This document shows positions 1 to 51,116 of a stretch of 51,116 bases of DNA, one piece after another (within the stretch, counting starts at the first letter, position 1; every line of letters begins with the position of its first letter). This DNA is from a virus: positions 1 to 51,116 of the IMG/VR virus record IMGVR_UViG_3300025000_000144. The stretch is one strand, 5' to 3'. The translations under genes were made by a program, and so were the position numbers. The notes beneath the pieces are model-generated. The model made no database searches. It worked only from the letters and a program-made list of their open reading frames with translations, and was not told the DNA's origin.

Positions 1-226
1 TTTGAATTTCTTCAGCTACGCCTTTTACACCCTTTGTGGGCTTCTTGCCTTGGTGTGCGGCAATGCCGACGTAATTAAGTTGGCCAAATCCTCTGACAGC
101 AATTTTTACCCTGTTTCTAATCGCATCTCTAAAAATAGTAATCAACGTGTTAAAAAATAATTCCGTATCTTTAATCGTATATCCACATCTATGTGCTAAT
201 TCTGCTATTAATTCATCTTTATTCAT
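1..226 (-). CDS. HU/IHF-like DNA-binding protein (3' end outside window)
   Basis: The gene reads leftward from ATG at 226 and runs off the window after 75 codons. It opens MNKDELIAELAHRCGY, the usual HU start, and contains the RGFGQL beta-arm entry followed by AAHQGKKPTKG, matching the GFG-F...R-ARKGRNP region of HU. HU-family dimers bend and compact DNA and assist replication, recombination and transcription. An AGGA ribosome site lies just upstream. It is the last visible gene of the leftward group that includes the RNA polymerase, so a phage nucleoid or architectural role is likely. The C-terminus is not seen, so HU and IHF subtypes cannot be separated. Confidence 0.88.
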   Translation of the reverse strand, partial: MNKDELIAELAHRCGYTIKDTELFFNTLITIFRDAIRNRVKIAVRGFGQLNYVGIAAHQGKKPTKGVKGVAEEIQ

Positions 227-288
227 ATTTACATCCTTTTTTGATAATTATCGTATTATATACCATTAACAGGTAAATTTCCTGGCAA

Positions 289-1083
289 CTACGATAATTT
301 TTTCTTTTTATAGGTTTTTTTAATATAAGCCCTATCTGTTGCTTTTTTCTTTTCTTTCCAGCAATCTACACAATATTTTCTACTGTTATGATCTTTCTCG
401 ATCTCTTTCCCACACCCCAAACATATTAAATAAGGGGGGTAAAAATCAATAATATCATCTCTACTAGTTATTTCTGCAAAAATATTGTCGTCGTTATACT
501 CGGTATCGGCATAAAATATCTCAAACGACCCGTCATTATCCCCCCTCAAATCATTAAAAACAATGTACCCTTCTTTTTTTAGTTTTTCGCCAATTATCAA
601 TTGTTCTTTGTAACTGGCATGTACCTTTGCTAAAGAAATTACGGGAGAAAATGTCTTGTTAACAAAAAATCTAGAAGAGTCATTGGGTTTATTCTTTTTT
701 TCGCGCCATTTTTTAGTAGATTGATTTTGATATTTTGCACAAATCAAAAGAGCAAACAATATCTTTTCAAGGCGATAATCCCCGATTTTTTTTATTTTAT
801 CAATTTCAGAATTTGTAATAATAATATTTTCTGGAATGTATAATTTATTTTTTTTGGCTGTTTTTATCGCTTGGTCTATTTTGTTGCCAAAAATAATCTC
901 ATTATATTCGGGATTATGGTTATAGCAAAACTCATTCAATTTTTTTCTCGTCTGTTCTTCATTAAGATTTTTAAAAAAATAAAATTTAGCCAATATAGTC
1001 AAATCCTTGATAGACATGGGCTTTACGAATCCTTTATATAACAAGGTTTCCGCATATACTAATTCGTCAAATATAGGCTTCAT
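289..1083 (-). CDS. Zinc-ribbon protein of unknown function, 264 aa
   Basis: Not recognised as a named family. The C-terminus (about residues 218-240) holds a CxxC...CxxC zinc ribbon (CLGCG ... YCVDC) followed by a very basic lysine-rich tail, which suggests nucleic-acid binding. The middle is charged, with no membrane segment. I chose ATG 1083 over TTG one codon upstream because an AAGGAAG site precedes it; the start overlaps the last 17 bases of the RNA polymerase gene, so the two are probably translationally coupled. The coupling makes a transcription or DNA-template role attractive, but that is inference. Confidence 0.75.
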   Translation of the reverse strand: MKPIFDELVYAETLLYKGFVKPMSIKDLTILAKFYFFKNLNEEQTRKKLNEFCYNHNPEYNEIIFGNKIDQAIKTAKKNKLYIPENIIITNSEIDKIKKIGDYRLEKILFALLICAKYQNQSTKKWREKKNKPNDSSRFFVNKTFSPVISLAKVHASYKEQLIIGEKLKKEGYIVFNDLRGDNDGSFEIFYADTEYNDDNIFAEITSRDDIIDFYPPYLICLGCGKEIEKDHNSRKYCVDCWKEKKKATDRAYIKKTYKKKKLS

Positions 1084-3826
1084 CAATATCGTCTTCCTTT
1101 TTTTTATCTATAGCACTAAGTGGTTGTAACTTAAAATAAGATCCCAGATACTCTAGAGATCCAGAAGAGTCTAGAAATGGCGCAACCACGTTATTCTGAC
1201 AATTTAAACTTACATTATCGGCAACATGCTTACCAAATACATGCCACGCGAACTGTTTTGTATCATGAGGATAATCAATATAACAAATTCTAACTGCCAA
1301 ATTGACAAGTTCAGACATATTAGAGCTTATTGCTCGTGACTCTTCTAAAATAGAACGATTATATTGCTCTAAATTATTATATACCTTTTTTCCATTATTC
1401 TTTCCGTTTTTATACCGTGTGTATAATTCTAACATCTGAGCATACTTGCTGTCATTAAACTTTATTGAATTGTCAGTAAGTATTTTCACGATATCACCAA
1501 GATTATTAGCCTCAATTTGTTTTTCTATTTCTTTTATCTCTGACTCTAAAAATAAGCAAACCTTATTTGCAATACAATCAGTTTCAATAACAGGGCTGGA
1601 ATTATAATATCTTTCAGCAGCCTCTAGTTCTTCGTTAGACAATCTTGACGGAAGGTTATTATAATCATAAAGCCAAGATCCCAATTGCTTTTTAGAAAGC
1701 ATTAAATAGGCATAGGTATTATACTTGCGATTATGCCGAAGATATTTTCGATTTAATCTCGGATACAGATGTCGCATAAAATAAGGGCGTTTATCTATGA
1801 TCAAACGGTTATTCAGATTCGCTCGTTGCCGCTCTTCAGTGCTCATATCCGCAGTTATCTTAGTCCACCTAGTCCAATACGACGGCATTTTCTTGGTGTT
1901 ATTGTTTTTCGCCGCATCTATAGCCTGACCCTGATAGAATCTACAGAGTTTAAGTCTTTTGATGAGTTCCTGATATTCGATGCTGTCGACGGGATATGAT
2001 TTAAGCATGGCATCCATGGTTGTGGAGGTATTGGTAATAATTCCTATGGGACTGTCAAAACTCTTGATGTCGGCGAGATATAATTCCGATTCCCTGATTA
2101 CTGATTTAGGAGCGACGCCTTTATCATAGGTAATCGGCAAACCGCCATATGCGCCTTTCAGCACAACGGAATTATCGGTTGTCATTGTCAGGTCGCCGTC
2201 GAAATCACTATCGGCTTGCAACATCGTATCCAATCCGAAGATGTTATAGATAATCCCACTGCTAATATGTTGATACCAGAAGCGTTGATCGTCGTTGCTT
2301 TGCAAGTTGATGACATTGACTTCGCTACGCCATGTCAGGGGCGCCCTCATAGCCGCTACTTTAGATACGCCTTTGCGATTCCAATAATTGCTATAATGTT
2401 CACCCCTACCGAGCAGCCCCTTGGGGACTTTACCGAAGCAGTGTTCCATCAATGCATAGGGATCGCTTACCATGGTAGAGTAGTTACCGTCTAACACCAG
2501 GTTGCCAATATAAGCCTCTCTAATCTTCTTATTGAGGCTGTGAATGACGTGATTCTGTATGTACGGATCTGCTATCAACTGATTATTCAGAAGAAGGGAT
2601 TTCGTAATGGGATCGCTTATTTTTTCCAGCAACAGGGGGTCGTAATCATCATATGCGAGTTTGCCCAAGAGATACAGAAGGGTATAGGAGATATCAAGCC
2701 CCATGGTTTTACCGATGTAATCAATAGTCTTCTGACACAAGAATTTTATTTCGGCGTCGCCGATATCTAGATTTTGAATAAACTGATAATTACTGAAAAC
2801 GTAGTCATAATCTTTTTTTGGTGCGTATCTACTAATACCCCAGTTCATATTATTGGCTCGGCATTTGGCAACGTATTCGCCAACGCTGTTGTAAAATGGG
2901 GCGCCCTTAAACATAGACTTGGTTAATATCAGATCCATATCCCTGATATTTACCGCGTTGCCATACATATCAGTTATTAGGTGTTCGCCCAGTTCTTCGC
3001 TGTATCTATGAAAATCCATGGTGGCAACCATGCCCTTCATAAAAGCGTTTCTGATGATAAAGGAAGATGGAACATAATCCAGTTCCAACTCCTCCGCCCA
3101 TCGTTGCGCCTGTTCAATGGAAATCAAACCCTGCCCATCGAAGGCGTTAAACTCCAAAGGCATGGTTCTTTCCTCAATACAATCTTCTGTTGGTGTTTCT
3201 ACGACGTAATCAACCCGTTCCTCCCTGGTGGTGATGTAATCTGGGATGACGGTGAAATAGGGCGTACTAACTTTTATCGTGCCGCTAAAATTCAGGGCAA
3301 AGTAGGCGTTGTACTTATTGGGACTAACTGCTACGGTTTCATCCATGCCGTTCTTCAATACCTGCTTTAATTCCGTCTCAACATCCGCACTACAAAAAAT
3401 AACGGTGTTTCTCCTACTGTGTCCGGCACCACACATAAATCTTACAAATTTCTTGCCATTGACTACGAAGGAATTGCTAATAATTTTTTTATAATGTTTT
3501 TTATCTTCGACAGACAGGCTAATAATTTCTGGCACAAATAGTATCTGATTTAATCTATTTTCAATCTCTACTATTCTTTCAATATTCTTACTTGTCGACT
3601 TCCTGCCTTTTAATTTTCTTTTTTCAACCAGTAGACCTGCTATTTCCAAAGGATCATAATTACGATGTTGCAGGTCAAATAATGTTCTTATGGCTTGATT
3701 CTCAGCAACTGCTACCAGTTCTCCGTTTTTTCTCGCCTGATTAATAGAGACATCAATATTGTAATTACTACGGATTACGCGACTACTGGATAGGTGCAAG
3801 ATATAAAAGGATTGAATTTTGCTCAA
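1067..3826 (-). CDS. Single-chain DPBB RNA polymerase (QDE-1/YonO-like), 919 aa
   Basis: Predicted nucleotidyl transferase that makes RNA from one chain. The decisive motif is DSDFDGD at residues 539-545, giving the metal-binding D541-x-D543-G-D545 shared by the double-psi beta-barrel polymerases: cellular beta', eukaryotic RNA-silencing RdRPs such as QDE-1, and YonO of phage SPbeta. Further blocks in the order of RdRP-type proteins are FMCGAGHSRR near residue 131, FDGQGLIS near 228 and AAMRAPLTWRSEVNVI near 490-505. The length is about that of YonO. The start is TTG 3826, with AAAGGA about 12 bases upstream; the next methionine is near residue 131. A sigma70-type promoter at 4580-4608 heads this leftward unit, so host polymerase probably makes the phage polymerase early. 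It could transcribe DNA (as YonO does) or copy RNA; sequence alone does not decide. Confidence 0.85.
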   Translation of the reverse strand: MSKIQSFYILHLSSSRVIRSNYNIDVSINQARKNGELVAVAENQAIRTLFDLQHRNYDPLEIAGLLVEKRKLKGRKSTSKNIERIVEIENRLNQILFVPEIISLSVEDKKHYKKIISNSFVVNGKKFVRFMCGAGHSRRNTVIFCSADVETELKQVLKNGMDETVAVSPNKYNAYFALNFSGTIKVSTPYFTVIPDYITTREERVDYVVETPTEDCIEERTMPLEFNAFDGQGLISIEQAQRWAEELELDYVPSSFIIRNAFMKGMVATMDFHRYSEELGEHLITDMYGNAVNIRDMDLILTKSMFKGAPFYNSVGEYVAKCRANNMNWGISRYAPKKDYDYVFSNYQFIQNLDIGDAEIKFLCQKTIDYIGKTMGLDISYTLLYLLGKLAYDDYDPLLLEKISDPITKSLLLNNQLIADPYIQNHVIHSLNKKIREAYIGNLVLDGNYSTMVSDPYALMEHCFGKVPKGLLGRGEHYSNYWNRKGVSKVAAMRAPLTWRSEVNVINLQSNDDQRFWYQHISSGIIYNIFGLDTMLQADSDFDGDLTMTTDNSVVLKGAYGGLPITYDKGVAPKSVIRESELYLADIKSFDSPIGIITNTSTTMDAMLKSYPVDSIEYQELIKRLKLCRFYQGQAIDAAKNNNTKKMPSYWTRWTKITADMSTEERQRANLNNRLIIDKRPYFMRHLYPRLNRKYLRHNRKYNTYAYLMLSKKQLGSWLYDYNNLPSRLSNEELEAAERYYNSSPVIETDCIANKVCLFLESEIKEIEKQIEANNLGDIVKILTDNSIKFNDSKYAQMLELYTRYKNGKNNGKKVYNNLEQYNRSILEESRAISSNMSELVNLAVRICYIDYPHDTKQFAWHVFGKHVADNVSLNCQNNVVAPFLDSSGSLEYLGSYFKLQPLSAIDKKKEDDIDEAYI

Positions 3827-3865
3827 TGATAGTGGTAATCCTTTCTTTAGGATGTTTGTTGCTAT

Positions 3866-4126
3866 TTACATATTGCCATCGCTATATTCGTTGTATTGAC
3901 AATCTAATATGCTGTCAGTATACCGGTAATAACTCATTTCATTCCAATGATATTCTTTATCATCTTTATCGAAATTATAGGCGACGTTGAAATCGCTGAT
4001 ATAAAATCTACAGGGTTGCAAGTCGGCACTATCACACTCGCACTTATCAATGTGGATACAGTCTTGACAAATCCTCCTTTCTGTGTTATTCTGTTGTTCG
4101 TTATAATATTTATTTGTGTCTGCCAT
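3866..4126 (-). CDS. Small cysteine-rich protein, 86 aa
   Basis: Function unknown. A compact cysteine cluster at about residues 19-38 (CQDC, then CEC and a further C before RFY) resembles a small zinc or metal site. The rest is acidic and tyrosine-rich. It lies between the RNA polymerase and another 86-residue gene on the same strand, 15 bases after that gene's stop. The nearest SD-like GAGGAGG is inside the upstream gene, 18 bases before the ATG, so initiation may depend on coupling. Confidence 0.7.
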   Translation of the reverse strand: MADTNKYYNEQQNNTERRICQDCIHIDKCECDSADLQPCRFYISDFNVAYNFDKDDKEYHWNEMSYYRYTDSILDCQYNEYSDGNM

Positions 4127-4141
4127 GTTGTTATGTTGTTG

Positions 4142-4402
4142 TTACACCTCCTCGCTTTCGAATTCAACTCCTGCGCAGAAACTTTCGGATTCTATAATCG
4201 CTATAAATTTATCCAGGGTTTCCACCAGAGATGTGCTTTTAAATATACTTCTGTAGCCGCCGATATGAATTTCATCAATAACGTAGCCCTGCCATTCCAG
4301 CAGGGGATTGCTGCCGTTGATCTCCGTAAAAGATAATATATACCTACCCATCCAGTTTATTACGGCGGCGTTGTCAAATATTCTATTCAACTTGTCTTTC
4401 AT
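4142..4402 (-). CDS. Small protein of unknown function, 86 aa
   Basis: Not recognised. Soluble, mixed alpha/beta-looking sequence with no cysteine cluster or membrane span. It lies 6 bases downstream of the 42-residue membrane peptide and upstream of the Cys-rich 86-residue gene in the leftward polymerase unit. Its own stop region carries the GAGGAGG that may serve the next gene. Confidence 0.65.
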   Translation of the reverse strand: MKDKLNRIFDNAAVINWMGRYILSFTEINGSNPLLEWQGYVIDEIHIGGYRSIFKSTSLVETLDKFIAIIESESFCAGVEFESEEV

Positions 4403-4408
4403 ATGATC

Positions 4409-4537
4409 TTATTTAAACCTCTTTCTGAAATAACTACGGTTTTTACTGGGAATCCAGCCGGTGTTGACATTATAGCCGACATTCCCATTTACTAATTTTA
4501 CGATTATTAATATTACGATAAATAACAGTATTTCCAT
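4409..4537 (-). CDS. Membrane micropeptide, 42 aa
   Basis: First gene of the leftward unit. ATG at 4537 follows a clear AGAGGAG ribosome site. Residues 2-16 are almost wholly I, L, V and F, giving one short transmembrane helix; the tail ends in a basic RKRFK patch. Function unknown; single-span peptides with a basic tail are typical of phage host-takeover genes. Confidence 0.68.
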   Translation of the reverse strand: MEILLFIVILIIVKLVNGNVGYNVNTGWIPSKNRSYFRKRFK

Positions 4538-4579
4538 TTGCTATTCTCCTCTGGGCTTCTGCCCTATATAATTACTACA

Positions 4580-4608
4580 ATATTACCACACATATCATTA
4601 TTTGTCAA
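4580..4608 (-). promoter_or_regulatory. Sigma70-type promoter, leftward (RNA polymerase unit)
   Basis: Read on the minus strand: TTGACA (4603-4608), a 17-base spacer, then TAATAT (4580-4585), with TG one base before the -10 (extended -10). It is preceded by CCC, like the opposing promoter at 4669. It drives 4537 down to the RNA polymerase and probably HU. Confidence 0.85.
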
Positions 4609-4619
4609 GGGTTGAGACC

Positions 4620-4657
4620 GACCAATTTCTTTGGTTGTATAGCCAACAATATTGGTC
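4620..4657. promoter_or_regulatory. 38-bp dyad between divergent promoters, candidate operator
   Basis: The outer arms GACCAAT (4620-4626) and ATTGGTC (4651-4657) are exact inverted repeats, and the inner arms TTGG (4631-4634) and CCAA (4643-4646) share the same centre at 4638.5. By eye 14 of 19 positions are symmetric. It sits between the -35 boxes of two divergent promoters, where one dimeric or tetrameric regulator could control both. Confidence 0.65.
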
Positions 4658-4668
4658 ACCCGTAGCCC

Positions 4669-4697
4669 TTGACAGATTTGAGGTTATGTGGTATAGT
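4669..4697 (+). promoter_or_regulatory. Sigma70-type promoter, rightward (nuclease/helicase unit)
   Basis: TTGACA 4669-4674, a 17-base spacer, TATAGT 4692-4697 with TG one base before it. The CCC-TTGACA and TGTGG-TA context matches the opposing promoter and several promoters in the small-gene array. Confidence 0.87.
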
Positions 4698-4848
4698 TAC
4701 AGCGGTTGTAAATTGGGCTAGGGGTTTACAGGAGTTGCAACTTCTATAAATTCGACAAAGGGTATCGCTCTCGTATCCCGCCCAATTATTTTTTATTAGA
4801 CGAGGGCATCATCCTTGCTTTAAAGAGCAAAGAAAGAGAGTCGAAGAT
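4698..4848 (+). promoter_or_regulatory. Structured 5' leader of the nuclease/helicase mRNA
   Basis: About 140 untranslated bases separate the predicted start site from ATG 4849. AATTGGGC (from 4711) pairs with GCCCAATT (from 4781), and the right arm runs into a T-rich stretch, as an attenuator would. Inside lies the palindrome AGTTGCAACT, and further down TTGCT/AGCAA around TTAAAG. I recognise no riboswitch class. Confidence 0.45.
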
Positions 4849-5340
4849 ATGAAATATTGTAAGGCATGTGACAAAACAAAAGAAGATGATGAATTTGGCA
4901 ATAATGCATCGTCAAGTACGGGTTTAACTAGTTATTGCAAAGAGTGTGAACGTAAAAGATCTAGAGAATGGAAAAAGGCTCATCCCGAAAAAATAAAAGC
5001 ACAAAGAGATGCATATAACCTCAAGAATCAAAGCAAAAGATTAGAATATCGCCAAGATAACAAAGACGTAATAAAAAATAATGCCTTGAAGAAAAGTTTT
5101 GGGATTAGTATGCAAGAATATTTAGACATGTATTTGGCTCAAAATGGAAGATGTGCTATTTGCCGCCAAGAATCTCCAGACGCTAAAAAAGTTTTGGCTG
5201 TAGATCATTGTCACAAAACAGGGGCGATTCGAGGACTGCTTTGTGTACATTGCAATATCGCCCTAGGAAATTTTAGGGACGATATAGAGGTTTTAAAAAT
5301 GGCTATTGAATATTTAAAAGCAGGTGGATTTCATGCCTGA
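4849..5340 (+). CDS. Endonuclease VII-like HNH nuclease, 163 aa
   Basis: Resembles the recombination endonuclease VII family (T4 gp49), which cuts branched DNA such as Holliday junctions. The N-terminus has a CKAC...CKEC zinc pair (about residues 4-30), the middle is basic, and the C-terminal half holds CAIC, the catalytic LAVDHCHKTGAIRGLLC and CVHCNIALGNFRDD, the usual His-Me/HNH core with its zinc cysteines. It is the first gene of the rightward unit and overlaps the helicase start by 8 bases, so the pair is coupled. Freestanding HNH homing enzymes look similar, but the RGLLC-xx-CN-xxLG-F-DD ending is the endonuclease VII signature. Confidence 0.88.
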   Translation: MKYCKACDKTKEDDEFGNNASSSTGLTSYCKECERKRSREWKKAHPEKIKAQRDAYNLKNQSKRLEYRQDNKDVIKNNALKKSFGISMQEYLDMYLAQNGRCAICRQESPDAKKVLAVDHCHKTGAIRGLLCVHCNIALGNFRDDIEVLKMAIEYLKAGGFHA

Positions 5341-6703
5341 TAGCAACACACATTTTATCAAAGTAATAGATTCGCCTACGGGTACGGGTAAAACCACGTG
5401 GGCTATTAACTATATAAACGAACTTCCAGTAGATACGAAAGTAATTTATATTACCCCATTTCTTACAGAAGTTCAGCGTATTATAGACGATTGCCCCACC
5501 AGGCATTTTGTTCAGCCCGATAGGAAATATGGTGGCGGTAGGAAAATGGCGCACTTGCTTAAACTGATTAGAAGCGATAGAAATATTGTTAGTACCCACA
5601 GTTTGTTTTCTCAAATCACAGATGAATTAATTACTGCTCTTCGTGCTTCAGATTATATCTTGGTTTTAGATGAAGTGTTTAGCGTTGTGGAAAAGTTTGA
5701 TATGTGGGAAGATTTTCCATATATGACAGATGAGGAAAAAGATGGACTAACTGCAACCAACGTAAATACATTGTTTAAAAAAGAATTTATTGCCGTTGAT
5801 CAAGACTATCTGGTGAAGTGGATTGACAAGGAAAGCGCACTGGATAAATATAGAGATGTTAAGCAATTAGTAGACAGGGGACTTCTTTACTTGGTTAAAG
5901 GAAGTCTTTTGGTTTGGACATTTCCGGTTGAAGTATTTCAGCAAGGTATTTTCGAAGAAATATATATACTGACATATCAATTTGATTATCAGTTGCAAAG
6001 TTATTATTATCAATACTTTAATATCGATTACAACCTGTTTCATATAGAATCAAAAACAGGGAGTCCCTATGTGGTTGCTACCACCAACAGCGATTATGAA
6101 CAGGAATGGATATCAAAGGTAAAACCACTAATTACTATAGTAGATAATCCCAAATTGAATAAAATAGGGGATGTGATAAAAACCAATAGAGGCGATATTA
6201 AATCGGCACTATGTAAGCGGTGGTATATTAATAATCCCGGTGAGATTAATCGCATACAAAAAAATATGGTTAATTTCTTTATGAACTATTCTAAGTCTAG
6301 TAGCGCCAAGAGAATGTGGACTTGCTTTGTCAGCCACAAGAAGGAATTGCGTGCATCTAATCTTTCTTTTAAAACATGGGTGGCTATGAATAGCAGAGCT
6401 ACTAATAATTACGGACATAAGACGTGTTTAGCCTATCCCGTAAATAGATATATCAACCCTTTCTTTATTGCTTTTTTTGAAAAGAAGGGAATACCCTTGG
6501 ATCAGGACGGATTTGCTTTGAGCGAGATGATTCAATGGATATGGAGATCTGCTGTTAGAAACGGAAAAAAAATAAGCATCTATATTCCCAGTGAAAGAAT
6601 GCGTATGATGCTAACAGCCTTTCTAGACGGAAGGTTTTCCTTGCGTCATTTTTCGCAGGAACTAACACTTGAGGCTTCCGATGGCTATGACGATGAATTA
6701 TAG
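5333..6703 (+). CDS. SF2-like DNA/RNA helicase, 456 aa
   Basis: Predicted NTP-driven helicase or translocase. Walker A is SPTGTGKTTW near residues 13-22, motif Ia ITPFLTEVQRI follows, Walker B is LDEVF near residue 112, and the C-terminal motif VI is QWIWRSAVRNG, a Q-xxx-R-xx-R form with arginine fingers. The length suits a compact phage helicase with two RecA-like lobes. ATG 5333 is preferred to GTG 5324 because AGGTGG lies 6-11 bases upstream. Pairing with an endonuclease VII suggests replication, recombination or branch processing. The substrate is unknown. Confidence 0.82.
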   Translation: MPDSNTHFIKVIDSPTGTGKTTWAINYINELPVDTKVIYITPFLTEVQRIIDDCPTRHFVQPDRKYGGGRKMAHLLKLIRSDRNIVSTHSLFSQITDELITALRASDYILVLDEVFSVVEKFDMWEDFPYMTDEEKDGLTATNVNTLFKKEFIAVDQDYLVKWIDKESALDKYRDVKQLVDRGLLYLVKGSLLVWTFPVEVFQQGIFEEIYILTYQFDYQLQSYYYQYFNIDYNLFHIESKTGSPYVVATTNSDYEQEWISKVKPLITIVDNPKLNKIGDVIKTNRGDIKSALCKRWYINNPGEINRIQKNMVNFFMNYSKSSSAKRMWTCFVSHKKELRASNLSFKTWVAMNSRATNNYGHKTCLAYPVNRYINPFFIAFFEKKGIPLDQDGFALSEMIQWIWRSAVRNGKKISIYIPSERMRMMLTAFLDGRFSLRHFSQELTLEASDGYDDEL

Positions 6704-6840
6704 CCGTTTTTTGGCTTTATTGGAGATTTAAAATGAAAGTCCAATAAAATTCATTTTCTGATATAGTAATAGTATAGTTAAGTAGCATATGCTGTAATAA
6801 GGAGGTATTAAAACTCCAATAAAACCGTTTTGATATGGAG

Positions 6841-6876
6841 ATAGGATTATCCTTAGAGATGATCCTATTTTTTTAT
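6841..6876 (+). terminator. Rho-independent terminator after the helicase gene
   Basis: ATAGGAT (6841-6847) pairs with ATCCTAT (6862-6868) and runs into a T-rich tract at 6868-6876. It lies about 140 bases past the helicase stop. Confidence 0.7.
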
Positions 6877-7306
6877 TTATTTTTATTCTTTTTTTATTAA
6901 AATAACTACTTTTTACCTATTTTTGTCATATTTCTGCGGTTGTCGTAAAGATATTAGTAAGAGTATATTTATATGATGTTATGACGGTATATTTTATAAA
7001 ATATTACAACATTTATATTTTAATATATATAGTATTACTATTACTTTATGACTACTACAACGACTTATTTTTGATGATATTATTGTGATTATTGATATTT
7101 TTAATATTATTGTGAATGTGTGAATAGATGTGCTGTGGGCGGTTATTAAATATCTGCAATTCTTGGATTTGTAAAATAGGGGGGTTATTATTATAAATAG
7201 TATTGATTATATCTGTAATAATCACACCCTAATGAGGTAAAATCAGGATCATAATAGCATAATAAGAGTATTATTATCTTATTATTCTACCAGGATGATT
7301 ATTTTT

Positions 7307-7334
7307 TTTAATGTAAAGTTTATTTTACATTAAA
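7307..7334. repeat. Perfect 11-bp inverted repeat in AT-rich region
   Basis: TTTAATGTAAA (7307-7317) and TTTACATTAAA (7324-7334) are exact inverted copies around the 6-base loop GTTTAT. No T-tract follows on either strand, so it is not a typical terminator. A protein-binding or origin element is possible. Confidence 0.75.
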
Positions 7335-7585
7335 TCGAATAACATGCAAATTGTCACAGAAGGCATATAAACATAATAATTATAATCAGACAATAATTAT
7401 CTTATTATAATAATCAATGCATATATAATAATAAGACTATATCCATCCTAATAATAGTATCATCCCATCATATCATACTAATATATATGAATAATATCAT
7501 AAATAATAATTATCTGCTATCCATCCCGTATTATAATAATTGTCTATTCTGTTAATATTCAAATAGTTTAATATTAAAGGCAGAT

Positions 7586-7624
7586 ATTAAAAAAATAATA
7601 GCATGTTATCAGCACGCTATTATT
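7586..7624 (-). terminator. Terminator of the leftward 7650-8165 unit
   Basis: On the minus strand AATAATAGC (7616-7624) pairs perfectly with GCTATTATT (7594-7602), followed by a run of Ts. It lies 26 bases past the stop of the 126-residue gene. Confidence 0.8.
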
Positions 7625-7649
7625 ATTTATATGGTATGATATTCTGTTA

Positions 7650-8030
7650 TTATCTTAATGTCTGATCTATCGTAGTTAAGAAAATCATCACGGCGTCATT
7701 GCTATAAAATTTATGGCATTTGGCATTCTGATTACCTAATAAGCCAATTAGTAATAATGTAGTGGATGGTAATTTGTTGTAATCATCCATTGTTTGCGGA
7801 TATCTGAAGTATATCTCACGTTCTTTAATAAGCACTTGAAAATCAAGTTTATATTGTGATGATTGAATACTGAAGTTAAAATATTGGTATTCATGGTGGT
7901 ATTCAATATCACTATAATAATCAATTCCTAATTTTTTAGCTGCTTTAATTCCTTCTGCCATTACCAGGATGGCATCATTTGAAAATTGATTATTCTCGAA
8001 TTTTTGATCCAATATCTTGATTGTTTTCAT
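7650..8030 (-). CDS. Small soluble protein of unknown function, 126 aa
   Basis: Not recognised. ATG follows a GGAGCGATAAA ribosome site. Soluble, with no obvious signal, and a hydrophobic TLLLIGLLG stretch near residue 90 that is probably a core strand rather than a membrane span. It is second in a two-gene leftward unit with its own promoter at 8190-8218 and terminator at 7586-7624. This is the only leftward unit facing the small-gene array, so a distinct expression class is possible. Confidence 0.72.
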   Translation of the reverse strand: MKTIKILDQKFENNQFSNDAILVMAEGIKAAKKLGIDYYSDIEYHHEYQYFNFSIQSSQYKLDFQVLIKEREIYFRYPQTMDDYNKLPSTTLLLIGLLGNQNAKCHKFYSNDAVMIFLTTIDQTLR

Positions 8031-8060
8031 TTTATCGCTCCTATTGTCTGATTATGACTA

Positions 8061-8165
8061 TTATTTATAGATGTTACAACTATCTGCAATCAATTTTACA
8101 AGCGCGATAATAAAGATTATTACCAGTACATAAATTGGGAGTGAAGCGCTTAAGATTTGATCCAT
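8061..8165 (-). CDS. Membrane micropeptide, 34 aa
   Basis: ATG 8165 with GGAGATAAAAA upstream. One transmembrane helix spans about residues 8-26 (YVLVIIFIIALVKLI). First gene of the leftward two-gene unit. Function unknown. Confidence 0.65.
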   Translation of the reverse strand: MDQILSASLPIYVLVIIFIIALVKLIADSCNIYK

Positions 8166-8189
8166 TTTTTATCTCCTTGTTATGTATAG

Positions 8190-8218
8190 ATATTAACCGA
8201 TTTTTCATAAAATGTCAA
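8190..8218 (-). promoter_or_regulatory. Sigma70-type promoter, leftward
   Basis: Minus-strand TTGACA (8213-8218), 17-base spacer, TAATAT (8190-8195). No extended -10. It heads the 8165-7650 unit. Confidence 0.8.
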
Positions 8219-8681
8219 ATTTTAATCCTCTTTTTTACCACCAATATTTTTTAAGAATTCTAATTTTTGTATTCAAAAACGGCTTATTTTAGCAATTAGA
8301 ATACCGGCGAAAATTTAAATTTAAGATGATTTTCCTGGTAATTGATCATAAAAACGGCATAATCCGGTATTATATGAGACAATAGCAATAATGGCTCGTT
8401 GTAATATAAAAGTAATATTTCATGTACATTAAAATTACCACCAATTGAAAAAATAAGGATGGATTTAAACGGAGGTATCAAAGTATCAGATCGTCGTTAA
8501 AATGCGTTAAAATCAATCCTGTGTTATGTTTTAAGATATCTTAATATCTTTTTATCCTTTTTGTATTTAAAACACTGGTAATCTTAAAAAATGAAGACAA
8601 TTTTAAGTTATCTAATGTAATTCTCATTTTATTTTAATGTTTGCCGGTCATACTGAATTATATCTTAAAGGAGATGAAAAA
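8219..8681. other. Gene-poor spacer before the small-gene array
   Basis: About 460 bases between divergent units. AT-rich, with a repeated AAGATATCTTAATATCTTTTT-like stretch near 8530-8555 and repeated GTTAAAAT words near 8500. No convincing promoter for the first rightward gene could be pointed to, although one must lie here or be of phage type. A 61-codon minus-strand reading frame was judged non-coding. Confidence 0.5.
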
Positions 8682-8861
8682 ATGACAAAAAGACATTATG
8701 TCGAAATTGCAAGCGGATTTAATAATTTGTTAAAAAATACCAGTGAATTAGATCAGACTGGTATATGGATTTCGATAGGTATGATGATCGAGATTTTCAA
8801 AAATGATAATCCCCTATTCGATGAAGCACGATTTATGCAAGCGGTAAAAAAAGGACTGTAA
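8682..8861 (+). CDS. Small protein of unknown function, 59 aa
   Basis: First gene of the rightward array. ATG 8682 follows AAAGGAG; an ATG 45 bases upstream is in frame but lacks an SD. Helical-looking, soluble, with basic residues at both ends. No family recognised. Confidence 0.72.
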   Translation: MTKRHYVEIASGFNNLLKNTSELDQTGIWISIGMMIEIFKNDNPLFDEARFMQAVKKGL

Positions 8862-8966
8862 TTCTGAAATCATCATGTGATATAATCTCATAACAGGATT
8901 GTATCACAGAATGATGGTAGAATCACATATACCATAAAAACATTATTTCATTAAGGAGAGGATCAA

Positions 8967-9080
8967 ATGAAAAAATTAATCAGTAAAAAATGGCAACTAG
9001 AAAAGAATCAAATCCGGCAATATAACCTTAAGCGCGCCAGGATTGACAAAAACAAAAGGATCGAATTTTTAACCCGTTGA
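8967..9080 (+). CDS. Very basic micropeptide, 37 aa
   Basis: ATG follows TTAAGGAG downstream of the first copy of the 18-bp element. Lys and Arg make up more than a third of the residues, suggesting nucleic-acid or ribosome binding. No family recognised. Confidence 0.62.
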   Translation: MKKLISKKWQLEKNQIRQYNLKRARIDKNKRIEFLTR

Positions 9081-9167
9081 TTTTAGATCATGGAAGTATA
9101 ACAAAAAGTATGCTTATACTTCCAGAATGTAAGATCAAACCATAATCAAATAATAGGAGCGCGTAAA

Positions 9168-9422
9168 ATGAAAAAAGTACACTTGTATAAACTTAAAGCA
9201 GAATTTAAGGACGGGCATAAAATAAATTTAAAAATTGTCGCGTCAGATATTAGCTGGTTAACTTGTCATATTAATGATATGTCATCATTAAATAGTTTTC
9301 ACGCGGATATCATAAAAGAAAATTATGCAACGGTTAAAGATGAGAATTTTGGATCATCAGACTGGACGCAGGAATTAGAAAAAGATCAAAAACGATGGAA
9401 GACAATTAAGGATAGTATATAA
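9168..9422 (+). CDS. Small protein of unknown function, 84 aa
   Basis: ATG follows AATAGGAGCGCG. The first 30 residues look like two beta-strands (LYKLKAEFKDGHKINLKIVA); the rest is helical and charged. Array gene, followed directly by the 18-bp element at 9427. Function unknown. Confidence 0.72.
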   Translation: MKKVHLYKLKAEFKDGHKINLKIVASDISWLTCHINDMSSLNSFHADIIKENYATVKDENFGSSDWTQELEKDQKRWKTIKDSI

Positions 9423-9468
9423 CATAATGAATATCTTATTTCATGCAGTATATAACAGGAGCTAAAAA

Positions 9469-9681
9469 ATGATTGAATATCCAAATATTGAAAAAATGAA
9501 CGATGACTTAATAAGGTATGCAACGTGCGAATGCTTAAATCATGAATTGCATGATTTAATTTTAGATGTTTGTTTTGAAATTACATCATGCTTGTCTTTA
9601 GATCAAGTACAAAAATCTTTTAAAAGTTTTGATTTATCTATTAGTTTATATCGTAAAATGTGGTTAAAATATTGTCATTAA
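9469..9681 (+). CDS. Small helical protein, 70 aa
   Basis: ATG follows AACAGGAGC. Four cysteines are scattered without a zinc pattern; the sequence looks all-helical. Unknown function. A promoter starts 4 bases after the stop. Confidence 0.7.
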   Translation: MIEYPNIEKMNDDLIRYATCECLNHELHDLILDVCFEITSCLSLDQVQKSFKSFDLSISLYRKMWLKYCH

Positions 9682-9684
9682 CTA

Positions 9685-9712
9685 TTGACAATATTTATTA
9701 ATCTGTTATAAT
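9685..9712 (+). promoter_or_regulatory. Sigma70-type promoter
   Basis: TTGACA 9685-9690, 16-base spacer, TATAAT 9707-9712 with TG one base upstream. Drives 9755 onward. Confidence 0.85.
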
Positions 9713-9754
9713 CAATATAACAGAATCAATCAAATAGATAACAGGAGATAAAAA

Positions 9755-10063
9755 ATGACTGAAAATAAAATTAAGGCTCATGTACTAATTCTTAACAGTA
9801 AGATGGATTTAAACGGTAACAGATATTTTTCTTGTGTGATTACCAGGTTATCCGATGGAAAAATGGCAAGCGGTCAGATATCCGGCGGAGAATCAAACGT
9901 AACCTATAGCATGAGACAATTTTTTGGCGATTGGGATTCTTTTATCTATACCACTAAAGAGATGCCAATTCGGGAATATAACAGATTTACAAAAACCATG
10001 CCGTATATCGGATGTACGCCAGAAGAAATTAATAAAAACATCATGGATCAATGGGACAAGTAG
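9755..10063 (+). CDS. Small protein of unknown function, 102 aa
   Basis: ATG follows AACAGGAGATAAAAA. Strand-rich N-terminus (HVLILNSKMDLNGNRYFSCV), then a glycine-serine turn and a helical C-terminus. No membrane span. First gene behind the 9685 promoter. Not recognised. Confidence 0.74.
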   Translation: MTENKIKAHVLILNSKMDLNGNRYFSCVITRLSDGKMASGQISGGESNVTYSMRQFFGDWDSFIYTTKEMPIREYNRFTKTMPYIGCTPEEINKNIMDQWDK

Positions 10064-10064
10064 A

Positions 10065-10154
10065 ATGCCTGTTATAATCTTTACACTTGTTTTATTCGCG
10101 TTTTTATTAGCAATATGCGGATTATACCGCCTGATAACAGGTAAAAACATATAA
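10065..10154 (+). CDS. Membrane micropeptide, 29 aa
   Basis: ATG one base after the previous stop. Residues 3-20 (VIIFTLVLFAFLLAICGL) form one transmembrane helix, followed by a short basic tail. No clear SD (GGGACAAG only), so translation is probably coupled to the gene before it. Confidence 0.5.
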   Translation: MPVIIFTLVLFAFLLAICGLYRLITGKNI

Positions 10155-10174
10155 CAGAATAGGAGAATGCTAAA

Positions 10175-10363
10175 ATGAAAAACGTATTAATCTTAACTTG
10201 CAATAATGATCATAGTTTGACGGTCACGGCATATAAGGATGATGATAATTATTTTGTCATCCGGTCTTATCCTCAATTTTCTGATATAAAATCAGTAAGA
10301 ATGTATTGTCGCGGTTTGGCATCATTCTTAAACATGCCGTTTGTGGAAGTAAACGAGGTTTAA
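10175..10363 (+). CDS. Small protein of unknown function, 62 aa
   Basis: ATG follows AATAGGAG. Beta-strand-like, with an ILTCNNDHSLTVTAYKDDD start. Its last base overlaps the 18-bp element at 10363. Not recognised. Confidence 0.7.
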   Translation: MKNVLILTCNNDHSLTVTAYKDDDNYFVIRSYPQFSDIKSVRMYCRGLASFLNMPFVEVNEV

Positions 10364-10410
10364 TGAAATAATCTTTTCATATGGTAAAATCAAATAACAG
10401 GAGGTACAAA

Positions 10411-10608
10411 ATGAATAAGGAATTAACAACGGTTGAAACTGGTTTTGCATTACGAATTGACGGGACGCTAACCGCAGAAAATATAACAATCGAAGAAGTC
10501 TTTAACATTATTGAAGGATTATATAATCCTGACGAAAACTTTTCGATTGAAGCATGGGTTTGTGACCCAGATCATAAACCAAATTATTATTGGGCAGAAG
10601 TAGCATAA
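10411..10608 (+). CDS. Small acidic protein, 65 aa
   Basis: ATG 10411 with AACAGGAGG upstream; an earlier in-frame ATG at 10381 abuts the 18-bp element and has no SD. Acidic, with a C-terminal tryptophan/proline-rich end. Unknown function. Confidence 0.72.
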   Translation: MNKELTTVETGFALRIDGTLTAENITIEEVFNIIEGLYNPDENFSIEAWVCDPDHKPNYYWAEVA

Positions 10609-10634
10609 CCAGGAAAATTTAAGGTAATGTTCTA

Positions 10635-10663
10635 TTGTATTTTCTATAACAACGTGCTATAAT
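10635..10663 (+). promoter_or_regulatory. Sigma70-type promoter, weak -35
   Basis: TTGTAT 10635-10640, 17-base spacer, TATAAT 10658-10663 with extended TGC just before it (CGTGC-TATAAT, as at 13632). Confidence 0.75.
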
Positions 10664-10697
10664 TAGGTCATAACAACAAACAAAAGGAGAAAAACAA

Positions 10698-10838
10698 ATG
10701 TGGAATATAAAAATTTTCAAGAATGAATCGCAAGCTCGACAATGGATGAAAAAGAATGAACGCAAATACAGAATGTCAATAGTTTTTATTAACAACGGTA
10801 TTATGGTCGAATACTGTAAACTAATCAAGGTTTATTAA
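10698..10838 (+). CDS. Small basic protein, 46 aa
   Basis: ATG follows AAAAGGAGAAAAACAA. Basic, with a helix-like first half (ESQARQWMKKNERKYR) and a strand-like end. Unknown function; first gene behind the promoter at 10635. Confidence 0.68.
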   Translation: MWNIKIFKNESQARQWMKKNERKYRMSIVFINNGIMVEYCKLIKVY

Positions 10839-10854
10839 AAAGGAGAAAATCAAA

Positions 10855-10965
10855 ATGCTAGAATTGCTAATCTTTGCGCTTATTATGATTGTTGCCTTAA
10901 TTATCAAGGTATCATCTATGGATGATAGAATCCAGGAATTAGAAAAAAAGATCAAAAAACAATAA
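10855..10965 (+). CDS. Membrane micropeptide with coiled tail, 36 aa
   Basis: ATG follows AAAAGGAG. Transmembrane helix at about residues 2-18, then a charged heptad-like tail (DRIQELEKKIKKQ). This layout resembles small phage membrane anchors. Function unknown. Confidence 0.68.
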   Translation: MLELLIFALIMIVALIIKVSSMDDRIQELEKKIKKQ

Positions 10966-11010
10966 CACATAATGAAAATCCGATTTTATGTAACAGGAGG
11001 ATAACAACAC

Positions 11011-11250
11011 ATGCTAAAAGTGACAATATATAGTAATGATGGCAGTAAACGTCAGGCAGATTGTATTTTCAGGACTAATGCAGTATTTATCAGGTTTTTA
11101 AACAAATATGAGAATTATGGTGGTTTTAAAAGATTTAATTGGGATTTAAGGGATGATCAATATAATCCTAGTCATCAGGAATTAGGCGGTATTTTATCAT
11201 GCAATGATGAAGGATTTATCAGTATTTTCAGAAGACTATACACCATATAA
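11011..11250 (+). CDS. Small protein of unknown function, 79 aa
   Basis: ATG follows AACAGGAGGATAACAACAC, behind the 18-bp element at 10972. Basic N-terminal strands, aromatic-rich middle. Not recognised. Confidence 0.72.
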   Translation: MLKVTIYSNDGSKRQADCIFRTNAVFIRFLNKYENYGGFKRFNWDLRDDQYNPSHQELGGILSCNDEGFISIFRRLYTI

Positions 11251-11267
11251 CAGGAAAGGATCAAACA

Positions 11268-11432
11268 ATGCCAATTAACAGGAGACTACGATGGTTTTTA
11301 GAAAATCTTATCAGGTGCGAAGACAATGACAAAAGGATCAACCAGGCCATACTGGCAATAAGAATTATAGAACGTGGGCTGATAACAGAATCCGAGCTAC
11401 AAATGATGGAAAAACTAGGGTTTAAACATTAA
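11268..11432 (+). CDS. Small helical basic protein, 54 aa
   Basis: ATG follows CAGGAAAGGATCAAACA. Helical, with arginines spread along it (MPINRRLRWFLENLIRCEDN); the end (ESELQMMEKLGF) looks like a short helix-turn-helix-like or dimer helix. Unknown function. Confidence 0.65.
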   Translation: MPINRRLRWFLENLIRCEDNDKRINQAILAIRIIERGLITESELQMMEKLGFKH

Positions 11433-11443
11433 CAAATTGCCTA

Positions 11444-11471
11444 TTGACAACCCGTAACAATCAGGTATAAT
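11444..11471 (+). promoter_or_regulatory. Sigma70-type promoter
   Basis: TTGACA 11444-11449, 16-base spacer, TATAAT 11466-11471; no extended -10. The upstream AAATTGCCTA also precedes the promoters at 15462 and 17573. Confidence 0.85.
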
Positions 11472-11494
11472 TAAATCAGAAAAGGATAATCAAT

Positions 11495-11692
11495 ATGGAA
11501 AAACCGATTAATCAATATCCAGATGGCACAGAAGTTTTGTGGATGGCTCATTATCGCCAAGATCCAAACGGTGGAGACATGGACGGCATGGCAGTAAAAC
11601 TATCCGGCAAATTAGAAGGCGTTGCAGTAGAAGCTCAAAAAATTGCCGTAGAATATAACATGATTTTACAATGTTTAAGAAGGCGATATTAA
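11495..11692 (+). CDS. Small protein of unknown function, 65 aa
   Basis: ATG follows AAAAGGATAATCAAT. Strand-like and proline-rich at the start, with an aspartate/glycine loop (DPNGGDMDG) and a helical end. First gene behind the promoter at 11444. Confidence 0.68.
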   Translation: MEKPINQYPDGTEVLWMAHYRQDPNGGDMDGMAVKLSGKLEGVAVEAQKIAVEYNMILQCLRRRY

Positions 11693-11699
11693 TAACACA

Positions 11700-11748
11700 A
11701 TGAAACAATCCTTTTATGGGGTTGTACACAATGAAATTCAAGTTTTAT
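11700..11748 (+). repeat. Tandem pair of 18-bp elements
   Basis: Two reverse-type copies, ATGAAA-N6-TTTTAT at 11700-11717 and 11731-11748, are separated by 13 bases and followed by ATAACAGGAG and the next gene. The ATG inside the first copy opens a longer reading frame but has no SD. Confidence 0.85.
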
Positions 11749-11768
11749 CTATAACAGGAGATTATCAT

Positions 11769-12101
11769 ATGGTCTTAACAAAAACAGAATTTGCTTTATA
11801 TGAAGACATGAAAAATAATGGCGGTAGACAAGAATCATGGGATTGGGAATCTGATTACAGGTTTGCGCTTATAATCAATGATGTGGAATCCGCTAATTTA
11901 ATCAGAAAAGCATGTGACTCTTCATCCGTAGCGGTTTTTCGTTATGCAGCGGTAAGATCAACGGGAATAACACAGAAGCGGTTATCTTGCTTGCGCCAAT
12001 TGGTAAAAAAGCAATTGGTTGATAGTTATTGGAGCGGATTAGGAGAAGGCGCGGTTAGTCAATATAATTTACGGCGTGTTCGCACCTATGCCGTTAGATA
12101 A
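11769..12101 (+). CDS. Small protein of unknown function, 110 aa
   Basis: Start chosen at ATG 11769 because ATAACAGGAG lies 9 bases upstream; the in-frame ATG at 11700 belongs to the 18-bp element. The middle is tryptophan-rich and acidic, while the C-terminal third is very basic (RRVRTYAVR), a layout seen in nucleic-acid-binding proteins. No family recognised. Confidence 0.72.
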   Translation: MVLTKTEFALYEDMKNNGGRQESWDWESDYRFALIINDVESANLIRKACDSSSVAVFRYAAVRSTGITQKRLSCLRQLVKKQLVDSYWSGLGEGAVSQYNLRRVRTYAVR

Positions 12102-12122
12102 AAACATAACAGGAGGCATAAA

Positions 12123-12305
12123 ATGATCACAGAATTAAAATCAGTCACGGTAAAAGGCAAGGTAGAAAAAGATGTTTACGGGACATTTGATGATGTAATC
12201 AAAGGGATGTTCATAGATCGAGACTCTATGGAGACTATTTTTTGGAGATTTCTCGATAGGAACGTAACCATCACCATAACAGAAACACCAGAACAGGAGG
12301 TATAA
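12123..12305 (+). CDS. Small protein of unknown function, 60 aa
   Basis: ATG follows AACAGGAGGCATAAA. Its last codons provide the CAGGAGG for the next gene, one base away, so the two are coupled. Strand-like, acidic. Unknown. Confidence 0.7.
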   Translation: MITELKSVTVKGKVEKDVYGTFDDVIKGMFIDRDSMETIFWRFLDRNVTITITETPEQEV

Positions 12306-12306
12306 A

Positions 12307-12489
12307 ATGAAGTATGGTATATTTGTAATCTATGAAAACGGAACAATCAAAAGGTATGACGAAGACATGGGTTTTGAATCCGCAGAAAAAGCTTGTGATA
12401 GCCTGAAATTATGGCAGGAAATGTACCATGAGGATTATTTACCTTTGGGAGGATTGTATTTTACATTTCTACCCGTTTTTACACGATAA
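12307..12489 (+). CDS. Small protein of unknown function, 60 aa
   Basis: ATG follows CAGGAGGTATAAA. Starts KYGIFVIYENGTIKRYDED, a strand-turn-strand, then a helix; the end is aromatic. Its stop overlaps the 18-bp element at 12486. Unknown. Confidence 0.7.
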   Translation: MKYGIFVIYENGTIKRYDEDMGFESAEKACDSLKLWQEMYHEDYLPLGGLYFTFLPVFTR

Positions 12490-12530
12490 AATGTCAATTT
12501 CATAACAACTAACCAGGAAAGGATGACGAC

Positions 12531-13403
12531 TTGAAAAAATCAATAACTGCTATTATAACAACCGCAGGATTGGTTTTAATTATGTGTAACAGCATAACAA
12601 TAACCAGGAATCCCATCCAAAAATCATCCTCTAATTTCAAGGTAAAAGATAATGCCGTTGTTACAACTACAAATACAATAAACGTGGCAAAAAACATTGT
12701 ACCCATAGTAGATACGGGTATGAAGTATGACATATCTTCATATTATCACAAACAGATGGATAACAGCGAATACCGATATGGTTTTTTGTATTCTGTAAGG
12801 GATTACTTTAATGGCGAAGACGTCCGTTATAATTTCTGTGGTGTAATGACACTTCTAAACACAATGGATATCATACAAGGATATAACAGCATGTCGGCCA
12901 CAGAAATAGTAAACACATATTTTGTAGATGACAACGGCAATATTGTGCCTACGTATGAAGGCAGGGGATCGGCATTCAGGGACAGCAACGGATCAATGTC
13001 TCCAACGAGCTTATACTGGATGGCTGATAAAATTGGTGCAGACACAGATTTATGGCATATGACAGTTGTTTATGGTGCAGTTGATTTTACCCTATTGGAA
13101 CCCGTGAGAAAATCAGATGTGGAACAGATAGTCGAGAAAGCAAAGTCTGAAGTTTTTGCCAACAACGGCGTGATTATTGCTCATGTCGGAATAGCAAGCG
13201 CAGGACAATTTAGTTATTGGCATTTTATAGTTATAGAAAATATGAAAATAACCGCGAACGGCGACCTGGAACTGCTAATTGTGGATTCTATGGGATATTA
13301 CGGATGGGTAGACGCTAACGAATATCTGATATCCGCAGAGCCTTATAACAGCGATATATTTACAGGTATTGTAAATCTTTATGGCGTAATTCCAAACAGA
13401 TAA
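12531..13403 (+). CDS. Secreted C39/papain-like cysteine peptidase, 290 aa
   Basis: Starts at TTG 12531 behind AGGAAAGGATGACGAC. Residues 1-22 form a signal peptide or anchor (KK, then a hydrophobic run ending LIMC). The middle holds YNFCGVMTLLNTMDIIQGYN (cysteine near residue 104), the CG-xx-xx-L pattern of C39-type peptidases; the histidine would be in SYWHFIVIEN near 236 and the third residue in LIVDSMGYYGWV near 255. It would act outside the cytoplasmic membrane, on a secreted peptide or envelope protein. It could also be an inactive family member. It is by far the largest gene in this part of the array, flanked by genes of about 60 codons. Confidence 0.68.
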   Translation: MKKSITAIITTAGLVLIMCNSITITRNPIQKSSSNFKVKDNAVVTTTNTINVAKNIVPIVDTGMKYDISSYYHKQMDNSEYRYGFLYSVRDYFNGEDVRYNFCGVMTLLNTMDIIQGYNSMSATEIVNTYFVDDNGNIVPTYEGRGSAFRDSNGSMSPTSLYWMADKIGADTDLWHMTVVYGAVDFTLLEPVRKSDVEQIVEKAKSEVFANNGVIIAHVGIASAGQFSYWHFIVIENMKITANGDLELLIVDSMGYYGWVDANEYLISAEPYNSDIFTGIVNLYGVIPNR

Positions 13404-13416
13404 CAGGAGGCACAAA

Positions 13417-13584
13417 ATGTTTACTATTCAAGATATTATGGACAGGTACAAGGTTAGGTCGTGGCGTGAAACAGATGATTACCTAGTTGCTATCAGAAAA
13501 GGTAAAATGTGGTTGTACTTTCAATGGCAGGATGATGAAATCGGATATATTCAGGTGGGATCAACGGATCATTTTGAACATTAG
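13417..13584 (+). CDS. Small tryptophan-rich protein, 55 aa
   Basis: ATG follows ATAACAGGAGGCACAAA. Strand-rich, with several Trp and Tyr residues in the second half (KMWLYFQWQDDEIGYIQV). Last gene before the promoter at 13609. Unknown function. Confidence 0.7.
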   Translation: MFTIQDIMDRYKVRSWRETDDYLVAIRKGKMWLYFQWQDDEIGYIQVGSTDHFEH

Positions 13585-13608
13585 ATAACTTAAAATATCC
13601 AGAAATAC

Positions 13609-13637
13609 TTGACTTCTTGAAATTGTCGTGCTATACT
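13609..13637 (+). promoter_or_regulatory. Sigma70-type promoter
   Basis: TTGACT 13609-13614, 17-base spacer, TATACT 13632-13637, extended TGC upstream. It starts a transcript with an unusually long leader. Confidence 0.82.
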
Positions 13638-13785
13638 TATAATATAAATGAAATGATGCGCTCGAATAAAATATCGGATATAAAGAAACATAAAAATAAA
13701 CATGCCCTAAAAATATGATGTTCGGAGGCGCAGTCCTCCACCGAAGCGCAAAATTTCAAATAACAGGTAATGAAAGGAGAATTTT
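13638..13785 (+). promoter_or_regulatory. Long 5' leader with GC-rich hairpin
   Basis: About 140 bases between the promoter and ATG 13786. At about 13722-13746 GGAGG pairs with CCTCC around CGCAGT, with TTC/GAA able to extend the stem past a bulge. This GC-rich patch stands out in AT-rich DNA, and the paired GGAGG could also be a sequestered SD. The end carries the 18-bp element at 13770, whose spacer supplies the real SD (GGAG). Confidence 0.45.
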
Positions 13786-14073
13786 ATGACAACCGATAAT
13801 CAATACTGGTTATCCCTGACCGAAGATCAAGTAAAAGATACGGCTAAACTATGGTCAAAAAAATTCACCACCAAACGACTGGAAACATTTATTGACTGGT
13901 ATAGAAAAATCAATCGCAATCTATTTCTAACACTATCAGAAGAAGAACGGCAAGGCAAAATTGAAACAGATAATGGTAAAGAAATGACTGCTATTCATAA
14001 TCGAGAACGTGTAGCCTTGATTGCCAGGTTTATGCGTGAAAATCCAAAAGACACTATACCGGATTACTTATAA
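13786..14073 (+). CDS. Small protein of unknown function, 95 aa
   Basis: ATG overlaps the right arm of the 18-bp element, and AAAGGAG in that element's spacer is the ribosome site. Helical and charged; the C-terminus reads ARFMRENPKDTIPDYL. Not recognised. Confidence 0.72.
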   Translation: MTTDNQYWLSLTEDQVKDTAKLWSKKFTTKRLETFIDWYRKINRNLFLTLSEEERQGKIETDNGKEMTAIHNRERVALIARFMRENPKDTIPDYL

Positions 14074-14110
14074 TAAAAGACCAATTTCATTAACAGAATA
14101 GGAGATACTA

Positions 14111-14464
14111 ATGACTGAATTAGAGCAGGAAGTAACCAAGATTTGTGAAGAACACGCAAGCGGTTATGACAGCGGTATGTCGGGGTTTATGTCTGATTTA
14201 CGGCGCGGTGGTTGTGTTTCGGGCATTATTGGTGCATTGTGCTACTACAGCGATACCAATAAATTCCATGATGATTTTGAAACCGATATTTGGGATTTAC
14301 TTTCAGAAAATGCAGAAGAGCAAGGCATCACTATTCCAGAATTTATTGCATCCTTGAATGGTGCTGATAACGTTGGCAGTATTGAACAACACAAGAATCT
14401 TTTAGCGTGGTTTGCATTTGAGGAAACCGCTTTTAGGTTGTTTGATAAAGACCAGGAGGATTAA
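14111..14464 (+). CDS. Conserved-looking phage protein, 117 aa
   Basis: ATG follows AATAGGAG. The stretch SGYDSGMSGFMSDLRRGGCVSG and the following ALCYYSDTNKFH resemble an uncharacterised family that recurs in phages of many hosts (possibly the one catalogued as DUF7222; from memory, not checked). Acidic, alpha-helical, no enzyme motif. It is 2 bases from the next gene. Confidence 0.72.
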   Translation: MTELEQEVTKICEEHASGYDSGMSGFMSDLRRGGCVSGIIGALCYYSDTNKFHDDFETDIWDLLSENAEEQGITIPEFIASLNGADNVGSIEQHKNLLAWFAFEETAFRLFDKDQED

Positions 14465-14466
14465 CC

Positions 14467-14691
14467 ATGATAAAATTGATGGTATCACATAATTGTGGAA
14501 TAAGTTATTTTTGCCAAAAAGAAGCTAACACAATAGAGGAACTAAAACCAGACTGTGAAAAATTGAATGAAGAAATGTGGAGATGGTATCTTGAAGACAC
14601 AGAAAATCCTAATGAATTAGTTGGTGATCCCTGCGCTATTCATGCTGGTATACTATCCTTTATTGATGGTCTCAACAAACAGCAATCATAA
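14467..14691 (+). CDS. Small acidic protein, 74 aa
   Basis: ATG follows CAGGAGGATTAACC, where the SD is inside the end of the preceding gene. Acidic and helical, with a strand-like first 20 residues. Unknown function. Confidence 0.7.
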   Translation: MIKLMVSHNCGISYFCQKEANTIEELKPDCEKLNEEMWRWYLEDTENPNELVGDPCAIHAGILSFIDGLNKQQS

Positions 14692-14729
14692 TAAAACAAG
14701 AATTTCATATAACAGAAAGGATAAAATAG

Positions 14730-14978
14730 ATGAACACAAATTATCGTATTCAGGAGTTAGAAGAAAAACGAGATGAATTTATTTTGAATGAATCTGTATT
14801 TGCTGATGAAAACCCATCATGGGGTGAGGTTGTGGATGCCAACGCAATAGCAGAACGGCAATGGAATGAAACAGATGACGGGAAAGAACTGAAAGGATTA
14901 ATCGCATTTATCAATGGCGATAACAGCGGATCATCTATTCATATCGTAACAGAAGAAAATCAGAATATCAACTACTAG
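14730..14978 (+). CDS. Small acidic protein, 82 aa
   Basis: ATG follows AGAAAGGATAAAATAG. Highly acidic, helical N-terminus (NYRIQELEEKRDEFI). Flanked by copies of the 18-bp element at 14691 and 14979. Unknown; acidity is compatible with a DNA mimic, but that is only a guess. Confidence 0.7.
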   Translation: MNTNYRIQELEEKRDEFILNESVFADENPSWGEVVDANAIAERQWNETDDGKELKGLIAFINGDNSGSSIHIVTEENQNINY

Positions 14979-15012
14979 ATAAAATACTATTTTCATTAAC
15001 AGGAGGTCAATA

Positions 15013-15216
15013 ATGAAACACACACGTGAAACCCTTAAACAGATTGATGTCAATAACAAAGACGAATTGATCACGGCTCTTTACGAAGTTGCAACAAGGC
15101 TATTCTATATCGGTGTGTTCTTTGGGGTTGAACAAGATCATAATACCGGAGAACGCAGTAAAGAAATTATGGATATGTACCGTATCCTTGTAGAAAAAAT
15201 GGGAATAAAATTATAA
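15013..15216 (+). CDS. Small helical protein, 67 aa
   Basis: ATG follows AACAGGAGGTCAATA. All-helical, with a hydrophobic central stretch (ATRLFYIGVFFGVEQ) that is probably a core helix. Unknown function. Confidence 0.7.
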   Translation: MKHTRETLKQIDVNNKDELITALYEVATRLFYIGVFFGVEQDHNTGERSKEIMDMYRILVEKMGIKL

Positions 15217-15233
15217 TAACAAAGGAGGATTGG

Positions 15234-15431
15234 ATGATTGTTAATAATAAAAATGATAGGTGGGTGCTAAAGGCTATGGCTCACAAATATAATTCGCCAT
15301 ATCATATCGGATTTGATTTGGAAATTTGGCAACAAGACAACAACACCTTTATTACAGTTTTTATGATTTCAATATGGAAATTCTATGCAGGAATTTTTTT
15401 GACCAGATTACCAAAGCGCATGACTAAATAA
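15234..15431 (+). CDS. Small protein of unknown function, 65 aa
   Basis: ATG follows AAAGGAGGATTGG. Aromatic-rich, with a possible amphipathic or membrane-attached segment (FITVFMISIWKFYAGIFL) near residues 39-57 and a basic end. Could be a tail-anchored membrane peptide. Confidence 0.66.
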   Translation: MIVNNKNDRWVLKAMAHKYNSPYHIGFDLEIWQQDNNTFITVFMISIWKFYAGIFLTRLPKRMTK

Positions 15432-15461
15432 AATGCAACTTTCATTAACGGAAATTGCCTA

Positions 15462-15490
15462 TTGCATTCTTATGAATATCGTGATACACT
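15462..15490 (+). promoter_or_regulatory. Sigma70-type promoter
   Basis: TTGCAT 15462-15467, 17-base spacer, TACACT 15485-15490, with TG one base before the -10. AAATTGCCTA upstream and TATAACAG downstream match the promoter at 17573. An 18-bp element ends 16 bases upstream. Confidence 0.7.
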
Positions 15491-15512
15491 TATAACAGAA
15501 AAGGAGACAATC

Positions 15513-15722
15513 ATGCTAATGTCAATTCAACTAAAACCAGAAGATATTATTTTCAATGAGAACGGATATATCGTAGTGAAACTTCATTATTATGCACAAT
15601 GGTCTAATGGTGCGTGGATATGCACAACGGAAGGTGAAAATATGGAAGACTATCATAAGAATAATGCTAAATCGGGCAAGACTGTTTTTATTGGCGGTAA
15701 CGGCGGAATATCTGTAGGATAA
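15513..15722 (+). CDS. Small protein of unknown function, 69 aa
   Basis: Start chosen at ATG 15513 with AAAAGGAG upstream; the earlier in-frame ATG at 15462 overlaps the -35 box. Strand-rich with a glycine-rich C-terminus (FIGGNGGISVG). Unknown function. Confidence 0.72.
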   Translation: MLMSIQLKPEDIIFNENGYIVVKLHYYAQWSNGAWICTTEGENMEDYHKNNAKSGKTVFIGGNGGISVG

Positions 15723-15773
15723 TATAAAACGCTGTTTTTATGTAACACTATTAGACAATGAAAGGACAATTTT

Positions 15774-15929
15774 ATGATAACTAAACAGGAAATTTATGAT
15801 CTCATAAGCAAGGTGCTAACTGATAGTAAAAATGAAGAATATGCAACCATCCAGGACGAAGCGTGTGATATGTGGGATTTGTTAGTGCTTATTCAGGATC
15901 GTTGGGAAGATACTATAACAGCACAATAA
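15774..15929 (+). CDS. Small helical protein, 51 aa
   Basis: ATG overlaps the right arm of an 18-bp element (15758-15775), whose spacer supplies the AAAGGA ribosome site. Acidic and helical throughout. Unknown function. Confidence 0.66.
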   Translation: MITKQEIYDLISKVLTDSKNEEYATIQDEACDMWDLLVLIQDRWEDTITAQ

Positions 15930-15962
15930 AAGCAAGATTTCATTATATAACAGGAGGACGAT

Positions 15963-16172
15963 ATGAAATTTGAGATCGGTCAAAGAGTACGGTTGATTGA
16001 AGAACAGGCACTTGAAGATATGTGTCCAGTCCAGGTAGGAGAAGAAGGCAGAATTATAAACATCGAACTATCTATTGAGCCTTTTGACAGCGATATGCTT
16101 TTTGTTCTTTGGGATAATCACCCCGAACAAGATTATGCAGTTTGGGATTGGGAAGTTGAATTAGTGGAATAG
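15963..16172 (+). CDS. SH3-like/KOW-type small protein, 69 aa
   Basis: ATG follows AACAGGAGGACGAT. Starts FEIGQRVRLIEEQ and continues VGEEGRIINIE, the hydrophobic-G-x-RV ... G-x-xG-x-I pattern of small SH3-like beta barrels; the end VWDWEVELVE would be the last strand. Resembles 17358-17576 in layout, so the two may be paralogues. Such barrels often bind nucleic acid or protein partners. Confidence 0.68.
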   Translation: MKFEIGQRVRLIEEQALEDMCPVQVGEEGRIINIELSIEPFDSDMLFVLWDNHPEQDYAVWDWEVELVE

Positions 16173-16181
16173 GAGGATAAA

Positions 16182-16391
16182 ATGGAAAGATTAACAGATC
16201 AGCAAAAAAATAATTATATCAGGCACAAGGGTAATTTGTGCCCAAAATGTGAATCAAAGAATGTTGAATCATATGACAATGAATTTGGTGACGGTGACGG
16301 TCAATTCTATGACTACGGCAAATGTGGTGACTGTGGTGCTACGTGGATGGATACATATGAACTAATTAATGTTGAGATAGATGAATCATAA
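16182..16391 (+). CDS. Zinc-ribbon protein, 69 aa
   Basis: ATG follows AATAGGAGGATAAA, 9 bases after the previous stop. CPKC (about residues 20-23) and CGDC (about 48-51) are separated by an acidic loop, a classic zinc ribbon, with an acidic C-terminus. Typical of small phage transcription or translation modulators; the target is unknown. Confidence 0.74.
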   Translation: MERLTDQQKNNYIRHKGNLCPKCESKNVESYDNEFGDGDGQFYDYGKCGDCGATWMDTYELINVEIDES

Positions 16392-16429
16392 TAAAACATT
16401 GATTCTATATAACAGAATTGGAGGTCTAA

Positions 16430-16612
16430 ATGAATGACGAATTTACCAGGCGGTGTGAAACGGCTATCAAGGATTTAGAAGATCTGAAAGCACCATATAC
16501 CAAAAACAAAAATTTCATGGAAGTCGCACGACTAAACGGTAAAATTGAAGGCGTAAAACTGGCGCTAGATTATTATATCAGAATTCAACAAAATAAACGA
16601 TTAGGGGGATAA
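16430..16612 (+). CDS. Small helical protein, 60 aa
   Basis: ATG follows ATTGGAGGTCTAA. Two helices with coiled-coil character (RRCETAIKDLEDLKAP and ARLNGKIEGVKLALDYY). Its last codons GGGGGA serve as SD for the next gene, one base away. Confidence 0.7.
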   Translation: MNDEFTRRCETAIKDLEDLKAPYTKNKNFMEVARLNGKIEGVKLALDYYIRIQQNKRLGG

Positions 16613-16613
16613 A

Positions 16614-16784
16614 ATGATTTCATACGAGGTCATATTTTATAATAAGGATATGGAAAAAGTAGAACGATACGAATACCATAATCTCCCAAAATATGATAAA
16701 CTGGTTGCTTATGGTAAAACACAAGGATATAAAAGAATAAAAGTTCTTGAAGTATCTGTACTAAAGTCAGAAGATATTGGATAG
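16614..16784 (+). CDS. Small basic protein, 56 aa
   Basis: ATG one base after the previous stop, with TAGGGGGATAAA as SD. Tyrosine- and lysine-rich, strand-like. Unknown function. Confidence 0.67.
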   Translation: MISYEVIFYNKDMEKVERYEYHNLPKYDKLVAYGKTQGYKRIKVLEVSVLKSEDIG

Positions 16785-16817
16785 ATCATAAAACAACGAT
16801 TTCATAAGGAGGATAAA

Positions 16818-16910
16818 ATGAAAATTGGAAAGTTTGAAATTGATGACACCGTATTGATTTTTATTGTTATGGTAATTGCGATGATTGCTATCGCTATAAT
16901 CAATAAATAA
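16818..16910 (+). CDS. Membrane micropeptide, 30 aa
   Basis: ATG follows TAAGGAGGATAAA. Residues 12-28 are I, V, M, A and F, a single transmembrane helix with an acidic N-terminal flank (FEIDDT). The stop overlaps the 18-bp element at 16907. Unknown function. Confidence 0.65.
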   Translation: MKIGKFEIDDTVLIFIVMVIAMIAIAIINK

Positions 16911-16940
16911 AATAATAGTTTCATATAACAGGAGGTACAA

Positions 16941-17318
16941 ATGAAATTCAAAATAGATGCTAGTCCTAAAGACAATCCCAATATGATAGGCGAATTATTG
17001 CGCAATGAATTTTTCAAAGAAGAATATGAAACCTATTTGGGTAAGAAATATCGCAAGACCGGTTGCTATTCTACTTTCAATCTTGCTGAAGGTGTTGAGG
17101 AACTTCCAGGTGAACCCGTTGATCCTAATTATCCTGCTGATGGTACTTATACCGTGTCTCGAAAAATCATTGATGGAAAACCGGTTATTATGAAATACTG
17201 GTGGGACGGTGATGGCACATTAGAATTTCATTTTGAAGACGGATCTTTGCTCTGTAACGGCGATTGTAAAAAAGATTATGTCTGGGAATACTATTCAGAA
17301 ATTCCTGCGGATTGGTAG
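16941..17318 (+). CDS. Small acidic protein of unknown function, 125 aa
   Basis: ATG follows AACAGGAGGTACAA. Contains a tyrosine-rich middle and a C-terminal beta-like part with Trp, Asp and Gly (MKYWWDGDGTLEFHFEDGS). Two cysteines near the end. No family recognised. Confidence 0.73.
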   Translation: MKFKIDASPKDNPNMIGELLRNEFFKEEYETYLGKKYRKTGCYSTFNLAEGVEELPGEPVDPNYPADGTYTVSRKIIDGKPVIMKYWWDGDGTLEFHFEDGSLLCNGDCKKDYVWEYYSEIPADW

Positions 17319-17357
17319 TACATAAAACGGTTGTTTTATATAGTAGAAAGGATAAAA

Positions 17358-17576
17358 ATGATTAACTTCAAAACAGGCGATAAAGTACAGGTACTTTATT
17401 TCAATTCAACCGAAGAGTGGGGACTTGTTGGTAGAAAAGGAACTATAACCGAGTTGGCAGAAGAAGGCGAAAACGGTGATTCTGATATGAATTTATATTA
17501 TGTTAACATCGATGGGGATGATATTATTTCGGGTGAATGGCTACTGGCTGAACGCGAATTAGAAATTGCCTATTGA
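17358..17576 (+). CDS. SH3-like small protein, 72 aa
   Basis: ATG 17358 follows AAAGGATAAAA; the upstream in-frame methionine has no SD. The pattern FKTGDKVQVLYF ... GLVGRKGTITEL matches a small SH3-like/KOW barrel, as in 15963-16172. Acidic C-terminal part. The next promoter's -35 overlaps its stop codon. Confidence 0.68.
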   Translation: MINFKTGDKVQVLYFNSTEEWGLVGRKGTITELAEEGENGDSDMNLYYVNIDGDDIISGEWLLAERELEIAY

Positions 17577-17601
17577 CAAATGCCGGTTTTCGTGCTACCC
17601 T
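17573..17601 (+). promoter_or_regulatory. Sigma70-type promoter overlapping a stop codon
   Basis: TTGACA 17573-17578 includes the TGA stop of the previous gene; 17-base spacer, TACCCT 17596-17601 with extended TGC. The -10 is poor, so the extended element may matter. Confidence 0.72.
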
Positions 17602-17629
17602 TATAACAGAGAAATGAAAGGAGATAACC

Positions 17630-18082
17630 ATGTATAGTGTGGCAATTCTAGGAAGGTATGGACAATGGCTTACAAATTTTGGAGAATACGGCTTACTAGA
17701 AGATATAAATTGGGATAAAGTGGAGCAAACCTGCAAAGAAGGTAAATCAATTGCCTATGGGTATTATCAAGGTGGTTTACACTCTAATACTTTGACATCG
17801 GATAAAAATAGAACGGTAATCAAGTTTTTAGAATTGCCAAAATATACTTGGGAAGAAGCGCGTAAAATTCTAACCAATGACGGCAAGTTATTTTACCTCT
17901 CACTAAAAATAAATGATCAAACCCCATATGTTGTTTGGGTAAAAATCAAATATGAAGAATTTGGAATAACTGCCTGCTTTGGATATAGCAGTAAAGACAA
18001 AATAGCGTCTCGCAGATGGTATCCTGGTGGATGGGAAGATTTTAGATTGTGGTTATTGAATGCAGGAATCATAACAGAATAA
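17630..18082 (+). CDS. Protein of unknown function, 150 aa
   Basis: ATG follows AAAGGAGATAACC. Soluble and aromatic-rich; the first 40 residues carry several glycine/tyrosine turns, and the end is GGWEDFRLWLLNAGIITE. First gene behind the promoter at 17573. Its stop lies inside the 18-bp element at 18079. Not recognised. Confidence 0.74.
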   Translation: MYSVAILGRYGQWLTNFGEYGLLEDINWDKVEQTCKEGKSIAYGYYQGGLHSNTLTSDKNRTVIKFLELPKYTWEEARKILTNDGKLFYLSLKINDQTPYVVWVKIKYEEFGITACFGYSSKDKIASRRWYPGGWEDFRLWLLNAGIITE

Positions 18083-18117
18083 AACTGGTATTTCATATAA
18101 TAAAAAGACCATTTCAT
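18079..18117 (+). repeat. Tandem pair of 18-bp elements
   Basis: Two forward-type copies, ATAAAA-N6-TTTCAT at 18079-18096 and 18100-18117, only 3 bases apart. They are followed by GTAGAAAAGGAG and the gene at 18139. Confidence 0.88.
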
Positions 18118-18138
18118 ATCGTAGAAAAGGAGAATATA

Positions 18139-18498
18139 ATGAGCAGGAATGTTGATAACACCCAAGAGACATTAGATAGTCGTGACATTCAAGAGCGCAT
18201 TGATGAGCTGCAAGAAATTGATCAGGCAAAAATTGAAGAATATGAAACCGAAGAACTCAACCATCTTTTGAAAATTAAAGAATCTGTGGGGGACGATGAG
18301 AGCTGGGGATTTGGAATTACTTTTATTCGAGATTCTTATTTTGAAGAAGATAGTGAAGAATTTGCCTATGGCTGCGGGGATGTTGATAGAAACGGCATGA
18401 TAGCATCATATGTGAATTGGGAAGAATTTGCTGATTCTCGTAAAATGGATTTTGAGTCAATAGAATTTGATGGTATAGAATATTGGTACAGGTTGTAG
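18139..18498 (+). CDS. Widespread mobile-element protein, 119 aa
   Basis: ATG follows AAAAGGAGAATATA. Very acidic. It begins with a coiled helix (LDSRDIQERIDELQEI) and ends with ITFIRDSYFEEDSEEFAY ... VNWEEFADSRKMDF ... FDGIEYWYR, a pattern I recall from hypothetical proteins on phages and conjugative plasmids of many hosts (DSRDVI ... LIRDSYF ... IDWE ... DYSSVDFDG). No function is known to me. Acidity and mobile-element distribution would fit a counter-defence or DNA-mimic role, but this is inference. Confidence 0.78.
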   Translation: MSRNVDNTQETLDSRDIQERIDELQEIDQAKIEEYETEELNHLLKIKESVGDDESWGFGITFIRDSYFEEDSEEFAYGCGDVDRNGMIASYVNWEEFADSRKMDFESIEFDGIEYWYRL

Positions 18499-18511
18499 AA
18501 AGGAGATTAAA

Positions 18512-18703
18512 ATGAAAAATAAAGAATGGGATAAAAATAGGTTTGCTGATATTATTACCGAAACGGTAAAGGATATTGTTAATAGGGCAATCGCTGATGG
18601 CAAGTTTGATATAACAGAGCAAATTAATCTTGTCGATATTGTTCTGGAATCAATGGATGCGGTTCAAACAATCATACTGGATGATCTCGAATCTGTTGAG
18701 TAA
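18512..18703 (+). CDS. Small helical protein, 63 aa
   Basis: ATG follows AGAAAGGAGATTAAA, 13 bases from the previous stop. All-helical and acidic, with two probable helices. Unknown function. Confidence 0.7.
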   Translation: MKNKEWDKNRFADIITETVKDIVNRAIADGKFDITEQINLVDIVLESMDAVQTIILDDLESVE

Positions 18704-18744
18704 CATAAAACACATCTTTTATTACATCAGAAAGGAGTAACACA

Positions 18745-18945
18745 ATGTCCAGGCTAGACGAGAAATATACACGAGCCTATGAACACGCTGTAAAATTAGA
18801 TTATAGTAATGACGACCTAGACCTTATGTTTTCAGATCACGAAAATCCTGAACTGGTATGGGACTTTATTATTGGTGCTAATAAAAAGGTCATAGATAAA
18901 TGGCTAGATAGTGTAAAAGAAGATCTGTACGATGAGGAGGATTAA
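18745..18945 (+). CDS. Small acidic helical protein, 66 aa
   Basis: ATG follows GAAAGGAGTAACACA. Acidic, ending DLYDEED, whose codons form the GAGGAGG SD of the following micropeptide. Unknown function. Confidence 0.7.
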   Translation: MSRLDEKYTRAYEHAVKLDYSNDDLDLMFSDHENPELVWDFIIGANKKVIDKWLDSVKEDLYDEED

Positions 18946-18946
18946 C

Positions 18947-19012
18947 TTGGATTTAGCATTCTGGATTTTATTATTTGTTGTATGTCTGTCCGCATATTCT
19001 AAAAAGAAATAA
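18947..19012 (+). CDS. Membrane micropeptide, 21 aa
   Basis: TTG start one base after the preceding stop, with GAGGAGGATTAAC as SD. Residues 3-16 are hydrophobic (LAFWILLFVVCLSA) followed by YSKKK, a minimal single-span peptide. Its stop overlaps AAGAAAGG, the SD for the next gene. The strong SD and ordered layout argue that it is real despite its size. Confidence 0.5.
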   Translation: MDLAFWILLFVVCLSAYSKKK

Positions 19013-19026
19013 GAAAGGATGATAAA

Positions 19027-19215
19027 ATGAATATAACAGAATTGATTGAAGAGTTGCAAATGTTACTATCGGAATTTGGCGATCTAGAAGTTGTGCTTCC
19101 GCAGGGCTGTGATTTCGATGCCGAAGAAGAAGATGGACTGGTATCATGTAGTGCTGAAATTAGCATCGTGGAAACTGCTGCTAGCGGATCAGATAGGGTT
19201 GCAGTAATCTACTAA
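19027..19215 (+). CDS. Small acidic phage protein, 62 aa
   Basis: ATG follows AGAAAGGATGATAAA. Starts with ITELIEELQMLLSEFGDLEVVLP, resembling a common small phage family that begins with a leucine-rich helix followed by a strand. Function unknown. Confidence 0.7.
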   Translation: MNITELIEELQMLLSEFGDLEVVLPQGCDFDAEEEDGLVSCSAEISIVETAASGSDRVAVIY

Positions 19216-19236
19216 ATAAAATCAGGATTTCATATC

Positions 19237-19265
19237 TTGACAACTTCGTAATAATGTGATAAGAT
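19237..19265 (+). promoter_or_regulatory. Sigma70-type promoter abutting an 18-bp element
   Basis: TTGACA 19237-19242, 17-base spacer, TAAGAT 19260-19265 with extended TGA. An 18-bp element (19216-19233) ends only 3 bases upstream of the -35, so here the element is not next to a ribosome site. Confidence 0.83.
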
Positions 19266-19289
19266 TAGATAACAGAAAGGGAGGAATAA

Positions 19290-19553
19290 ATGAGCGATAT
19301 CCCAGAAATTGTACAACGAGCAATGGTAGGTTCTGTAACCGATATTGGGCAACTAACAACCGAAGATATCAAGATTTTGAACAAATATGTCAAATTAGGG
19401 TATTTGTCTAAAGGAAAGGGCGGTTGCTTTCCCATAATTAAAACAGTTTGGGCTTGCCCTACTTTTGATTTTCAAAAACAAAGAGATGAAGCCGTTGCGT
19501 ACATGATGCAACTTGCAGAATTAGATAAAACCAGGCTCAACTTTACCTCATAA
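19290..19553 (+). CDS. Small protein of unknown function, 87 aa
   Basis: ATG follows AGAAAGGGAGGAATAA. Helical, with a winged-helix-like stretch (TTEDIKILNKYVKLGYLSKGKGG) and two cysteines. A helix-turn-helix role is possible but weakly supported. First gene behind the promoter at 19237. Confidence 0.7.
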   Translation: MSDIPEIVQRAMVGSVTDIGQLTTEDIKILNKYVKLGYLSKGKGGCFPIIKTVWACPTFDFQKQRDEAVAYMMQLAELDKTRLNFTS

Positions 19554-19578
19554 AACATCAAATTCATAAGGAGACAAT

Positions 19579-19752
19579 ATGAAAATATTTCTAAAAATTC
19601 TAGCATCTGTGGTATTGACGTTTCTTGTAATTGAACTTATAGGCTGGCTTGCTCCACAATTAAGACCGTTCATTGGCGATGGGATGTATGCGGTTGATGT
19701 TGTGCTGGGGTTTGCTATGGGGTGGTTTATTTCCCTTATTTGGCAACAATAA
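19579..19752 (+). CDS. Small membrane protein, 57 aa
   Basis: ATG follows TAAGGAGACAAT. Two hydrophobic segments (about residues 3-24 and 38-55) separated by a short polar hairpin suggest two transmembrane helices. Phage proteins of this type often act in lysis or superinfection control; nothing decides here. Confidence 0.67.
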   Translation: MKIFLKILASVVLTFLVIELIGWLAPQLRPFIGDGMYAVDVVLGFAMGWFISLIWQQ

Positions 19753-19777
19753 AATGACGATTTCATAAGGAATGACA

Positions 19778-20035
19778 ATGAAAATTATCAAGGTCGAAGA
19801 TGTAACCAAGTATGGTTTTGATGACAGAGAAAACGACATGGATTTGATGAATGTCTTGGTGGATTATGGCGATGGTGTTACCGGAAATTCCTATATGTAT
19901 AGAGCGCACTATAACAGGATTGTTTATCAAGACACCCTAATAAAACAACATAATATTCCCCAAGGGGAGATCGATATACTGGAAGATTTATTTAGGGCAG
20001 ATTTTGCATCAGATCATTTTTATAACATGGATTGA
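19778..20035 (+). CDS. Small acidic protein, 85 aa
   Basis: ATG 19778 chosen because TAAGGA is 6-11 bases upstream; ATG 19772 is too close to that site. Acidic and mixed alpha/beta. Unknown function. Confidence 0.7.
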   Translation: MKIIKVEDVTKYGFDDRENDMDLMNVLVDYGDGVTGNSYMYRAHYNRIVYQDTLIKQHNIPQGEIDILEDLFRADFASDHFYNMD

Positions 20036-20100
20036 TTGATTTGGTGTAACATAAAACCTGAATTTCATTAGAAAAACTCGGATAAAAAAGGAGAATAATT

Positions 20101-20427
20101 ATGAAAAAAGATACAACTGTTTTAGGGTGTTTGGGGATTGTGTTTTTGTTTGTCGTTGTAATTCCCGCAGCGATTATTATGAATGGATGGATTCTGTCAA
20201 TAATGTGGGGATGGTTTATTGTGCCTCTCTTTCATTTGCCTGAATTGACTATACCTTATGCTATTGGGATTAGTTCAGTAGCCGGATTATTTATGAATAA
20301 AAGCACCCAGAATAAGATCGATGAGGGAATATTTTCAGAAAAATTGATCAAGGCATTGAGTGTGACTTTTCTTGTCCCATTAATGGTTTTGGGATTTGGA
20401 TGGATTGTTTTGCAGTTTATTCATTAA
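20101..20427 (+). CDS. Membrane protein, 108 aa
   Basis: ATG follows AAAAAGGAGAATAATT. Three to four hydrophobic segments (about residues 8-26, 27-43, 48-65 and 85-106) with a short soluble loop (NKSTQNKIDEGIFSEK). The first 35 residues resemble recurrent small membrane proteins of phages of Gram-positive bacteria. Function unknown; superinfection immunity is one possibility. Confidence 0.72.
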   Translation: MKKDTTVLGCLGIVFLFVVVIPAAIIMNGWILSIMWGWFIVPLFHLPELTIPYAIGISSVAGLFMNKSTQNKIDEGIFSEKLIKALSVTFLVPLMVLGFGWIVLQFIH

Positions 20428-20442
20428 CAGGAAGGAGTAATT

Positions 20443-20835
20443 ATGTCAGCAGATAATGGAATTTATATTTTGGAAATGAAAGATCAAGTAAGGGTTATCG
20501 ATGCACAGGCTATTGATAATCTCAATTGGACATGGTTAGGTGGTGGACAGTCTAGGGAAAATTTTGTACCAACGGCCATCGTAGAATATTTTGGTGGTGC
20601 AAAACCCATGACACTCCAAGAGGCACACGATGAAGCCCATCGTTTATACAATGATATTCTGAACGATGATTTTGGCATCTGCGAATATGGCATCCAGCAT
20701 TTTACCATCAATAAAACATGGAATCAGATCGTCAAAGAAGCCAAAGAATTAGCACCAAAAGAAATTCAAGCCATCAGATATAAAAAAGGCTATGGCTATA
20801 TCGTAGAGCAATTACAGTCCATCATAGATATGTAA
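20443..20835 (+). CDS. Conserved phage/bacterial protein starting MSADNGIYI, 130 aa
   Basis: ATG follows AACAGGAAGGAGTAATT, 15 bases after the membrane protein. The opening SADNGIYILEMKD ... YRVI/RVIDAQAI is a pattern I recall from a widespread uncharacterised phage family. It is followed by VEYFGGAKPMTLQEAHDEA and ends with a helical region. Soluble, no enzyme motif recognised. Confidence 0.76.
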   Translation: MSADNGIYILEMKDQVRVIDAQAIDNLNWTWLGGGQSRENFVPTAIVEYFGGAKPMTLQEAHDEAHRLYNDILNDDFGICEYGIQHFTINKTWNQIVKEAKELAPKEIQAIRYKKGYGYIVEQLQSIIDM

Positions 20836-20877
20836 CACGATAAAAGTTAGATTTCATTATGTTATAAGGAGAATAAT

Positions 20878-21066
20878 ATGAAGGTATTTAGGGCAACATA
20901 TGCAATATCGGAAGACAAGGTGGTTCTTGCTGATAAAATGGGAATTGATCCCATTACTATTGATGGCGTACAATATCTTCCATTTTTTATCAATGGAGAA
21001 ATTGTCGCCATCGTTGAAACATATGATTTGACATCAATCACATGGGAACACCCAGAAGAAAAATAA
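20878..21066 (+). CDS. Small beta-rich protein, 62 aa
   Basis: ATG follows TAAGGAGAATAAT. Strand-rich with regular valine/isoleucine alternation. It is 10 bases from the next gene. Unknown function. Confidence 0.68.
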   Translation: MKVFRATYAISEDKVVLADKMGIDPITIDGVQYLPFFINGEIVAIVETYDLTSITWEHPEEK

Positions 21067-21076
21067 GGAGGATGAT

Positions 21077-21301
21077 ATGAAAAAGAAATTTGTGACGGTT
21101 TTGATTGCCCTATTGCTTATCGCGGTTATCGGGTTGAGTATCAAAATAGGTATGTCGTTAGTTGATAAACCGCAGGTAACTCAAGTGGAACAGATCTTTG
21201 CTGATGTAAACGGAGACGGCGAATTAGATTTGATTATAAAAGCAGATGTTATCTTGAATACCGGACAGGAAAATTTTCTAGTCAGCCGGGTGAATCCGTA
21301 G
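21077..21301 (+). CDS. N-terminal part of a 3D-domain envelope protein (0 frame), 74 aa
   Basis: ATG follows AAGGAGGATGAT. MKKKF plus a hydrophobic run to about residue 24 gives a signal anchor; DVNGDGELDLII near residues 43-54 is a Ca-binding-like D-x-DGD-x-DL repeat. In the 0 frame the protein stops at 21301 after a short tail. At 21271-21277 lies A AAT TTT, an X-XXY-YYZ heptamer in the correct phase; a -1 shift there joins the frame at 21277 that encodes a complete 3D barrel. Either this is programmed frameshifting, yielding 74- and about 193-residue products, or the gene is broken. Confidence 0.72.
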   Translation: MKKKFVTVLIALLLIAVIGLSIKIGMSLVDKPQVTQVEQIFADVNGDGELDLIIKADVILNTGQENFLVSRVNP

Positions 21302-21657
21302 AAGATGTTGTATACGAAGAATCTATAACAGAAACATCTGGCGAGATCATCAAGGTAAGAGTATCACATTATGAACCTGCTCTTGGTGGTGTAAACTGTA
21401 GTAGGTTTGTGAACGGTGAATGTATTAGCAAAATGGCTAATGGCAGTAGATGGCAGGAATTTATGGATGTCGCAATAGCTTGTCCTGTGGAATTAGATTT
21501 CGGTACTAAAATCATTGTTGGTGGTAAGACATGGGAATGTATGGATCGTGGTGGTGCAATCACTTTTGACGGAGAATCATATTGGATAGATCAACTAACA
21601 GAAAATCCGCAGTACCCGTATGGCGCAGTAGTAGAAGCGGTAATAATTAGACCATAA
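21277..21657 (+). CDS. C-terminal 3D (RlpA-like) barrel read in the -1 frame
   Basis: This open frame continues 21077-21301 after a -1 shift and has no SD or ATG of its own before the domain; GTG 21409 lies inside the domain. It encodes a linker rich in E, S and T, then VSHYEPALGGVNC, WQEFMDVAIACP, FGTKIIVGG and CMDRGGAI, the core of 3D-type double-psi beta barrels found in resuscitation-factor/RlpA-like cell-wall proteins. The DRGG motif near the end is diagnostic. The product would be anchored outside the membrane and act on peptidoglycan. Confidence 0.75.
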   Translation, partial: SSQPGESVEDVVYEESITETSGEIIKVRVSHYEPALGGVNCSRFVNGECISKMANGSRWQEFMDVAIACPVELDFGTKIIVGGKTWECMDRGGAITFDGESYWIDQLTENPQYPYGAVVEAVIIRP

Positions 21658-21673
21658 CAGAAAGGAATAACAG

Positions 21674-22015
21674 ATGCCCAAATATAATATCAAGTTAGTA
21701 GATCCGCCAACAAATAAAGGCATATTATTTGAAGTAGACGGAACGGAATTAACGGATGTGCCTATCAGATGTTTTGTTCATCACAAAGTCTTTGAAAATG
21801 AAATCATGAAATCTTGGATGGTGTCGGAATTCTTTTCTGGTATGGCTATGACTTCAGAGTGGCCGACTAAAAATGCAGCCATAGATGCCGGTCATAGGGT
21901 ATTCGCTAAAATGCAATTAGCAGATATCAAAGAAATTGTAAATGGTCGTGTCAAAGTATACGGCTATGCTAATACCGATGGAACTGAAAGGAGTAAAAAG
22001 AATGCTGGTAAATAA
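21674..22015 (+). CDS. Protein of unknown function, 113 aa
   Basis: ATG follows AGAAAGGAATAACAG. Strand-rich first half with methionine-rich middle (IMKSWMVSEFFSGMAM), helical and basic end. The last 14 bases overlap the next gene. Not recognised. Confidence 0.72.
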   Translation: MPKYNIKLVDPPTNKGILFEVDGTELTDVPIRCFVHHKVFENEIMKSWMVSEFFSGMAMTSEWPTKNAAIDAGHRVFAKMQLADIKEIVNGRVKVYGYANTDGTERSKKNAGK

Positions 22016-22250
22016 ATTTCTTACGTTAGATTTTGATGTCGAATATATCGCAGAATATGAGATTTTAGAATTTAGCAATAATAATAAGTCTCTAAGCATT
22101 TGGGGGAATAGATATATTCATGAATTGCGGAAATGGTTAGATAATTTAGACGATGATCTTAACACGCGAAAGGTTTTGAATACCAATGGCGACCACGAAG
22201 CACCCGAAGACATTTATGGTGCGCAGGGAATATCAGATAGTGTTGAATAA
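22002..22250 (+). CDS. Small acidic protein, 82 aa
   Basis: ATG 22002 with AAAGGAGTAAAAAG upstream, inside the end of the preceding gene. Acidic with tryptophans, ending in a polar tail. Unknown function. Confidence 0.68.
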   Translation: MLVNKFLTLDFDVEYIAEYEILEFSNNNKSLSIWGNRYIHELRKWLDNLDDDLNTRKVLNTNGDHEAPEDIYGAQGISDSVE

Positions 22251-22261
22251 GGAGAATAACA

Positions 22262-22648
22262 ATGTATAAAAAAGGCGATTGGTTATTTCACGAATTTGAT
22301 TTGTTTGAAGCGCTGGAAGATAGTAAGGGCGAATCCATGTTTGATATCCACAATGGTTCTGTAGAAACTTGTGCGGTTGAATCTCAATGTGTTCCTTTGA
22401 CTATTAGGAATAAAAATATTTCTGAGAGTTTTGCATCCATCTATTCTAAAATACGGGAACTGCATAATAACGGACTGAATTATCCAGATATTCACTGGTA
22501 TTTTACAAAGAAGTGGTTACAAGCCTGTTCCGAAAAAGATGACGAGAATATTCAGTTAATATATAAAGGGTTATACAAGTTCGTTGAAAGCGTACAAGAA
22601 TCAGTTCAAAACGCCGTAGTTAATGGCGTAAAGATTTTTAGGCAATGA
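22262..22648 (+). CDS. Protein of unknown function, 128 aa
   Basis: ATG follows AAGGAGAATAACA. Mixed structure, with a central IHWYFTKKWLQACSEKDD and a helical C-terminus. The stop is part of the 18-bp element at 22645. Not recognised. Confidence 0.73.
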   Translation: MYKKGDWLFHEFDLFEALEDSKGESMFDIHNGSVETCAVESQCVPLTIRNKNISESFASIYSKIRELHNNGLNYPDIHWYFTKKWLQACSEKDDENIQLIYKGLYKFVESVQESVQNAVVNGVKIFRQ

Positions 22649-22682
22649 AATCAAAGTTTTATTATATCGCAAAGGAGTAGAA

Positions 22683-22919
22683 ATGAAATCAATTGTAAAA
22701 AATATAAAATTAGGAATGGAACAATTTAAGAAATGGTCTGCCAATCATTGGTTTGTTTATAGCATTATGGGAATTTCACCTCTAACAATGATATATAATG
22801 TGGCGTTTATGAAACATTGGTCAATTGCAATTTCTCTTGTTCTATTGGGGATTCAGTTGTCAGGATTGATACTGCTAATATTGTCTGTTTCTATTTGGAA
22901 AAAATATCGAAACTGGTAA
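22683..22919 (+). CDS. Membrane protein, 78 aa
   Basis: ATG follows AAAGGAGTAGAA. A basic, helical N-terminus is followed by two hydrophobic segments (about residues 25-43 and 48-70) and a basic end (KKYRNW). Two-span membrane protein of unknown function. Confidence 0.7.
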   Translation: MKSIVKNIKLGMEQFKKWSANHWFVYSIMGISPLTMIYNVAFMKHWSIAISLVLLGIQLSGLILLILSVSIWKKYRNW

Positions 22920-22951
22920 CATAAAATCATACTTTCATAAGGAGATGTTTT

Positions 22952-23152
22952 GTGAATATTGACGAGGTAAAAAAATCAATTGAATTTGCTGAAACTTGGT
23001 CTGACCATAATGCTGGTTCTGTAGCAGTAGCAAAAGCTATTTTATACTTGGCTGATATAATCAAGGAATCCCATGATTTACCAGTAATACAGTCTGGAGC
23101 AGATGGTGAAGAAAACCAAGATGTTGAAAGTTGGATTAACAGAACAAAATAA
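22952..23152 (+). CDS. Small helical protein, 66 aa, GTG start
   Basis: GTG 22952 preceded by TAAGGAGATGTTTT. Helical, with an ETWSDHNAGSVAVAKAILYLADI core. Unknown function. Confidence 0.68.
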   Translation: MNIDEVKKSIEFAETWSDHNAGSVAVAKAILYLADIIKESHDLPVIQSGADGEENQDVESWINRTK

Positions 23153-23181
23153 AATCGTGATTTTATTAAGGAGGTACAATA

Positions 23182-23352
23182 ATGTTTTTGGGATTTCCTG
23201 TAGGATTTTGGATATCTGTTATATCGATAGTGTTTTTAGGAATATATTTTTTTATCGACGATAAACTCGATGAAAAAAATATGGTAAAAAGGGGTTGGAT
23301 TATTCGAGAGACGCGATGGGGAAAAGAATATATCCGACCAAAGGAACAATAA
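23182..23352 (+). CDS. Small membrane protein with basic tail, 56 aa
   Basis: ATG follows TAAGGAGGTACAATA. One transmembrane helix (about residues 2-24), then a soluble basic tail (KRGWIIRETRWGKEYIRP). The stop lies in the element at 23349. Unknown function. Confidence 0.68.
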   Translation: MFLGFPVGFWISVISIVFLGIYFFIDDKLDEKNMVKRGWIIRETRWGKEYIRPKEQ

Positions 23353-23364
23353 AATGAGGATTTC

Positions 23365-23943
23365 ATGCAAGATAAAACAGTAAAACATTATCGAGATATG
23401 ACCCGCGAAGAATTGTTGGATTTAGTTCATTCAATGAGTTGGATGGCTTTGAATCTTGCACAGCATCTTGAAAGCGCCGAGTACATGAAGGTACAATACC
23501 GAAAAAATATTTATCACAGAGCCATTCAAATGGCTTGGGAAATCTGTAGTGCGTGGGAATACGAACAGCCAGAAGGCAATATGGAAATCGCCTATTTTGG
23601 AGGCAACGGATTAGAGGTAACAACCGGCGATATTTCACAATTAGTTGATGGAACTCTGCCAGGACGATCAGAAGACAGAGAAATCGAATTTGATTATGGA
23701 GATTTTGATCAACTGTATATGTTTTTAGACGATAGCATTCCGTCTGAAGCGTGGATAAAAGAACAAGAATCAAGAATCAAATACCTGCGCGATTTAACTG
23801 ACGATAAGTTTAATAAAGACCACGTTGATGTCAAAGTAAAAACTTTAAATAAGGCGCTGTTTACCATTGAGCAATATACAGAATTGGCAAAAACCGTTAG
23901 AAAAATCGTGGATGTTTTACACAATGAAAGGAGTGTTTCATGA
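23365..23943 (+). CDS. Protein of unknown function, 192 aa
   Basis: ATG 23365 directly abuts an 18-bp element; AGGA inside that element's spacer is the only SD-like sequence. Soluble and acidic, helical at both ends; the last third (KVKTLNKALFTIEQYTELAK) looks coiled. One of the larger array proteins, with no motif I recognise. Confidence 0.74.
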   Translation: MQDKTVKHYRDMTREELLDLVHSMSWMALNLAQHLESAEYMKVQYRKNIYHRAIQMAWEICSAWEYEQPEGNMEIAYFGGNGLEVTTGDISQLVDGTLPGRSEDREIEFDYGDFDQLYMFLDDSIPSEAWIKEQESRIKYLRDLTDDKFNKDHVDVKVKTLNKALFTIEQYTELAKTVRKIVDVLHNERSVS

Positions 23944-24089
23944 TTAAAAAGAAATGTAAGTCATGTAACAAAATAAGCATTATGAATAAAAACAATATGG
24001 TAGTTTATGCTGGTGGAACTATGCATAATTCTTGCTGGTATTGTGGTAAATCATTTAAAAATCAGCATAAAAGCGATATTTCATTATAA
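23940..24089 (+). CDS. Zinc-finger micropeptide, 49 aa
   Basis: ATG overlaps the preceding stop (ATGA) behind AAAGGAGTGTTTC. CKSC (residues 6-9) and CWYC (32-35) form a treble-clef- or ribbon-like zinc site in a basic protein. The coding end runs through the 18-bp element at 24067. Unknown partner. Confidence 0.68.
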   Translation: MIKKKCKSCNKISIMNKNNMVVYAGGTMHNSCWYCGKSFKNQHKSDISL

Positions 24090-24105
24090 AGAAAAGGAGA
24101 ACAAT

Positions 24106-24288
24106 ATGGGAAAAATGTTTGTTGGTGCAATTTGGGGTGCAATTTTAGTTTTATCCATCTGGGCTTTGACTGTTTATTCTTTAGAAAGTAACAGTGCTTT
24201 ACCTGTGCTTGCCGTGTTTGGCTTGATAGGTTGTGGAATAGCACTTGTATGTTTTGTCTTAAAATTGATAATCGACAATTGGGATTAA
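24106..24288 (+). CDS. Two-span membrane protein, 60 aa
   Basis: ATG 24106 follows AAAAGGAGAACAAT. Hydrophobic segments at about residues 4-25 and 33-55, separated by ESNSA, with a short acidic tail. Unknown function. Confidence 0.68.
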   Translation: MGKMFVGAIWGAILVLSIWALTVYSLESNSALPVLAVFGLIGCGIALVCFVLKLIIDNWD

Positions 24289-24317
24289 TGAAACAGGCAT
24301 TTTATTAGGAGGCAATT

Positions 24318-24533
24318 ATGGTTAAATATTTTTGTGATATCTGTAAAAAAGAAGTAAGCAACCCTGCTATGTCTTTAGATATGACCGGAAAGGTTTTGTG
24401 CCACGAACATTTTTACCAGGCGCGAGAAGCCATGCATAAAACAATTTATACCTATACTAAAGAGGTAACAGAATCACCATGCGATAATTGCGATATAGAT
24501 TATCCCAGTTGCAATAATTGTATCGGTGCATAA
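24318..24533 (+). CDS. Zinc-binding protein, 71 aa
   Basis: ATG follows TAGGAGGCAATT. CDIC and CHEH in the first 32 residues look like a LIM-like or ribbon site, and a second cluster CDNC...CNNC ends the protein. Probably two metal sites. Unknown function. Confidence 0.7.
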   Translation: MVKYFCDICKKEVSNPAMSLDMTGKVLCHEHFYQAREAMHKTIYTYTKEVTESPCDNCDIDYPSCNNCIGA

Positions 24534-24565
24534 AACAAGAGTTTCATTATGTGGAGGTGAAAAAT

Positions 24566-25222
24566 TTGTGGACTTATTATGGTACAAAAAAGAAACTTGC
24601 TAAATATTATCCAGAACCAACATGCGACATTATCATAGAACCTTTTTGTGGAGCTGCGCAATATTCTTTGTATGGCGATAATTGGAAGAAACAAGTTTAT
24701 TTAGTTGATAAGTATGAAACTATAACCCGTATTTGGCAGTACCTGATTCAAGCAAATGAAAAAGATATTTTATCTTTACCTGATTTAGAATTGGGTCAGA
24801 ACGTAGATGATTTTAGTACCTTGTCCGATGAAGAAAAATGGCTTATAGGGTTTTGTATCAATCCTGCTTCAGCGATGCCAAAAAAGACTAGCAGAGAAAG
24901 AAGCAGATGGAGTAAGAACAAATTAGAAATTGCTAAAAATCTTTATAAAATAAAACACTGGAAAGTTAAATGTGACGACTATCATAATATCAAGAATGTA
25001 AAGGCTACATGGTATATAGATCCGCCCTATCAGTTTGGAGGGATTTATTATAGAATGAATAATAAAACTATTGATTATAAAGAACTTGGCGAATGGTGTA
25101 GGACTAGGAACGGGCAAATAATTGTTTGTGAAAACACAAAAGCGGATTGGCTGGATTTTAATCCGCTGGTAGAATTGAATGGTCAGTTACACGTAACAAC
25201 AGAAGCAATTTGGACACAATGA
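24566..25222 (+). CDS. Dam-type N6-adenine DNA methyltransferase, 218 aa
   Basis: Transfers methyl from S-adenosylmethionine to adenine in DNA. The N-terminus YYGTKKKLAKYYPEP and motif I IIEPFCGAAQYS (near residues 25-36) are followed by catalytic DPPY in WYIDPPYQFGGIYY (near 152), the alpha-class order of T4 Dam. The start is TTG 24566 with GGAGGTG 8 bases upstream; an in-frame ATG further upstream lies in the previous gene. Shorter than typical Dam (about 260-280), with a trimmed target-recognition part. No partner restriction enzyme is visible, so self-protection or counter-restriction is likely. Confidence 0.87.
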   Translation: MWTYYGTKKKLAKYYPEPTCDIIIEPFCGAAQYSLYGDNWKKQVYLVDKYETITRIWQYLIQANEKDILSLPDLELGQNVDDFSTLSDEEKWLIGFCINPASAMPKKTSRERSRWSKNKLEIAKNLYKIKHWKVKCDDYHNIKNVKATWYIDPPYQFGGIYYRMNNKTIDYKELGEWCRTRNGQIIVCENTKADWLDFNPLVELNGQLHVTTEAIWTQ

Positions 25223-25256
25223 AATAAGGGTTTTATCATATAACAGGAGGATAAAT

Positions 25257-25562
25257 TTGAATGCACATAACTTAGATAAACTAACACAAGAAGAAAAAGA
25301 TTTGGTTGCTCTATTATTCACCATGGAAACCGGCTGGACTAAAACATATATGGTGGAAGTTAAACTCGATAATCCCATCAATAACATGCTACATGGGGGC
25401 GAGGGATTACATACTCACGGCGGCAACGGATCTAAATGTTATGCCAAATATATGAATGATTCAGATTGGGCTGTTATTCACTCAGAAGATGAAGATTGGA
25501 TTGCAAATCCTGGAGATGTGAAAAAAGCATTGGATAAAATCCAGTCAATGCCTACCGCATGA
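25257..25562 (+). CDS. Small protein of unknown function, 101 aa, TTG start
   Basis: TTG preceded by AACAGGAGGATAAAT. Acidic, with a His/Gly-rich loop in the middle (LHGGEGLHTHGGNGSKCY) that could bind metal, and a helical end. Unknown function. Confidence 0.7.
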   Translation: MNAHNLDKLTQEEKDLVALLFTMETGWTKTYMVEVKLDNPINNMLHGGEGLHTHGGNGSKCYAKYMNDSDWAVIHSEDEDWIANPGDVKKALDKIQSMPTA

Positions 25563-25599
25563 AAGACGAATTCTATTATATAAAAAGGAGATACTATAA

Positions 25600-25896
25600 A
25601 TGAAAGCAATTATCAAAGCATTTGTGTTGCTGGTTTTATTAATGGCGATGGTTGGTTGTGTAACGCCCGTTCGCACGGTTCCAGACCTATCGAATTTACC
25701 ATGGAAAGAAATTACCATTAATCTTGAATCGGGCGAAGTATTAACATTTTGCGCAGTATATGCAAGAGTCAGTATTGATATATTTAATAACATAACGGAT
25801 ATAGTACTTTATAATAAAGAAGGCAACTATATAGGTGCGGTATATGATAACATCAATAGTTTTAGTGTTGACCCAACCAATAAAGAATGTCAATAG
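25600..25896 (+). CDS. Lipoprotein, 98 aa
   Basis: ATG follows AAAAAGGAGATACTATAA. Signal of about 19 residues ends in the lipobox MVGC, so the cysteine near residue 20 would be lipidated and the protein exposed outside the membrane. The mature part is small and beta-rich. Phage lipoproteins often act in superinfection exclusion; that role is a guess. Confidence 0.78.
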   Translation: MKAIIKAFVLLVLLMAMVGCVTPVRTVPDLSNLPWKEITINLESGEVLTFCAVYARVSIDIFNNITDIVLYNKEGNYIGAVYDNINSFSVDPTNKECQ

Positions 25897-25928
25897 AACA
25901 TAATAAAAGATTCGTTTTATGTAACAGA

Positions 25929-25957
25929 TTGACAAAATCGGATAACTGTGGTAATAT
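25929..25957 (+). promoter_or_regulatory. Sigma70-type promoter
   Basis: TTGACA 25929-25934, 17-base spacer, TAATAT 25952-25957, extended TGG. An 18-bp element (25903-25920) ends 8 bases upstream of the -35. Confidence 0.87.
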
Positions 25958-25980
25958 TATAAAAAGAAAAGGAGAATAAA

Positions 25981-26400
25981 ATGAACGGACTAAACTCTTC
26001 AGGACAAGTTTATGATGAATGGAGTTTCGACACAGCAACGTGGAGGAATCTCGTAAAATCACTCGCCGAAATTGAGCCGGTTACGTTTACTGTAACTAAT
26101 GTAAAGCCACGCAGTGCTTACGAGAATCTAATTCCCGTGCGTATCACCTACAGCCCACCTGCTACAATTTGCTATTTTTCAGATGGTGATAAGATTGTGG
26201 TGAAATGCGCTACTGATGAAAAATATATTAAAGAAGTAGGTGTCCAGGCGTGTATCATGAAGAAATTATTTGGTAGTAGACAAAAGTTTCTAAAATTAGT
26301 ACATGCAGGATATGATCAACCAACTAAAAAGAGCCAAGAAGAAATTACCAAAGAAAACATTCAGAAAATTATCGCACGTATCAATCAGATACCTGATTAG
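25981..26400 (+). CDS. Protein of unknown function, 139 aa
   Basis: ATG follows AAAAGGAGAATAAA. The first 90 residues are strand-rich; ICYFSDGDKIVVKCATDEKY and the VGVQACIMKKLFGS that follows are reminiscent of small phage proteins, without a known function. The end is basic and helical. First gene behind the promoter at 25929. Confidence 0.74.
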   Translation: MNGLNSSGQVYDEWSFDTATWRNLVKSLAEIEPVTFTVTNVKPRSAYENLIPVRITYSPPATICYFSDGDKIVVKCATDEKYIKEVGVQACIMKKLFGSRQKFLKLVHAGYDQPTKKSQEEITKENIQKIIARINQIPD

Positions 26401-26435
26401 CACAATGAAATTATAGATTCATTAGGAGTAAACAA

Positions 26436-26678
26436 ATGGAAATGGTTTCTTTAGAATCAGAATATAAAAGAATGACTGCTGAGATTAAAGAACTTCAGGA
26501 ATTGCTGGGAGAGGTGTGGAAAGAAGTGGGCGGTGCAGAAGACTGGCACGACGAGCATTGTGCGACAATTCTTTTTCCGCGAGGGGATTGTGATTGTAGT
26601 AGACCCCAACGAATCCAAAGGTATGAATATTTGAAATCCCGCGTTCAGCATAAAATGGGAATTCTATGTAGTTCATAG
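26436..26678 (+). CDS. Small coiled-coil protein with Cys cluster, 80 aa
   Basis: ATG follows TTAGGAGTAAACAA. Heptad-like helix in the first 35 residues, then HDEHCATILFPRGDCDCSR, a His/Cys cluster that may bind metal, and a basic helix. Unknown function. Confidence 0.68.
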   Translation: MEMVSLESEYKRMTAEIKELQELLGEVWKEVGGAEDWHDEHCATILFPRGDCDCSRPQRIQRYEYLKSRVQHKMGILCSS

Positions 26679-26731
26679 TATCACCGCTGCTGATAACACT
26701 ATCACTAAAAGATATAACAGAAAGGAAAAAT

Positions 26732-27016
26732 ATGATAACATATAAAAAAGTAAAAATAAACAAGCCGTTTGCTTATACTTGCGATAAGTGTGGTAAAACT
26801 TACGAAATTGATGGCACATTTGAAGATCAAATGGAAGCCCAAGAATTTCTGCACATAGATTTTACGGGTGGCTATTTCTCTATTTTTGGCGATATGAACA
26901 GTATTCAGGCAGATATTTGCCAGCATTGTTTGAAACCGCTGATTGAAGGTTTTGCACGAAAGGTCAGTAAAGATTATCGAGATCGTATTTTACCTGATGC
27001 TTTTAGTACTGAATAA
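26732..27016 (+). CDS. Zinc-ribbon protein of a recurrent family, 94 aa
   Basis: ATG follows AGAAAGGAAAAAT. CDKCGKTYE near residue 18 and CQHC near 66 frame FLHIDFTGGYFSIFGD, a layout I recall from small uncharacterised proteins in phages and bacteria (CD-xCG ... GYGS-FGD ... DLC-xC). Probably a structural zinc site; function unknown. Confidence 0.74.
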   Translation: MITYKKVKINKPFAYTCDKCGKTYEIDGTFEDQMEAQEFLHIDFTGGYFSIFGDMNSIQADICQHCLKPLIEGFARKVSKDYRDRILPDAFSTE

Positions 27017-27039
27017 AATTCTCGTTTCATGGAGTAAAA

Positions 27040-27267
27040 ATGTCAAGAAAAATTGAATTAGTCTATTTTAAAAAGAATGGGAAATATTATTCCGAAGGTT
27101 CTTATATGAGTGAATTTTATAACGATTATGAAGTTTATGTTGAAGTAGGAACCATGTGGAAATTCCCAGGATTGTCGGGAGACTGGGAAGGAACGATTCT
27201 CGTTCAGCCAGAAGATGGAGTTCCTGCGCTGATTACGGCAAAAAGGAATGTTGAATGCGTATCGTAG
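27040..27267 (+). CDS. Small protein of unknown function, 75 aa
   Basis: ATG follows CATGGAGTAAAA. Strand-rich and aromatic. Overlaps the metallophosphoesterase start by 13 bases. Unknown function. Confidence 0.7.
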   Translation: MSRKIELVYFKKNGKYYSEGSYMSEFYNDYEVYVEVGTMWKFPGLSGDWEGTILVQPEDGVPALITAKRNVECVS

Positions 27268-27908
27268 TATTTTCAGATATTCATGGTCAAATCAGCAATA
27301 AATTAACGCAGTGGTTTTTTGATCATCCTGGCGATATATTAGCATTTGCTGGAGATATTCAAAAAAATCATTTTGATTACGGTGAAGGATTTCTATATTG
27401 GCTGAATGAATTACCCTATACTCATAAAGTTATTACATTCGGCAATCATGACGGCAACTGGCAGGATATTACAGCATTAGCAAAACAATATCCAAGCATT
27501 CATATCTTGAATCACGATACCATAACAATCGATGGAATAAAAATATTTGCATCACCATATTCCCTACCATTTAGAGAATGGTGGTTTATGAAAACCGAAC
27601 AGGAATTGCGCGAACTATATCGCCAAATTCCAGATGATGTCAATATTTTGATTACCCATGGTGCAGCTTTTGGAATATTGGATGAAGCCATGGATGGAAG
27701 AAATACGGGAAGCATTTCTTTGGCTAAAAGAATAACGGAATTGAAAAAACTAAAATATCATATTTCAGGACATATCCATGAGGCGGCGGCAAAAGTGAAA
27801 CTAGGTAAGGTGACGTATATAAACGCCAGCATCCTGGACGAACGATATAGGATTGTAAATAATCCCATAATTATAAATTATAAAAATCCTACGAGGAAAA
27901 ATGAATAA
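27255..27908 (+). CDS. Calcineurin-like metallophosphoesterase, 217 aa
   Basis: Hydrolyses phosphoester bonds with two metal ions. Motifs in order: SDIHG (D8, H10), FAGDIQ (near 33), FGNHD (near 65), ITHG (near 130) and SGHIHE (near 174), a full DxH-GD-GNHD-H-GHxH set. The length is that of compact phage phosphoesterases acting on nucleotides, nucleic-acid ends or cyclic dinucleotides. AAAAGGAATG supplies the SD within the preceding gene, and the end overlaps the next gene by 8 bases. Destroying a cyclic-nucleotide defence signal is an attractive but untested role. Confidence 0.85.
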   Translation: MRIVVFSDIHGQISNKLTQWFFDHPGDILAFAGDIQKNHFDYGEGFLYWLNELPYTHKVITFGNHDGNWQDITALAKQYPSIHILNHDTITIDGIKIFASPYSLPFREWWFMKTEQELRELYRQIPDDVNILITHGAAFGILDEAMDGRNTGSISLAKRITELKKLKYHISGHIHEAAAKVKLGKVTYINASILDERYRIVNNPIIINYKNPTRKNE

Positions 27909-28101
27909 AAATTTATTGTCTCATTTTGTATCAAAATTTGAAAAATATATGAGTCCTGATTTAGCAACACTAAATTGGATTGAAAGCAAAATTATTGAAA
28001 TATGGGATTTAGGATTTGATGCCGGACAAAACGACAGATCGGAAAGCGATTGGGACGACGGATATAAGCAAGGGCGAAAAGACGAAAAGGAAGATTATTA
28101 G
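27901..28101 (+). CDS. Small acidic protein, 66 aa
   Basis: ATG follows CGAGGAAAA, overlapping the phosphoesterase end. The C-terminal half is charged, with Asp/Gly/Lys repeats. The stop is 3 bases before the next -35 box. Unknown function. Confidence 0.69.
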   Translation: MNKNLLSHFVSKFEKYMSPDLATLNWIESKIIEIWDLGFDAGQNDRSESDWDDGYKQGRKDEKEDY

Positions 28102-28104
28102 CCC

Positions 28105-28133
28105 TTGACAAGTAACAACAACTATGGTATAGT
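28105..28133 (+). promoter_or_regulatory. Sigma70-type promoter with element at +1
   Basis: CCC-TTGACA (28105-28110), 17-base spacer, TATAGT 28128-28133, extended TGG, nearly identical in layout to 4669-4697. A degenerate 18-bp element (28141-28158) would lie at or just after the start site. Confidence 0.87.
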
Positions 28134-28158
28134 TGGCATAATGAAAGGGAATTTTATT

Positions 28159-28413
28159 ATGAGTAATCTTAAGGACATGCGGGAATCAGGCGAGAATTTA
28201 ACCGAAGCCATTAATAAAGCAACTGTGGCTACGGGGGATTTTCAATCTTATTTTCACAAGACATGGCAAACACTACCTTTTTGGTACAAGGTATATTTTC
28301 GCCTGATTAGCATCTGGGGTTGGATCGAATTTGCTTGGCAGATTACACTCCATAGAGTATTCGGGGTCGATTGGCATAAGAATGATTCAGAGAATGATTC
28401 AGAGGAGGAATGA
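28159..28413 (+). CDS. Small protein with amphipathic or membrane segment, 84 aa
   Basis: ATG 28159 chosen because AAAGGG lies upstream; ATG 28141 belongs to the 18-bp element. The middle (PFWYKVYFRLISIWGWIEFAW) is aromatic and hydrophobic, probably membrane-associated, and the tail is acidic. Its stop overlaps the next start. Confidence 0.7.
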   Translation: MSNLKDMRESGENLTEAINKATVATGDFQSYFHKTWQTLPFWYKVYFRLISIWGWIEFAWQITLHRVFGVDWHKNDSENDSEEE

Positions 28414-28712
28414 TGGAAAAAATTATAAAAAAAATTAATGTGGATTGCGGTTGTGGATGTACCATGATACAGATTAGCCAATGGCAGGAAAAGGAAGAAG
28501 TAGGCGAAGTTTATATCAGCCAATATATTCCTTCTTTTCGCGCTTTGTATCAACCAGGTTGGAATAAATTTAAAGATGCGGTAAAAATGATTTGGTATAT
28601 TATTCGGGGAAAAGAATATCTTCTTTATGATGTTGCCTTAACTAATTCATGGCAGATTAAAGAATTTAAGGATGCTGTTGCTGAATTAGATGAAAATATT
28701 CATTATTCATGA
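28413..28712 (+). CDS. Small protein with CGCGC motif, 99 aa
   Basis: ATG 28413 overlaps the preceding TGA; GAGGAGG lies 4 bases upstream. Residues 12-16 read CGCGC, a possible metal-binding knuckle. The rest is aromatic and helical. Unknown function. Confidence 0.7.
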   Translation: MEKIIKKINVDCGCGCTMIQISQWQEKEEVGEVYISQYIPSFRALYQPGWNKFKDAVKMIWYIIRGKEYLLYDVALTNSWQIKEFKDAVAELDENIHYS

Positions 28713-28727
28713 AAGAAGGATTTTATT

Positions 28728-28946
28728 ATGAAATGGCGATCTAAGATACCTATTTATGGCGATAAAAGAATTGTTAAAAGATTTCTCCTGTTCCCTATGC
28801 GTCTCGGCAGGGATGCGAGATGGTTGGAAATCGCTTATATTTTGCAAGAATGGAATGTGGGTTGGAATAACGAAAGATGGACGGATTCCGACACATATGA
28901 TACATTCGTTAAAGGCGTTTTCCATAATAAAAGAGAGATTTCATAA
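28728..28946 (+). CDS. Small basic protein, 72 aa
   Basis: ATG follows GAAGGATTTTATT, where the SD sits inside the 18-bp element at 28709. Arg- and Trp-rich. The 3' coding end overlaps the element at 28927, and the stop TAA shares its last base with the next ATG. Unknown function. Confidence 0.67.
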   Translation: MKWRSKIPIYGDKRIVKRFLLFPMRLGRDARWLEIAYILQEWNVGWNNERWTDSDTYDTFVKGVFHNKREIS

Positions 28947-29191
28947 TGTATATTCCTACAATGTTTGATCTCAGAGAAATGGTTCGTGGATATTTTGACC
29001 ATGGTTCTCACAGCCTTTTGCGCCAACTAATTAATCATGTTGTACGCGAAGCCCAGGATGGCAAAACTGAATGTAATTTTTACACCGGAGGAGAGCATTT
29101 GACAGAAAAGGAAGAAGATGCTCTTCGAGATTCAGGATGGATTATCAATTGGAATAGTCCTTGCCTGTGGTATGAAATTGCGTGGGATTAA
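28946..29191 (+). CDS. Small protein of unknown function, 81 aa
   Basis: ATG overlaps the preceding stop (TAATG), and AGAGAG in the element's spacer is the best SD. Soluble, helical, with a tryptophan-rich end. Unknown function. Confidence 0.67.
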   Translation: MYIPTMFDLREMVRGYFDHGSHSLLRQLINHVVREAQDGKTECNFYTGGEHLTEKEEDALRDSGWIINWNSPCLWYEIAWD

Positions 29192-29218
29192 TAAAATAAG
29201 TCTTTTATTAGGAGTAAA

Positions 29219-29362
29219 ATGCCAGACGAAGTTATCAAAGGGGCGTTATTATTTATATTTTGGTTTGCGGTAGGTACTTATGTAATTACTTATTTATTTG
29301 AAATTATTAGATATATAGTATTAAGTTGCCAACTAAAAAATATGCGCAAAAAAAGAAGATAA
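29219..29362 (+). CDS. Membrane micropeptide, 47 aa
   Basis: ATG follows TTAGGAGTAAA. One long hydrophobic segment (about residues 9-36) then a basic tail KNMRKKRR, giving a probable cytoplasmic C-terminus. Unknown function. Confidence 0.66.
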   Translation: MPDEVIKGALLFIFWFAVGTYVITYLFEIIRYIVLSCQLKNMRKKRR

Positions 29363-29388
29363 AATCAGCGTTTCATGAGGAGAGTAAA

Positions 29389-29595
29389 ATGAGTAAACTT
29401 GAAAATATTTTAATAGATGGTGAAAATAATAGTGCCGCAGAAATATTAAATCACTTATTATACAGCGTTGGTATTGCGGATGTTCTTCTTCATATCAAAG
29501 AATATTGTATTAATGTGCATTGTAATTTTTCATTTGAAACCGATAATGCGGGAATAAAATTTGTTGATGATAATATTATCGTATTAAAAAAATAA
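29389..29595 (+). CDS. Small protein of unknown function, 68 aa
   Basis: ATG 29389 follows GAGGAGAGTAAA; an in-frame upstream start lies in the previous gene. Acidic helical start, strand-rich end. Unknown function. Confidence 0.69.
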   Translation: MSKLENILIDGENNSAAEILNHLLYSVGIADVLLHIKEYCINVHCNFSFETDNAGIKFVDDNIIVLKK

Positions 29596-29619
29596 AATGA
29601 TTGTTTCATGAGGAGCACT

Positions 29620-29802
29620 ATGAATAAATTAGAATGGATTGAAGAACTTGCTAGGATTAGTAAAATGTCAAAGAAGGAACGGCTCGCTTATGATCTTGAG
29701 CAGATACCAAAAATCCACTGGAGCGACGATGAAGAATATGTGGTATTCGTTGATCGCAAACTTGATGTTTTAATTGGTTCCTTGATGCAGTTCTTATCAT
29801 GA
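29620..29802 (+). CDS. Small helical protein, 60 aa
   Basis: Start chosen at ATG 29620 with TGAGGAGCACT upstream; ATG 29608 is the CATG of the 18-bp element. Helical, with strands at the end. Unknown function. Confidence 0.7.
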   Translation: MNKLEWIEELARISKMSKKERLAYDLEQIPKIHWSDDEEYVVFVDRKLDVLIGSLMQFLS

Positions 29803-29803
29803 A

Positions 29804-30331
29804 ATGATGACAATGAAAAATAGCTATAAAATCTGTGAAAATTACGTAATAATTTATTATACATCCGAAGCCGGTGAAAATTTTGAAATACTTGTAGACG
29901 AGGAAGATTTTAATAGAATAGTAGATTTTGGGTATAGTATTAATTGTCACCGAATGTTAAATACCGGATTGGTTTATCCTAGTTTTACAGAATATGTTGG
30001 GAAAAATTCAAAAGGAAAATCTAAATACAAATCTCATTTGCTACATAGATTTATTTTGAATTTCCCCGATTTTATTATAGATCACGTTAATAATAATACA
30101 TTAGACGATAGAAAATCTAATTTAAAACTATCAAATAAAAGTTTAAATGGCATAAATCGAATTGGAGCCAATAAAAATAATGTTTCGGGATATCGCAATG
30201 TATCTCTTCATAACGGAAAATATTTTGTGCAATTACAAATTGATGGCAAAAATAAGGTTTTAGGTAGTTTTGCTAATCCTGAAGAGGCTAACACCTTTGC
30301 GGAAGAAATGCGTAGAAAATATTATGAATAG
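29804..30331 (+). CDS. HNH homing endonuclease with AP2 domain, 175 aa
   Basis: Site-specific DNA nuclease of the mobile HNH kind. HRFIL, then IDHVNNNTLDDRKSNLK (about residues 80-108), supply the HNH catalytic histidines and asparagine; the C-terminal GYRNVSLHNGKYFVQLQIDG and SFANPEEANTFAEE form a one-unit AP2 DNA-binding domain. No SD is visible, and the junction before it lacks a proper 18-bp element, unlike its neighbours, suggesting later insertion into the array. Start may be ATG 29804, 29807 or 29813. Confidence 0.85.
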   Translation: MMTMKNSYKICENYVIIYYTSEAGENFEILVDEEDFNRIVDFGYSINCHRMLNTGLVYPSFTEYVGKNSKGKSKYKSHLLHRFILNFPDFIIDHVNNNTLDDRKSNLKLSNKSLNGINRIGANKNNVSGYRNVSLHNGKYFVQLQIDGKNKVLGSFANPEEANTFAEEMRRKYYE

Positions 30332-30359
30332 TTTTTTCATGTGGTAAAAGGAGACAAAT

Positions 30360-31457
30360 TTGGGAATTAATGTACTTTCGCTATTCGATGGAATATCTTG
30401 TGGTATGGTAGCTTTAGAACGCGCTGGCATCCAAGTGGATAATTATTACGCCAGCGAAATTGATAAATATGCGACTCAGATTTCTCAAAAGAATTATCCC
30501 GATATTATTAGATTAGGAGATATTAATAATTGGCAGGAATGGAAGTTGCCAAAAATTGATTTGATTATGGGAGGAAGTCCGTGCCAGGGATTTTCAAATG
30601 CTGGAATGGGATTAAATTTTGAAGATTCGCGTAGCAAATTGTTTTTTGTATTTGTTGATATTTTGAAATTTTATCAACCAGAATATTTTCTTTTAGAAAA
30701 TGTAAAGATGAAACAAGAATGGCAGAACATTATTTCTGATTTGGTTGGTGTAAAACCTATTGAAATTAATTCATCGCTGGTATCGGCACAAAACAGGAAA
30801 AGATTGTACTGGACGAATATAGCCAATGTTCAAATTCCTGAAGATAAACATATTTATCTAAAAGATATTATTTTTCCAGATGCAGATATTCCTTGTTTGC
30901 ACAATATTTATGGAGGATTTAAAGAGGTGGAGCCAAGAACCTTTTTTGAAAAATCCCCAACCATTAGAACTAGTGCAGGTGGCGGTCATATCCCAAGCAT
31001 TGTAGACATCAATAAAGTAAACGGAGCAGCTACCAGGAACCAAATTACAAACCACGGAGTAGAATTTCAACTCAATATGAGGAATGACGGCAAATCCAAC
31101 TGCGTGGTTCCTTCTTATACAGAAAGATTAAATTTATTAGTTCACACAGAAAAAGCCATCGAGTACATGAATAGAGAGGTTGCTGACGGAAGAACACATT
31201 GGGATTTTGATCATCACAGCGATGTAAAAAACGAAAAATCATCGTGTATTACCGCCAACACATACAAAGGCATCCCCTATAATGTTCTGGTGACAGAAAA
31301 ATTAATTAGAAAATTTCATCCAATAGAATGTGAGCGGCTACAAACCCTACCAGACAATTATACTGAGGGCGTTAGTGATAGTCAAAGATATAAAGGCATA
31401 GGAAATGGTTGGACTGTGGATGTAATCGCACATATATTGAGCAACATGAAATATTAG
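30360..31457 (+). CDS. C5-cytosine DNA methyltransferase, 365 aa
   Basis: Methylates cytosine C5 in DNA using S-adenosylmethionine. Motif I SLFDGISCGMVALERAG, motif IV GGSPCQGFSNAG (catalytic cysteine near residue 76), motif VI LLENVKM (near 115), motif VIII QNRKRLYW (near 142), motif IX SPTIRTSAGG and motif X GNGWTVDVIAHIL are all present in order, so it looks active. Starts at TTG 30360 behind AAAGGAG. With the Dam-type gene 5 kb upstream it gives the phage two kinds of DNA methylation, presumably against host restriction. The recognition site cannot be read from sequence. Confidence 0.9.
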   Translation: MGINVLSLFDGISCGMVALERAGIQVDNYYASEIDKYATQISQKNYPDIIRLGDINNWQEWKLPKIDLIMGGSPCQGFSNAGMGLNFEDSRSKLFFVFVDILKFYQPEYFLLENVKMKQEWQNIISDLVGVKPIEINSSLVSAQNRKRLYWTNIANVQIPEDKHIYLKDIIFPDADIPCLHNIYGGFKEVEPRTFFEKSPTIRTSAGGGHIPSIVDINKVNGAATRNQITNHGVEFQLNMRNDGKSNCVVPSYTERLNLLVHTEKAIEYMNREVADGRTHWDFDHHSDVKNEKSSCITANTYKGIPYNVLVTEKLIRKFHPIECERLQTLPDNYTEGVSDSQRYKGIGNGWTVDVIAHILSNMKY

Positions 31458-31473
31458 TTTTATTAGGAGAAAA

Positions 31474-31689
31474 ATGGAAATTATTCAATACAGCAACTAT
31501 ATAAATTTCAACCCAGACTGGTTTGATCCAACCATAGAAAAAGTATTTTTTGTTGAAAATTTTGATGACAAATATGTTCGCGGATTTAAATGGAATTATA
31601 ATAATAACAATAAAATTCCGGTTAGAATATCTATGAAGAAATTCTTGTCTGAATATCAACCAAAACCAGAATTGGATTTTGGTGAATAA
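31474..31689 (+). CDS. Small protein of unknown function, 71 aa
   Basis: ATG follows TTAGGAGAAAA. Asn- and Phe-rich, mixed structure. The stop falls in the 18-bp element at 31686. Unknown function. Confidence 0.68.
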   Translation: MEIIQYSNYINFNPDWFDPTIEKVFFVENFDDKYVRGFKWNYNNNNKIPVRISMKKFLSEYQPKPELDFGE

Positions 31690-31719
31690 AATCAACATTT
31701 TATTAGAAAGGAATAAATC

Positions 31720-31977
31720 TTGAATAAATTAGATTTTGAATTGGACAGACGGGAAACCGAGAATGGACACGAAGATTATTGGTTCAAAGTAAATGGTGAT
31801 TCGTTGAAAGAATTAGAAAAAGAATTATGGGAACAAAGCATGTTACAAGTAACGAGCGTGGTTTATTCCAAAGACGAAGATGTTGTTGGAGTAAGGCGAG
31901 ATTTCCTTTGGAATTGGGATGTAGTTTTGAGTGAGAATAAAGAATTGAATATCGTTCTCAAAGAATTAACTAAATAA
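31720..31977 (+). CDS. Small acidic protein, 85 aa, TTG start
   Basis: TTG follows AAAGGAATAAATC. Acidic and mixed, with a VSVVYSKDEDVVGVRR-like strand region. Last gene before the 32000-32075 control region. Unknown function. Confidence 0.69.
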   Translation: MNKLDFELDRRETENGHEDYWFKVNGDSLKELEKELWEQSMLQVTSVVYSKDEDVVGVRRDFLWNWDVVLSENKELNIVLKELTK

Positions 31978-31999
31978 ATACATGTTCTTACATTTCTAA

Positions 32000-32034
32000 C
32001 GAATAAACTTCGCGAAAACAATACTTTATTCGCG
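32000..32034. promoter_or_regulatory. Two mutually exclusive inverted repeats upstream of a promoter
   Basis: CGAATAAA (32000-32007) pairs with TTTATTCG (32025-32032), and CGCGAA (32011-32016) pairs with TTCGCG (32029-32034); the two stems cannot form together. TTCGCGAA (32009-32016) is itself a palindrome. They end 12 bases before the -35 at 32047, so a protein-binding site or a termination/antitermination switch is possible. Confidence 0.5.
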
Positions 32035-32046
32035 ACAATGAATAAC

Positions 32047-32075
32047 TTGACAAAATATCAAAATTGTGGTAATAT
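32047..32075 (+). promoter_or_regulatory. Sigma70-type promoter with element at +1
   Basis: TTGACA 32047-32052, 17-base spacer, TAATAT 32070-32075, extended TGG. An 18-bp element begins at 32085, about where transcription would start. Confidence 0.87.
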
Positions 32076-32113
32076 TATAACGTAATAAAATTCTACTTTC
32101 ATGAGGAGAAAAT

Positions 32114-32308
32114 ATGGATAAAATTAGGAGATGGAATAAACTTGCCGTGTGGCTGGGTATAACAATTTTGGACGTTGATGCTAAGACTCGCGCATATGGA
32201 ACCGCAACGGAACATCAGGATATGCTTCGCCGTCTGGAAACTCTGCAAGAGGTATTAGCCAAAATGGAAGAAATTGAAAAAGAAATTCCAGAACCAGATG
32301 ATCAATAA
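32114..32308 (+). CDS. Small coiled-coil protein, 64 aa
   Basis: ATG follows TGAGGAGAAAAT. The C-terminal half is a heptad-rich helix (MLRRLETLQEVLAKMEEIEK) ending in an acidic tail. Unknown function. Confidence 0.7.
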   Translation: MDKIRRWNKLAVWLGITILDVDAKTRAYGTATEHQDMLRRLETLQEVLAKMEEIEKEIPEPDDQ

Positions 32309-32309
32309 A

Positions 32310-32549
32310 ATGAAATATGAAGACCGTCACGATTTATTTCCTGACACTGTTATTATATCCTATCCTTTTCGATGGGGTGGGCATAGGTGTGATGCGTGGA
32401 TGTGGCTGGCAGAAATAAATGGAGAAGTTTTGGACTATCACCGTAAAGACAAGTTAATTCAGAACGCCATTAAAGCAAATAGAAATTATGTTGTCTTGCG
32501 AGTTCATAAAGATGAAGATATGTCTATCACAATAGTAGAACATAATTAA
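32310..32549 (+). CDS. Small protein of unknown function, 79 aa
   Basis: ATG 32310 lies one base after the previous stop, with no strong SD, so it is probably coupled; ATG 32298 is the alternative. Aromatic and basic (SYPFRWGGHRCDAWMWLAEI), mixed alpha/beta. Unknown function. Confidence 0.65.
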   Translation: MKYEDRHDLFPDTVIISYPFRWGGHRCDAWMWLAEINGEVLDYHRKDKLIQNAIKANRNYVVLRVHKDEDMSITIVEHN

Positions 32550-32587
32550 AACTAAATTTTATTAGAATCGAAGGAGATAGGAAATTA

Positions 32588-33187
32588 ATGACTTTAATTA
32601 TCGGCGTAGATTTTACTTTGGGTAAAGATAAGTATCTTTATATGGCTGGTGACAAATGTGGAAGCGACGGGTTTACAAAAGATTTATATGTAAAACCTAA
32701 AATTTTCAAAAGAGATGATTTGGCGTTTGGCTATACGTCATCTTTTCGCATGGGTCAAATTTTAGAATATGCTAAAATATCTAAGGATCTGCCGAACTGG
32801 AAAGAAGAAAAAAATGTATATACTTCCTTTGTAGATTGGGCTAAAACAGCCATGAAGGATGGCGGTTATTTACAAGAAGATAAGGGAGTAGCAAAAGGCG
32901 GTAATTTTATTTTTTACAATGGAAAAACATTATATGAAGTCCAAAATGATTTTTCAATTTTAGTTCCAGAAGACGGTTTGTTGGCTGTTGGTTCTGGTGA
33001 ATATCACGCAAAAGCAATTATGCGGACTTATATGGCATTGGTTAAAAAAGAACAAGTCAAATTTGATATAGATTTAATGGTATCTTTGGTTTATGACACC
33101 GTTAGTTCGCTAGTAACATCTGTTTCTAAAGAACATGATTTATTTGATTTATCTAAAAAAGAAAAAGTACCACATAATGAAAACTAG
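32588..33187 (+). CDS. Proteasome/HslV-like Ntn hydrolase, 199 aa
   Basis: Resembles the catalytic subunit of HslVU or the proteasome beta fold. After removal of Met the chain would begin with Thr1 (TLIIGVDF); GD at position 21 and K37 in VKPKIF match the Asp17 and Lys33 of the Ntn active site, and FGYTSSFRMGQIL fits the following strand and helix. The length is close to HslV (about 175-200). ATG follows AAGGAGATAGGAAATTA. No HslU-type ATPase is visible nearby, so it may act alone, use a host ATPase, or be a phage hydrolase of other specificity. Confidence 0.74.
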   Translation: MTLIIGVDFTLGKDKYLYMAGDKCGSDGFTKDLYVKPKIFKRDDLAFGYTSSFRMGQILEYAKISKDLPNWKEEKNVYTSFVDWAKTAMKDGGYLQEDKGVAKGGNFIFYNGKTLYEVQNDFSILVPEDGLLAVGSGEYHAKAIMRTYMALVKKEQVKFDIDLMVSLVYDTVSSLVTSVSKEHDLFDLSKKEKVPHNEN

Positions 33188-33206
33188 ATTTTATTAAGGA
33201 GATGTT

Positions 33207-33608
33207 ATGAGTAAACCGTGGGACTGGATTGGCGTAGATTTTGTTGGACATAGTGGTGGGGATTATGGCGCTGAAGATGATTTATCTGGCTCCATTATGG
33301 ACAGTCTCGACAAGATGATTGTCGCGCTCGCTGGCGAAGTCGAATATTATAAATTGTTTAAAAAATGCCTTCAGAATTATACCAGGTTTCAAATACAAAG
33401 CGCCAGCAATCTTTACACCAATATTGAAATAGAAAAAGGTAATATTCGAAGCGGAGAAGGTCATTTGCGTGGCGAAAACTTTGGTACTTGGGGCAAGGAG
33501 TGCTCTAACCGTCTTGACGATATTCGCGTCGAAATCAATAGGTTGAGCAATCTTTGGGATCAAGTTCCTGAAGACATACAAAAACTGGTAACATTTACGA
33601 TATTTTGA
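33207..33608 (+). CDS. Protein of unknown function, 133 aa
   Basis: ATG follows TAAGGAGATGTT. Soluble and mostly helical, with a VDFVGHSGGDYGAEDD start rich in Gly and Asp. It sits directly after the Ntn hydrolase with the element at 33177 between them. Not recognised. Confidence 0.72.
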   Translation: MSKPWDWIGVDFVGHSGGDYGAEDDLSGSIMDSLDKMIVALAGEVEYYKLFKKCLQNYTRFQIQSASNLYTNIEIEKGNIRSGEGHLRGENFGTWGKECSNRLDDIRVEINRLSNLWDQVPEDIQKLVTFTIF

Positions 33609-33622
33609 TTAGGGAGATTATC

Positions 33623-33904
33623 ATGAACGATGTTGAAGATTTGAAGACATTGCTAGATCGAGCGGATAAATTATTTGCCCATAAATCTAGAGAGGTAAAA
33701 TTATCTTCCTATGATTATACCTTGGGGAGATTCCCTTATGGCTGGACATTTAGTGTAACAAACTCGTGGTATAAATGGTCTGCCAAGAACTTAAAACACC
33801 AGTTCGGTGCGTGGAACGAACCAGAATATGCTGTAAAAGATTTTCTTGATTATGTAGAAGCAAATCATATTAATGTAGCAAAACTAATGGAAAAAGAAAC
33901 ATAA
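33623..33904 (+). CDS. Small protein of unknown function, 93 aa
   Basis: ATG 33623 follows TAGGGAGATTATC; an in-frame TTG upstream overlaps the previous gene. Tryptophan- and tyrosine-rich centre (YDYTLGRFPYGWTFSVTNSW), helical end. Unknown function. Confidence 0.7.
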   Translation: MNDVEDLKTLLDRADKLFAHKSREVKLSSYDYTLGRFPYGWTFSVTNSWYKWSAKNLKHQFGAWNEPEYAVKDFLDYVEANHINVAKLMEKET

Positions 33905-33935
33905 TAAAATGCACATTTCATAAAGGAGGAGTGAT

Positions 33936-34157
33936 ATGATACTTATTCCATATAATTCAGAATATATGCCTGGTACGTGGAAGGGCGGGTCTGCTTGGAA
34001 TGGCAAAACCGCATTAGTTACGTGTACCAATGGACATACGTGTACGCTTTCAGAGCACAAAATAGCAGACGACGGTACTGTGTCTCCGTCACTTGTATGC
34101 CCATACGATGGTTGTAATTTCCATGAATTTGTGAAATTGGAAGGATGGACGATATGA
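33936..34157 (+). CDS. Small zinc-binding-like protein, 73 aa
   Basis: ATG follows AAAGGAGGAGTGAT. CTNGHTC (about 30-36) and CPYDGC (about 55-60) could form one Cys/His metal site. Strand-rich. The stop overlaps the next ATG (ATATGA). Confidence 0.69.
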   Translation: MILIPYNSEYMPGTWKGGSAWNGKTALVTCTNGHTCTLSEHKIADDGTVSPSLVCPYDGCNFHEFVKLEGWTI

Positions 34158-34333
34158 GTGAACTAGATGAAGTTGTAAAGCAAGGTGTTGAAGGATTCCT
34201 GAAATTCTTGCATGAACACGGATATTTTGTTTATCGTAATCCCAGCAAAGACGTGGTTATTGCGCAAGACGGAAGTATTGCCAGCAAGGAAACCATGGAT
34301 AAATTAATTGCTAAATTTTTGGAAAGGCAGTAG
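34154..34333 (+). CDS. Small helical protein, 59 aa
   Basis: ATG 34154 is 9 bases from GGAAGG; ATG 34145 is too close to it. Helical, with a predicted beta-hairpin (YFVYRNPSKDVVIAQDG) in the middle. Unknown function. Confidence 0.67.
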   Translation: MSELDEVVKQGVEGFLKFLHEHGYFVYRNPSKDVVIAQDGSIASKETMDKLIAKFLERQ

Positions 34334-34336
34334 AAG

Positions 34337-34714
34337 ATGAAATTCGTACAAAAACTAATCGATGACACCAATAAAGGTGATTGGGATTTTAAGTGGAAAT
34401 ATAGCGATGGATCACAAACATATACTTTCAATCAGCCCAAGCATTATCTCAGTGGCTTGAATTTTTCACTGACAGCAAATAAAAAGTTACTGATATTCCC
34501 GAATGGCTATGGACTAGAAACCAACTTGCTTGAAGGTCTCAAGAAAGCCGTTGACGTATCTCTGGAACGCACAGTAGATGAAAGTATGCGACTATATGTT
34601 GAAGGCAAAGAAATGACGCAGGAACAAGAAGACCTGGCGGCTGAACAGGAAGCGGCGAAAGCCACTAATAAGCCAGATGAAAAGAAAGAGCCACAGGACA
34701 AGAAAAAATCGTAG
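34337..34714 (+). CDS. Protein with charged tail, 125 aa
   Basis: ATG starts 3 bases after the preceding stop, behind AAGGCAGTAG. The first 90 residues are mixed alpha/beta; the last 35 are low-complexity Glu, Lys, Ala and Asp, probably disordered. Last gene before the final promoter of the array. Not recognised. Confidence 0.71.
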   Translation: MKFVQKLIDDTNKGDWDFKWKYSDGSQTYTFNQPKHYLSGLNFSLTANKKLLIFPNGYGLETNLLEGLKKAVDVSLERTVDESMRLYVEGKEMTQEQEDLAAEQEAAKATNKPDEKKEPQDKKKS

Positions 34715-34741
34715 TAGATAAAATCTTTATTTCATCTACCC

Positions 34742-34770
34742 TTGACAGAATGACGATTCTGTGGTAATAT
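34742..34770 (+). promoter_or_regulatory. Sigma70-type promoter, last before the glycan island
   Basis: CC-TTGACA (34742-34747), 17-base spacer, TAATAT 34765-34770, extended TGG. The last 18-bp element (34718-34735) ends 6 bases upstream of the -35. No other promoter was seen before the sugar genes, so it may drive the whole island. Confidence 0.86.
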
Positions 34771-34793
34771 CTATATTATATAAAGGAGGATTT

Positions 34794-34958
34794 GTGGACA
34801 AAAAATTTGCAGTAAAATCATTTGCTTTTTATCTTGGTGTGGGGAAAGAACAGGGCTTGGTTATTCGCAAAGTAATTGAAATCGGTAAAGATCTCAAATG
34901 GGAAGATGCCAAAAAATTACGTCGAGAAACTAAAGATAGTTGGATTACAGGAGGATAA
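34794..34958 (+). CDS. Small basic helical protein, 54 aa, GTG start
   Basis: GTG 34794 with AAAGGAGG upstream. Basic and helical (IRKVIEIGKDLKWEDAKKLRRE). Its end carries the SD for the next gene. Unknown function. Confidence 0.67.
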   Translation: MDKKFAVKSFAFYLGVGKEQGLVIRKVIEIGKDLKWEDAKKLRRETKDSWITGG

Positions 34959-35150
34959 ATGCATAATATCAAGCAGGTTTTTGATCAAGACGGAGTGGCT
35001 TATCGCTTAGGCGAACAAGGTGTTACGTCGATTGTTGACATAACCAGAGACGGCCATCCTTGTTTTATGGTTTACAGGTTTGAGAATAAGCTGTGGAAGA
35101 AGGTTTATTTCCCATACGCTACTGTGGAATACGAAGAAGAAAAAGAGTAG
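34959..35150 (+). CDS. Small protein of unknown function, 63 aa
   Basis: ATG immediately after the preceding stop, behind ACAGGAGGATAA. Strand-rich with an acidic tail. Last small gene of the array, 2 bases from the sugar genes. Unknown function. Confidence 0.7.
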   Translation: MHNIKQVFDQDGVAYRLGEQGVTSIVDITRDGHPCFMVYRFENKLWKKVYFPYATVEYEEEKE

Positions 35151-35152
35151 GT

Positions 35153-35698
35153 ATGGAATTTGAGCGATTACGTATTCCTGATCTTATTGTATTTAAACCC
35201 AAGGTATTTCACGACAGCCGGGGATTTTTTATGGAAACCTTTATAGAACAAGAGTTTCGTGAAATATGCGGGGATTACAGTCTGGTTCAAACCAATGTTT
35301 CGGCATCTAAACAGGGTACACTTCGAGGGCTTCACTATCAGGTAGTTTTTCCACAGGGAAAACTCGTAAGCGCCGTTGTTGGCAAAGTATTTGATGTTGC
35401 CGTAGATATTCGCAGAGATTCGCCTACTTTCGGACAATGGTGCTCGGCGATATTATCCGATGAAAATAAAAACACTTTCTGGGTTCCACCAGGATTCGCC
35501 CATGGATTTTATGCCCTAAGTGAATGGTCAAAAATAGAATATCAATGTGCTAGTTATTATTCCAAAATAAACGAAAGAGGTATTCTGTGGAACGATATTA
35601 CAGTTGGAATAGAATGGCCAATTGCCGCCGATATTCCTTTATTGATTTCAGAAAAAGATAAAAACGCAACTACATTCTTAGAAGCAGAATACTTATAA
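35153..35698 (+). CDS. rfbC: dTDP-4-dehydrorhamnose 3,5-epimerase, 181 aa
   Basis: Epimerises dTDP-4-dehydro-6-deoxyglucose at C3 and C5. FHDSRGFFMETF near residue 20, LRGLHYQ near 60 (catalytic His) and the conserved PPGFAHGFYALSE near 112 are family hallmarks, and the length is exactly typical (about 180). ATG 35153 follows GAGTAGGT. It is the first enzyme gene of the glycan island, directly followed by RfbB and RfbA. Order C-B-A differs from the common B-D-A-C. Confidence 0.93.
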   Translation: MEFERLRIPDLIVFKPKVFHDSRGFFMETFIEQEFREICGDYSLVQTNVSASKQGTLRGLHYQVVFPQGKLVSAVVGKVFDVAVDIRRDSPTFGQWCSAILSDENKNTFWVPPGFAHGFYALSEWSKIEYQCASYYSKINERGILWNDITVGIEWPIAADIPLLISEKDKNATTFLEAEYL

Positions 35699-35707
35699 TA
35701 GGTGGCG

Positions 35708-36718
35708 ATGAAAAATATATTAGTAACTGGTGGAGCCGGTTTTATCGGTTCTAATTTTATTCGTAATATTCTGTCAAGAAATCTTGGCATCAATGTTTAT
35801 AATTTAGATGCGCTTACTTATGCCGGTAATTTAGATAATTTAATTGATTTGCCTAATAGCAACAACTATGATTTTATCCATGGCAATATTTTGGATCAGA
35901 TGTTAATATCCGATATATTGAAAAATAACCATATCGATACCGTTGTTCATTTTGCCGCTGAAACACATGTAGACAGGTCTATAGATTCACCATATCCTTT
36001 TATAGAAACTAATGTGCTGGGTACATTTTTCCTCTTGGAAGCAATTAGGGAAACCGGCAACAGCATTCGTTTACACCACATATCCACCGACGAAGTATTT
36101 GGTTCGCTGTCTGCAAATGCCAGCCCGTGGAATGAAAGTGCTCCTTATAATCCTCAATCGCCTTATTCTGCTTCTAAGGCATCTGCCGATCACCTGGTAA
36201 GAAGTTATGGTCATACCTACGGAATAAAATACACGATTAGTAATTGCAGCAATAATTACGGCGAATATCAGTTTCCAGAAAAACTAATTCCTCTTACAAT
36301 TTTGAACGCCATGGATGGAAAGCGGCTTCCAATATATGGAGACGGATTACAAATTCGTGATTGGGTTCATGTCAGAGATCACTGCGATGCCGTCTTGCTT
36401 ATTCTAGAAAACGGAGTTGTTGGTGAAAGTTATAACATCGGTGGTCGTAATCAGCCAACAAATATTTCAATTGTAAAACGCATTTGTGCTATATTAGACA
36501 ATCTTTGTGCAAAAGATTATCCCCACGAAAAGCTGATTCAGTTTGTTACAGATAGGGCGGGGCATGATAGGCGATATGCTATGGACTGCTCCAAAATAGA
36601 AACATCTTTGGGGTGGAAGCCCGCCATAGACATCGAAGAGGGATTATTCCAAACCGTTAAATGGTATATTGAAAACAGCGATTGGATTAAAAACATAAAA
36701 GAAAGACGTGGTGCATGA
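35708..36718 (+). CDS. rfbB: dTDP-glucose 4,6-dehydratase, 336 aa
   Basis: NAD-dependent SDR enzyme making dTDP-4-dehydro-6-deoxyglucose. N-terminal GGAGFIGSNF Rossmann motif, HFAAETHVDRSID, catalytic STDEVFG (Asp-Glu pair near 131) and YSASKASAD (YxxxK, near 158) are all intact, followed by NNYGEYQFPEKLIPL. ATG 35708 gives the canonical MKNILVTGG start; GTG 35702 is possible. Overlaps rfbA by ATGA. Confidence 0.95.
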   Translation: MKNILVTGGAGFIGSNFIRNILSRNLGINVYNLDALTYAGNLDNLIDLPNSNNYDFIHGNILDQMLISDILKNNHIDTVVHFAAETHVDRSIDSPYPFIETNVLGTFFLLEAIRETGNSIRLHHISTDEVFGSLSANASPWNESAPYNPQSPYSASKASADHLVRSYGHTYGIKYTISNCSNNYGEYQFPEKLIPLTILNAMDGKRLPIYGDGLQIRDWVHVRDHCDAVLLILENGVVGESYNIGGRNQPTNISIVKRICAILDNLCAKDYPHEKLIQFVTDRAGHDRRYAMDCSKIETSLGWKPAIDIEEGLFQTVKWYIENSDWIKNIKERRGA

Positions 36719-37596
36719 AAGCGATTATTCTAGCAGGAGGAAAAGCTACAAGATTACGCCCTATTACTTTGGGAACAAGTAAGCAACTGCTTCCTATTTA
36801 TGATAAGCCGGTTATCTACTATCCACTATCGATATTGATGCTGTTAGATATTCGCGATATTTTGATAATTACCACTTCTGAAGATGCTCCAAATTTCCAG
36901 AGGTTGTTGGGGAATGGCAGTGATTGGGGAATAAAAATTACATATACGATTCAAGATGCTCCCAACGGATTGGCGGAATCATTTATTATAGGAAAAGATT
37001 TTATTGGCAGCGATAGCGTGTGTCTTATTCTCGGTGACAATGTATTTTTTGGTCATGGTTTATTGGACGATTTAGATAAAGGTAAAAATTTAAAATCGGG
37101 TGCACATATCTTTGCTTATGAAGTTAAAAACCCTTCAGCATATGGGGTTGTGGAATTTGATAAATTCGGCAAGGTTATAAGCATTGAAGAAAAACCTAGA
37201 CATCCACGATCCAAATATGCAATTCCAGGAATCTATTTTTTTGACAACGATGTTATTCGATATGCTGAAACATTGCAACCATCTCCGCGAGGCGAATTGG
37301 AAATTACCGATCTTCACAAAAGATATTTAGATAAAGACATCTTGACAGTATCAAAAATAGGCAGAGGCATTGCTTGGTTGGACGTAGGAACCCATGAATC
37401 ATTGTTACAAGCCGGAAATTTTGTATCAATGATAGAGGAACGCCAGGGAACACTAATTGCTTGTCCTGAAGAAATTGCTTACAATCAAGGGTTTATAAAT
37501 AGGAATCAATTAGAGGCATTAATATTCAAAATGGCTGATAACAGTTACAAAGAATCTTTGATTAAATCTTCAGAGGAGGATAATGGACATTCATGA
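36715..37596 (+). CDS. rfbA: Glucose-1-phosphate thymidylyltransferase, 293 aa
   Basis: Makes dTDP-glucose from dTTP and glucose 1-phosphate. ILAGGKATRLRPIT at the N-terminus is the nucleotide loop (the usual G-x-GTRL has Ala instead of the second Gly), followed by SKQLLPIYDKPVIYYP, ILGDNVFFG (metal Asp) and the IEEKP and WLDVGTHESL signatures. The length is family-typical. It overlaps both neighbours, so rfbC-rfbB-rfbA-dehydrase form one translational unit. Confidence 0.94.
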   Translation: MKAIILAGGKATRLRPITLGTSKQLLPIYDKPVIYYPLSILMLLDIRDILIITTSEDAPNFQRLLGNGSDWGIKITYTIQDAPNGLAESFIIGKDFIGSDSVCLILGDNVFFGHGLLDDLDKGKNLKSGAHIFAYEVKNPSAYGVVEFDKFGKVISIEEKPRHPRSKYAIPGIYFFDNDVIRYAETLQPSPRGELEITDLHKRYLDKDILTVSKIGRGIAWLDVGTHESLLQAGNFVSMIEERQGTLIACPEEIAYNQGFINRNQLEALIFKMADNSYKESLIKSSEEDNGHS

Positions 37597-38890
37597 CGAA
37601 ATAGAATCCCTGATTGATAAATTGGGCAAAGATTATAATATATTAGAATATGTTTATAACGGCAAAGAATTTATTGCGGGTAAAACCCCAGTGTATTATT
37701 CGGGGCCATATTGGAATAACGAAGAAGTAATTGTGGCGATAGAGTCTCTGCTGACTGGCAAGTGGGTTTCTGCCGGAGAAAAAGTCAAGAAGTTTGAGCA
37801 TGAATTTTCCAATAAAATAAATCAGCATTTTGGCACAATGGTTAATTCAGGATCTAGCGCAAATCTTGTAATGATTGCTGCGTTAAAAAAATATTATGGA
37901 TGGAATGACGATGATGAAATTATTGTATCGGTTGTAGGGTTTCCTACAACTATATCTGTTATTTCGCAGAATGGTCTAAGTCCTATATTTATAGATATTG
38001 AATTAGATTCTTTGAATTTTGATACATCATTAATAGAAGAAAAAATTAGCAATAAAACAAGGGCTATATTTTTATCACCGGTATTAGGCAATCCGCCTGA
38101 CATTGATGATATTTTATTTATATGCGAAAAACATAATTTGAAATTAATATTGGATTGCTGCGACAGTCTGGGCACAAAATGGAAAGATAAATATTTGGGC
38201 GAATATGCTGTGGCGTCTTCGCATAGCTTCTATCCTGCACACACGATTTCTACGGCTGAGGGGGGCATGATTACCACCAACATTAGAGAGGTTTCTAATA
38301 TCGCCAAAGGAATTTCATCCTGGGGGCGCAGTTGCGTCTGCTCTGGTGTTGAAAATCTCTTGCCCAACGGTATCTGCAACCATAGGTTTGATAAGTGGTT
38401 GGAAAATTATGACGGCATTGTTGATCATAAGTATGTGTTCAACCATATGGGATATAATTTAAAGCCCTTGGATTTACAAGGATCTATCGGGTTGGTTCAA
38501 TTGACAAAACTGGACGAAATTATGTTCAAAAGAAAAAACAGCAAAAAAGAAATTGAAACCGTAATCAGTAAATATGTAGACAACGTGCGATTTCCACAGT
38601 CTTCGGATTTAGCCGATGTCGTGTGGTTTGGAACGCCCATTATTTGCGCGTCAAAAGAACAGAAACAAAAATTGGTGTCTTTTTTGGAAAAAAACAAAAT
38701 TCAGACTCGTAATTACTTCGCAGGAAACATTTTATTACATCCTGGTTATAGCCATTTAGATGATTATAAAAATTATCCAAATGCTAATCAGGTACTTGAT
38801 AGGGTGTTTTTCTTGGGTGCCTCTCCCCATTACGACGAAAAAATCTTCGAATATATTGAAGATGTTATGGAAGGATTTATCAATGGCTAA
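37583..38890 (+). CDS. E1-type NDP-4-keto-6-deoxyhexose 3-dehydrase (PMP, [2Fe-2S]), 435 aa
   Basis: Member of the DegT/DnrJ aminotransferase fold that removes the C3 hydroxyl instead of transaminating. The lysine that holds PLP is replaced by His in HSFYPAHTISTAEGG, as in the ascarylose enzyme E1 (RfbH/DdhC). Cysteines are spaced C-x57-C-x-C-x11-C (DCC ... GRSCVC ... GIC), matching E1's [2Fe-2S] motif C-x57-C-x-C-x7-C apart from the longer last gap. Known E1 enzymes use CDP-sugars and need an E3 reductase; here the neighbours make dTDP-sugars and no E3 is visible. ATG follows GAGGAGGATA. Confidence 0.85.
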   Translation: MDIHDEIESLIDKLGKDYNILEYVYNGKEFIAGKTPVYYSGPYWNNEEVIVAIESLLTGKWVSAGEKVKKFEHEFSNKINQHFGTMVNSGSSANLVMIAALKKYYGWNDDDEIIVSVVGFPTTISVISQNGLSPIFIDIELDSLNFDTSLIEEKISNKTRAIFLSPVLGNPPDIDDILFICEKHNLKLILDCCDSLGTKWKDKYLGEYAVASSHSFYPAHTISTAEGGMITTNIREVSNIAKGISSWGRSCVCSGVENLLPNGICNHRFDKWLENYDGIVDHKYVFNHMGYNLKPLDLQGSIGLVQLTKLDEIMFKRKNSKKEIETVISKYVDNVRFPQSSDLADVVWFGTPIICASKEQKQKLVSFLEKNKIQTRNYFAGNILLHPGYSHLDDYKNYPNANQVLDRVFFLGASPHYDEKIFEYIEDVMEGFING

Positions 38891-39578
38891 TCTTGTTTTG
38901 GGTTATGGCAAACTAGGCAAAGAAATTGTTGCTCAAACAGGATGGGATTATATCAGCAGGAGTAAAGATGGGTTTGATTTTGCTGTTCTAAATTCATATT
39001 ATTACTATTTAGATAATCATGATACGGTTATCAATTGTATTGCACACACCAATACATATAGCGATGAGCGTCAAAAACACTTGGATATTAATTTCAAAGC
39101 AGTTTGCGATTTAGTAGATTATTGTAATATTACAGGAAAGAAGTTCGTTCACATCAGCAGCGATTATGTTTATAGTGGATCTGTTGCACACGCCAGAGAG
39201 AGCGATGTTCCTGTGCATAATAGGTGCTGGTACACCTATTCTAAGTTATTAGCAGATGGATACATTGAAGCCAGGTGTAATAATTATTTAATTATTCGCA
39301 CCTCGTTCAAGCCACGCCCTTTTCCTTATCCCAAAGCCATCACTACGCAGTGGGGAAATTTTGACTATGTTAATACTATCTCATCCTTAATTATTGAATT
39401 AATAAATACTGATGCCGCCGGTATTGTAAATGTGGGAACCAAATTGAAAGACATATATACGTTGGCAGTTCAAACCCGTCCAGATGTTGTTCCCTCACAC
39501 GAATATCTAAATCCAGAAATGCCTACCGATATTTCTATGGATGTTTCTAAGATGAAGGATTTGTTATGCCTAAAATAA
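38883..39578 (+). CDS. RfbD-like NDP-4-keto sugar reductase (SDR), 231 aa
   Basis: Likely reduces the 4-keto group of the sugar made upstream. LVLGYGKLGKEIV is a G-x-G-xx-G NAD(P) site, VINCIAHTNTYSDE resembles the NCAAYT-xVD segment of RfbD, HISSDYVYSG and YTYSKLLAD give the S/YxxxK triad. Shorter than RfbD (about 290), lacking part of the C-terminal domain. ATG 38883 overlaps the end of the dehydrase gene by 8 bases. Substrate specificity is not readable. Confidence 0.8.
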   Translation: MANLVLGYGKLGKEIVAQTGWDYISRSKDGFDFAVLNSYYYYLDNHDTVINCIAHTNTYSDERQKHLDINFKAVCDLVDYCNITGKKFVHISSDYVYSGSVAHARESDVPVHNRCWYTYSKLLADGYIEARCNNYLIIRTSFKPRPFPYPKAITTQWGNFDYVNTISSLIIELINTDAAGIVNVGTKLKDIYTLAVQTRPDVVPSHEYLNPEMPTDISMDVSKMKDLLCLK

Positions 39579-40261
39579 GTGTAGCCATACCCGTCTACGA
39601 ATATCGCGGGTTCGGAGTAGAGGTTCTCAAATATTCATTTAAGCAGATGGTAAAGCAGACCTTCAAAGATTTTGATGTAGTTATCAGCGATCATTCCGTA
39701 GATGATAAAATAGAAGTTTTATGCACTGCGTGGTCAGATAGATTGGATATCAAATATTTTCGTAACGTACTTGAAAGAGGAAGTGCTTCTGCCAATACCT
39801 TAAATAGTATGATAAAAAGCAGCGGAGAAATTATCAAGATCCTATGTGCCGACGATTACTTCTTGGATGACAGGGCGTTGGAACTAATATATGAGGCAAG
39901 CGATAAAGTTGATTTTATCGCCACAGGATATTTTCACACCAAAGATAGGATTAATTATTTCAACTATCATGAACCCAGTTTGAATCCGATGTTGCATATC
40001 ATAAACACTATCGGTACTCCCAGTTGTGTGGCAATTAGAAACCACGCGGACATGCCATTACCTGATACCAATCTTAATTATGCCTATGATTGCGAATTTT
40101 ATCGATCATATCTTGACAGATATCCTACTTGGCGACTAATCAGTGAAGCGACAATCGCCAATTTTTTGTGGGAGGAATCGATTAGTTCTGGAATTAGCAA
40201 CAATGTTATAGAAAAGGAGAATCTCTATATATTGAGAAAACATGAATATAAAAATTCCTGA
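39566..40261 (+). CDS. Family 2 glycosyltransferase, 231 aa
   Basis: GT-A fold enzyme. ISVAIPVYEYRG at the N-terminus, DVVISDHSVDD as the nucleotide-binding loop, SASANTLNSMIKSSGEIIKIL and CADDYF as the DxD-like metal site match GT2. AAGGATTTGTT is the SD, within the preceding gene. Starts the transferase part of the island. Donor and acceptor unknown. Confidence 0.85.
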   Translation: MPKISVAIPVYEYRGFGVEVLKYSFKQMVKQTFKDFDVVISDHSVDDKIEVLCTAWSDRLDIKYFRNVLERGSASANTLNSMIKSSGEIIKILCADDYFLDDRALELIYEASDKVDFIATGYFHTKDRINYFNYHEPSLNPMLHIINTIGTPSCVAIRNHADMPLPDTNLNYAYDCEFYRSYLDRYPTWRLISEATIANFLWEESISSGISNNVIEKENLYILRKHEYKNS

Positions 40262-40904
40262 AGTTACACTTGTAGCAGTAGACTGTACGGATAGAGTTCC
40301 TGGTACAATAACGGCATTAATTACTTCCACTAAAGACATTGATTTCGGCGGTGTGAAATTATTATCTCATGAAAAACCATTGGACTTACCTGATTTTATC
40401 GAATATAATGAAATTCCTAAAATTAGTAATATCGATGAATATAATCAATTTATGTTTATGGATTTAGGTGATTATATTTCAACATCACATTGTTTGACCA
40501 TACAGGATCACGCATATATTCTACATCCTGAATTATTCGATCCTTCTTGGCTACAATATGATTGGATCGGAGCGGGTTGGAAATGGATGCCTGATGCATA
40601 CATTTGCTATGAAACAAATGAACACGTAAGAAATGGCAATGGAGGATTTTCATTACGCAGCAAGCGGTTACTAGATTTACCAAAAAAAATGGGATGGCAG
40701 TTGAGAAGTGAACAAGGATGGGCAAACGAAGACGGCAACTGCTGCGTTTACTATCGCCCAGAGATGTTGGCAAATGGCATAAAATATGCCCCAATAGAAG
40801 TGGCGGCAATTTTTTCTTATGAAAATGATATGGCAGAAAATAGTAATATAAATGCCTTTTTTGGATTTCACAGGAATAATCCCGACAGTAGGAAAAACCG
40901 ATGA
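40242..40904 (+). CDS. DUF5672-like putative glycosyltransferase, 220 aa
   Basis: VTLVAVDCTDRVPGTITALITS at the start, YDWIGAGW in the middle and NGNGGFSLRSKRLLDL with NEDGNCCVYY near residues 130-170 match the DUF5672 layout, a GT-A-like family found in glycan clusters. Overlaps the preceding gene by 20 bases. Sugar donor unknown. Confidence 0.74.
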   Translation: MNIKIPEVTLVAVDCTDRVPGTITALITSTKDIDFGGVKLLSHEKPLDLPDFIEYNEIPKISNIDEYNQFMFMDLGDYISTSHCLTIQDHAYILHPELFDPSWLQYDWIGAGWKWMPDAYICYETNEHVRNGNGGFSLRSKRLLDLPKKMGWQLRSEQGWANEDGNCCVYYRPEMLANGIKYAPIEVAAIFSYENDMAENSNINAFFGFHRNNPDSRKNR

Positions 40905-41590
40905 TGCAAAAAGTAATAGATTTATCTGGACAAACATTTGGTAAAATAACAGTAATTAAGTTAAATAAGGTTGAGAATGGAACAACCCACTGGGAATGCT
41001 TTTGCTCATGCGATCCAGAAAAAACATTTGAATTTACTTGGCATCGCATAAAAGACAGGAAATTTCCAAATTGCGGATGTTCTAATACAAGTTGGAAAAG
41101 GAATAATCATTATGATCTAACCGGTGATTATGGGGTGGGGCATATCGGAGATATTGAATTTTATTTTGATTTAGAAGATTATGATAAAATAAAAGACACG
41201 AGTTGGTTTATAAGTACAAAAAATTATATACGAGGAAAGATTAATAATAAGTCTATTCCTATACATAGGCTTATCGTGGATTGCCCAAAAGGATTAGTTG
41301 TCGACCATATAAATGGTAATAAGCACGACAATCGAAAAATTAATTTAAGAATAACAACCAATCAAGGCAATACCCAGAATAAAATTAATAAGATAAAAAA
41401 TACAACTTCTAAATATTTTGGGGTTCGAAAAGTAGCGTCTGGCAGATGGAACGCCAGCATAAAGACAAATCAAGTAGCCATGTATCTTGGGACATTTGCT
41501 ACCGAGGAAGAAGCGGCGATTGCTTATAATAAAAAAGCAGAAGATTTGGGGTTTTTAACCAAAAACATTATAGAGTATCATGCAAACTAA
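40901..41590 (+). CDS. HNH homing endonuclease with AP2 domain, 229 aa
   Basis: N-terminal DLSGQTFGKITVIK plus CFCSC-like cysteines form a small zinc module, then IHRLIVDCPKGLVVDHINGNKHDNRKINLR carries the HNH catalytic core, and SKYFGVRKVASGRWNASI ... LGTFATEEEAAIAYNKKAEDLG is a full AP2 DNA-binding domain. Overlaps both neighbours by a few bases (ATGA at 40901). It is a close relative of 44636-45346 and breaks the sugar operon without breaking a gene. Confidence 0.9.
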   Translation: MMQKVIDLSGQTFGKITVIKLNKVENGTTHWECFCSCDPEKTFEFTWHRIKDRKFPNCGCSNTSWKRNNHYDLTGDYGVGHIGDIEFYFDLEDYDKIKDTSWFISTKNYIRGKINNKSIPIHRLIVDCPKGLVVDHINGNKHDNRKINLRITTNQGNTQNKINKIKNTTSKYFGVRKVASGRWNASIKTNQVAMYLGTFATEEEAAIAYNKKAEDLGFLTKNIIEYHAN

Positions 41591-42239
41591 ATTATTTGTA
41601 ATCAGCCGATATAAAGAAGATTATAATTGGATATCTGAATATACCAATGATTATCTTATTTATAATAAAGGTGAACCCATATTAGGAGACGCCCACATTA
41701 TAAATACAGAAAATATAGGTGGCAATCAAAGAGATATTTGTAAATTTATTGCTGATAATTATGACAATCTGCCAGATATTATGATATTTATTCAGGCATA
41801 TCCTTTTGATCATTGTTCTCAATCTGTGTTTAATAGATTGATTCAAAACACAGAATTTACATCACTAGAATATTATGGCAGCACCCCCGCGAATGCTTGG
41901 GAAGCCAGAGATCAAAACGGGGGTTTTGCCGAAATTAATAACGCTTGGTACATTCAAGCACATAATTCCACACATAGCCAAGGTTGTCGCTACTCTAGTT
42001 TTGATGAATTTATGAACCAATATTTTGACGATTATAATCATCTAAACTTTATACGCTTCGCTCCAGGGAGTCAATATCTTGTTCCTAAAGAGAATGTGTT
42101 ACAATATCCCAGAAAATTTTGGGAAACGCTAATGAATGAATTGAATTCTAAAACGCCAACAGAGGGACACATTATTGAAAGATCATTGTGGTATATTTTT
42201 ACCGGTAGTTATAAGTTGAGAAAGGAGTTATATGAATGA
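41580..42239 (+). CDS. DUF3431-like protein, 219 aa
   Basis: Begins LFVISRYKEDYNWISEY, continues YNKGE and NIGGNQRDICKFIADNYDNLPDIMIFIQAYPFDH, the block order of DUF3431 proteins, which occur beside glycosyltransferases. Possibly a transferase or a glycan-modifying enzyme; the family's chemistry is not established to my knowledge. ATG overlaps the end of the HNH gene. Confidence 0.76.
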   Translation: MQTKLFVISRYKEDYNWISEYTNDYLIYNKGEPILGDAHIINTENIGGNQRDICKFIADNYDNLPDIMIFIQAYPFDHCSQSVFNRLIQNTEFTSLEYYGSTPANAWEARDQNGGFAEINNAWYIQAHNSTHSQGCRYSSFDEFMNQYFDDYNHLNFIRFAPGSQYLVPKENVLQYPRKFWETLMNELNSKTPTEGHIIERSLWYIFTGSYKLRKELYE

Positions 42240-43164
42240 TTTGCACTACAAGCCAGGAATTTTAAAGCTGATTCATCATCAAGAACATCTGAGAAAAATA
42301 GAGGCGGGTGAAGTCGTTGGGCCAATTCATTTATCCGTGTTCCCAAACAACCGCTGTCAGTTATCATGTCCGTACTGTTGCTTTAATAAGACGCTAAGGA
42401 ACGACGTCGAATTATCATTAGAAGATTTTACAACCGCCATAGGTGTGCTGTCTAAGTATGGGTTGAAAGCAGTAGAAATTTCCGGCGGAGGAGAAAGCCT
42501 GTTGTGGCCACATTTTAGCACAGCAGTTTCTTATGCTTATGATAAAGGTTTGAAATTATCTCTAGTTACAAACGGGTTGGCACTAAATACAATTTCATCT
42601 GATATATTGAATAAATTCAATTGGATTCGTATTTCTATTCAATCTGTTGAATATGCAAAAAAATTAGATCTATCTAATATTCCAGCAGATGTAAAAACGA
42701 GTATGTCATATATTGTATATGATGATAAAAGTATTGCCGAAATTTCTAAACTATATGATTATGCCAAAGAAAACGATGTCATTATTCGCGTTACATGTAT
42801 ACGTCCTTGCACATTAGAATTTGAACAACGTGTTTATGATGAAGTACAACGATATGGCAAACCCCTGATTATGTTCAAGAAAGAACCTGGCGTTGTCGAG
42901 GGTTGCTATATGCTGTGGATACGTGCTGCATTGGACTGGAACGCCAACTTTCTTCCGTGTCCTTCCATTGAATTATCTCCTGAATATGCGGGAAAAATTC
43001 CTGCTGATTTTGGAGTTTGTAAAGTAGGGGGGATAGAAGAATATTTAATCAGTCATAAGCCACATGATTTAGGATATAGATGTTCGTTTTGTAACTGTGG
43101 ACGCGACTCAAATAAATTAATTCATAATTTATTACAGGAGATAGATGATGTCGATTTCGTATAA
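42232..43164 (+). CDS. Radical SAM enzyme, 310 aa
   Basis: CQLSCPYC (C42, C46, C49) binds the [4Fe-4S] cluster that splits S-adenosylmethionine; ISGGGES near residue 86 is the SAM-binding GGE motif, and LVTNGLAL and IRISIQS follow as expected. The C-terminus holds CPSIE and CSFCNCG cysteines, hinting at a second, SPASM-like cluster. In a glycan island it may modify a sugar or a carrier by radical chemistry (dehydration, epimerisation or methylation). AAAGGAG lies 5 bases before the start. Confidence 0.88.
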   Translation: MNDLHYKPGILKLIHHQEHLRKIEAGEVVGPIHLSVFPNNRCQLSCPYCCFNKTLRNDVELSLEDFTTAIGVLSKYGLKAVEISGGGESLLWPHFSTAVSYAYDKGLKLSLVTNGLALNTISSDILNKFNWIRISIQSVEYAKKLDLSNIPADVKTSMSYIVYDDKSIAEISKLYDYAKENDVIIRVTCIRPCTLEFEQRVYDEVQRYGKPLIMFKKEPGVVEGCYMLWIRAALDWNANFLPCPSIELSPEYAGKIPADFGVCKVGGIEEYLISHKPHDLGYRCSFCNCGRDSNKLIHNLLQEIDDVDFV

Positions 43165-43798
43165 AGAATTTGATGGGTCGTTTTATGATGAGGACTACTT
43201 CCAACGCGGGAAGCAGAGTAAAAAAGGGTGGTTGGAGAACTATAGATTTTTGCCCAGAAGGACATTCAGAGAAGCCTTTGGTTTCATAGATTATTTGGGA
43301 TTAGATGATGATAGCTATGTTTTAGAGGTGGGTTGCGCAATGGGATTTCTAGTCAAATGTTTACGCGCATTAGAAATAAAAGCAGATGGCTGCGATATTA
43401 GCACCTATGCACTGTCTTTTTCTCCCGAAAACTGTTGGAATAGTAGTGATGATAAAACATGGGATAATCACGTAAACACGGGCTATACCCATATTATAAT
43501 TAAGGATATGTTAGAGCATTTATCGAAAGAACAACTTCCTAAGATGCTGGACAACTTTGCTAAAGTTGCTAAAAAGATGATGTGCGTTGTGCCCATGGGG
43601 GACTTTGGGCGATATCGCATACCGGAATATCATCTGGAAATATCACACCTAATAGCCGAAAATGAAATCTGGTGGATTAATGTATTTCAATCTCATGGCT
43701 GGCAGGTCGTAAAACACTGCGGACACATTTCGGGGATCAAAGACAACTGGTTCTATGTGCCTAACGGCAATCACATATTTGTATTGGAGCATGAATGA
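43148..43798 (+). CDS. SAM-dependent methyltransferase, 216 aa
   Basis: Class I fold. YVLEVGCAMGFLVKCLRAL is motif I, ADGCDIS the acidic motif II, IIIKDMLEHLSKEQ and VVPMGD follow. ATG 43148 (or 43145) with ACAGGAGATAG upstream, overlapping the radical SAM gene. Probably methylates a sugar hydroxyl or an associated metabolite. Confidence 0.84.
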   Translation: MSISYKEFDGSFYDEDYFQRGKQSKKGWLENYRFLPRRTFREAFGFIDYLGLDDDSYVLEVGCAMGFLVKCLRALEIKADGCDISTYALSFSPENCWNSSDDKTWDNHVNTGYTHIIIKDMLEHLSKEQLPKMLDNFAKVAKKMMCVVPMGDFGRYRIPEYHLEISHLIAENEIWWINVFQSHGWQVVKHCGHISGIKDNWFYVPNGNHIFVLEHE

Positions 43799-44643
43799 TT
43801 CATATAGATTTGACCGGTAACTGCGGGGATCAAATGCTTCGTTATGCAATTTGTCGTAGCGTGGCTACTAGTCAACTTTATGATTTTGGCATCAATAAAG
43901 TAACCAGTAATGATTACTACAACGGCAGAGAACAAATGTATTTCTTCAAAGATCTAAACTACGGTCTTCCTAATAATACGCCCTATGGCGAACTGCCTCT
44001 GGGAACAGTAAATGTATGGGAAGAAAAAAAGATTGTATATCCCACCCATAATTATCATCCGTTTCAACGCGATATCTTTGACGTAGCCGATAACACACAT
44101 TTAGTAATTTACAGTGGACAAGATGCTCGATATCTAAGCAAAGATAGGGTATCACAATGGTTTACTATTGATGATAATTTTTCTCGTGAATCTGAGATGT
44201 TGTTAAAAATCAATAAAATTAAATTAGATGAAAATACCTGTGTAATAAATTGTCGCGGTGGAGAATTTCGCGGCGTTCCTTCCCTATTTCTTACCAAAGA
44301 TTATTGGAAAAACGCCATATGGAATATGCAACGCAGAAATCCTAATATGAAATTTATTGTGGTTACGGAAGATCCTGAATTTTACAAAACATATTTTGAT
44401 TTTCCCGTATATCATTTTAACATTCATACTGATTATTATATCATCAATAATGCCAAGAACCTCATCATATCTAATTCGGGATTTGCTATTTTTCCCACTT
44501 GGTTGAATCCGTATAATCCATTTGTAATTGCGCCACTACATTGGGCTATTCATAATATCAGTGTGGGACAATGGGCAAATACTGATATGCGAACTTGGGG
44601 ATTTACTTTTATGGATAGGGAAGGACATCTAATCGATGCCTAG
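43795..44643 (+). CDS. GT11-like (alpha-1,2-fucosyltransferase type) glycosyltransferase, 282 aa
   Basis: Opening DLTGNCGDQMLRYAICRSV is a variant of the GGLGNQ-x-FQYA start of GT11; VINCRGGEFRG matches the H-x-RxGD donor motif with Cys in place of His; IINNAKNLIISNSGFAIFPTWLNP is the C-terminal signature. It overlaps the previous gene by ATGA and resembles 45333-46211, so the two are paralogues. The missing HxR histidine may change specificity. Confidence 0.8.
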   Translation: MIHIDLTGNCGDQMLRYAICRSVATSQLYDFGINKVTSNDYYNGREQMYFFKDLNYGLPNNTPYGELPLGTVNVWEEKKIVYPTHNYHPFQRDIFDVADNTHLVIYSGQDARYLSKDRVSQWFTIDDNFSRESEMLLKINKIKLDENTCVINCRGGEFRGVPSLFLTKDYWKNAIWNMQRRNPNMKFIVVTEDPEFYKTYFDFPVYHFNIHTDYYIINNAKNLIISNSGFAIFPTWLNPYNPFVIAPLHWAIHNISVGQWANTDMRTWGFTFMDREGHLIDA

Positions 44644-45346
44644 ACATATGGAAGATTTAACAGGAAGGGTTTTTGGCAGATTAACTGTCATAAGTTTTTC
44701 TCATAGCGATCACGACAATTCAAAATTCTGGAATTGTGTGTGTTCTTGCAATCCCAATCAAATAATAGAAAAGCGAGGTGAATCTCTTAAAAAAAATAAA
44801 TATCCTTCTTGCGGTTGCTGGTCAAAAGCAATGCGACGACATTACAATCAATATGACCTGTCGGGAAATTTTGGCATAGGGTATATTGGCGACAAGGAAT
44901 TTTATTTTGATTTAGATGATTATAATTTAATAAAAGAAAGGTCTTGGTGTGTAAGAGATTTAAATTATGTAGTTTCTAGGTTTAATAAAAAAATAATAAG
45001 TATGCATAGACTGATTATGGGGTTTCCAGAAGGACTTGATGTAGATCATATAGATGGAAATACATTAAATAATAGAAAGAGCAACTTAAGATCCGTAACT
45101 CACAGGCAAAATAGTCAAAATAGAAAAAAAATAATTAAAAAAACATCCGTATACAACGGTGTTTATTATGATAAAAGGGCTAGGGGATGGGTTTCTCGTA
45201 TACATGATTTACAGGGAAAATCTATTTGGCTTGGCGTATTTGTTACAGAAAAAGAGGCTGCTATTGCCTATGACCAAAAGGCTATAGAATTAGGGTATTT
45301 GACTCGCAATGTTTTGCAGAAGGATATATTTGATGCTACTTACTAA
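44636..45346 (+). CDS. HNH homing endonuclease with AP2 domain, 236 aa
   Basis: Same layout as 40901-41590: DLTGRVFGRLTVISF with a CVCSCN cysteine pair, MHRLIMGFPEGLDVDHIDGNTLNNRKSNLR as HNH core, and SVYNGVYYDKRARGWVSRI ... LGVFVTEKEAAIAYDQKA as AP2. It lies exactly between two GT11 paralogues and overlaps both by 8 and 14 bases. Confidence 0.9.
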   Translation: MPRHMEDLTGRVFGRLTVISFSHSDHDNSKFWNCVCSCNPNQIIEKRGESLKKNKYPSCGCWSKAMRRHYNQYDLSGNFGIGYIGDKEFYFDLDDYNLIKERSWCVRDLNYVVSRFNKKIISMHRLIMGFPEGLDVDHIDGNTLNNRKSNLRSVTHRQNSQNRKKIIKKTSVYNGVYYDKRARGWVSRIHDLQGKSIWLGVFVTEKEAAIAYDQKAIELGYLTRNVLQKDIFDATY

Positions 45347-46211
45347 TTTTTGCGGGGGTTTTGGGAATCAAATTTTTGCATATGCTATTACCAGAGCCAT
45401 ATCTGAGCGTAACGGATATGACTGGGGGTTTAACCCCGTACCAGAATATGATATGCCCCACAACTATCAGTCTATTCCGCAATTCGATTTTTTTGATATC
45501 GATTATGGTAAACAACATAGTTATAAACGAGATGAAACACCATCCTTTATTGAAAGATTTTGGTTTGAACGAGTGGAAGAAACTCGCTTTCCCGATGGCG
45601 ATCTATTCAGATATTTTCCTTATCAGCCGGAAATATTTGATATTCCCGATAATACAAAAATGTTTATTTCCAACTGCCAAGACGCCCGATACTACGAGCC
45701 TATAAAAGATGATGTAAGAGAATGGTTCAGAATCAAACCGGAAAATATTAATCGTTATGATCAAATATTATCTGGTCTAAATATTGCCTTAGACAATAAT
45801 TTCTGTGCCATTCATGTAAGAGGCAAAGATTTTTGTGGTGACGCCAGAATATTATTACCACTAGAATATTATCAAAATGCTATGAATATTATGTTGAAGA
45901 AAAATCCCAAGATGAAATTTGGGGTCTTGACAGATGACGTAAAGTATGGTAAACTTTTATTTGGTAATAGCATGACGGTTATGCAGAATGAATTAGGATG
46001 TGATTACTACATATTTAATAATGCCAAAAATGTTATATTGTCTAATTCTAGTTTTACCTTATTTCCTACGTGGTTGAGTGAAAATCAACCGGATGTTATT
46101 GCCCCCAGATATTGGTGGCGATATAATAATTCCAGAGGATGGTTGTCATCGGATATCTGGAGTTTTGGCTACAAATTTTTAGATAAGGATGGCTTATTAT
46201 ATGACAAATAA
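45333..46211 (+). CDS. GT11 glycosyltransferase, 292 aa
   Basis: TNFCGGFGNQIFAYAITRAI matches the GGxGNQ-F-YA start of GT11, and CAIHVRGKDFCG gives the H-x-R-x-x-D donor motif intact here, unlike the paralogue at 43795. IFNNAKNVILSNSSFTLFPTWLS is the C-terminal signature. ATG 45333 with AAGGA 9 bases upstream. Probably transfers a deoxyhexose; with a dTDP-sugar pathway alongside, the donor might not be GDP-fucose. Confidence 0.86.
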   Translation: MLLTNFCGGFGNQIFAYAITRAISERNGYDWGFNPVPEYDMPHNYQSIPQFDFFDIDYGKQHSYKRDETPSFIERFWFERVEETRFPDGDLFRYFPYQPEIFDIPDNTKMFISNCQDARYYEPIKDDVREWFRIKPENINRYDQILSGLNIALDNNFCAIHVRGKDFCGDARILLPLEYYQNAMNIMLKKNPKMKFGVLTDDVKYGKLLFGNSMTVMQNELGCDYYIFNNAKNVILSNSSFTLFPTWLSENQPDVIAPRYWWRYNNSRGWLSSDIWSFGYKFLDKDGLLYDK

Positions 46212-46947
46212 TTTACATTGTTTTTATAGGATTAGCGATGCCGGAAATCCCCTTGGTCGTACTGAATTAGGAGGAACATATCTTGAGACAGTTACGCGCA
46301 GGAAATGTTTCAATAATTTTATCGTTGCTTTTGGAATAGATAATCTGCATGTTATTTGCGATAATTGCAACGAAGATACTATTGCGTTTATAAAATCAAA
46401 GGGTGTTGAAGATGTTGAAATTACAAGTTTTGGAAACACTAGAAGTTTTATGTATCTTATAGATAGGGCGACAAGCGAGTTACATGAGGGGGATATTGCA
46501 TATTTTGTAGAAGACGACTACTTACATACAAAAGATGCACGACAATATATATTTGAAGGCATTAGGTTGGGCGACTACGTTTCGCTCTATGACAGTTTTG
46601 ACAAATACCGCAACGCCAGCGAAGGAGGAAACAACCCCTTGATTTATGGCGGAGGAGAAGACACAAAAGTACTATTGGGGCAAACCATCCATTTTAAAAA
46701 ATCCAATGCTACAACTTGTACGTTTGCGTCTTTGGTAGATACATTGAGAGCCGATTATTCTATTATTGCAAAATATTGTCAGCCACAATTTCCTCACCCT
46801 TATGATTTTGCCCTTTATAGAGAATTGCTAGATCAGCGGGGAAGGGTTTTAGTAAATCCCATACCAGGCAAGGCGATGCACGTAGGGCTGGAACCAAGTC
46901 CTTTCGTTGATTGGGAAACTATTGTAAAAAATTTGAAGGAGGATTGA
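46201..46947 (+). CDS. Putative glycosyltransferase with EDDY motif, 248 aa
   Basis: No family named with certainty. GDIAYFVEDDYLH near residue 96 resembles the DxD strand of GT-A enzymes, and the region before it (RKCFNNFIVAFG ... HVICDNCNEDT) fits a nucleotide-binding half. IPGKAMHVGLEPSPFVDWE closes the protein. Start ATG 46201 sits behind AAGGATGG and overlaps the GT11 gene by 11 bases; ATG 46189 is the alternative. Confidence 0.68.
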   Translation: MTNNLHCFYRISDAGNPLGRTELGGTYLETVTRRKCFNNFIVAFGIDNLHVICDNCNEDTIAFIKSKGVEDVEITSFGNTRSFMYLIDRATSELHEGDIAYFVEDDYLHTKDARQYIFEGIRLGDYVSLYDSFDKYRNASEGGNNPLIYGGGEDTKVLLGQTIHFKKSNATTCTFASLVDTLRADYSIIAKYCQPQFPHPYDFALYRELLDQRGRVLVNPIPGKAMHVGLEPSPFVDWETIVKNLKED

Positions 46948-46948
46948 T

Positions 46949-47569
46949 TTGTCAAAAGATGTTGCTGTAGAAATTTTAAAATATTTAAATTTTAATGATG
47001 GTGTGTACCTAGAATGCGGAAGCAATGATGGTGTTTTCCAGAGTAATTCTTTATCATTAGAAAAAAATCAAAACTGGTCGGGCATATTAATTGAGGCATC
47101 GCCTCTTGCATATAACCAGTCTCTCGTCAATAGAGATAGCGAAAAAAACATCATTATATTTGGGGCATTAGTATCTGATGAATATAAAGAAAAAACTATT
47201 ATCGGAGATTTTAGTGGTCATCCCATGGGCAGCATTGGTGGTAAACGGTTAAACAATCAAGCCAATGCCAACATTGAAGTTCCAGCATATACTCTTACGG
47301 AAATCTTGAGTTATTTTGAAATTGAAAAAGTAGACGCCATGTTCATAGACGTTGAAGGATTTGAATTGGATGTACTTCACGGTCTCGATTTTAATACTTG
47401 GAAACCAGCGTATTTTCTAATTGAATGGAATGCCGGTGAAGATGAATTATTTCCATTTATGGAATCTAAGGGATATGAGAATCTTGGAAACATTTCTGAT
47501 TTTAATTACAAGGATGATGTCGGCTGGCCAGGTTCGCACAATGATTATTTATTTAAATTGAAGGAATAA
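46949..47569 (+). CDS. FkbM-type methyltransferase, 206 aa
   Basis: VYLECGSNDGVFQSNS is the FkbM motif I (D/E-x-GS-x-DG), GILIEASP the second acidic strand, VPAYTLTEIL and DAMFIDVEGFELDVLHG the late signature, typical of sugar O-methyltransferases. Start is TTG 46949 behind AAGGAGGATTGAT. With 43148 it is the second methyltransferase in the island. Confidence 0.87.
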   Translation: MSKDVAVEILKYLNFNDGVYLECGSNDGVFQSNSLSLEKNQNWSGILIEASPLAYNQSLVNRDSEKNIIIFGALVSDEYKEKTIIGDFSGHPMGSIGGKRLNNQANANIEVPAYTLTEILSYFEIEKVDAMFIDVEGFELDVLHGLDFNTWKPAYFLIEWNAGEDELFPFMESKGYENLGNISDFNYKDDVGWPGSHNDYLFKLKE

Positions 47570-47578
47570 TTTTGTCAC

Positions 47579-48529
47579 ATGTTTATTTATAAAACCACGT
47601 GTTTGATTAATAACAAAATTTATATCGGACAACATAACGGAAAAAGATACAGTTATTTAGGGTCAGGAATTTTAATTAAAAGCGCAATTAAAAAATACGG
47701 CAAAAATAATTTTGTCCGAGAAATATTAGAAGAAAATATTGACAATTACGAGTTGCTTAGTGTTAGAGAAATATATTGGATTCAATATTATGATTCAACC
47801 AACCGTGATATTGGGTATAATATAGAGGCGGGTGGAAGATTAGCGAGAAAAGAAATAAGCGAAAAAACACGTAAAAGTTCGACTAAAGCCTTGAAGGGAT
47901 ATCGCCATACCGATGAAACGAGAATGAGAATGTCTATTAGCCATATCGGAATAGTTAGGCCGGATCAGAGCGAGTTTATGAAAAACAACAATCCCATGCA
48001 GGGAAAAGAGCATACAGATGCCACAAAAGAAAAGATTTCATTGGCTCTCAAGGGAAAGGGACATCCTCAATCCGAGGAATCAAAAGAAAAAATATCTGCG
48101 GCAAACACTGGGCACATTATGCGCGACGAAACCAAACAGATATTGAGAGATTTGAGCAAACAAAGATGGGAAGATAATGATTTTAGGCAAATGATGTTGG
48201 AAAAGTTGGGTGGATGGAACCATACGGATGAATCCAAACAAAAAATGTCAGAACATAGGAAAAGCAATCCCGAAAAACATCTTATAGCTGGGCAAGGAAG
48301 CAAGCGAGTTAATAATGAAAGTATTTTTGTAGGTATTAAGCAAGATAAATCAAGCGGACATTGGAATGCTAGAATCAGCAAGGATGGTATCTCCTATTAT
48401 TTGGGAACATTTAAAACTGAAATTGATGCCGCAAGCGCTTATAACGCAAAAGCAATAGAGTTATACGGCGATAAGGCAAAAATAAATATTATAGAAGGGA
48501 CTAGCGATTATGAACCCGAAAATATATGA
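47579..48529 (+). CDS. GIY-YIG homing endonuclease with NUMOD3 and AP2, 316 aa
   Basis: N-terminal FIYKTTCLINNKIYIGQH is the GIY-YIG nuclease core. Residues about 95-215 hold repeated K-x-S/M-S ... GRxHTDE-like units (NUMOD3), which bind DNA in minor-groove steps, and the C-terminus (FVGIKQDKSSGHWNARI ... YLGTFKTEIDAASAYNAKA) is AP2. It lies between the FkbM and GT17 genes and overlaps the latter by 20 bases. Confidence 0.9.
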   Translation: MFIYKTTCLINNKIYIGQHNGKRYSYLGSGILIKSAIKKYGKNNFVREILEENIDNYELLSVREIYWIQYYDSTNRDIGYNIEAGGRLARKEISEKTRKSSTKALKGYRHTDETRMRMSISHIGIVRPDQSEFMKNNNPMQGKEHTDATKEKISLALKGKGHPQSEESKEKISAANTGHIMRDETKQILRDLSKQRWEDNDFRQMMLEKLGGWNHTDESKQKMSEHRKSNPEKHLIAGQGSKRVNNESIFVGIKQDKSSGHWNARISKDGISYYLGTFKTEIDAASAYNAKAIELYGDKAKINIIEGTSDYEPENI

Positions 48530-49328
48530 TGTGCAAACTATTTTCAATGAAATTGAATTGTGCTATTTGCGTTTTTCCATATTAAATCCTTATGTTGACT
48601 ATTTTGTCATTAATGAGGCAACCACAACATTTACTGGTCAGCCGAAACCACTTTATTTTTCTGAAAACCGAGATATGTTCAGGCAATGGAATGATAAAAT
48701 TATTCATCATGTGTTTGACGAAAATCAACCAGAATGGGATCAATGGGACAGGGATAGGATTCACAAAAACGCAGCTATGCAAGCCCTAACAAATTTAGAA
48801 GATGATGATATAGTTTTCTATAGCGATGCGGATGAAATTCCTGATTTTAGAAATATTAATCTATCTGATTTTGATAAAGACACTCTATATATCTGCTATC
48901 AGGATGTCTACTATTATTACCTGAATTGCCTGTGGGAAAACATAAGAAATCCTAGCGCGATATGGCGCGGTACTAAATATAGTAGTTACGGTTTGTTGAA
49001 ACAACATAGTTTTGACATCTTCAGGAATTGGGATTCTTATTTTCACAAAGATGAAAGCTATAAAAAAGAATATATTCATAATGGTGGATGGCACTTTTCA
49101 TTTTTAGGTGGATCTGAAAACATCAAATATAAGATAGCGAGTTATGGCCATCAGGAATTAAATGTCCCTTATGTTATTGATAATATTCAAAACAATATTG
49201 ATAATCTCCGAGATCCTTTCTTTAGACCAGATTTTAAAATCAGAGTGGTAGACATCTTGCCAGAAACACACCCACAATACCTGATTGATAATTTGGATAA
49301 ATACGATGAGTTTATTTACAAAGGATGA
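48510..49328 (+). CDS. GT17-like glycosyltransferase, 272 aa
   Basis: Resembles GT17 (beta-1,4-mannosyl-glycoprotein N-acetylglucosaminyltransferase type): IYDVQTIFNEIELCYLRFSIL followed by VDYFVINEATTTFTGQPKPLYF, DRDRIHKNAAMQALTNLEDDDIVFYSDADEIP with its DAD metal motif, and GGWHFSFLGG. The real acceptor in a phage is unknown; the family name reflects animal members. ATG overlaps the GIY-YIG gene end. Confidence 0.87.
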   Translation: MNPKIYDVQTIFNEIELCYLRFSILNPYVDYFVINEATTTFTGQPKPLYFSENRDMFRQWNDKIIHHVFDENQPEWDQWDRDRIHKNAAMQALTNLEDDDIVFYSDADEIPDFRNINLSDFDKDTLYICYQDVYYYYLNCLWENIRNPSAIWRGTKYSSYGLLKQHSFDIFRNWDSYFHKDESYKKEYIHNGGWHFSFLGGSENIKYKIASYGHQELNVPYVIDNIQNNIDNLRDPFFRPDFKIRVVDILPETHPQYLIDNLDKYDEFIYKG

Positions 49329-49331
49329 TAT

Positions 49332-50138
49332 ATGGATGTAAAAGAGCTAAAAAATAATTTTTCAATGTTTATCTATAAAACCACTAATTTAATTACAGGC
49401 AAGTTTTATATCGGGCAAAAAATAACATCGGCTAATATTTTAAATTATAAGGGTTCTGGAAAATTATTGGTAGAGGATATGAAAAAATACGGTAAAACAA
49501 ATTTTCAAGTAGAAATATTGGAATACGATATCGCCAATAGAAAAGATTTAAATGAAAGAGAAAAATATTGGATAAAATTTTTTGATGCAAAAAATTCCAA
49601 AATGGGATATAATATGACGGACGGCGGAGATGGTTGTTTGAATCCGTTGCCCGAAGTTCTTTTGTCTATGTCAGAAAAACAAAAAGGGAGAACCACTTGG
49701 ATGAAAGGAAAAAAGCATCGTCCTGAATCAATCCAAAAGATTAAAGACAACCACGTTGATAATCGCGGAGAAAAGAGCCATTGGTTCGGAACGCATTTGA
49801 CTCCAGAAGCAAGGCTGCATATGTCAGAAAATCATGCGGACGTTTCTTTTGAGAAGAATCCGACGTTCAACAAAAAACCAAGCAATACCAGTAGTAAATA
49901 TATCGGTGTAAGTTTTGACAAAAATCATAGCCAATGGAGGGCTTATATATCTGTCGCTCCTAAGACGCGGCTATATATTGGGCTATTTCCAACAGAGGTT
50001 GAGGCAGCGATGGCTTTCAATGAGGTTGCCCTAGATTATTTTGGATGGAAAGCTAAAAACAGGTTGAACAACATATTGTCACAAGAAATTATCGATATTT
50101 GGAAATGTGTTCTTCCTGGGGAAGAAGTGGCGATATGA
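49332..50138 (+). CDS. GIY-YIG homing endonuclease with AP2, 268 aa
   Basis: FIYKTTNLITGKFYIGQK gives the GIY-YIG core after a short leader; the middle has NUMOD3-like EVLLSMSEKQKGRTTWMKGKKH and RPESIQKIKDNH, and the C-terminus SSKYIGVSFDKNHSQWRAYI ... YIGLFPTEVEAAMAFNEVA is AP2. It flanks the GT17 gene on the other side from its cousin at 47579. The end overlaps the next start. Confidence 0.89.
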   Translation: MDVKELKNNFSMFIYKTTNLITGKFYIGQKITSANILNYKGSGKLLVEDMKKYGKTNFQVEILEYDIANRKDLNEREKYWIKFFDAKNSKMGYNMTDGGDGCLNPLPEVLLSMSEKQKGRTTWMKGKKHRPESIQKIKDNHVDNRGEKSHWFGTHLTPEARLHMSENHADVSFEKNPTFNKKPSNTSSKYIGVSFDKNHSQWRAYISVAPKTRLYIGLFPTEVEAAMAFNEVALDYFGWKAKNRLNNILSQEIIDIWKCVLPGEEVAI

Positions 50139-50758
50139 AACTCGATAATGTTTTTGAACTTTCTTATGTTGTTAATTTAGATGAGAGAAAAGACCGATTA
50201 GATAAATTAGAAGAATCTTGGTATCGCCTTAATTTTTATCCTGAGCGGTTTTCGGCTATTAGGCATGGCAGTGGAGCGATAGGGTGCTATCTTAGCCATT
50301 TGGCAATTTTGAAAGAAGCAAGGGAAAAAAATAAAAGCGTCTTAGTTTTTGAAGATGATATAGAAATTTTTGACCAGGAAAGAGTCATTGTAGAAAATTC
50401 TCTTAGTGAATTACTTGACCAAGAAGATTGGTGGCTATGGTATGGTAGCGGAAATATTCTTCGTCCTTTTTATCAAGTTACACCTTGCTTGGCTAGGTTA
50501 AATCACTGTCAGTCTACAGTTTTTTATGGGGCAAATAAAAAACACTTGGAGGAAATTATTGAAATAATCGAGCGACAAGTGACGTATATCGATGTTATTT
50601 ATAGCGAGTTGATTGTTCGCAATCATCCTTGCTTTATCACCGTTCCGATGATCGGAATTCAGCGACCCGATTATAGTGATATTGAGAAACAAGTAGTTGA
50701 CTACCGCTATACTTTAGACCGATATAACCAACATTTTGTGAGCATGTATAAAAAATGA
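50135..50758 (+). CDS. GT25 glycosyltransferase, 207 aa
   Basis: YVVNLDERKDRLDKLEESW, RFSAIRHGSGAIGCYLSHLAILKEA and SVLVFEDDIEIF (ExDD, near residue 80) are the defining blocks of GT25 (LPS-galactosyltransferase/LgtB type). ATG 50135 overlaps the GIY-YIG end (ATATGA); an in-frame upstream start lies within that gene. ATGA overlap to the next gene. Confidence 0.88.
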   Translation: MKLDNVFELSYVVNLDERKDRLDKLEESWYRLNFYPERFSAIRHGSGAIGCYLSHLAILKEAREKNKSVLVFEDDIEIFDQERVIVENSLSELLDQEDWWLWYGSGNILRPFYQVTPCLARLNHCQSTVFYGANKKHLEEIIEIIERQVTYIDVIYSELIVRNHPCFITVPMIGIQRPDYSDIEKQVVDYRYTLDRYNQHFVSMYKK

Positions 50759-51116
50759 AAAAAGTTGTCGCCGTCATATTTTCAAAAAATAGAAGTTTGC
50801 AATTGGACTTGTGCCTGAGAACCTTGCAACTACATTGTGCCGATATTCACAAAATATCTGATGTAAACGTGCTGTATAAAGCAGATGATCACCACAAGGA
50901 GTCTTACGAAATATTAAAACGAGAATATCCCGATGTAAACTTTATCGAGGAGGTGTCTTTCAAACAAGATTTATTAGATATTGTACACAATAAAAGTGGT
51001 ATTTTATTCTGTATCGTGGATGACACTGTATTCGTTGAAGATTTTCTTTTGGCTAATATCGTTAGTAATTTGGAAAGTAATCTAGATTGTTTGGGATTCA
51101 GTTTACGTCTTGGCTT
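50755..51116 (+). CDS. Glycosyltransferase-like protein, 3' end outside window
   Basis: ATG 50755 overlaps the GT25 stop (ATGA), and 120 codons are visible before the edge. KVVAVIFSKNRSLQLDLCLRTL and the CIVDDTVF strand resemble GT2-type transferases with a DD metal motif. It shows that the island continues to the right. Confidence 0.7.
   Translation, partial: MKKVVAVIFSKNRSLQLDLCLRTLQLHCADIHKISDVNVLYKADDHHKESYEILKREYPDVNFIEEVSFKQDLLDIVHNKSGILFCIVDDTVFVEDFLLANIVSNLESNLDCLGFSLRLG

What the first reader, a model, noticed from the sequence alone, without database searches (positions are those of the whole stretch)
8934..34735. About 50 copies of an 18-bp element, ATRAAA-N6-TTTYAT, punctuate a 26-kb small-gene array
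Almost every gene junction in the array has the same two 6-mers, with exactly 6 variable bases between them in about 50 of the copies, placed after one stop codon and before the next SD. The element stops abruptly before the sugar genes and is absent from the left 8.9 kb. Its density and fixed spacing go beyond chance in AT-rich DNA, and I know of no named element with this consensus. SPbeta carries dispersed dyad repeats (SPBRE, from memory) and may be a functional parallel. Possible roles: operator for one regulator over the whole array, phage-polymerase signal, RNA-processing hairpin, or recombination punctuation.
Basis: seen in the sequence. Interest (0 to 1): 0.92.

Follow-up and report, generated by a model that had tools for sequence, protein, structure and literature searches.

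The report
Address-tagged gene-swap sites in phages
The short repeats between the small genes look like recombination sites that each carry a unique 6-letter address: related phages keep the same addresses in the same order and orientation while the genes between them are completely different, which suggests a dedicated mechanism by which large phages of the SPbeta kind swap genes one slot at a time.

Summary
Confirmed: 50 exact ATRAAA-N6-TTTYAT copies, spacing 6 only, against about one for any other spacing. The window is a fragment of an SPbeta-like phage encoding a YonO-type RNA polymerase. The element is not private to it. TRAAA-N6-TTTYA is the most enriched gapped palindrome in SPbeta itself (34 copies, 2.4 expected) and is enriched in all 21 tested records carrying YomM, a tyrosine-recombinase-like late protein. 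It is not SPBRE. The variable N6 is the key. Every spacer is unique within a genome, yet related phages carry the same spacers in the same order and orientation while the DNA on one or both sides is unrelated. A sister contig (L479) shares 12 exact spacers with this window, all in order and orientation; only one has both flanks homologous, six have neither. Among SPbeta phages, 258 same-spacer pairs have random flanks, yet 96% keep orientation and 93% position (11% by chance). Best reading: each copy is a site-specific recombination site (arms plus a 6-bp crossover/address) at which phages exchange gene cassettes slot by slot, probably by YomM. Shown by comparison: precise, address-conserving exchange. 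Inferred: enzyme and chemistry. Closest known principle: pdif modules of Acinetobacter plasmids.

The parts
8406..8423 (.). element, spacer GTAATA (left of the array; may be chance)
8934..8951 (.). element, spacer ACATTA
10363..10380 (.). element, spacer TAATCT
   Evidence: upstream stop ends at base 1
10972..10989 (.). element, spacer ATCCGA
11700..11717 (.). element, spacer CAATCC
11731..11748 (.). element, spacer TTCAAG
12486..12503 (.). element, spacer TGTCAA
   Evidence: stop codon inside left arm
13770..13787 (.). element, spacer GGAGAA
14073..14090 (.). element, spacer GACCAA
14691..14708 (.). element, spacer CAAGAA
14979..14996 (.). element, spacer TACTAT
15428..15445 (.). element, spacer TGCAAC
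   Evidence: stop codon inside left arm
15724..15741 (.). element, spacer CGCTGT
15758..15775 (.). element, spacer GGACAA
15926..15943 (.). element, spacer GCAAGA
   Evidence: stop codon inside left arm
16788..16805 (.). element, spacer CAACGA
16907..16924 (.). element, spacer TAATAG
   Evidence: stop codon inside left arm
17322..17339 (.). element, spacer CGGTTG
18079..18096 (.). element, spacer CTGGTA
   Evidence: stop codon inside left arm
18100..18117 (.). element, spacer AGACCA
18705..18722 (.). element, spacer CACATC
19216..19233 (.). element, spacer TCAGGA
19749..19766 (.). element, spacer TGACGA
   Evidence: stop codon inside left arm
20051..20068 (.). element, spacer CCTGAA
20840..20857 (.). 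element, spacer GTTAGA
22645..22662 (.). element, spacer TCAAAG
   Evidence: stop codon inside left arm
22921..22938 (.). element, spacer TCATAC
23149..23166 (.). element, spacer TCGTGA
   Evidence: stop codon inside left arm
23349..23366 (.). element, spacer TGAGGA
   Evidence: stop codon inside left arm
23924..23941 (.). element, spacer GGAGTG
24067..24084 (.). element, spacer GCGATA
24288..24305 (.). element, spacer CAGGCA; address shared with L479, both flanks homologous
24530..24547 (.). element, spacer CAAGAG; address shared with L479, left flank homologous only; homology ends at 24547
24756..24773 (.). element, spacer AAGATA (inside a gene, may be chance)
25219..25236 (.). element, spacer TAAGGG
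   Evidence: stop codon inside left arm
25559..25576 (.). one-mismatch element, spacer GACGAA; same spacer in L479 at 1105, between shared addresses, so in order
25903..25920 (.). element, spacer GATTCG; address shared with L479, neither flank homologous
27013..27030 (.). element, spacer TTCTCG
   Evidence: stop codon inside left arm
28709..28726 (.). element, spacer GAAGGA; address shared with L479, neither flank homologous
28927..28944 (.). element, spacer GAGAGA
29191..29208 (.). element, spacer TAAGTC; address shared with L479, neither flank homologous by score (a 31-bp match spans it)
29359..29376 (.). element, spacer TCAGCG; address shared with L479, neither flank homologous by score (a 39-bp match spans it)
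29592..29609 (.). element, spacer TGATTG; address shared with L479, right flank homologous only; homology starts at 29592
31446..31463 (.). element, spacer TATTAG; address shared with L479, right flank homologous only; homology starts at 31446
31686..31703 (.). element, spacer TCAACA; address shared with L479, left flank homologous only; homology ends at 31700
32085..32102 (.). element, spacer TTCTAC (L479 has TTATAC at the homologous place)
33177..33194 (.). element, spacer ACTAGA; address shared with L479, neither flank homologous
33904..33921 (.). element, spacer TGCACA; address shared with L479, neither flank homologous by score (a 29-bp match spans it)
34718..34735 (.). last element of the array, spacer TCTTTA; address shared with L479, left flank homologous only; homology ends at 34735
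39705..39722 (.). pattern match inside a glycosyltransferase-like gene, probably chance
50990..51007 (.). pattern match after the sugar genes, status unclear
8682..34714 (+). array of about 80 small genes whose junctions carry the elements (the proposed cassettes)
1067..3826 (-). YonO-type single-chain RNA polymerase; places the window among SPbeta-like phages

Best explanation
Each element is a site-specific recombination site: two inverted arms (TRAAA core; TYTnnATAAAA, 11 bp, in SPbeta phages) around a 6-bp crossover region. The crossover sequence is different at every site of one genome, so sites do not recombine with each other. It is the same at corresponding sites of related phages, so during co-infection, or infection of a lysogen, corresponding sites can recombine and the gene or genes between two sites are replaced without changing gene order. 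Sites lie at stop codons (the arm itself often supplies TAA or TGA), so exchange keeps reading frames intact. The window's array is a very dense platform of such cassettes. The enzyme is most likely YomM, a tyrosine recombinase encoded among the late genes. Shown by comparison: precise, address- and orientation-conserving exchange at the element. Inferred: the tyrosine-recombinase chemistry, YomM as the enzyme, the requirement for spacer identity, and the timing.
For: 1) Sister contig L479 shares 12 exact spacers with the window (0.8 expected, maximum 5 of 2000 resamplings), 12 of 12 in the same orientation and order; flanks homologous on both sides 1, one side 5, neither 6; several homology blocks end exactly at element edges (24547, 29592, 31446, 34735). 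2) In 8 SPbeta-group genomes, same-spacer pairs: both flanks homologous 87, one side 146, neither 258; 'neither' flanks fall to about 30% identity roughly 10-13 bp outside, yet 256/266 keep orientation and 117/126 are colinear (11% expected). 3) Pairs chosen only by one homologous flank: spacer identical in 156/182. 4) Isolated identity islands of 15-34 bp: 114 of 115 that are elements are colinear, against 179 of 2946 others. 5) No spacer repeated within any of 12 genomes. 6) The window's other close relatives (L085, G002) show a homology block starting exactly at element TAGTCA. 7) 11-6-11 half-site logo in the SPbeta group. 8) YomM: catalytic R, K, H, Y invariant in 14 homologues, Xer/Cre/lambda-Int fold, present in all 21 enriched records tested, absent from PMBT24 and TR-TP1, which lack the element (PMBT24 has only a weak partial hit), and encoded in the window's sister contig G033 with R-K-HxxR-W-Y. 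9) For pdif sites crossover needs identical or nearly identical 6-bp spacers (PMC13141974).
Against: No experiment shows recombination at a site. In laboratory SPbeta x phi3T hybrids most switch points lie in long identical tracts and cannot be resolved; one resolvable switch (41 bp shared, Hyb3 about 54.0 kb) has no element, so ordinary homologous recombination also occurs. YomM of the SPbeta clade has HxxK in place of HxxR, which could weaken or abolish activity. YomM presence and element presence are confounded with phage lineage, and one YomM carrier (G003) has relatively few sites (19 against 6). The window is a fragment and carries no yomM itself.
Confidence: 0.78

Rival explanations
1. 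The same address-guided exchange, but carried out by another tyrosine recombinase: host XerC/XerD (CodV/RipX) or the phage protein YopP.
For: The 11-6-11 layout resembles Xer dif sites. YopP is a second tyrosine-recombinase-like protein in most of these phages.
Against: G005 has 69 elements and no detectable YopP, while YomM homologues are in the element carriers examined and in the window's sister contig. The host part of the Metabacillus contig is not enriched. The dif arm consensus, recalled from memory, differs in the inner bases.
Confidence: 0.1
2. The elements are short homology anchors: a phage annealing protein (Sak4-like in SPbeta) recombines at any conserved 16-28-bp stretch, and the elements are conserved for another reason such as regulation.
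For: Short conserved linkers at mosaic boundaries are a known idea for phages (own knowledge). Homologous recombination outside elements does occur.
Against: Other shared 15-34-bp islands are colinear in only 6% of cases, elements in 99%. Common palindromic arms with a fixed 6-bp, site-unique spacer are unexplained by annealing alone.
Confidence: 0.08
3. Operators or stoperators: a phage regulator binds the palindrome at gene junctions and represses or stops transcription; coincidence with mosaic boundaries is secondary.
For: Dyad symmetry, high copy number, intergenic placement, and some copies beside sigma-70-like promoters. Cluster A mycobacteriophages use dispersed stoperators (PMC9283540).
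Against: A regulator does not explain why the non-conserved N6 differs at every site yet is the same at each location in related phages with unrelated flanking genes. The known SPbeta master repressor binds a different motif.
Confidence: 0.03
4. Phage RNA polymerase (YonO) promoter or RNA-processing hairpin.
For: The element carriers examined generally encode a YonO-type polymerase.
Against: YonO transcribes 37 late genes from one start upstream of yonK (PMC5467207); SPbeta elements lie mostly outside the late operon and none is in the yonK-yonN gap. YonO phages PMBT24 and TR-TP1 lack the element. In the window 27 of 50 copies have an A-C mismatch in the would-be stem.
Confidence: 0.01

Closest known systems
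pdif sites and dif modules of Acinetobacter plasmids (XerC/XerD)
   Same: Inverted recombinase arms around a 6-bp spacer; modules of one or a few genes; [quoted passage not shown] single modules replaced with near-identical spacers left and right (PMC13141974).
   Different: There: a few sites per plasmid, distinct XerC and XerD arms, host enzyme, repeated spacers that give inversions and deletions. Here: about 15-80 sites in a phage genome, near-symmetric arms, every spacer unique within the genome and conserved by location between genomes, probably a phage enzyme.
Integrons and attC cassette arrays (also reported in phages, PMC9892861)
   Same: Arrays of small promoterless genes, each followed by a recombination site at its end; tyrosine recombinase.
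   Different: Integrons insert at one attI site and cassette order is free; here order is fixed by addresses, and the site is a simple two-arm palindrome rather than a folded attC.
SPBRE / MrpR of SPbeta
   Same: Dispersed dyad repeats in the same phages; MrpR has a tyrosine-recombinase fold.
   Different: Different sequence (ATACA-N7-TGTAT) and a repressor operator; about ten sites (PMC10516654).
Mycobacteriophage stoperators
   Same: Many short sites in intergenic gaps of one phage.
   Different: Asymmetric repressor sites without a location-specific variable core.

Membership tests
pdif / dif module system | two recombinase arms separated by a 6-bp spacer (11-6-11) | tested here: met
   Fixed spacing of 6; 11-bp half-site TYTnnATAAAA in the SPbeta group. 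In the window only ATRAAA is strong.
pdif / dif module system | exchange between sites with identical spacers | tested here: met
   By comparison only; no assay.
pdif / dif module system | distinct XerC and XerD binding arms and host XerCD as enzyme | not tested
   Arms are near-symmetric and do not look like the dif consensus recalled from memory; the enzyme was not tested.
tyrosine recombinase (for YomM) | catalytic R, K, H, R, H/W, Y | tested here: met
   R180, K211/K217, H281, Y319 invariant in 14 homologues. The second Arg is Lys in the SPbeta clade; Arg in G005, MT835481, G010 and G033.
tyrosine recombinase (for YomM) | fold | tested here: met
   Model pLDDT 85; top PDB matches XerA, Cre, Tn1549 Int, XerH, lambda Int.
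integron / attC | attC secondary structure and an IntI-type integrase | not tested
   No attC model was run; the site is a simple two-arm palindrome.
SPBRE (MrpR operator) | 15-bp motif AAAAAATATGTATAT | tested here: not met
   Motif rederived from MrpR targets; separate palindrome in SPbeta.
stoperator | asymmetric repressor site oriented with transcription | tested here: not met
   Element is palindromic or near-palindromic.
stoperator | bound by a repressor that halts transcription | not testable with these tools
   needs binding and transcription assays
SPbeta-like (YonO-encoding) phages, for the window | YonO-type polymerase | tested here: met

The most novel reading that the evidence does not exclude
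Large phages of the SPbeta kind use a dedicated, phage-encoded recombination system with address-tagged sites to trade gene cassettes slot by slot with relatives, a programmed mechanism of phage mosaicism that had not been described.
Probability: 0.7. Interest if true: 0.96.

Novelty: new variant of a known kind. Interest (0 to 1): 0.93.

Why it matters
Why phage genomes are mosaics of modules, and why boundaries fall between genes, is a long-standing question usually answered by random recombination plus selection. Here a specific short site marks the boundaries and carries a location code, in phages as well studied as SPbeta and phi3T. It makes modular evolution directly testable in Bacillus subtilis, gives a plausible function to YomM, for which no described role was found in the papers searched, explains how tiny accessory genes (for example the phi3T counter-defence gene nip, which sits between two addresses) could be traded, and offers a set of mutually orthogonal recombination sites.

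Tried and rejected
Promoter for YonO: rejected by the late-only role of YonO and the SPbeta distribution. SPBRE/MrpR: different motif. Host-protein site: the host part of the Metabacillus contig is not enriched and sites cluster in the prophage. RNA hairpin: A-C mismatch in 27 of 50 copies; not folded. Similarity of window DNA to known phages: none. Element plus Shine-Dalgarno scan of viral contigs: mostly single chance hits, but gave the key relative G005 through L174. YomM-absence argument in Metabacillus G010: a divergent tyrosine recombinase sits in the same slot after yomN. Laboratory hybrids: not diagnostic. A gene-end control for breakpoints was only modestly significant in most pairs (p 0.0002 to 0.2), so the argument rests on spacers, not on that test. 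A scan with another array protein gave distant loci of little use.
Full report
OBSERVATION. The window holds 50 exact copies of ATRAAA-N6-TTTYAT; any other spacing between the two 6-mers (0-19) gives at most one. With one mismatch allowed there are 58 against 5.8 in shuffled sequence. Since the pattern is its own reverse complement, ATAAAA..TTTCAT (27 copies) and ATGAAA..TTTTAT (12) are the same element in two orientations; 9 are A/A and 2 G/G, a departure from independence of the arms (Fisher p = 2e-4). Fifteen copies have the stop codon of the upstream gene as bases 2-4 of the left arm and five more end it at base 1.

WHAT THE WINDOW IS. The record is a 51-kb virus fragment. The minus-strand gene at 1067-3826 is a YonO-type single-chain RNA polymerase (Pfam RdRP 3e-15, phrog_8308 2e-108, tblastn to Bacillus phage BUCT082 at 35%, SPbeta yonO, Enterocloster and Psychrobacillus phages). 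The phage is therefore SPbeta-like. No DNA similarity to deposited phages was found for 20-28 kb.

THE ELEMENT IS SHARED. The same pattern has 69 copies in the 138-kb record G005, 14 in SPbeta, 15 in BUCT082, 16 in phi3T and 38 in Psychrobacillus phage Perkons. An unbiased scan of all gapped 5-mer palindromes makes TAAAA-N6-TTTTA the top motif of SPbeta (34 against 2.35 expected), BUCT082 (37), phi3T (30) and a Metabacillus prophage (28 against 3.4), but not of host DNA from the same contig. SPBRE appears separately as ATACA-N7-TGTAT. In SPbeta 30 of 34 copies are between genes as annotated, many with the stop codon in the left arm and the next start 20-36 nt away, as in the window. In 21 of 21 records carrying YomM the pattern TRAAA-N6-TTTYA exceeds its reversed control (15-84 against 2-11); it does not in Enterocloster phage PMBT24 (2 against 10) or Thomasclavelia phage TR-TP1 (6 against 6).

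EXCHANGE AT THE ELEMENT. Comparing SPbeta with phi3T and BUCT082, many homology blocks begin or end at an element. For example SPbeta 83687-86899 is essentially identical to phi3T, is bounded by elements TGTAAG and GTAAAA, and is flanked on both outer sides by unrelated DNA. Sites lie near block boundaries more often than other gene ends do, but this test alone is modest.

ADDRESSES. The 6-bp spacers are unique within each of 11 genomes and among all 50 window copies, but recur between genomes. In eight SPbeta-group genomes, distinct same-spacer pairs fall into both flanks homologous (87), left only (71), right only (75) and neither (258). In the last class flank identity is about 30%, the random level, from roughly 10-13 bp outside the element, yet 256 of 266 pairs keep orientation and 117 of 126 are colinear with anchor sites, where 11% is expected. 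Selecting pairs only by one homologous flank, so without looking at the spacer, the spacer is identical in 156 of 182 and differs by one base in 19. As a control, among isolated exact matches of 15-34 bp with unrelated flanks, 114 of 115 that are elements are colinear, against 179 of 2946 that are not. These genome pairs are related, so p-values overstate independence; the effect sizes are what carries the argument.

THE WINDOW ITSELF. L479, part of a 91-kb contig (G033) about 80-95% identical where homologous, has 18 elements in 12.6 kb. Twelve have exactly the spacer of a window element (24289 to 34719, core coordinates), all in the same orientation and strictly in order (0.8 matches expected by chance). 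A thirteenth matches the one-mismatch element at 25559. Both flanks are homologous at one, one flank at five, neither at six; three of the last six lie inside short matches of 29-39 bp. The intervals between shared addresses differ in length and content, for example 1854 bp with a DNA methyltransferase in the window against 232 bp in L479 between TGATTG and TATTAG. Two other relatives, L085 and G002, share three addresses in order, and a homology block begins exactly at TAGTCA with unrelated DNA of 3.0 and 2.1 kb between it and the previous address.

ENZYME. The half-site logo of the SPbeta group is TYTnnATAAAA, giving an 11-6-11 site, the layout of Xer dif sites. YomM is encoded in the late region; in most of these phages it is 59-68% identical to the SPbeta protein even where YonO is only 23-57% identical. 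Its catalytic R, K, H and Y are invariant in 14 homologues as distant as 18% identity, its predicted fold matches XerA, Cre and lambda Int, and its slot is occupied by a divergent tyrosine recombinase even in the Metabacillus prophage. SPbeta-clade YomM has Lys in place of the second Arg; G005, MT835481, G010 and the window's sister contig G033 have Arg. No paper in the library holds YomM, phage and recombinase together. An element lies directly after the yomM homologue of Perkons and of G005, and the address TCCCTC recurs just downstream of yomM in six further lineages, with unrelated DNA beyond it in many pairs.

LIMITS. No assay was possible. Four laboratory SPbeta x phi3T hybrids switch parent mostly inside long identical tracts and one switch has no element, so homologous recombination also contributes. 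YomM could be replaced by YopP or host XerCD in the model. The pdif literature shows the same spacer rule experimentally for XerCD (PMC13141974), which is why I treat this as a new variant of a known principle rather than an unrelated mechanism.

Noticed in passing
L234 (phi3T) about 43288-44645: The phi3T counter-defence gene nip (phi3T_120) with phi3T_121 lies exactly between two addresses, GATAGT and TATTTA; SPbeta has a different gene there. All ten published SPbeta/phi3T hybrids selected to evade SpbK defence carry this pair (PMC11984713).
   Followed up: partly
window about 25925, 32045 and 34745: Recurrent sigma-70-like promoters TTGACA..TGTGGTAATAT, some directly beside an element, suggest that a few host-polymerase promoters drive the array.
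   Followed up: no
window:29804-30331, 40901-41590, 44636-45346, 47579-48529, 49332-50138: Five HNH/GIY-YIG-like proteins with AP2-like C-terminal motifs (judged by eye) sit between other genes, four among the sugar genes.
   Followed up: no
window:30360-31457 and 24566-25222: C5-cytosine methyltransferase-like (by eye) and N6-adenine D12-type methyltransferase genes; the first lies in a cassette missing from L479.
   Followed up: partly
window:35153-50758: Cluster of nucleotide-sugar and glycosyltransferase-like genes (dTDP-sugar type by eye), with only one in-gene pattern match.
   Followed up: no
L215 (SPbeta 99497) against phi3T 89339: Address TGATAA occurs in inverted orientation in phi3T relative to SPbeta, a possible trace of inversion.
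   Followed up: no
L209 (G005:32324-35110): The YonO-like gene of G005 has one in-frame TAA in the search alignment.
   Followed up: no
window, all elements: In this phage 39 of 50 sites pair one A-type with one G-type arm, whereas SPbeta sites are almost all A/A; this could give the site polarity, as XerC/XerD arms do.
   Followed up: partly
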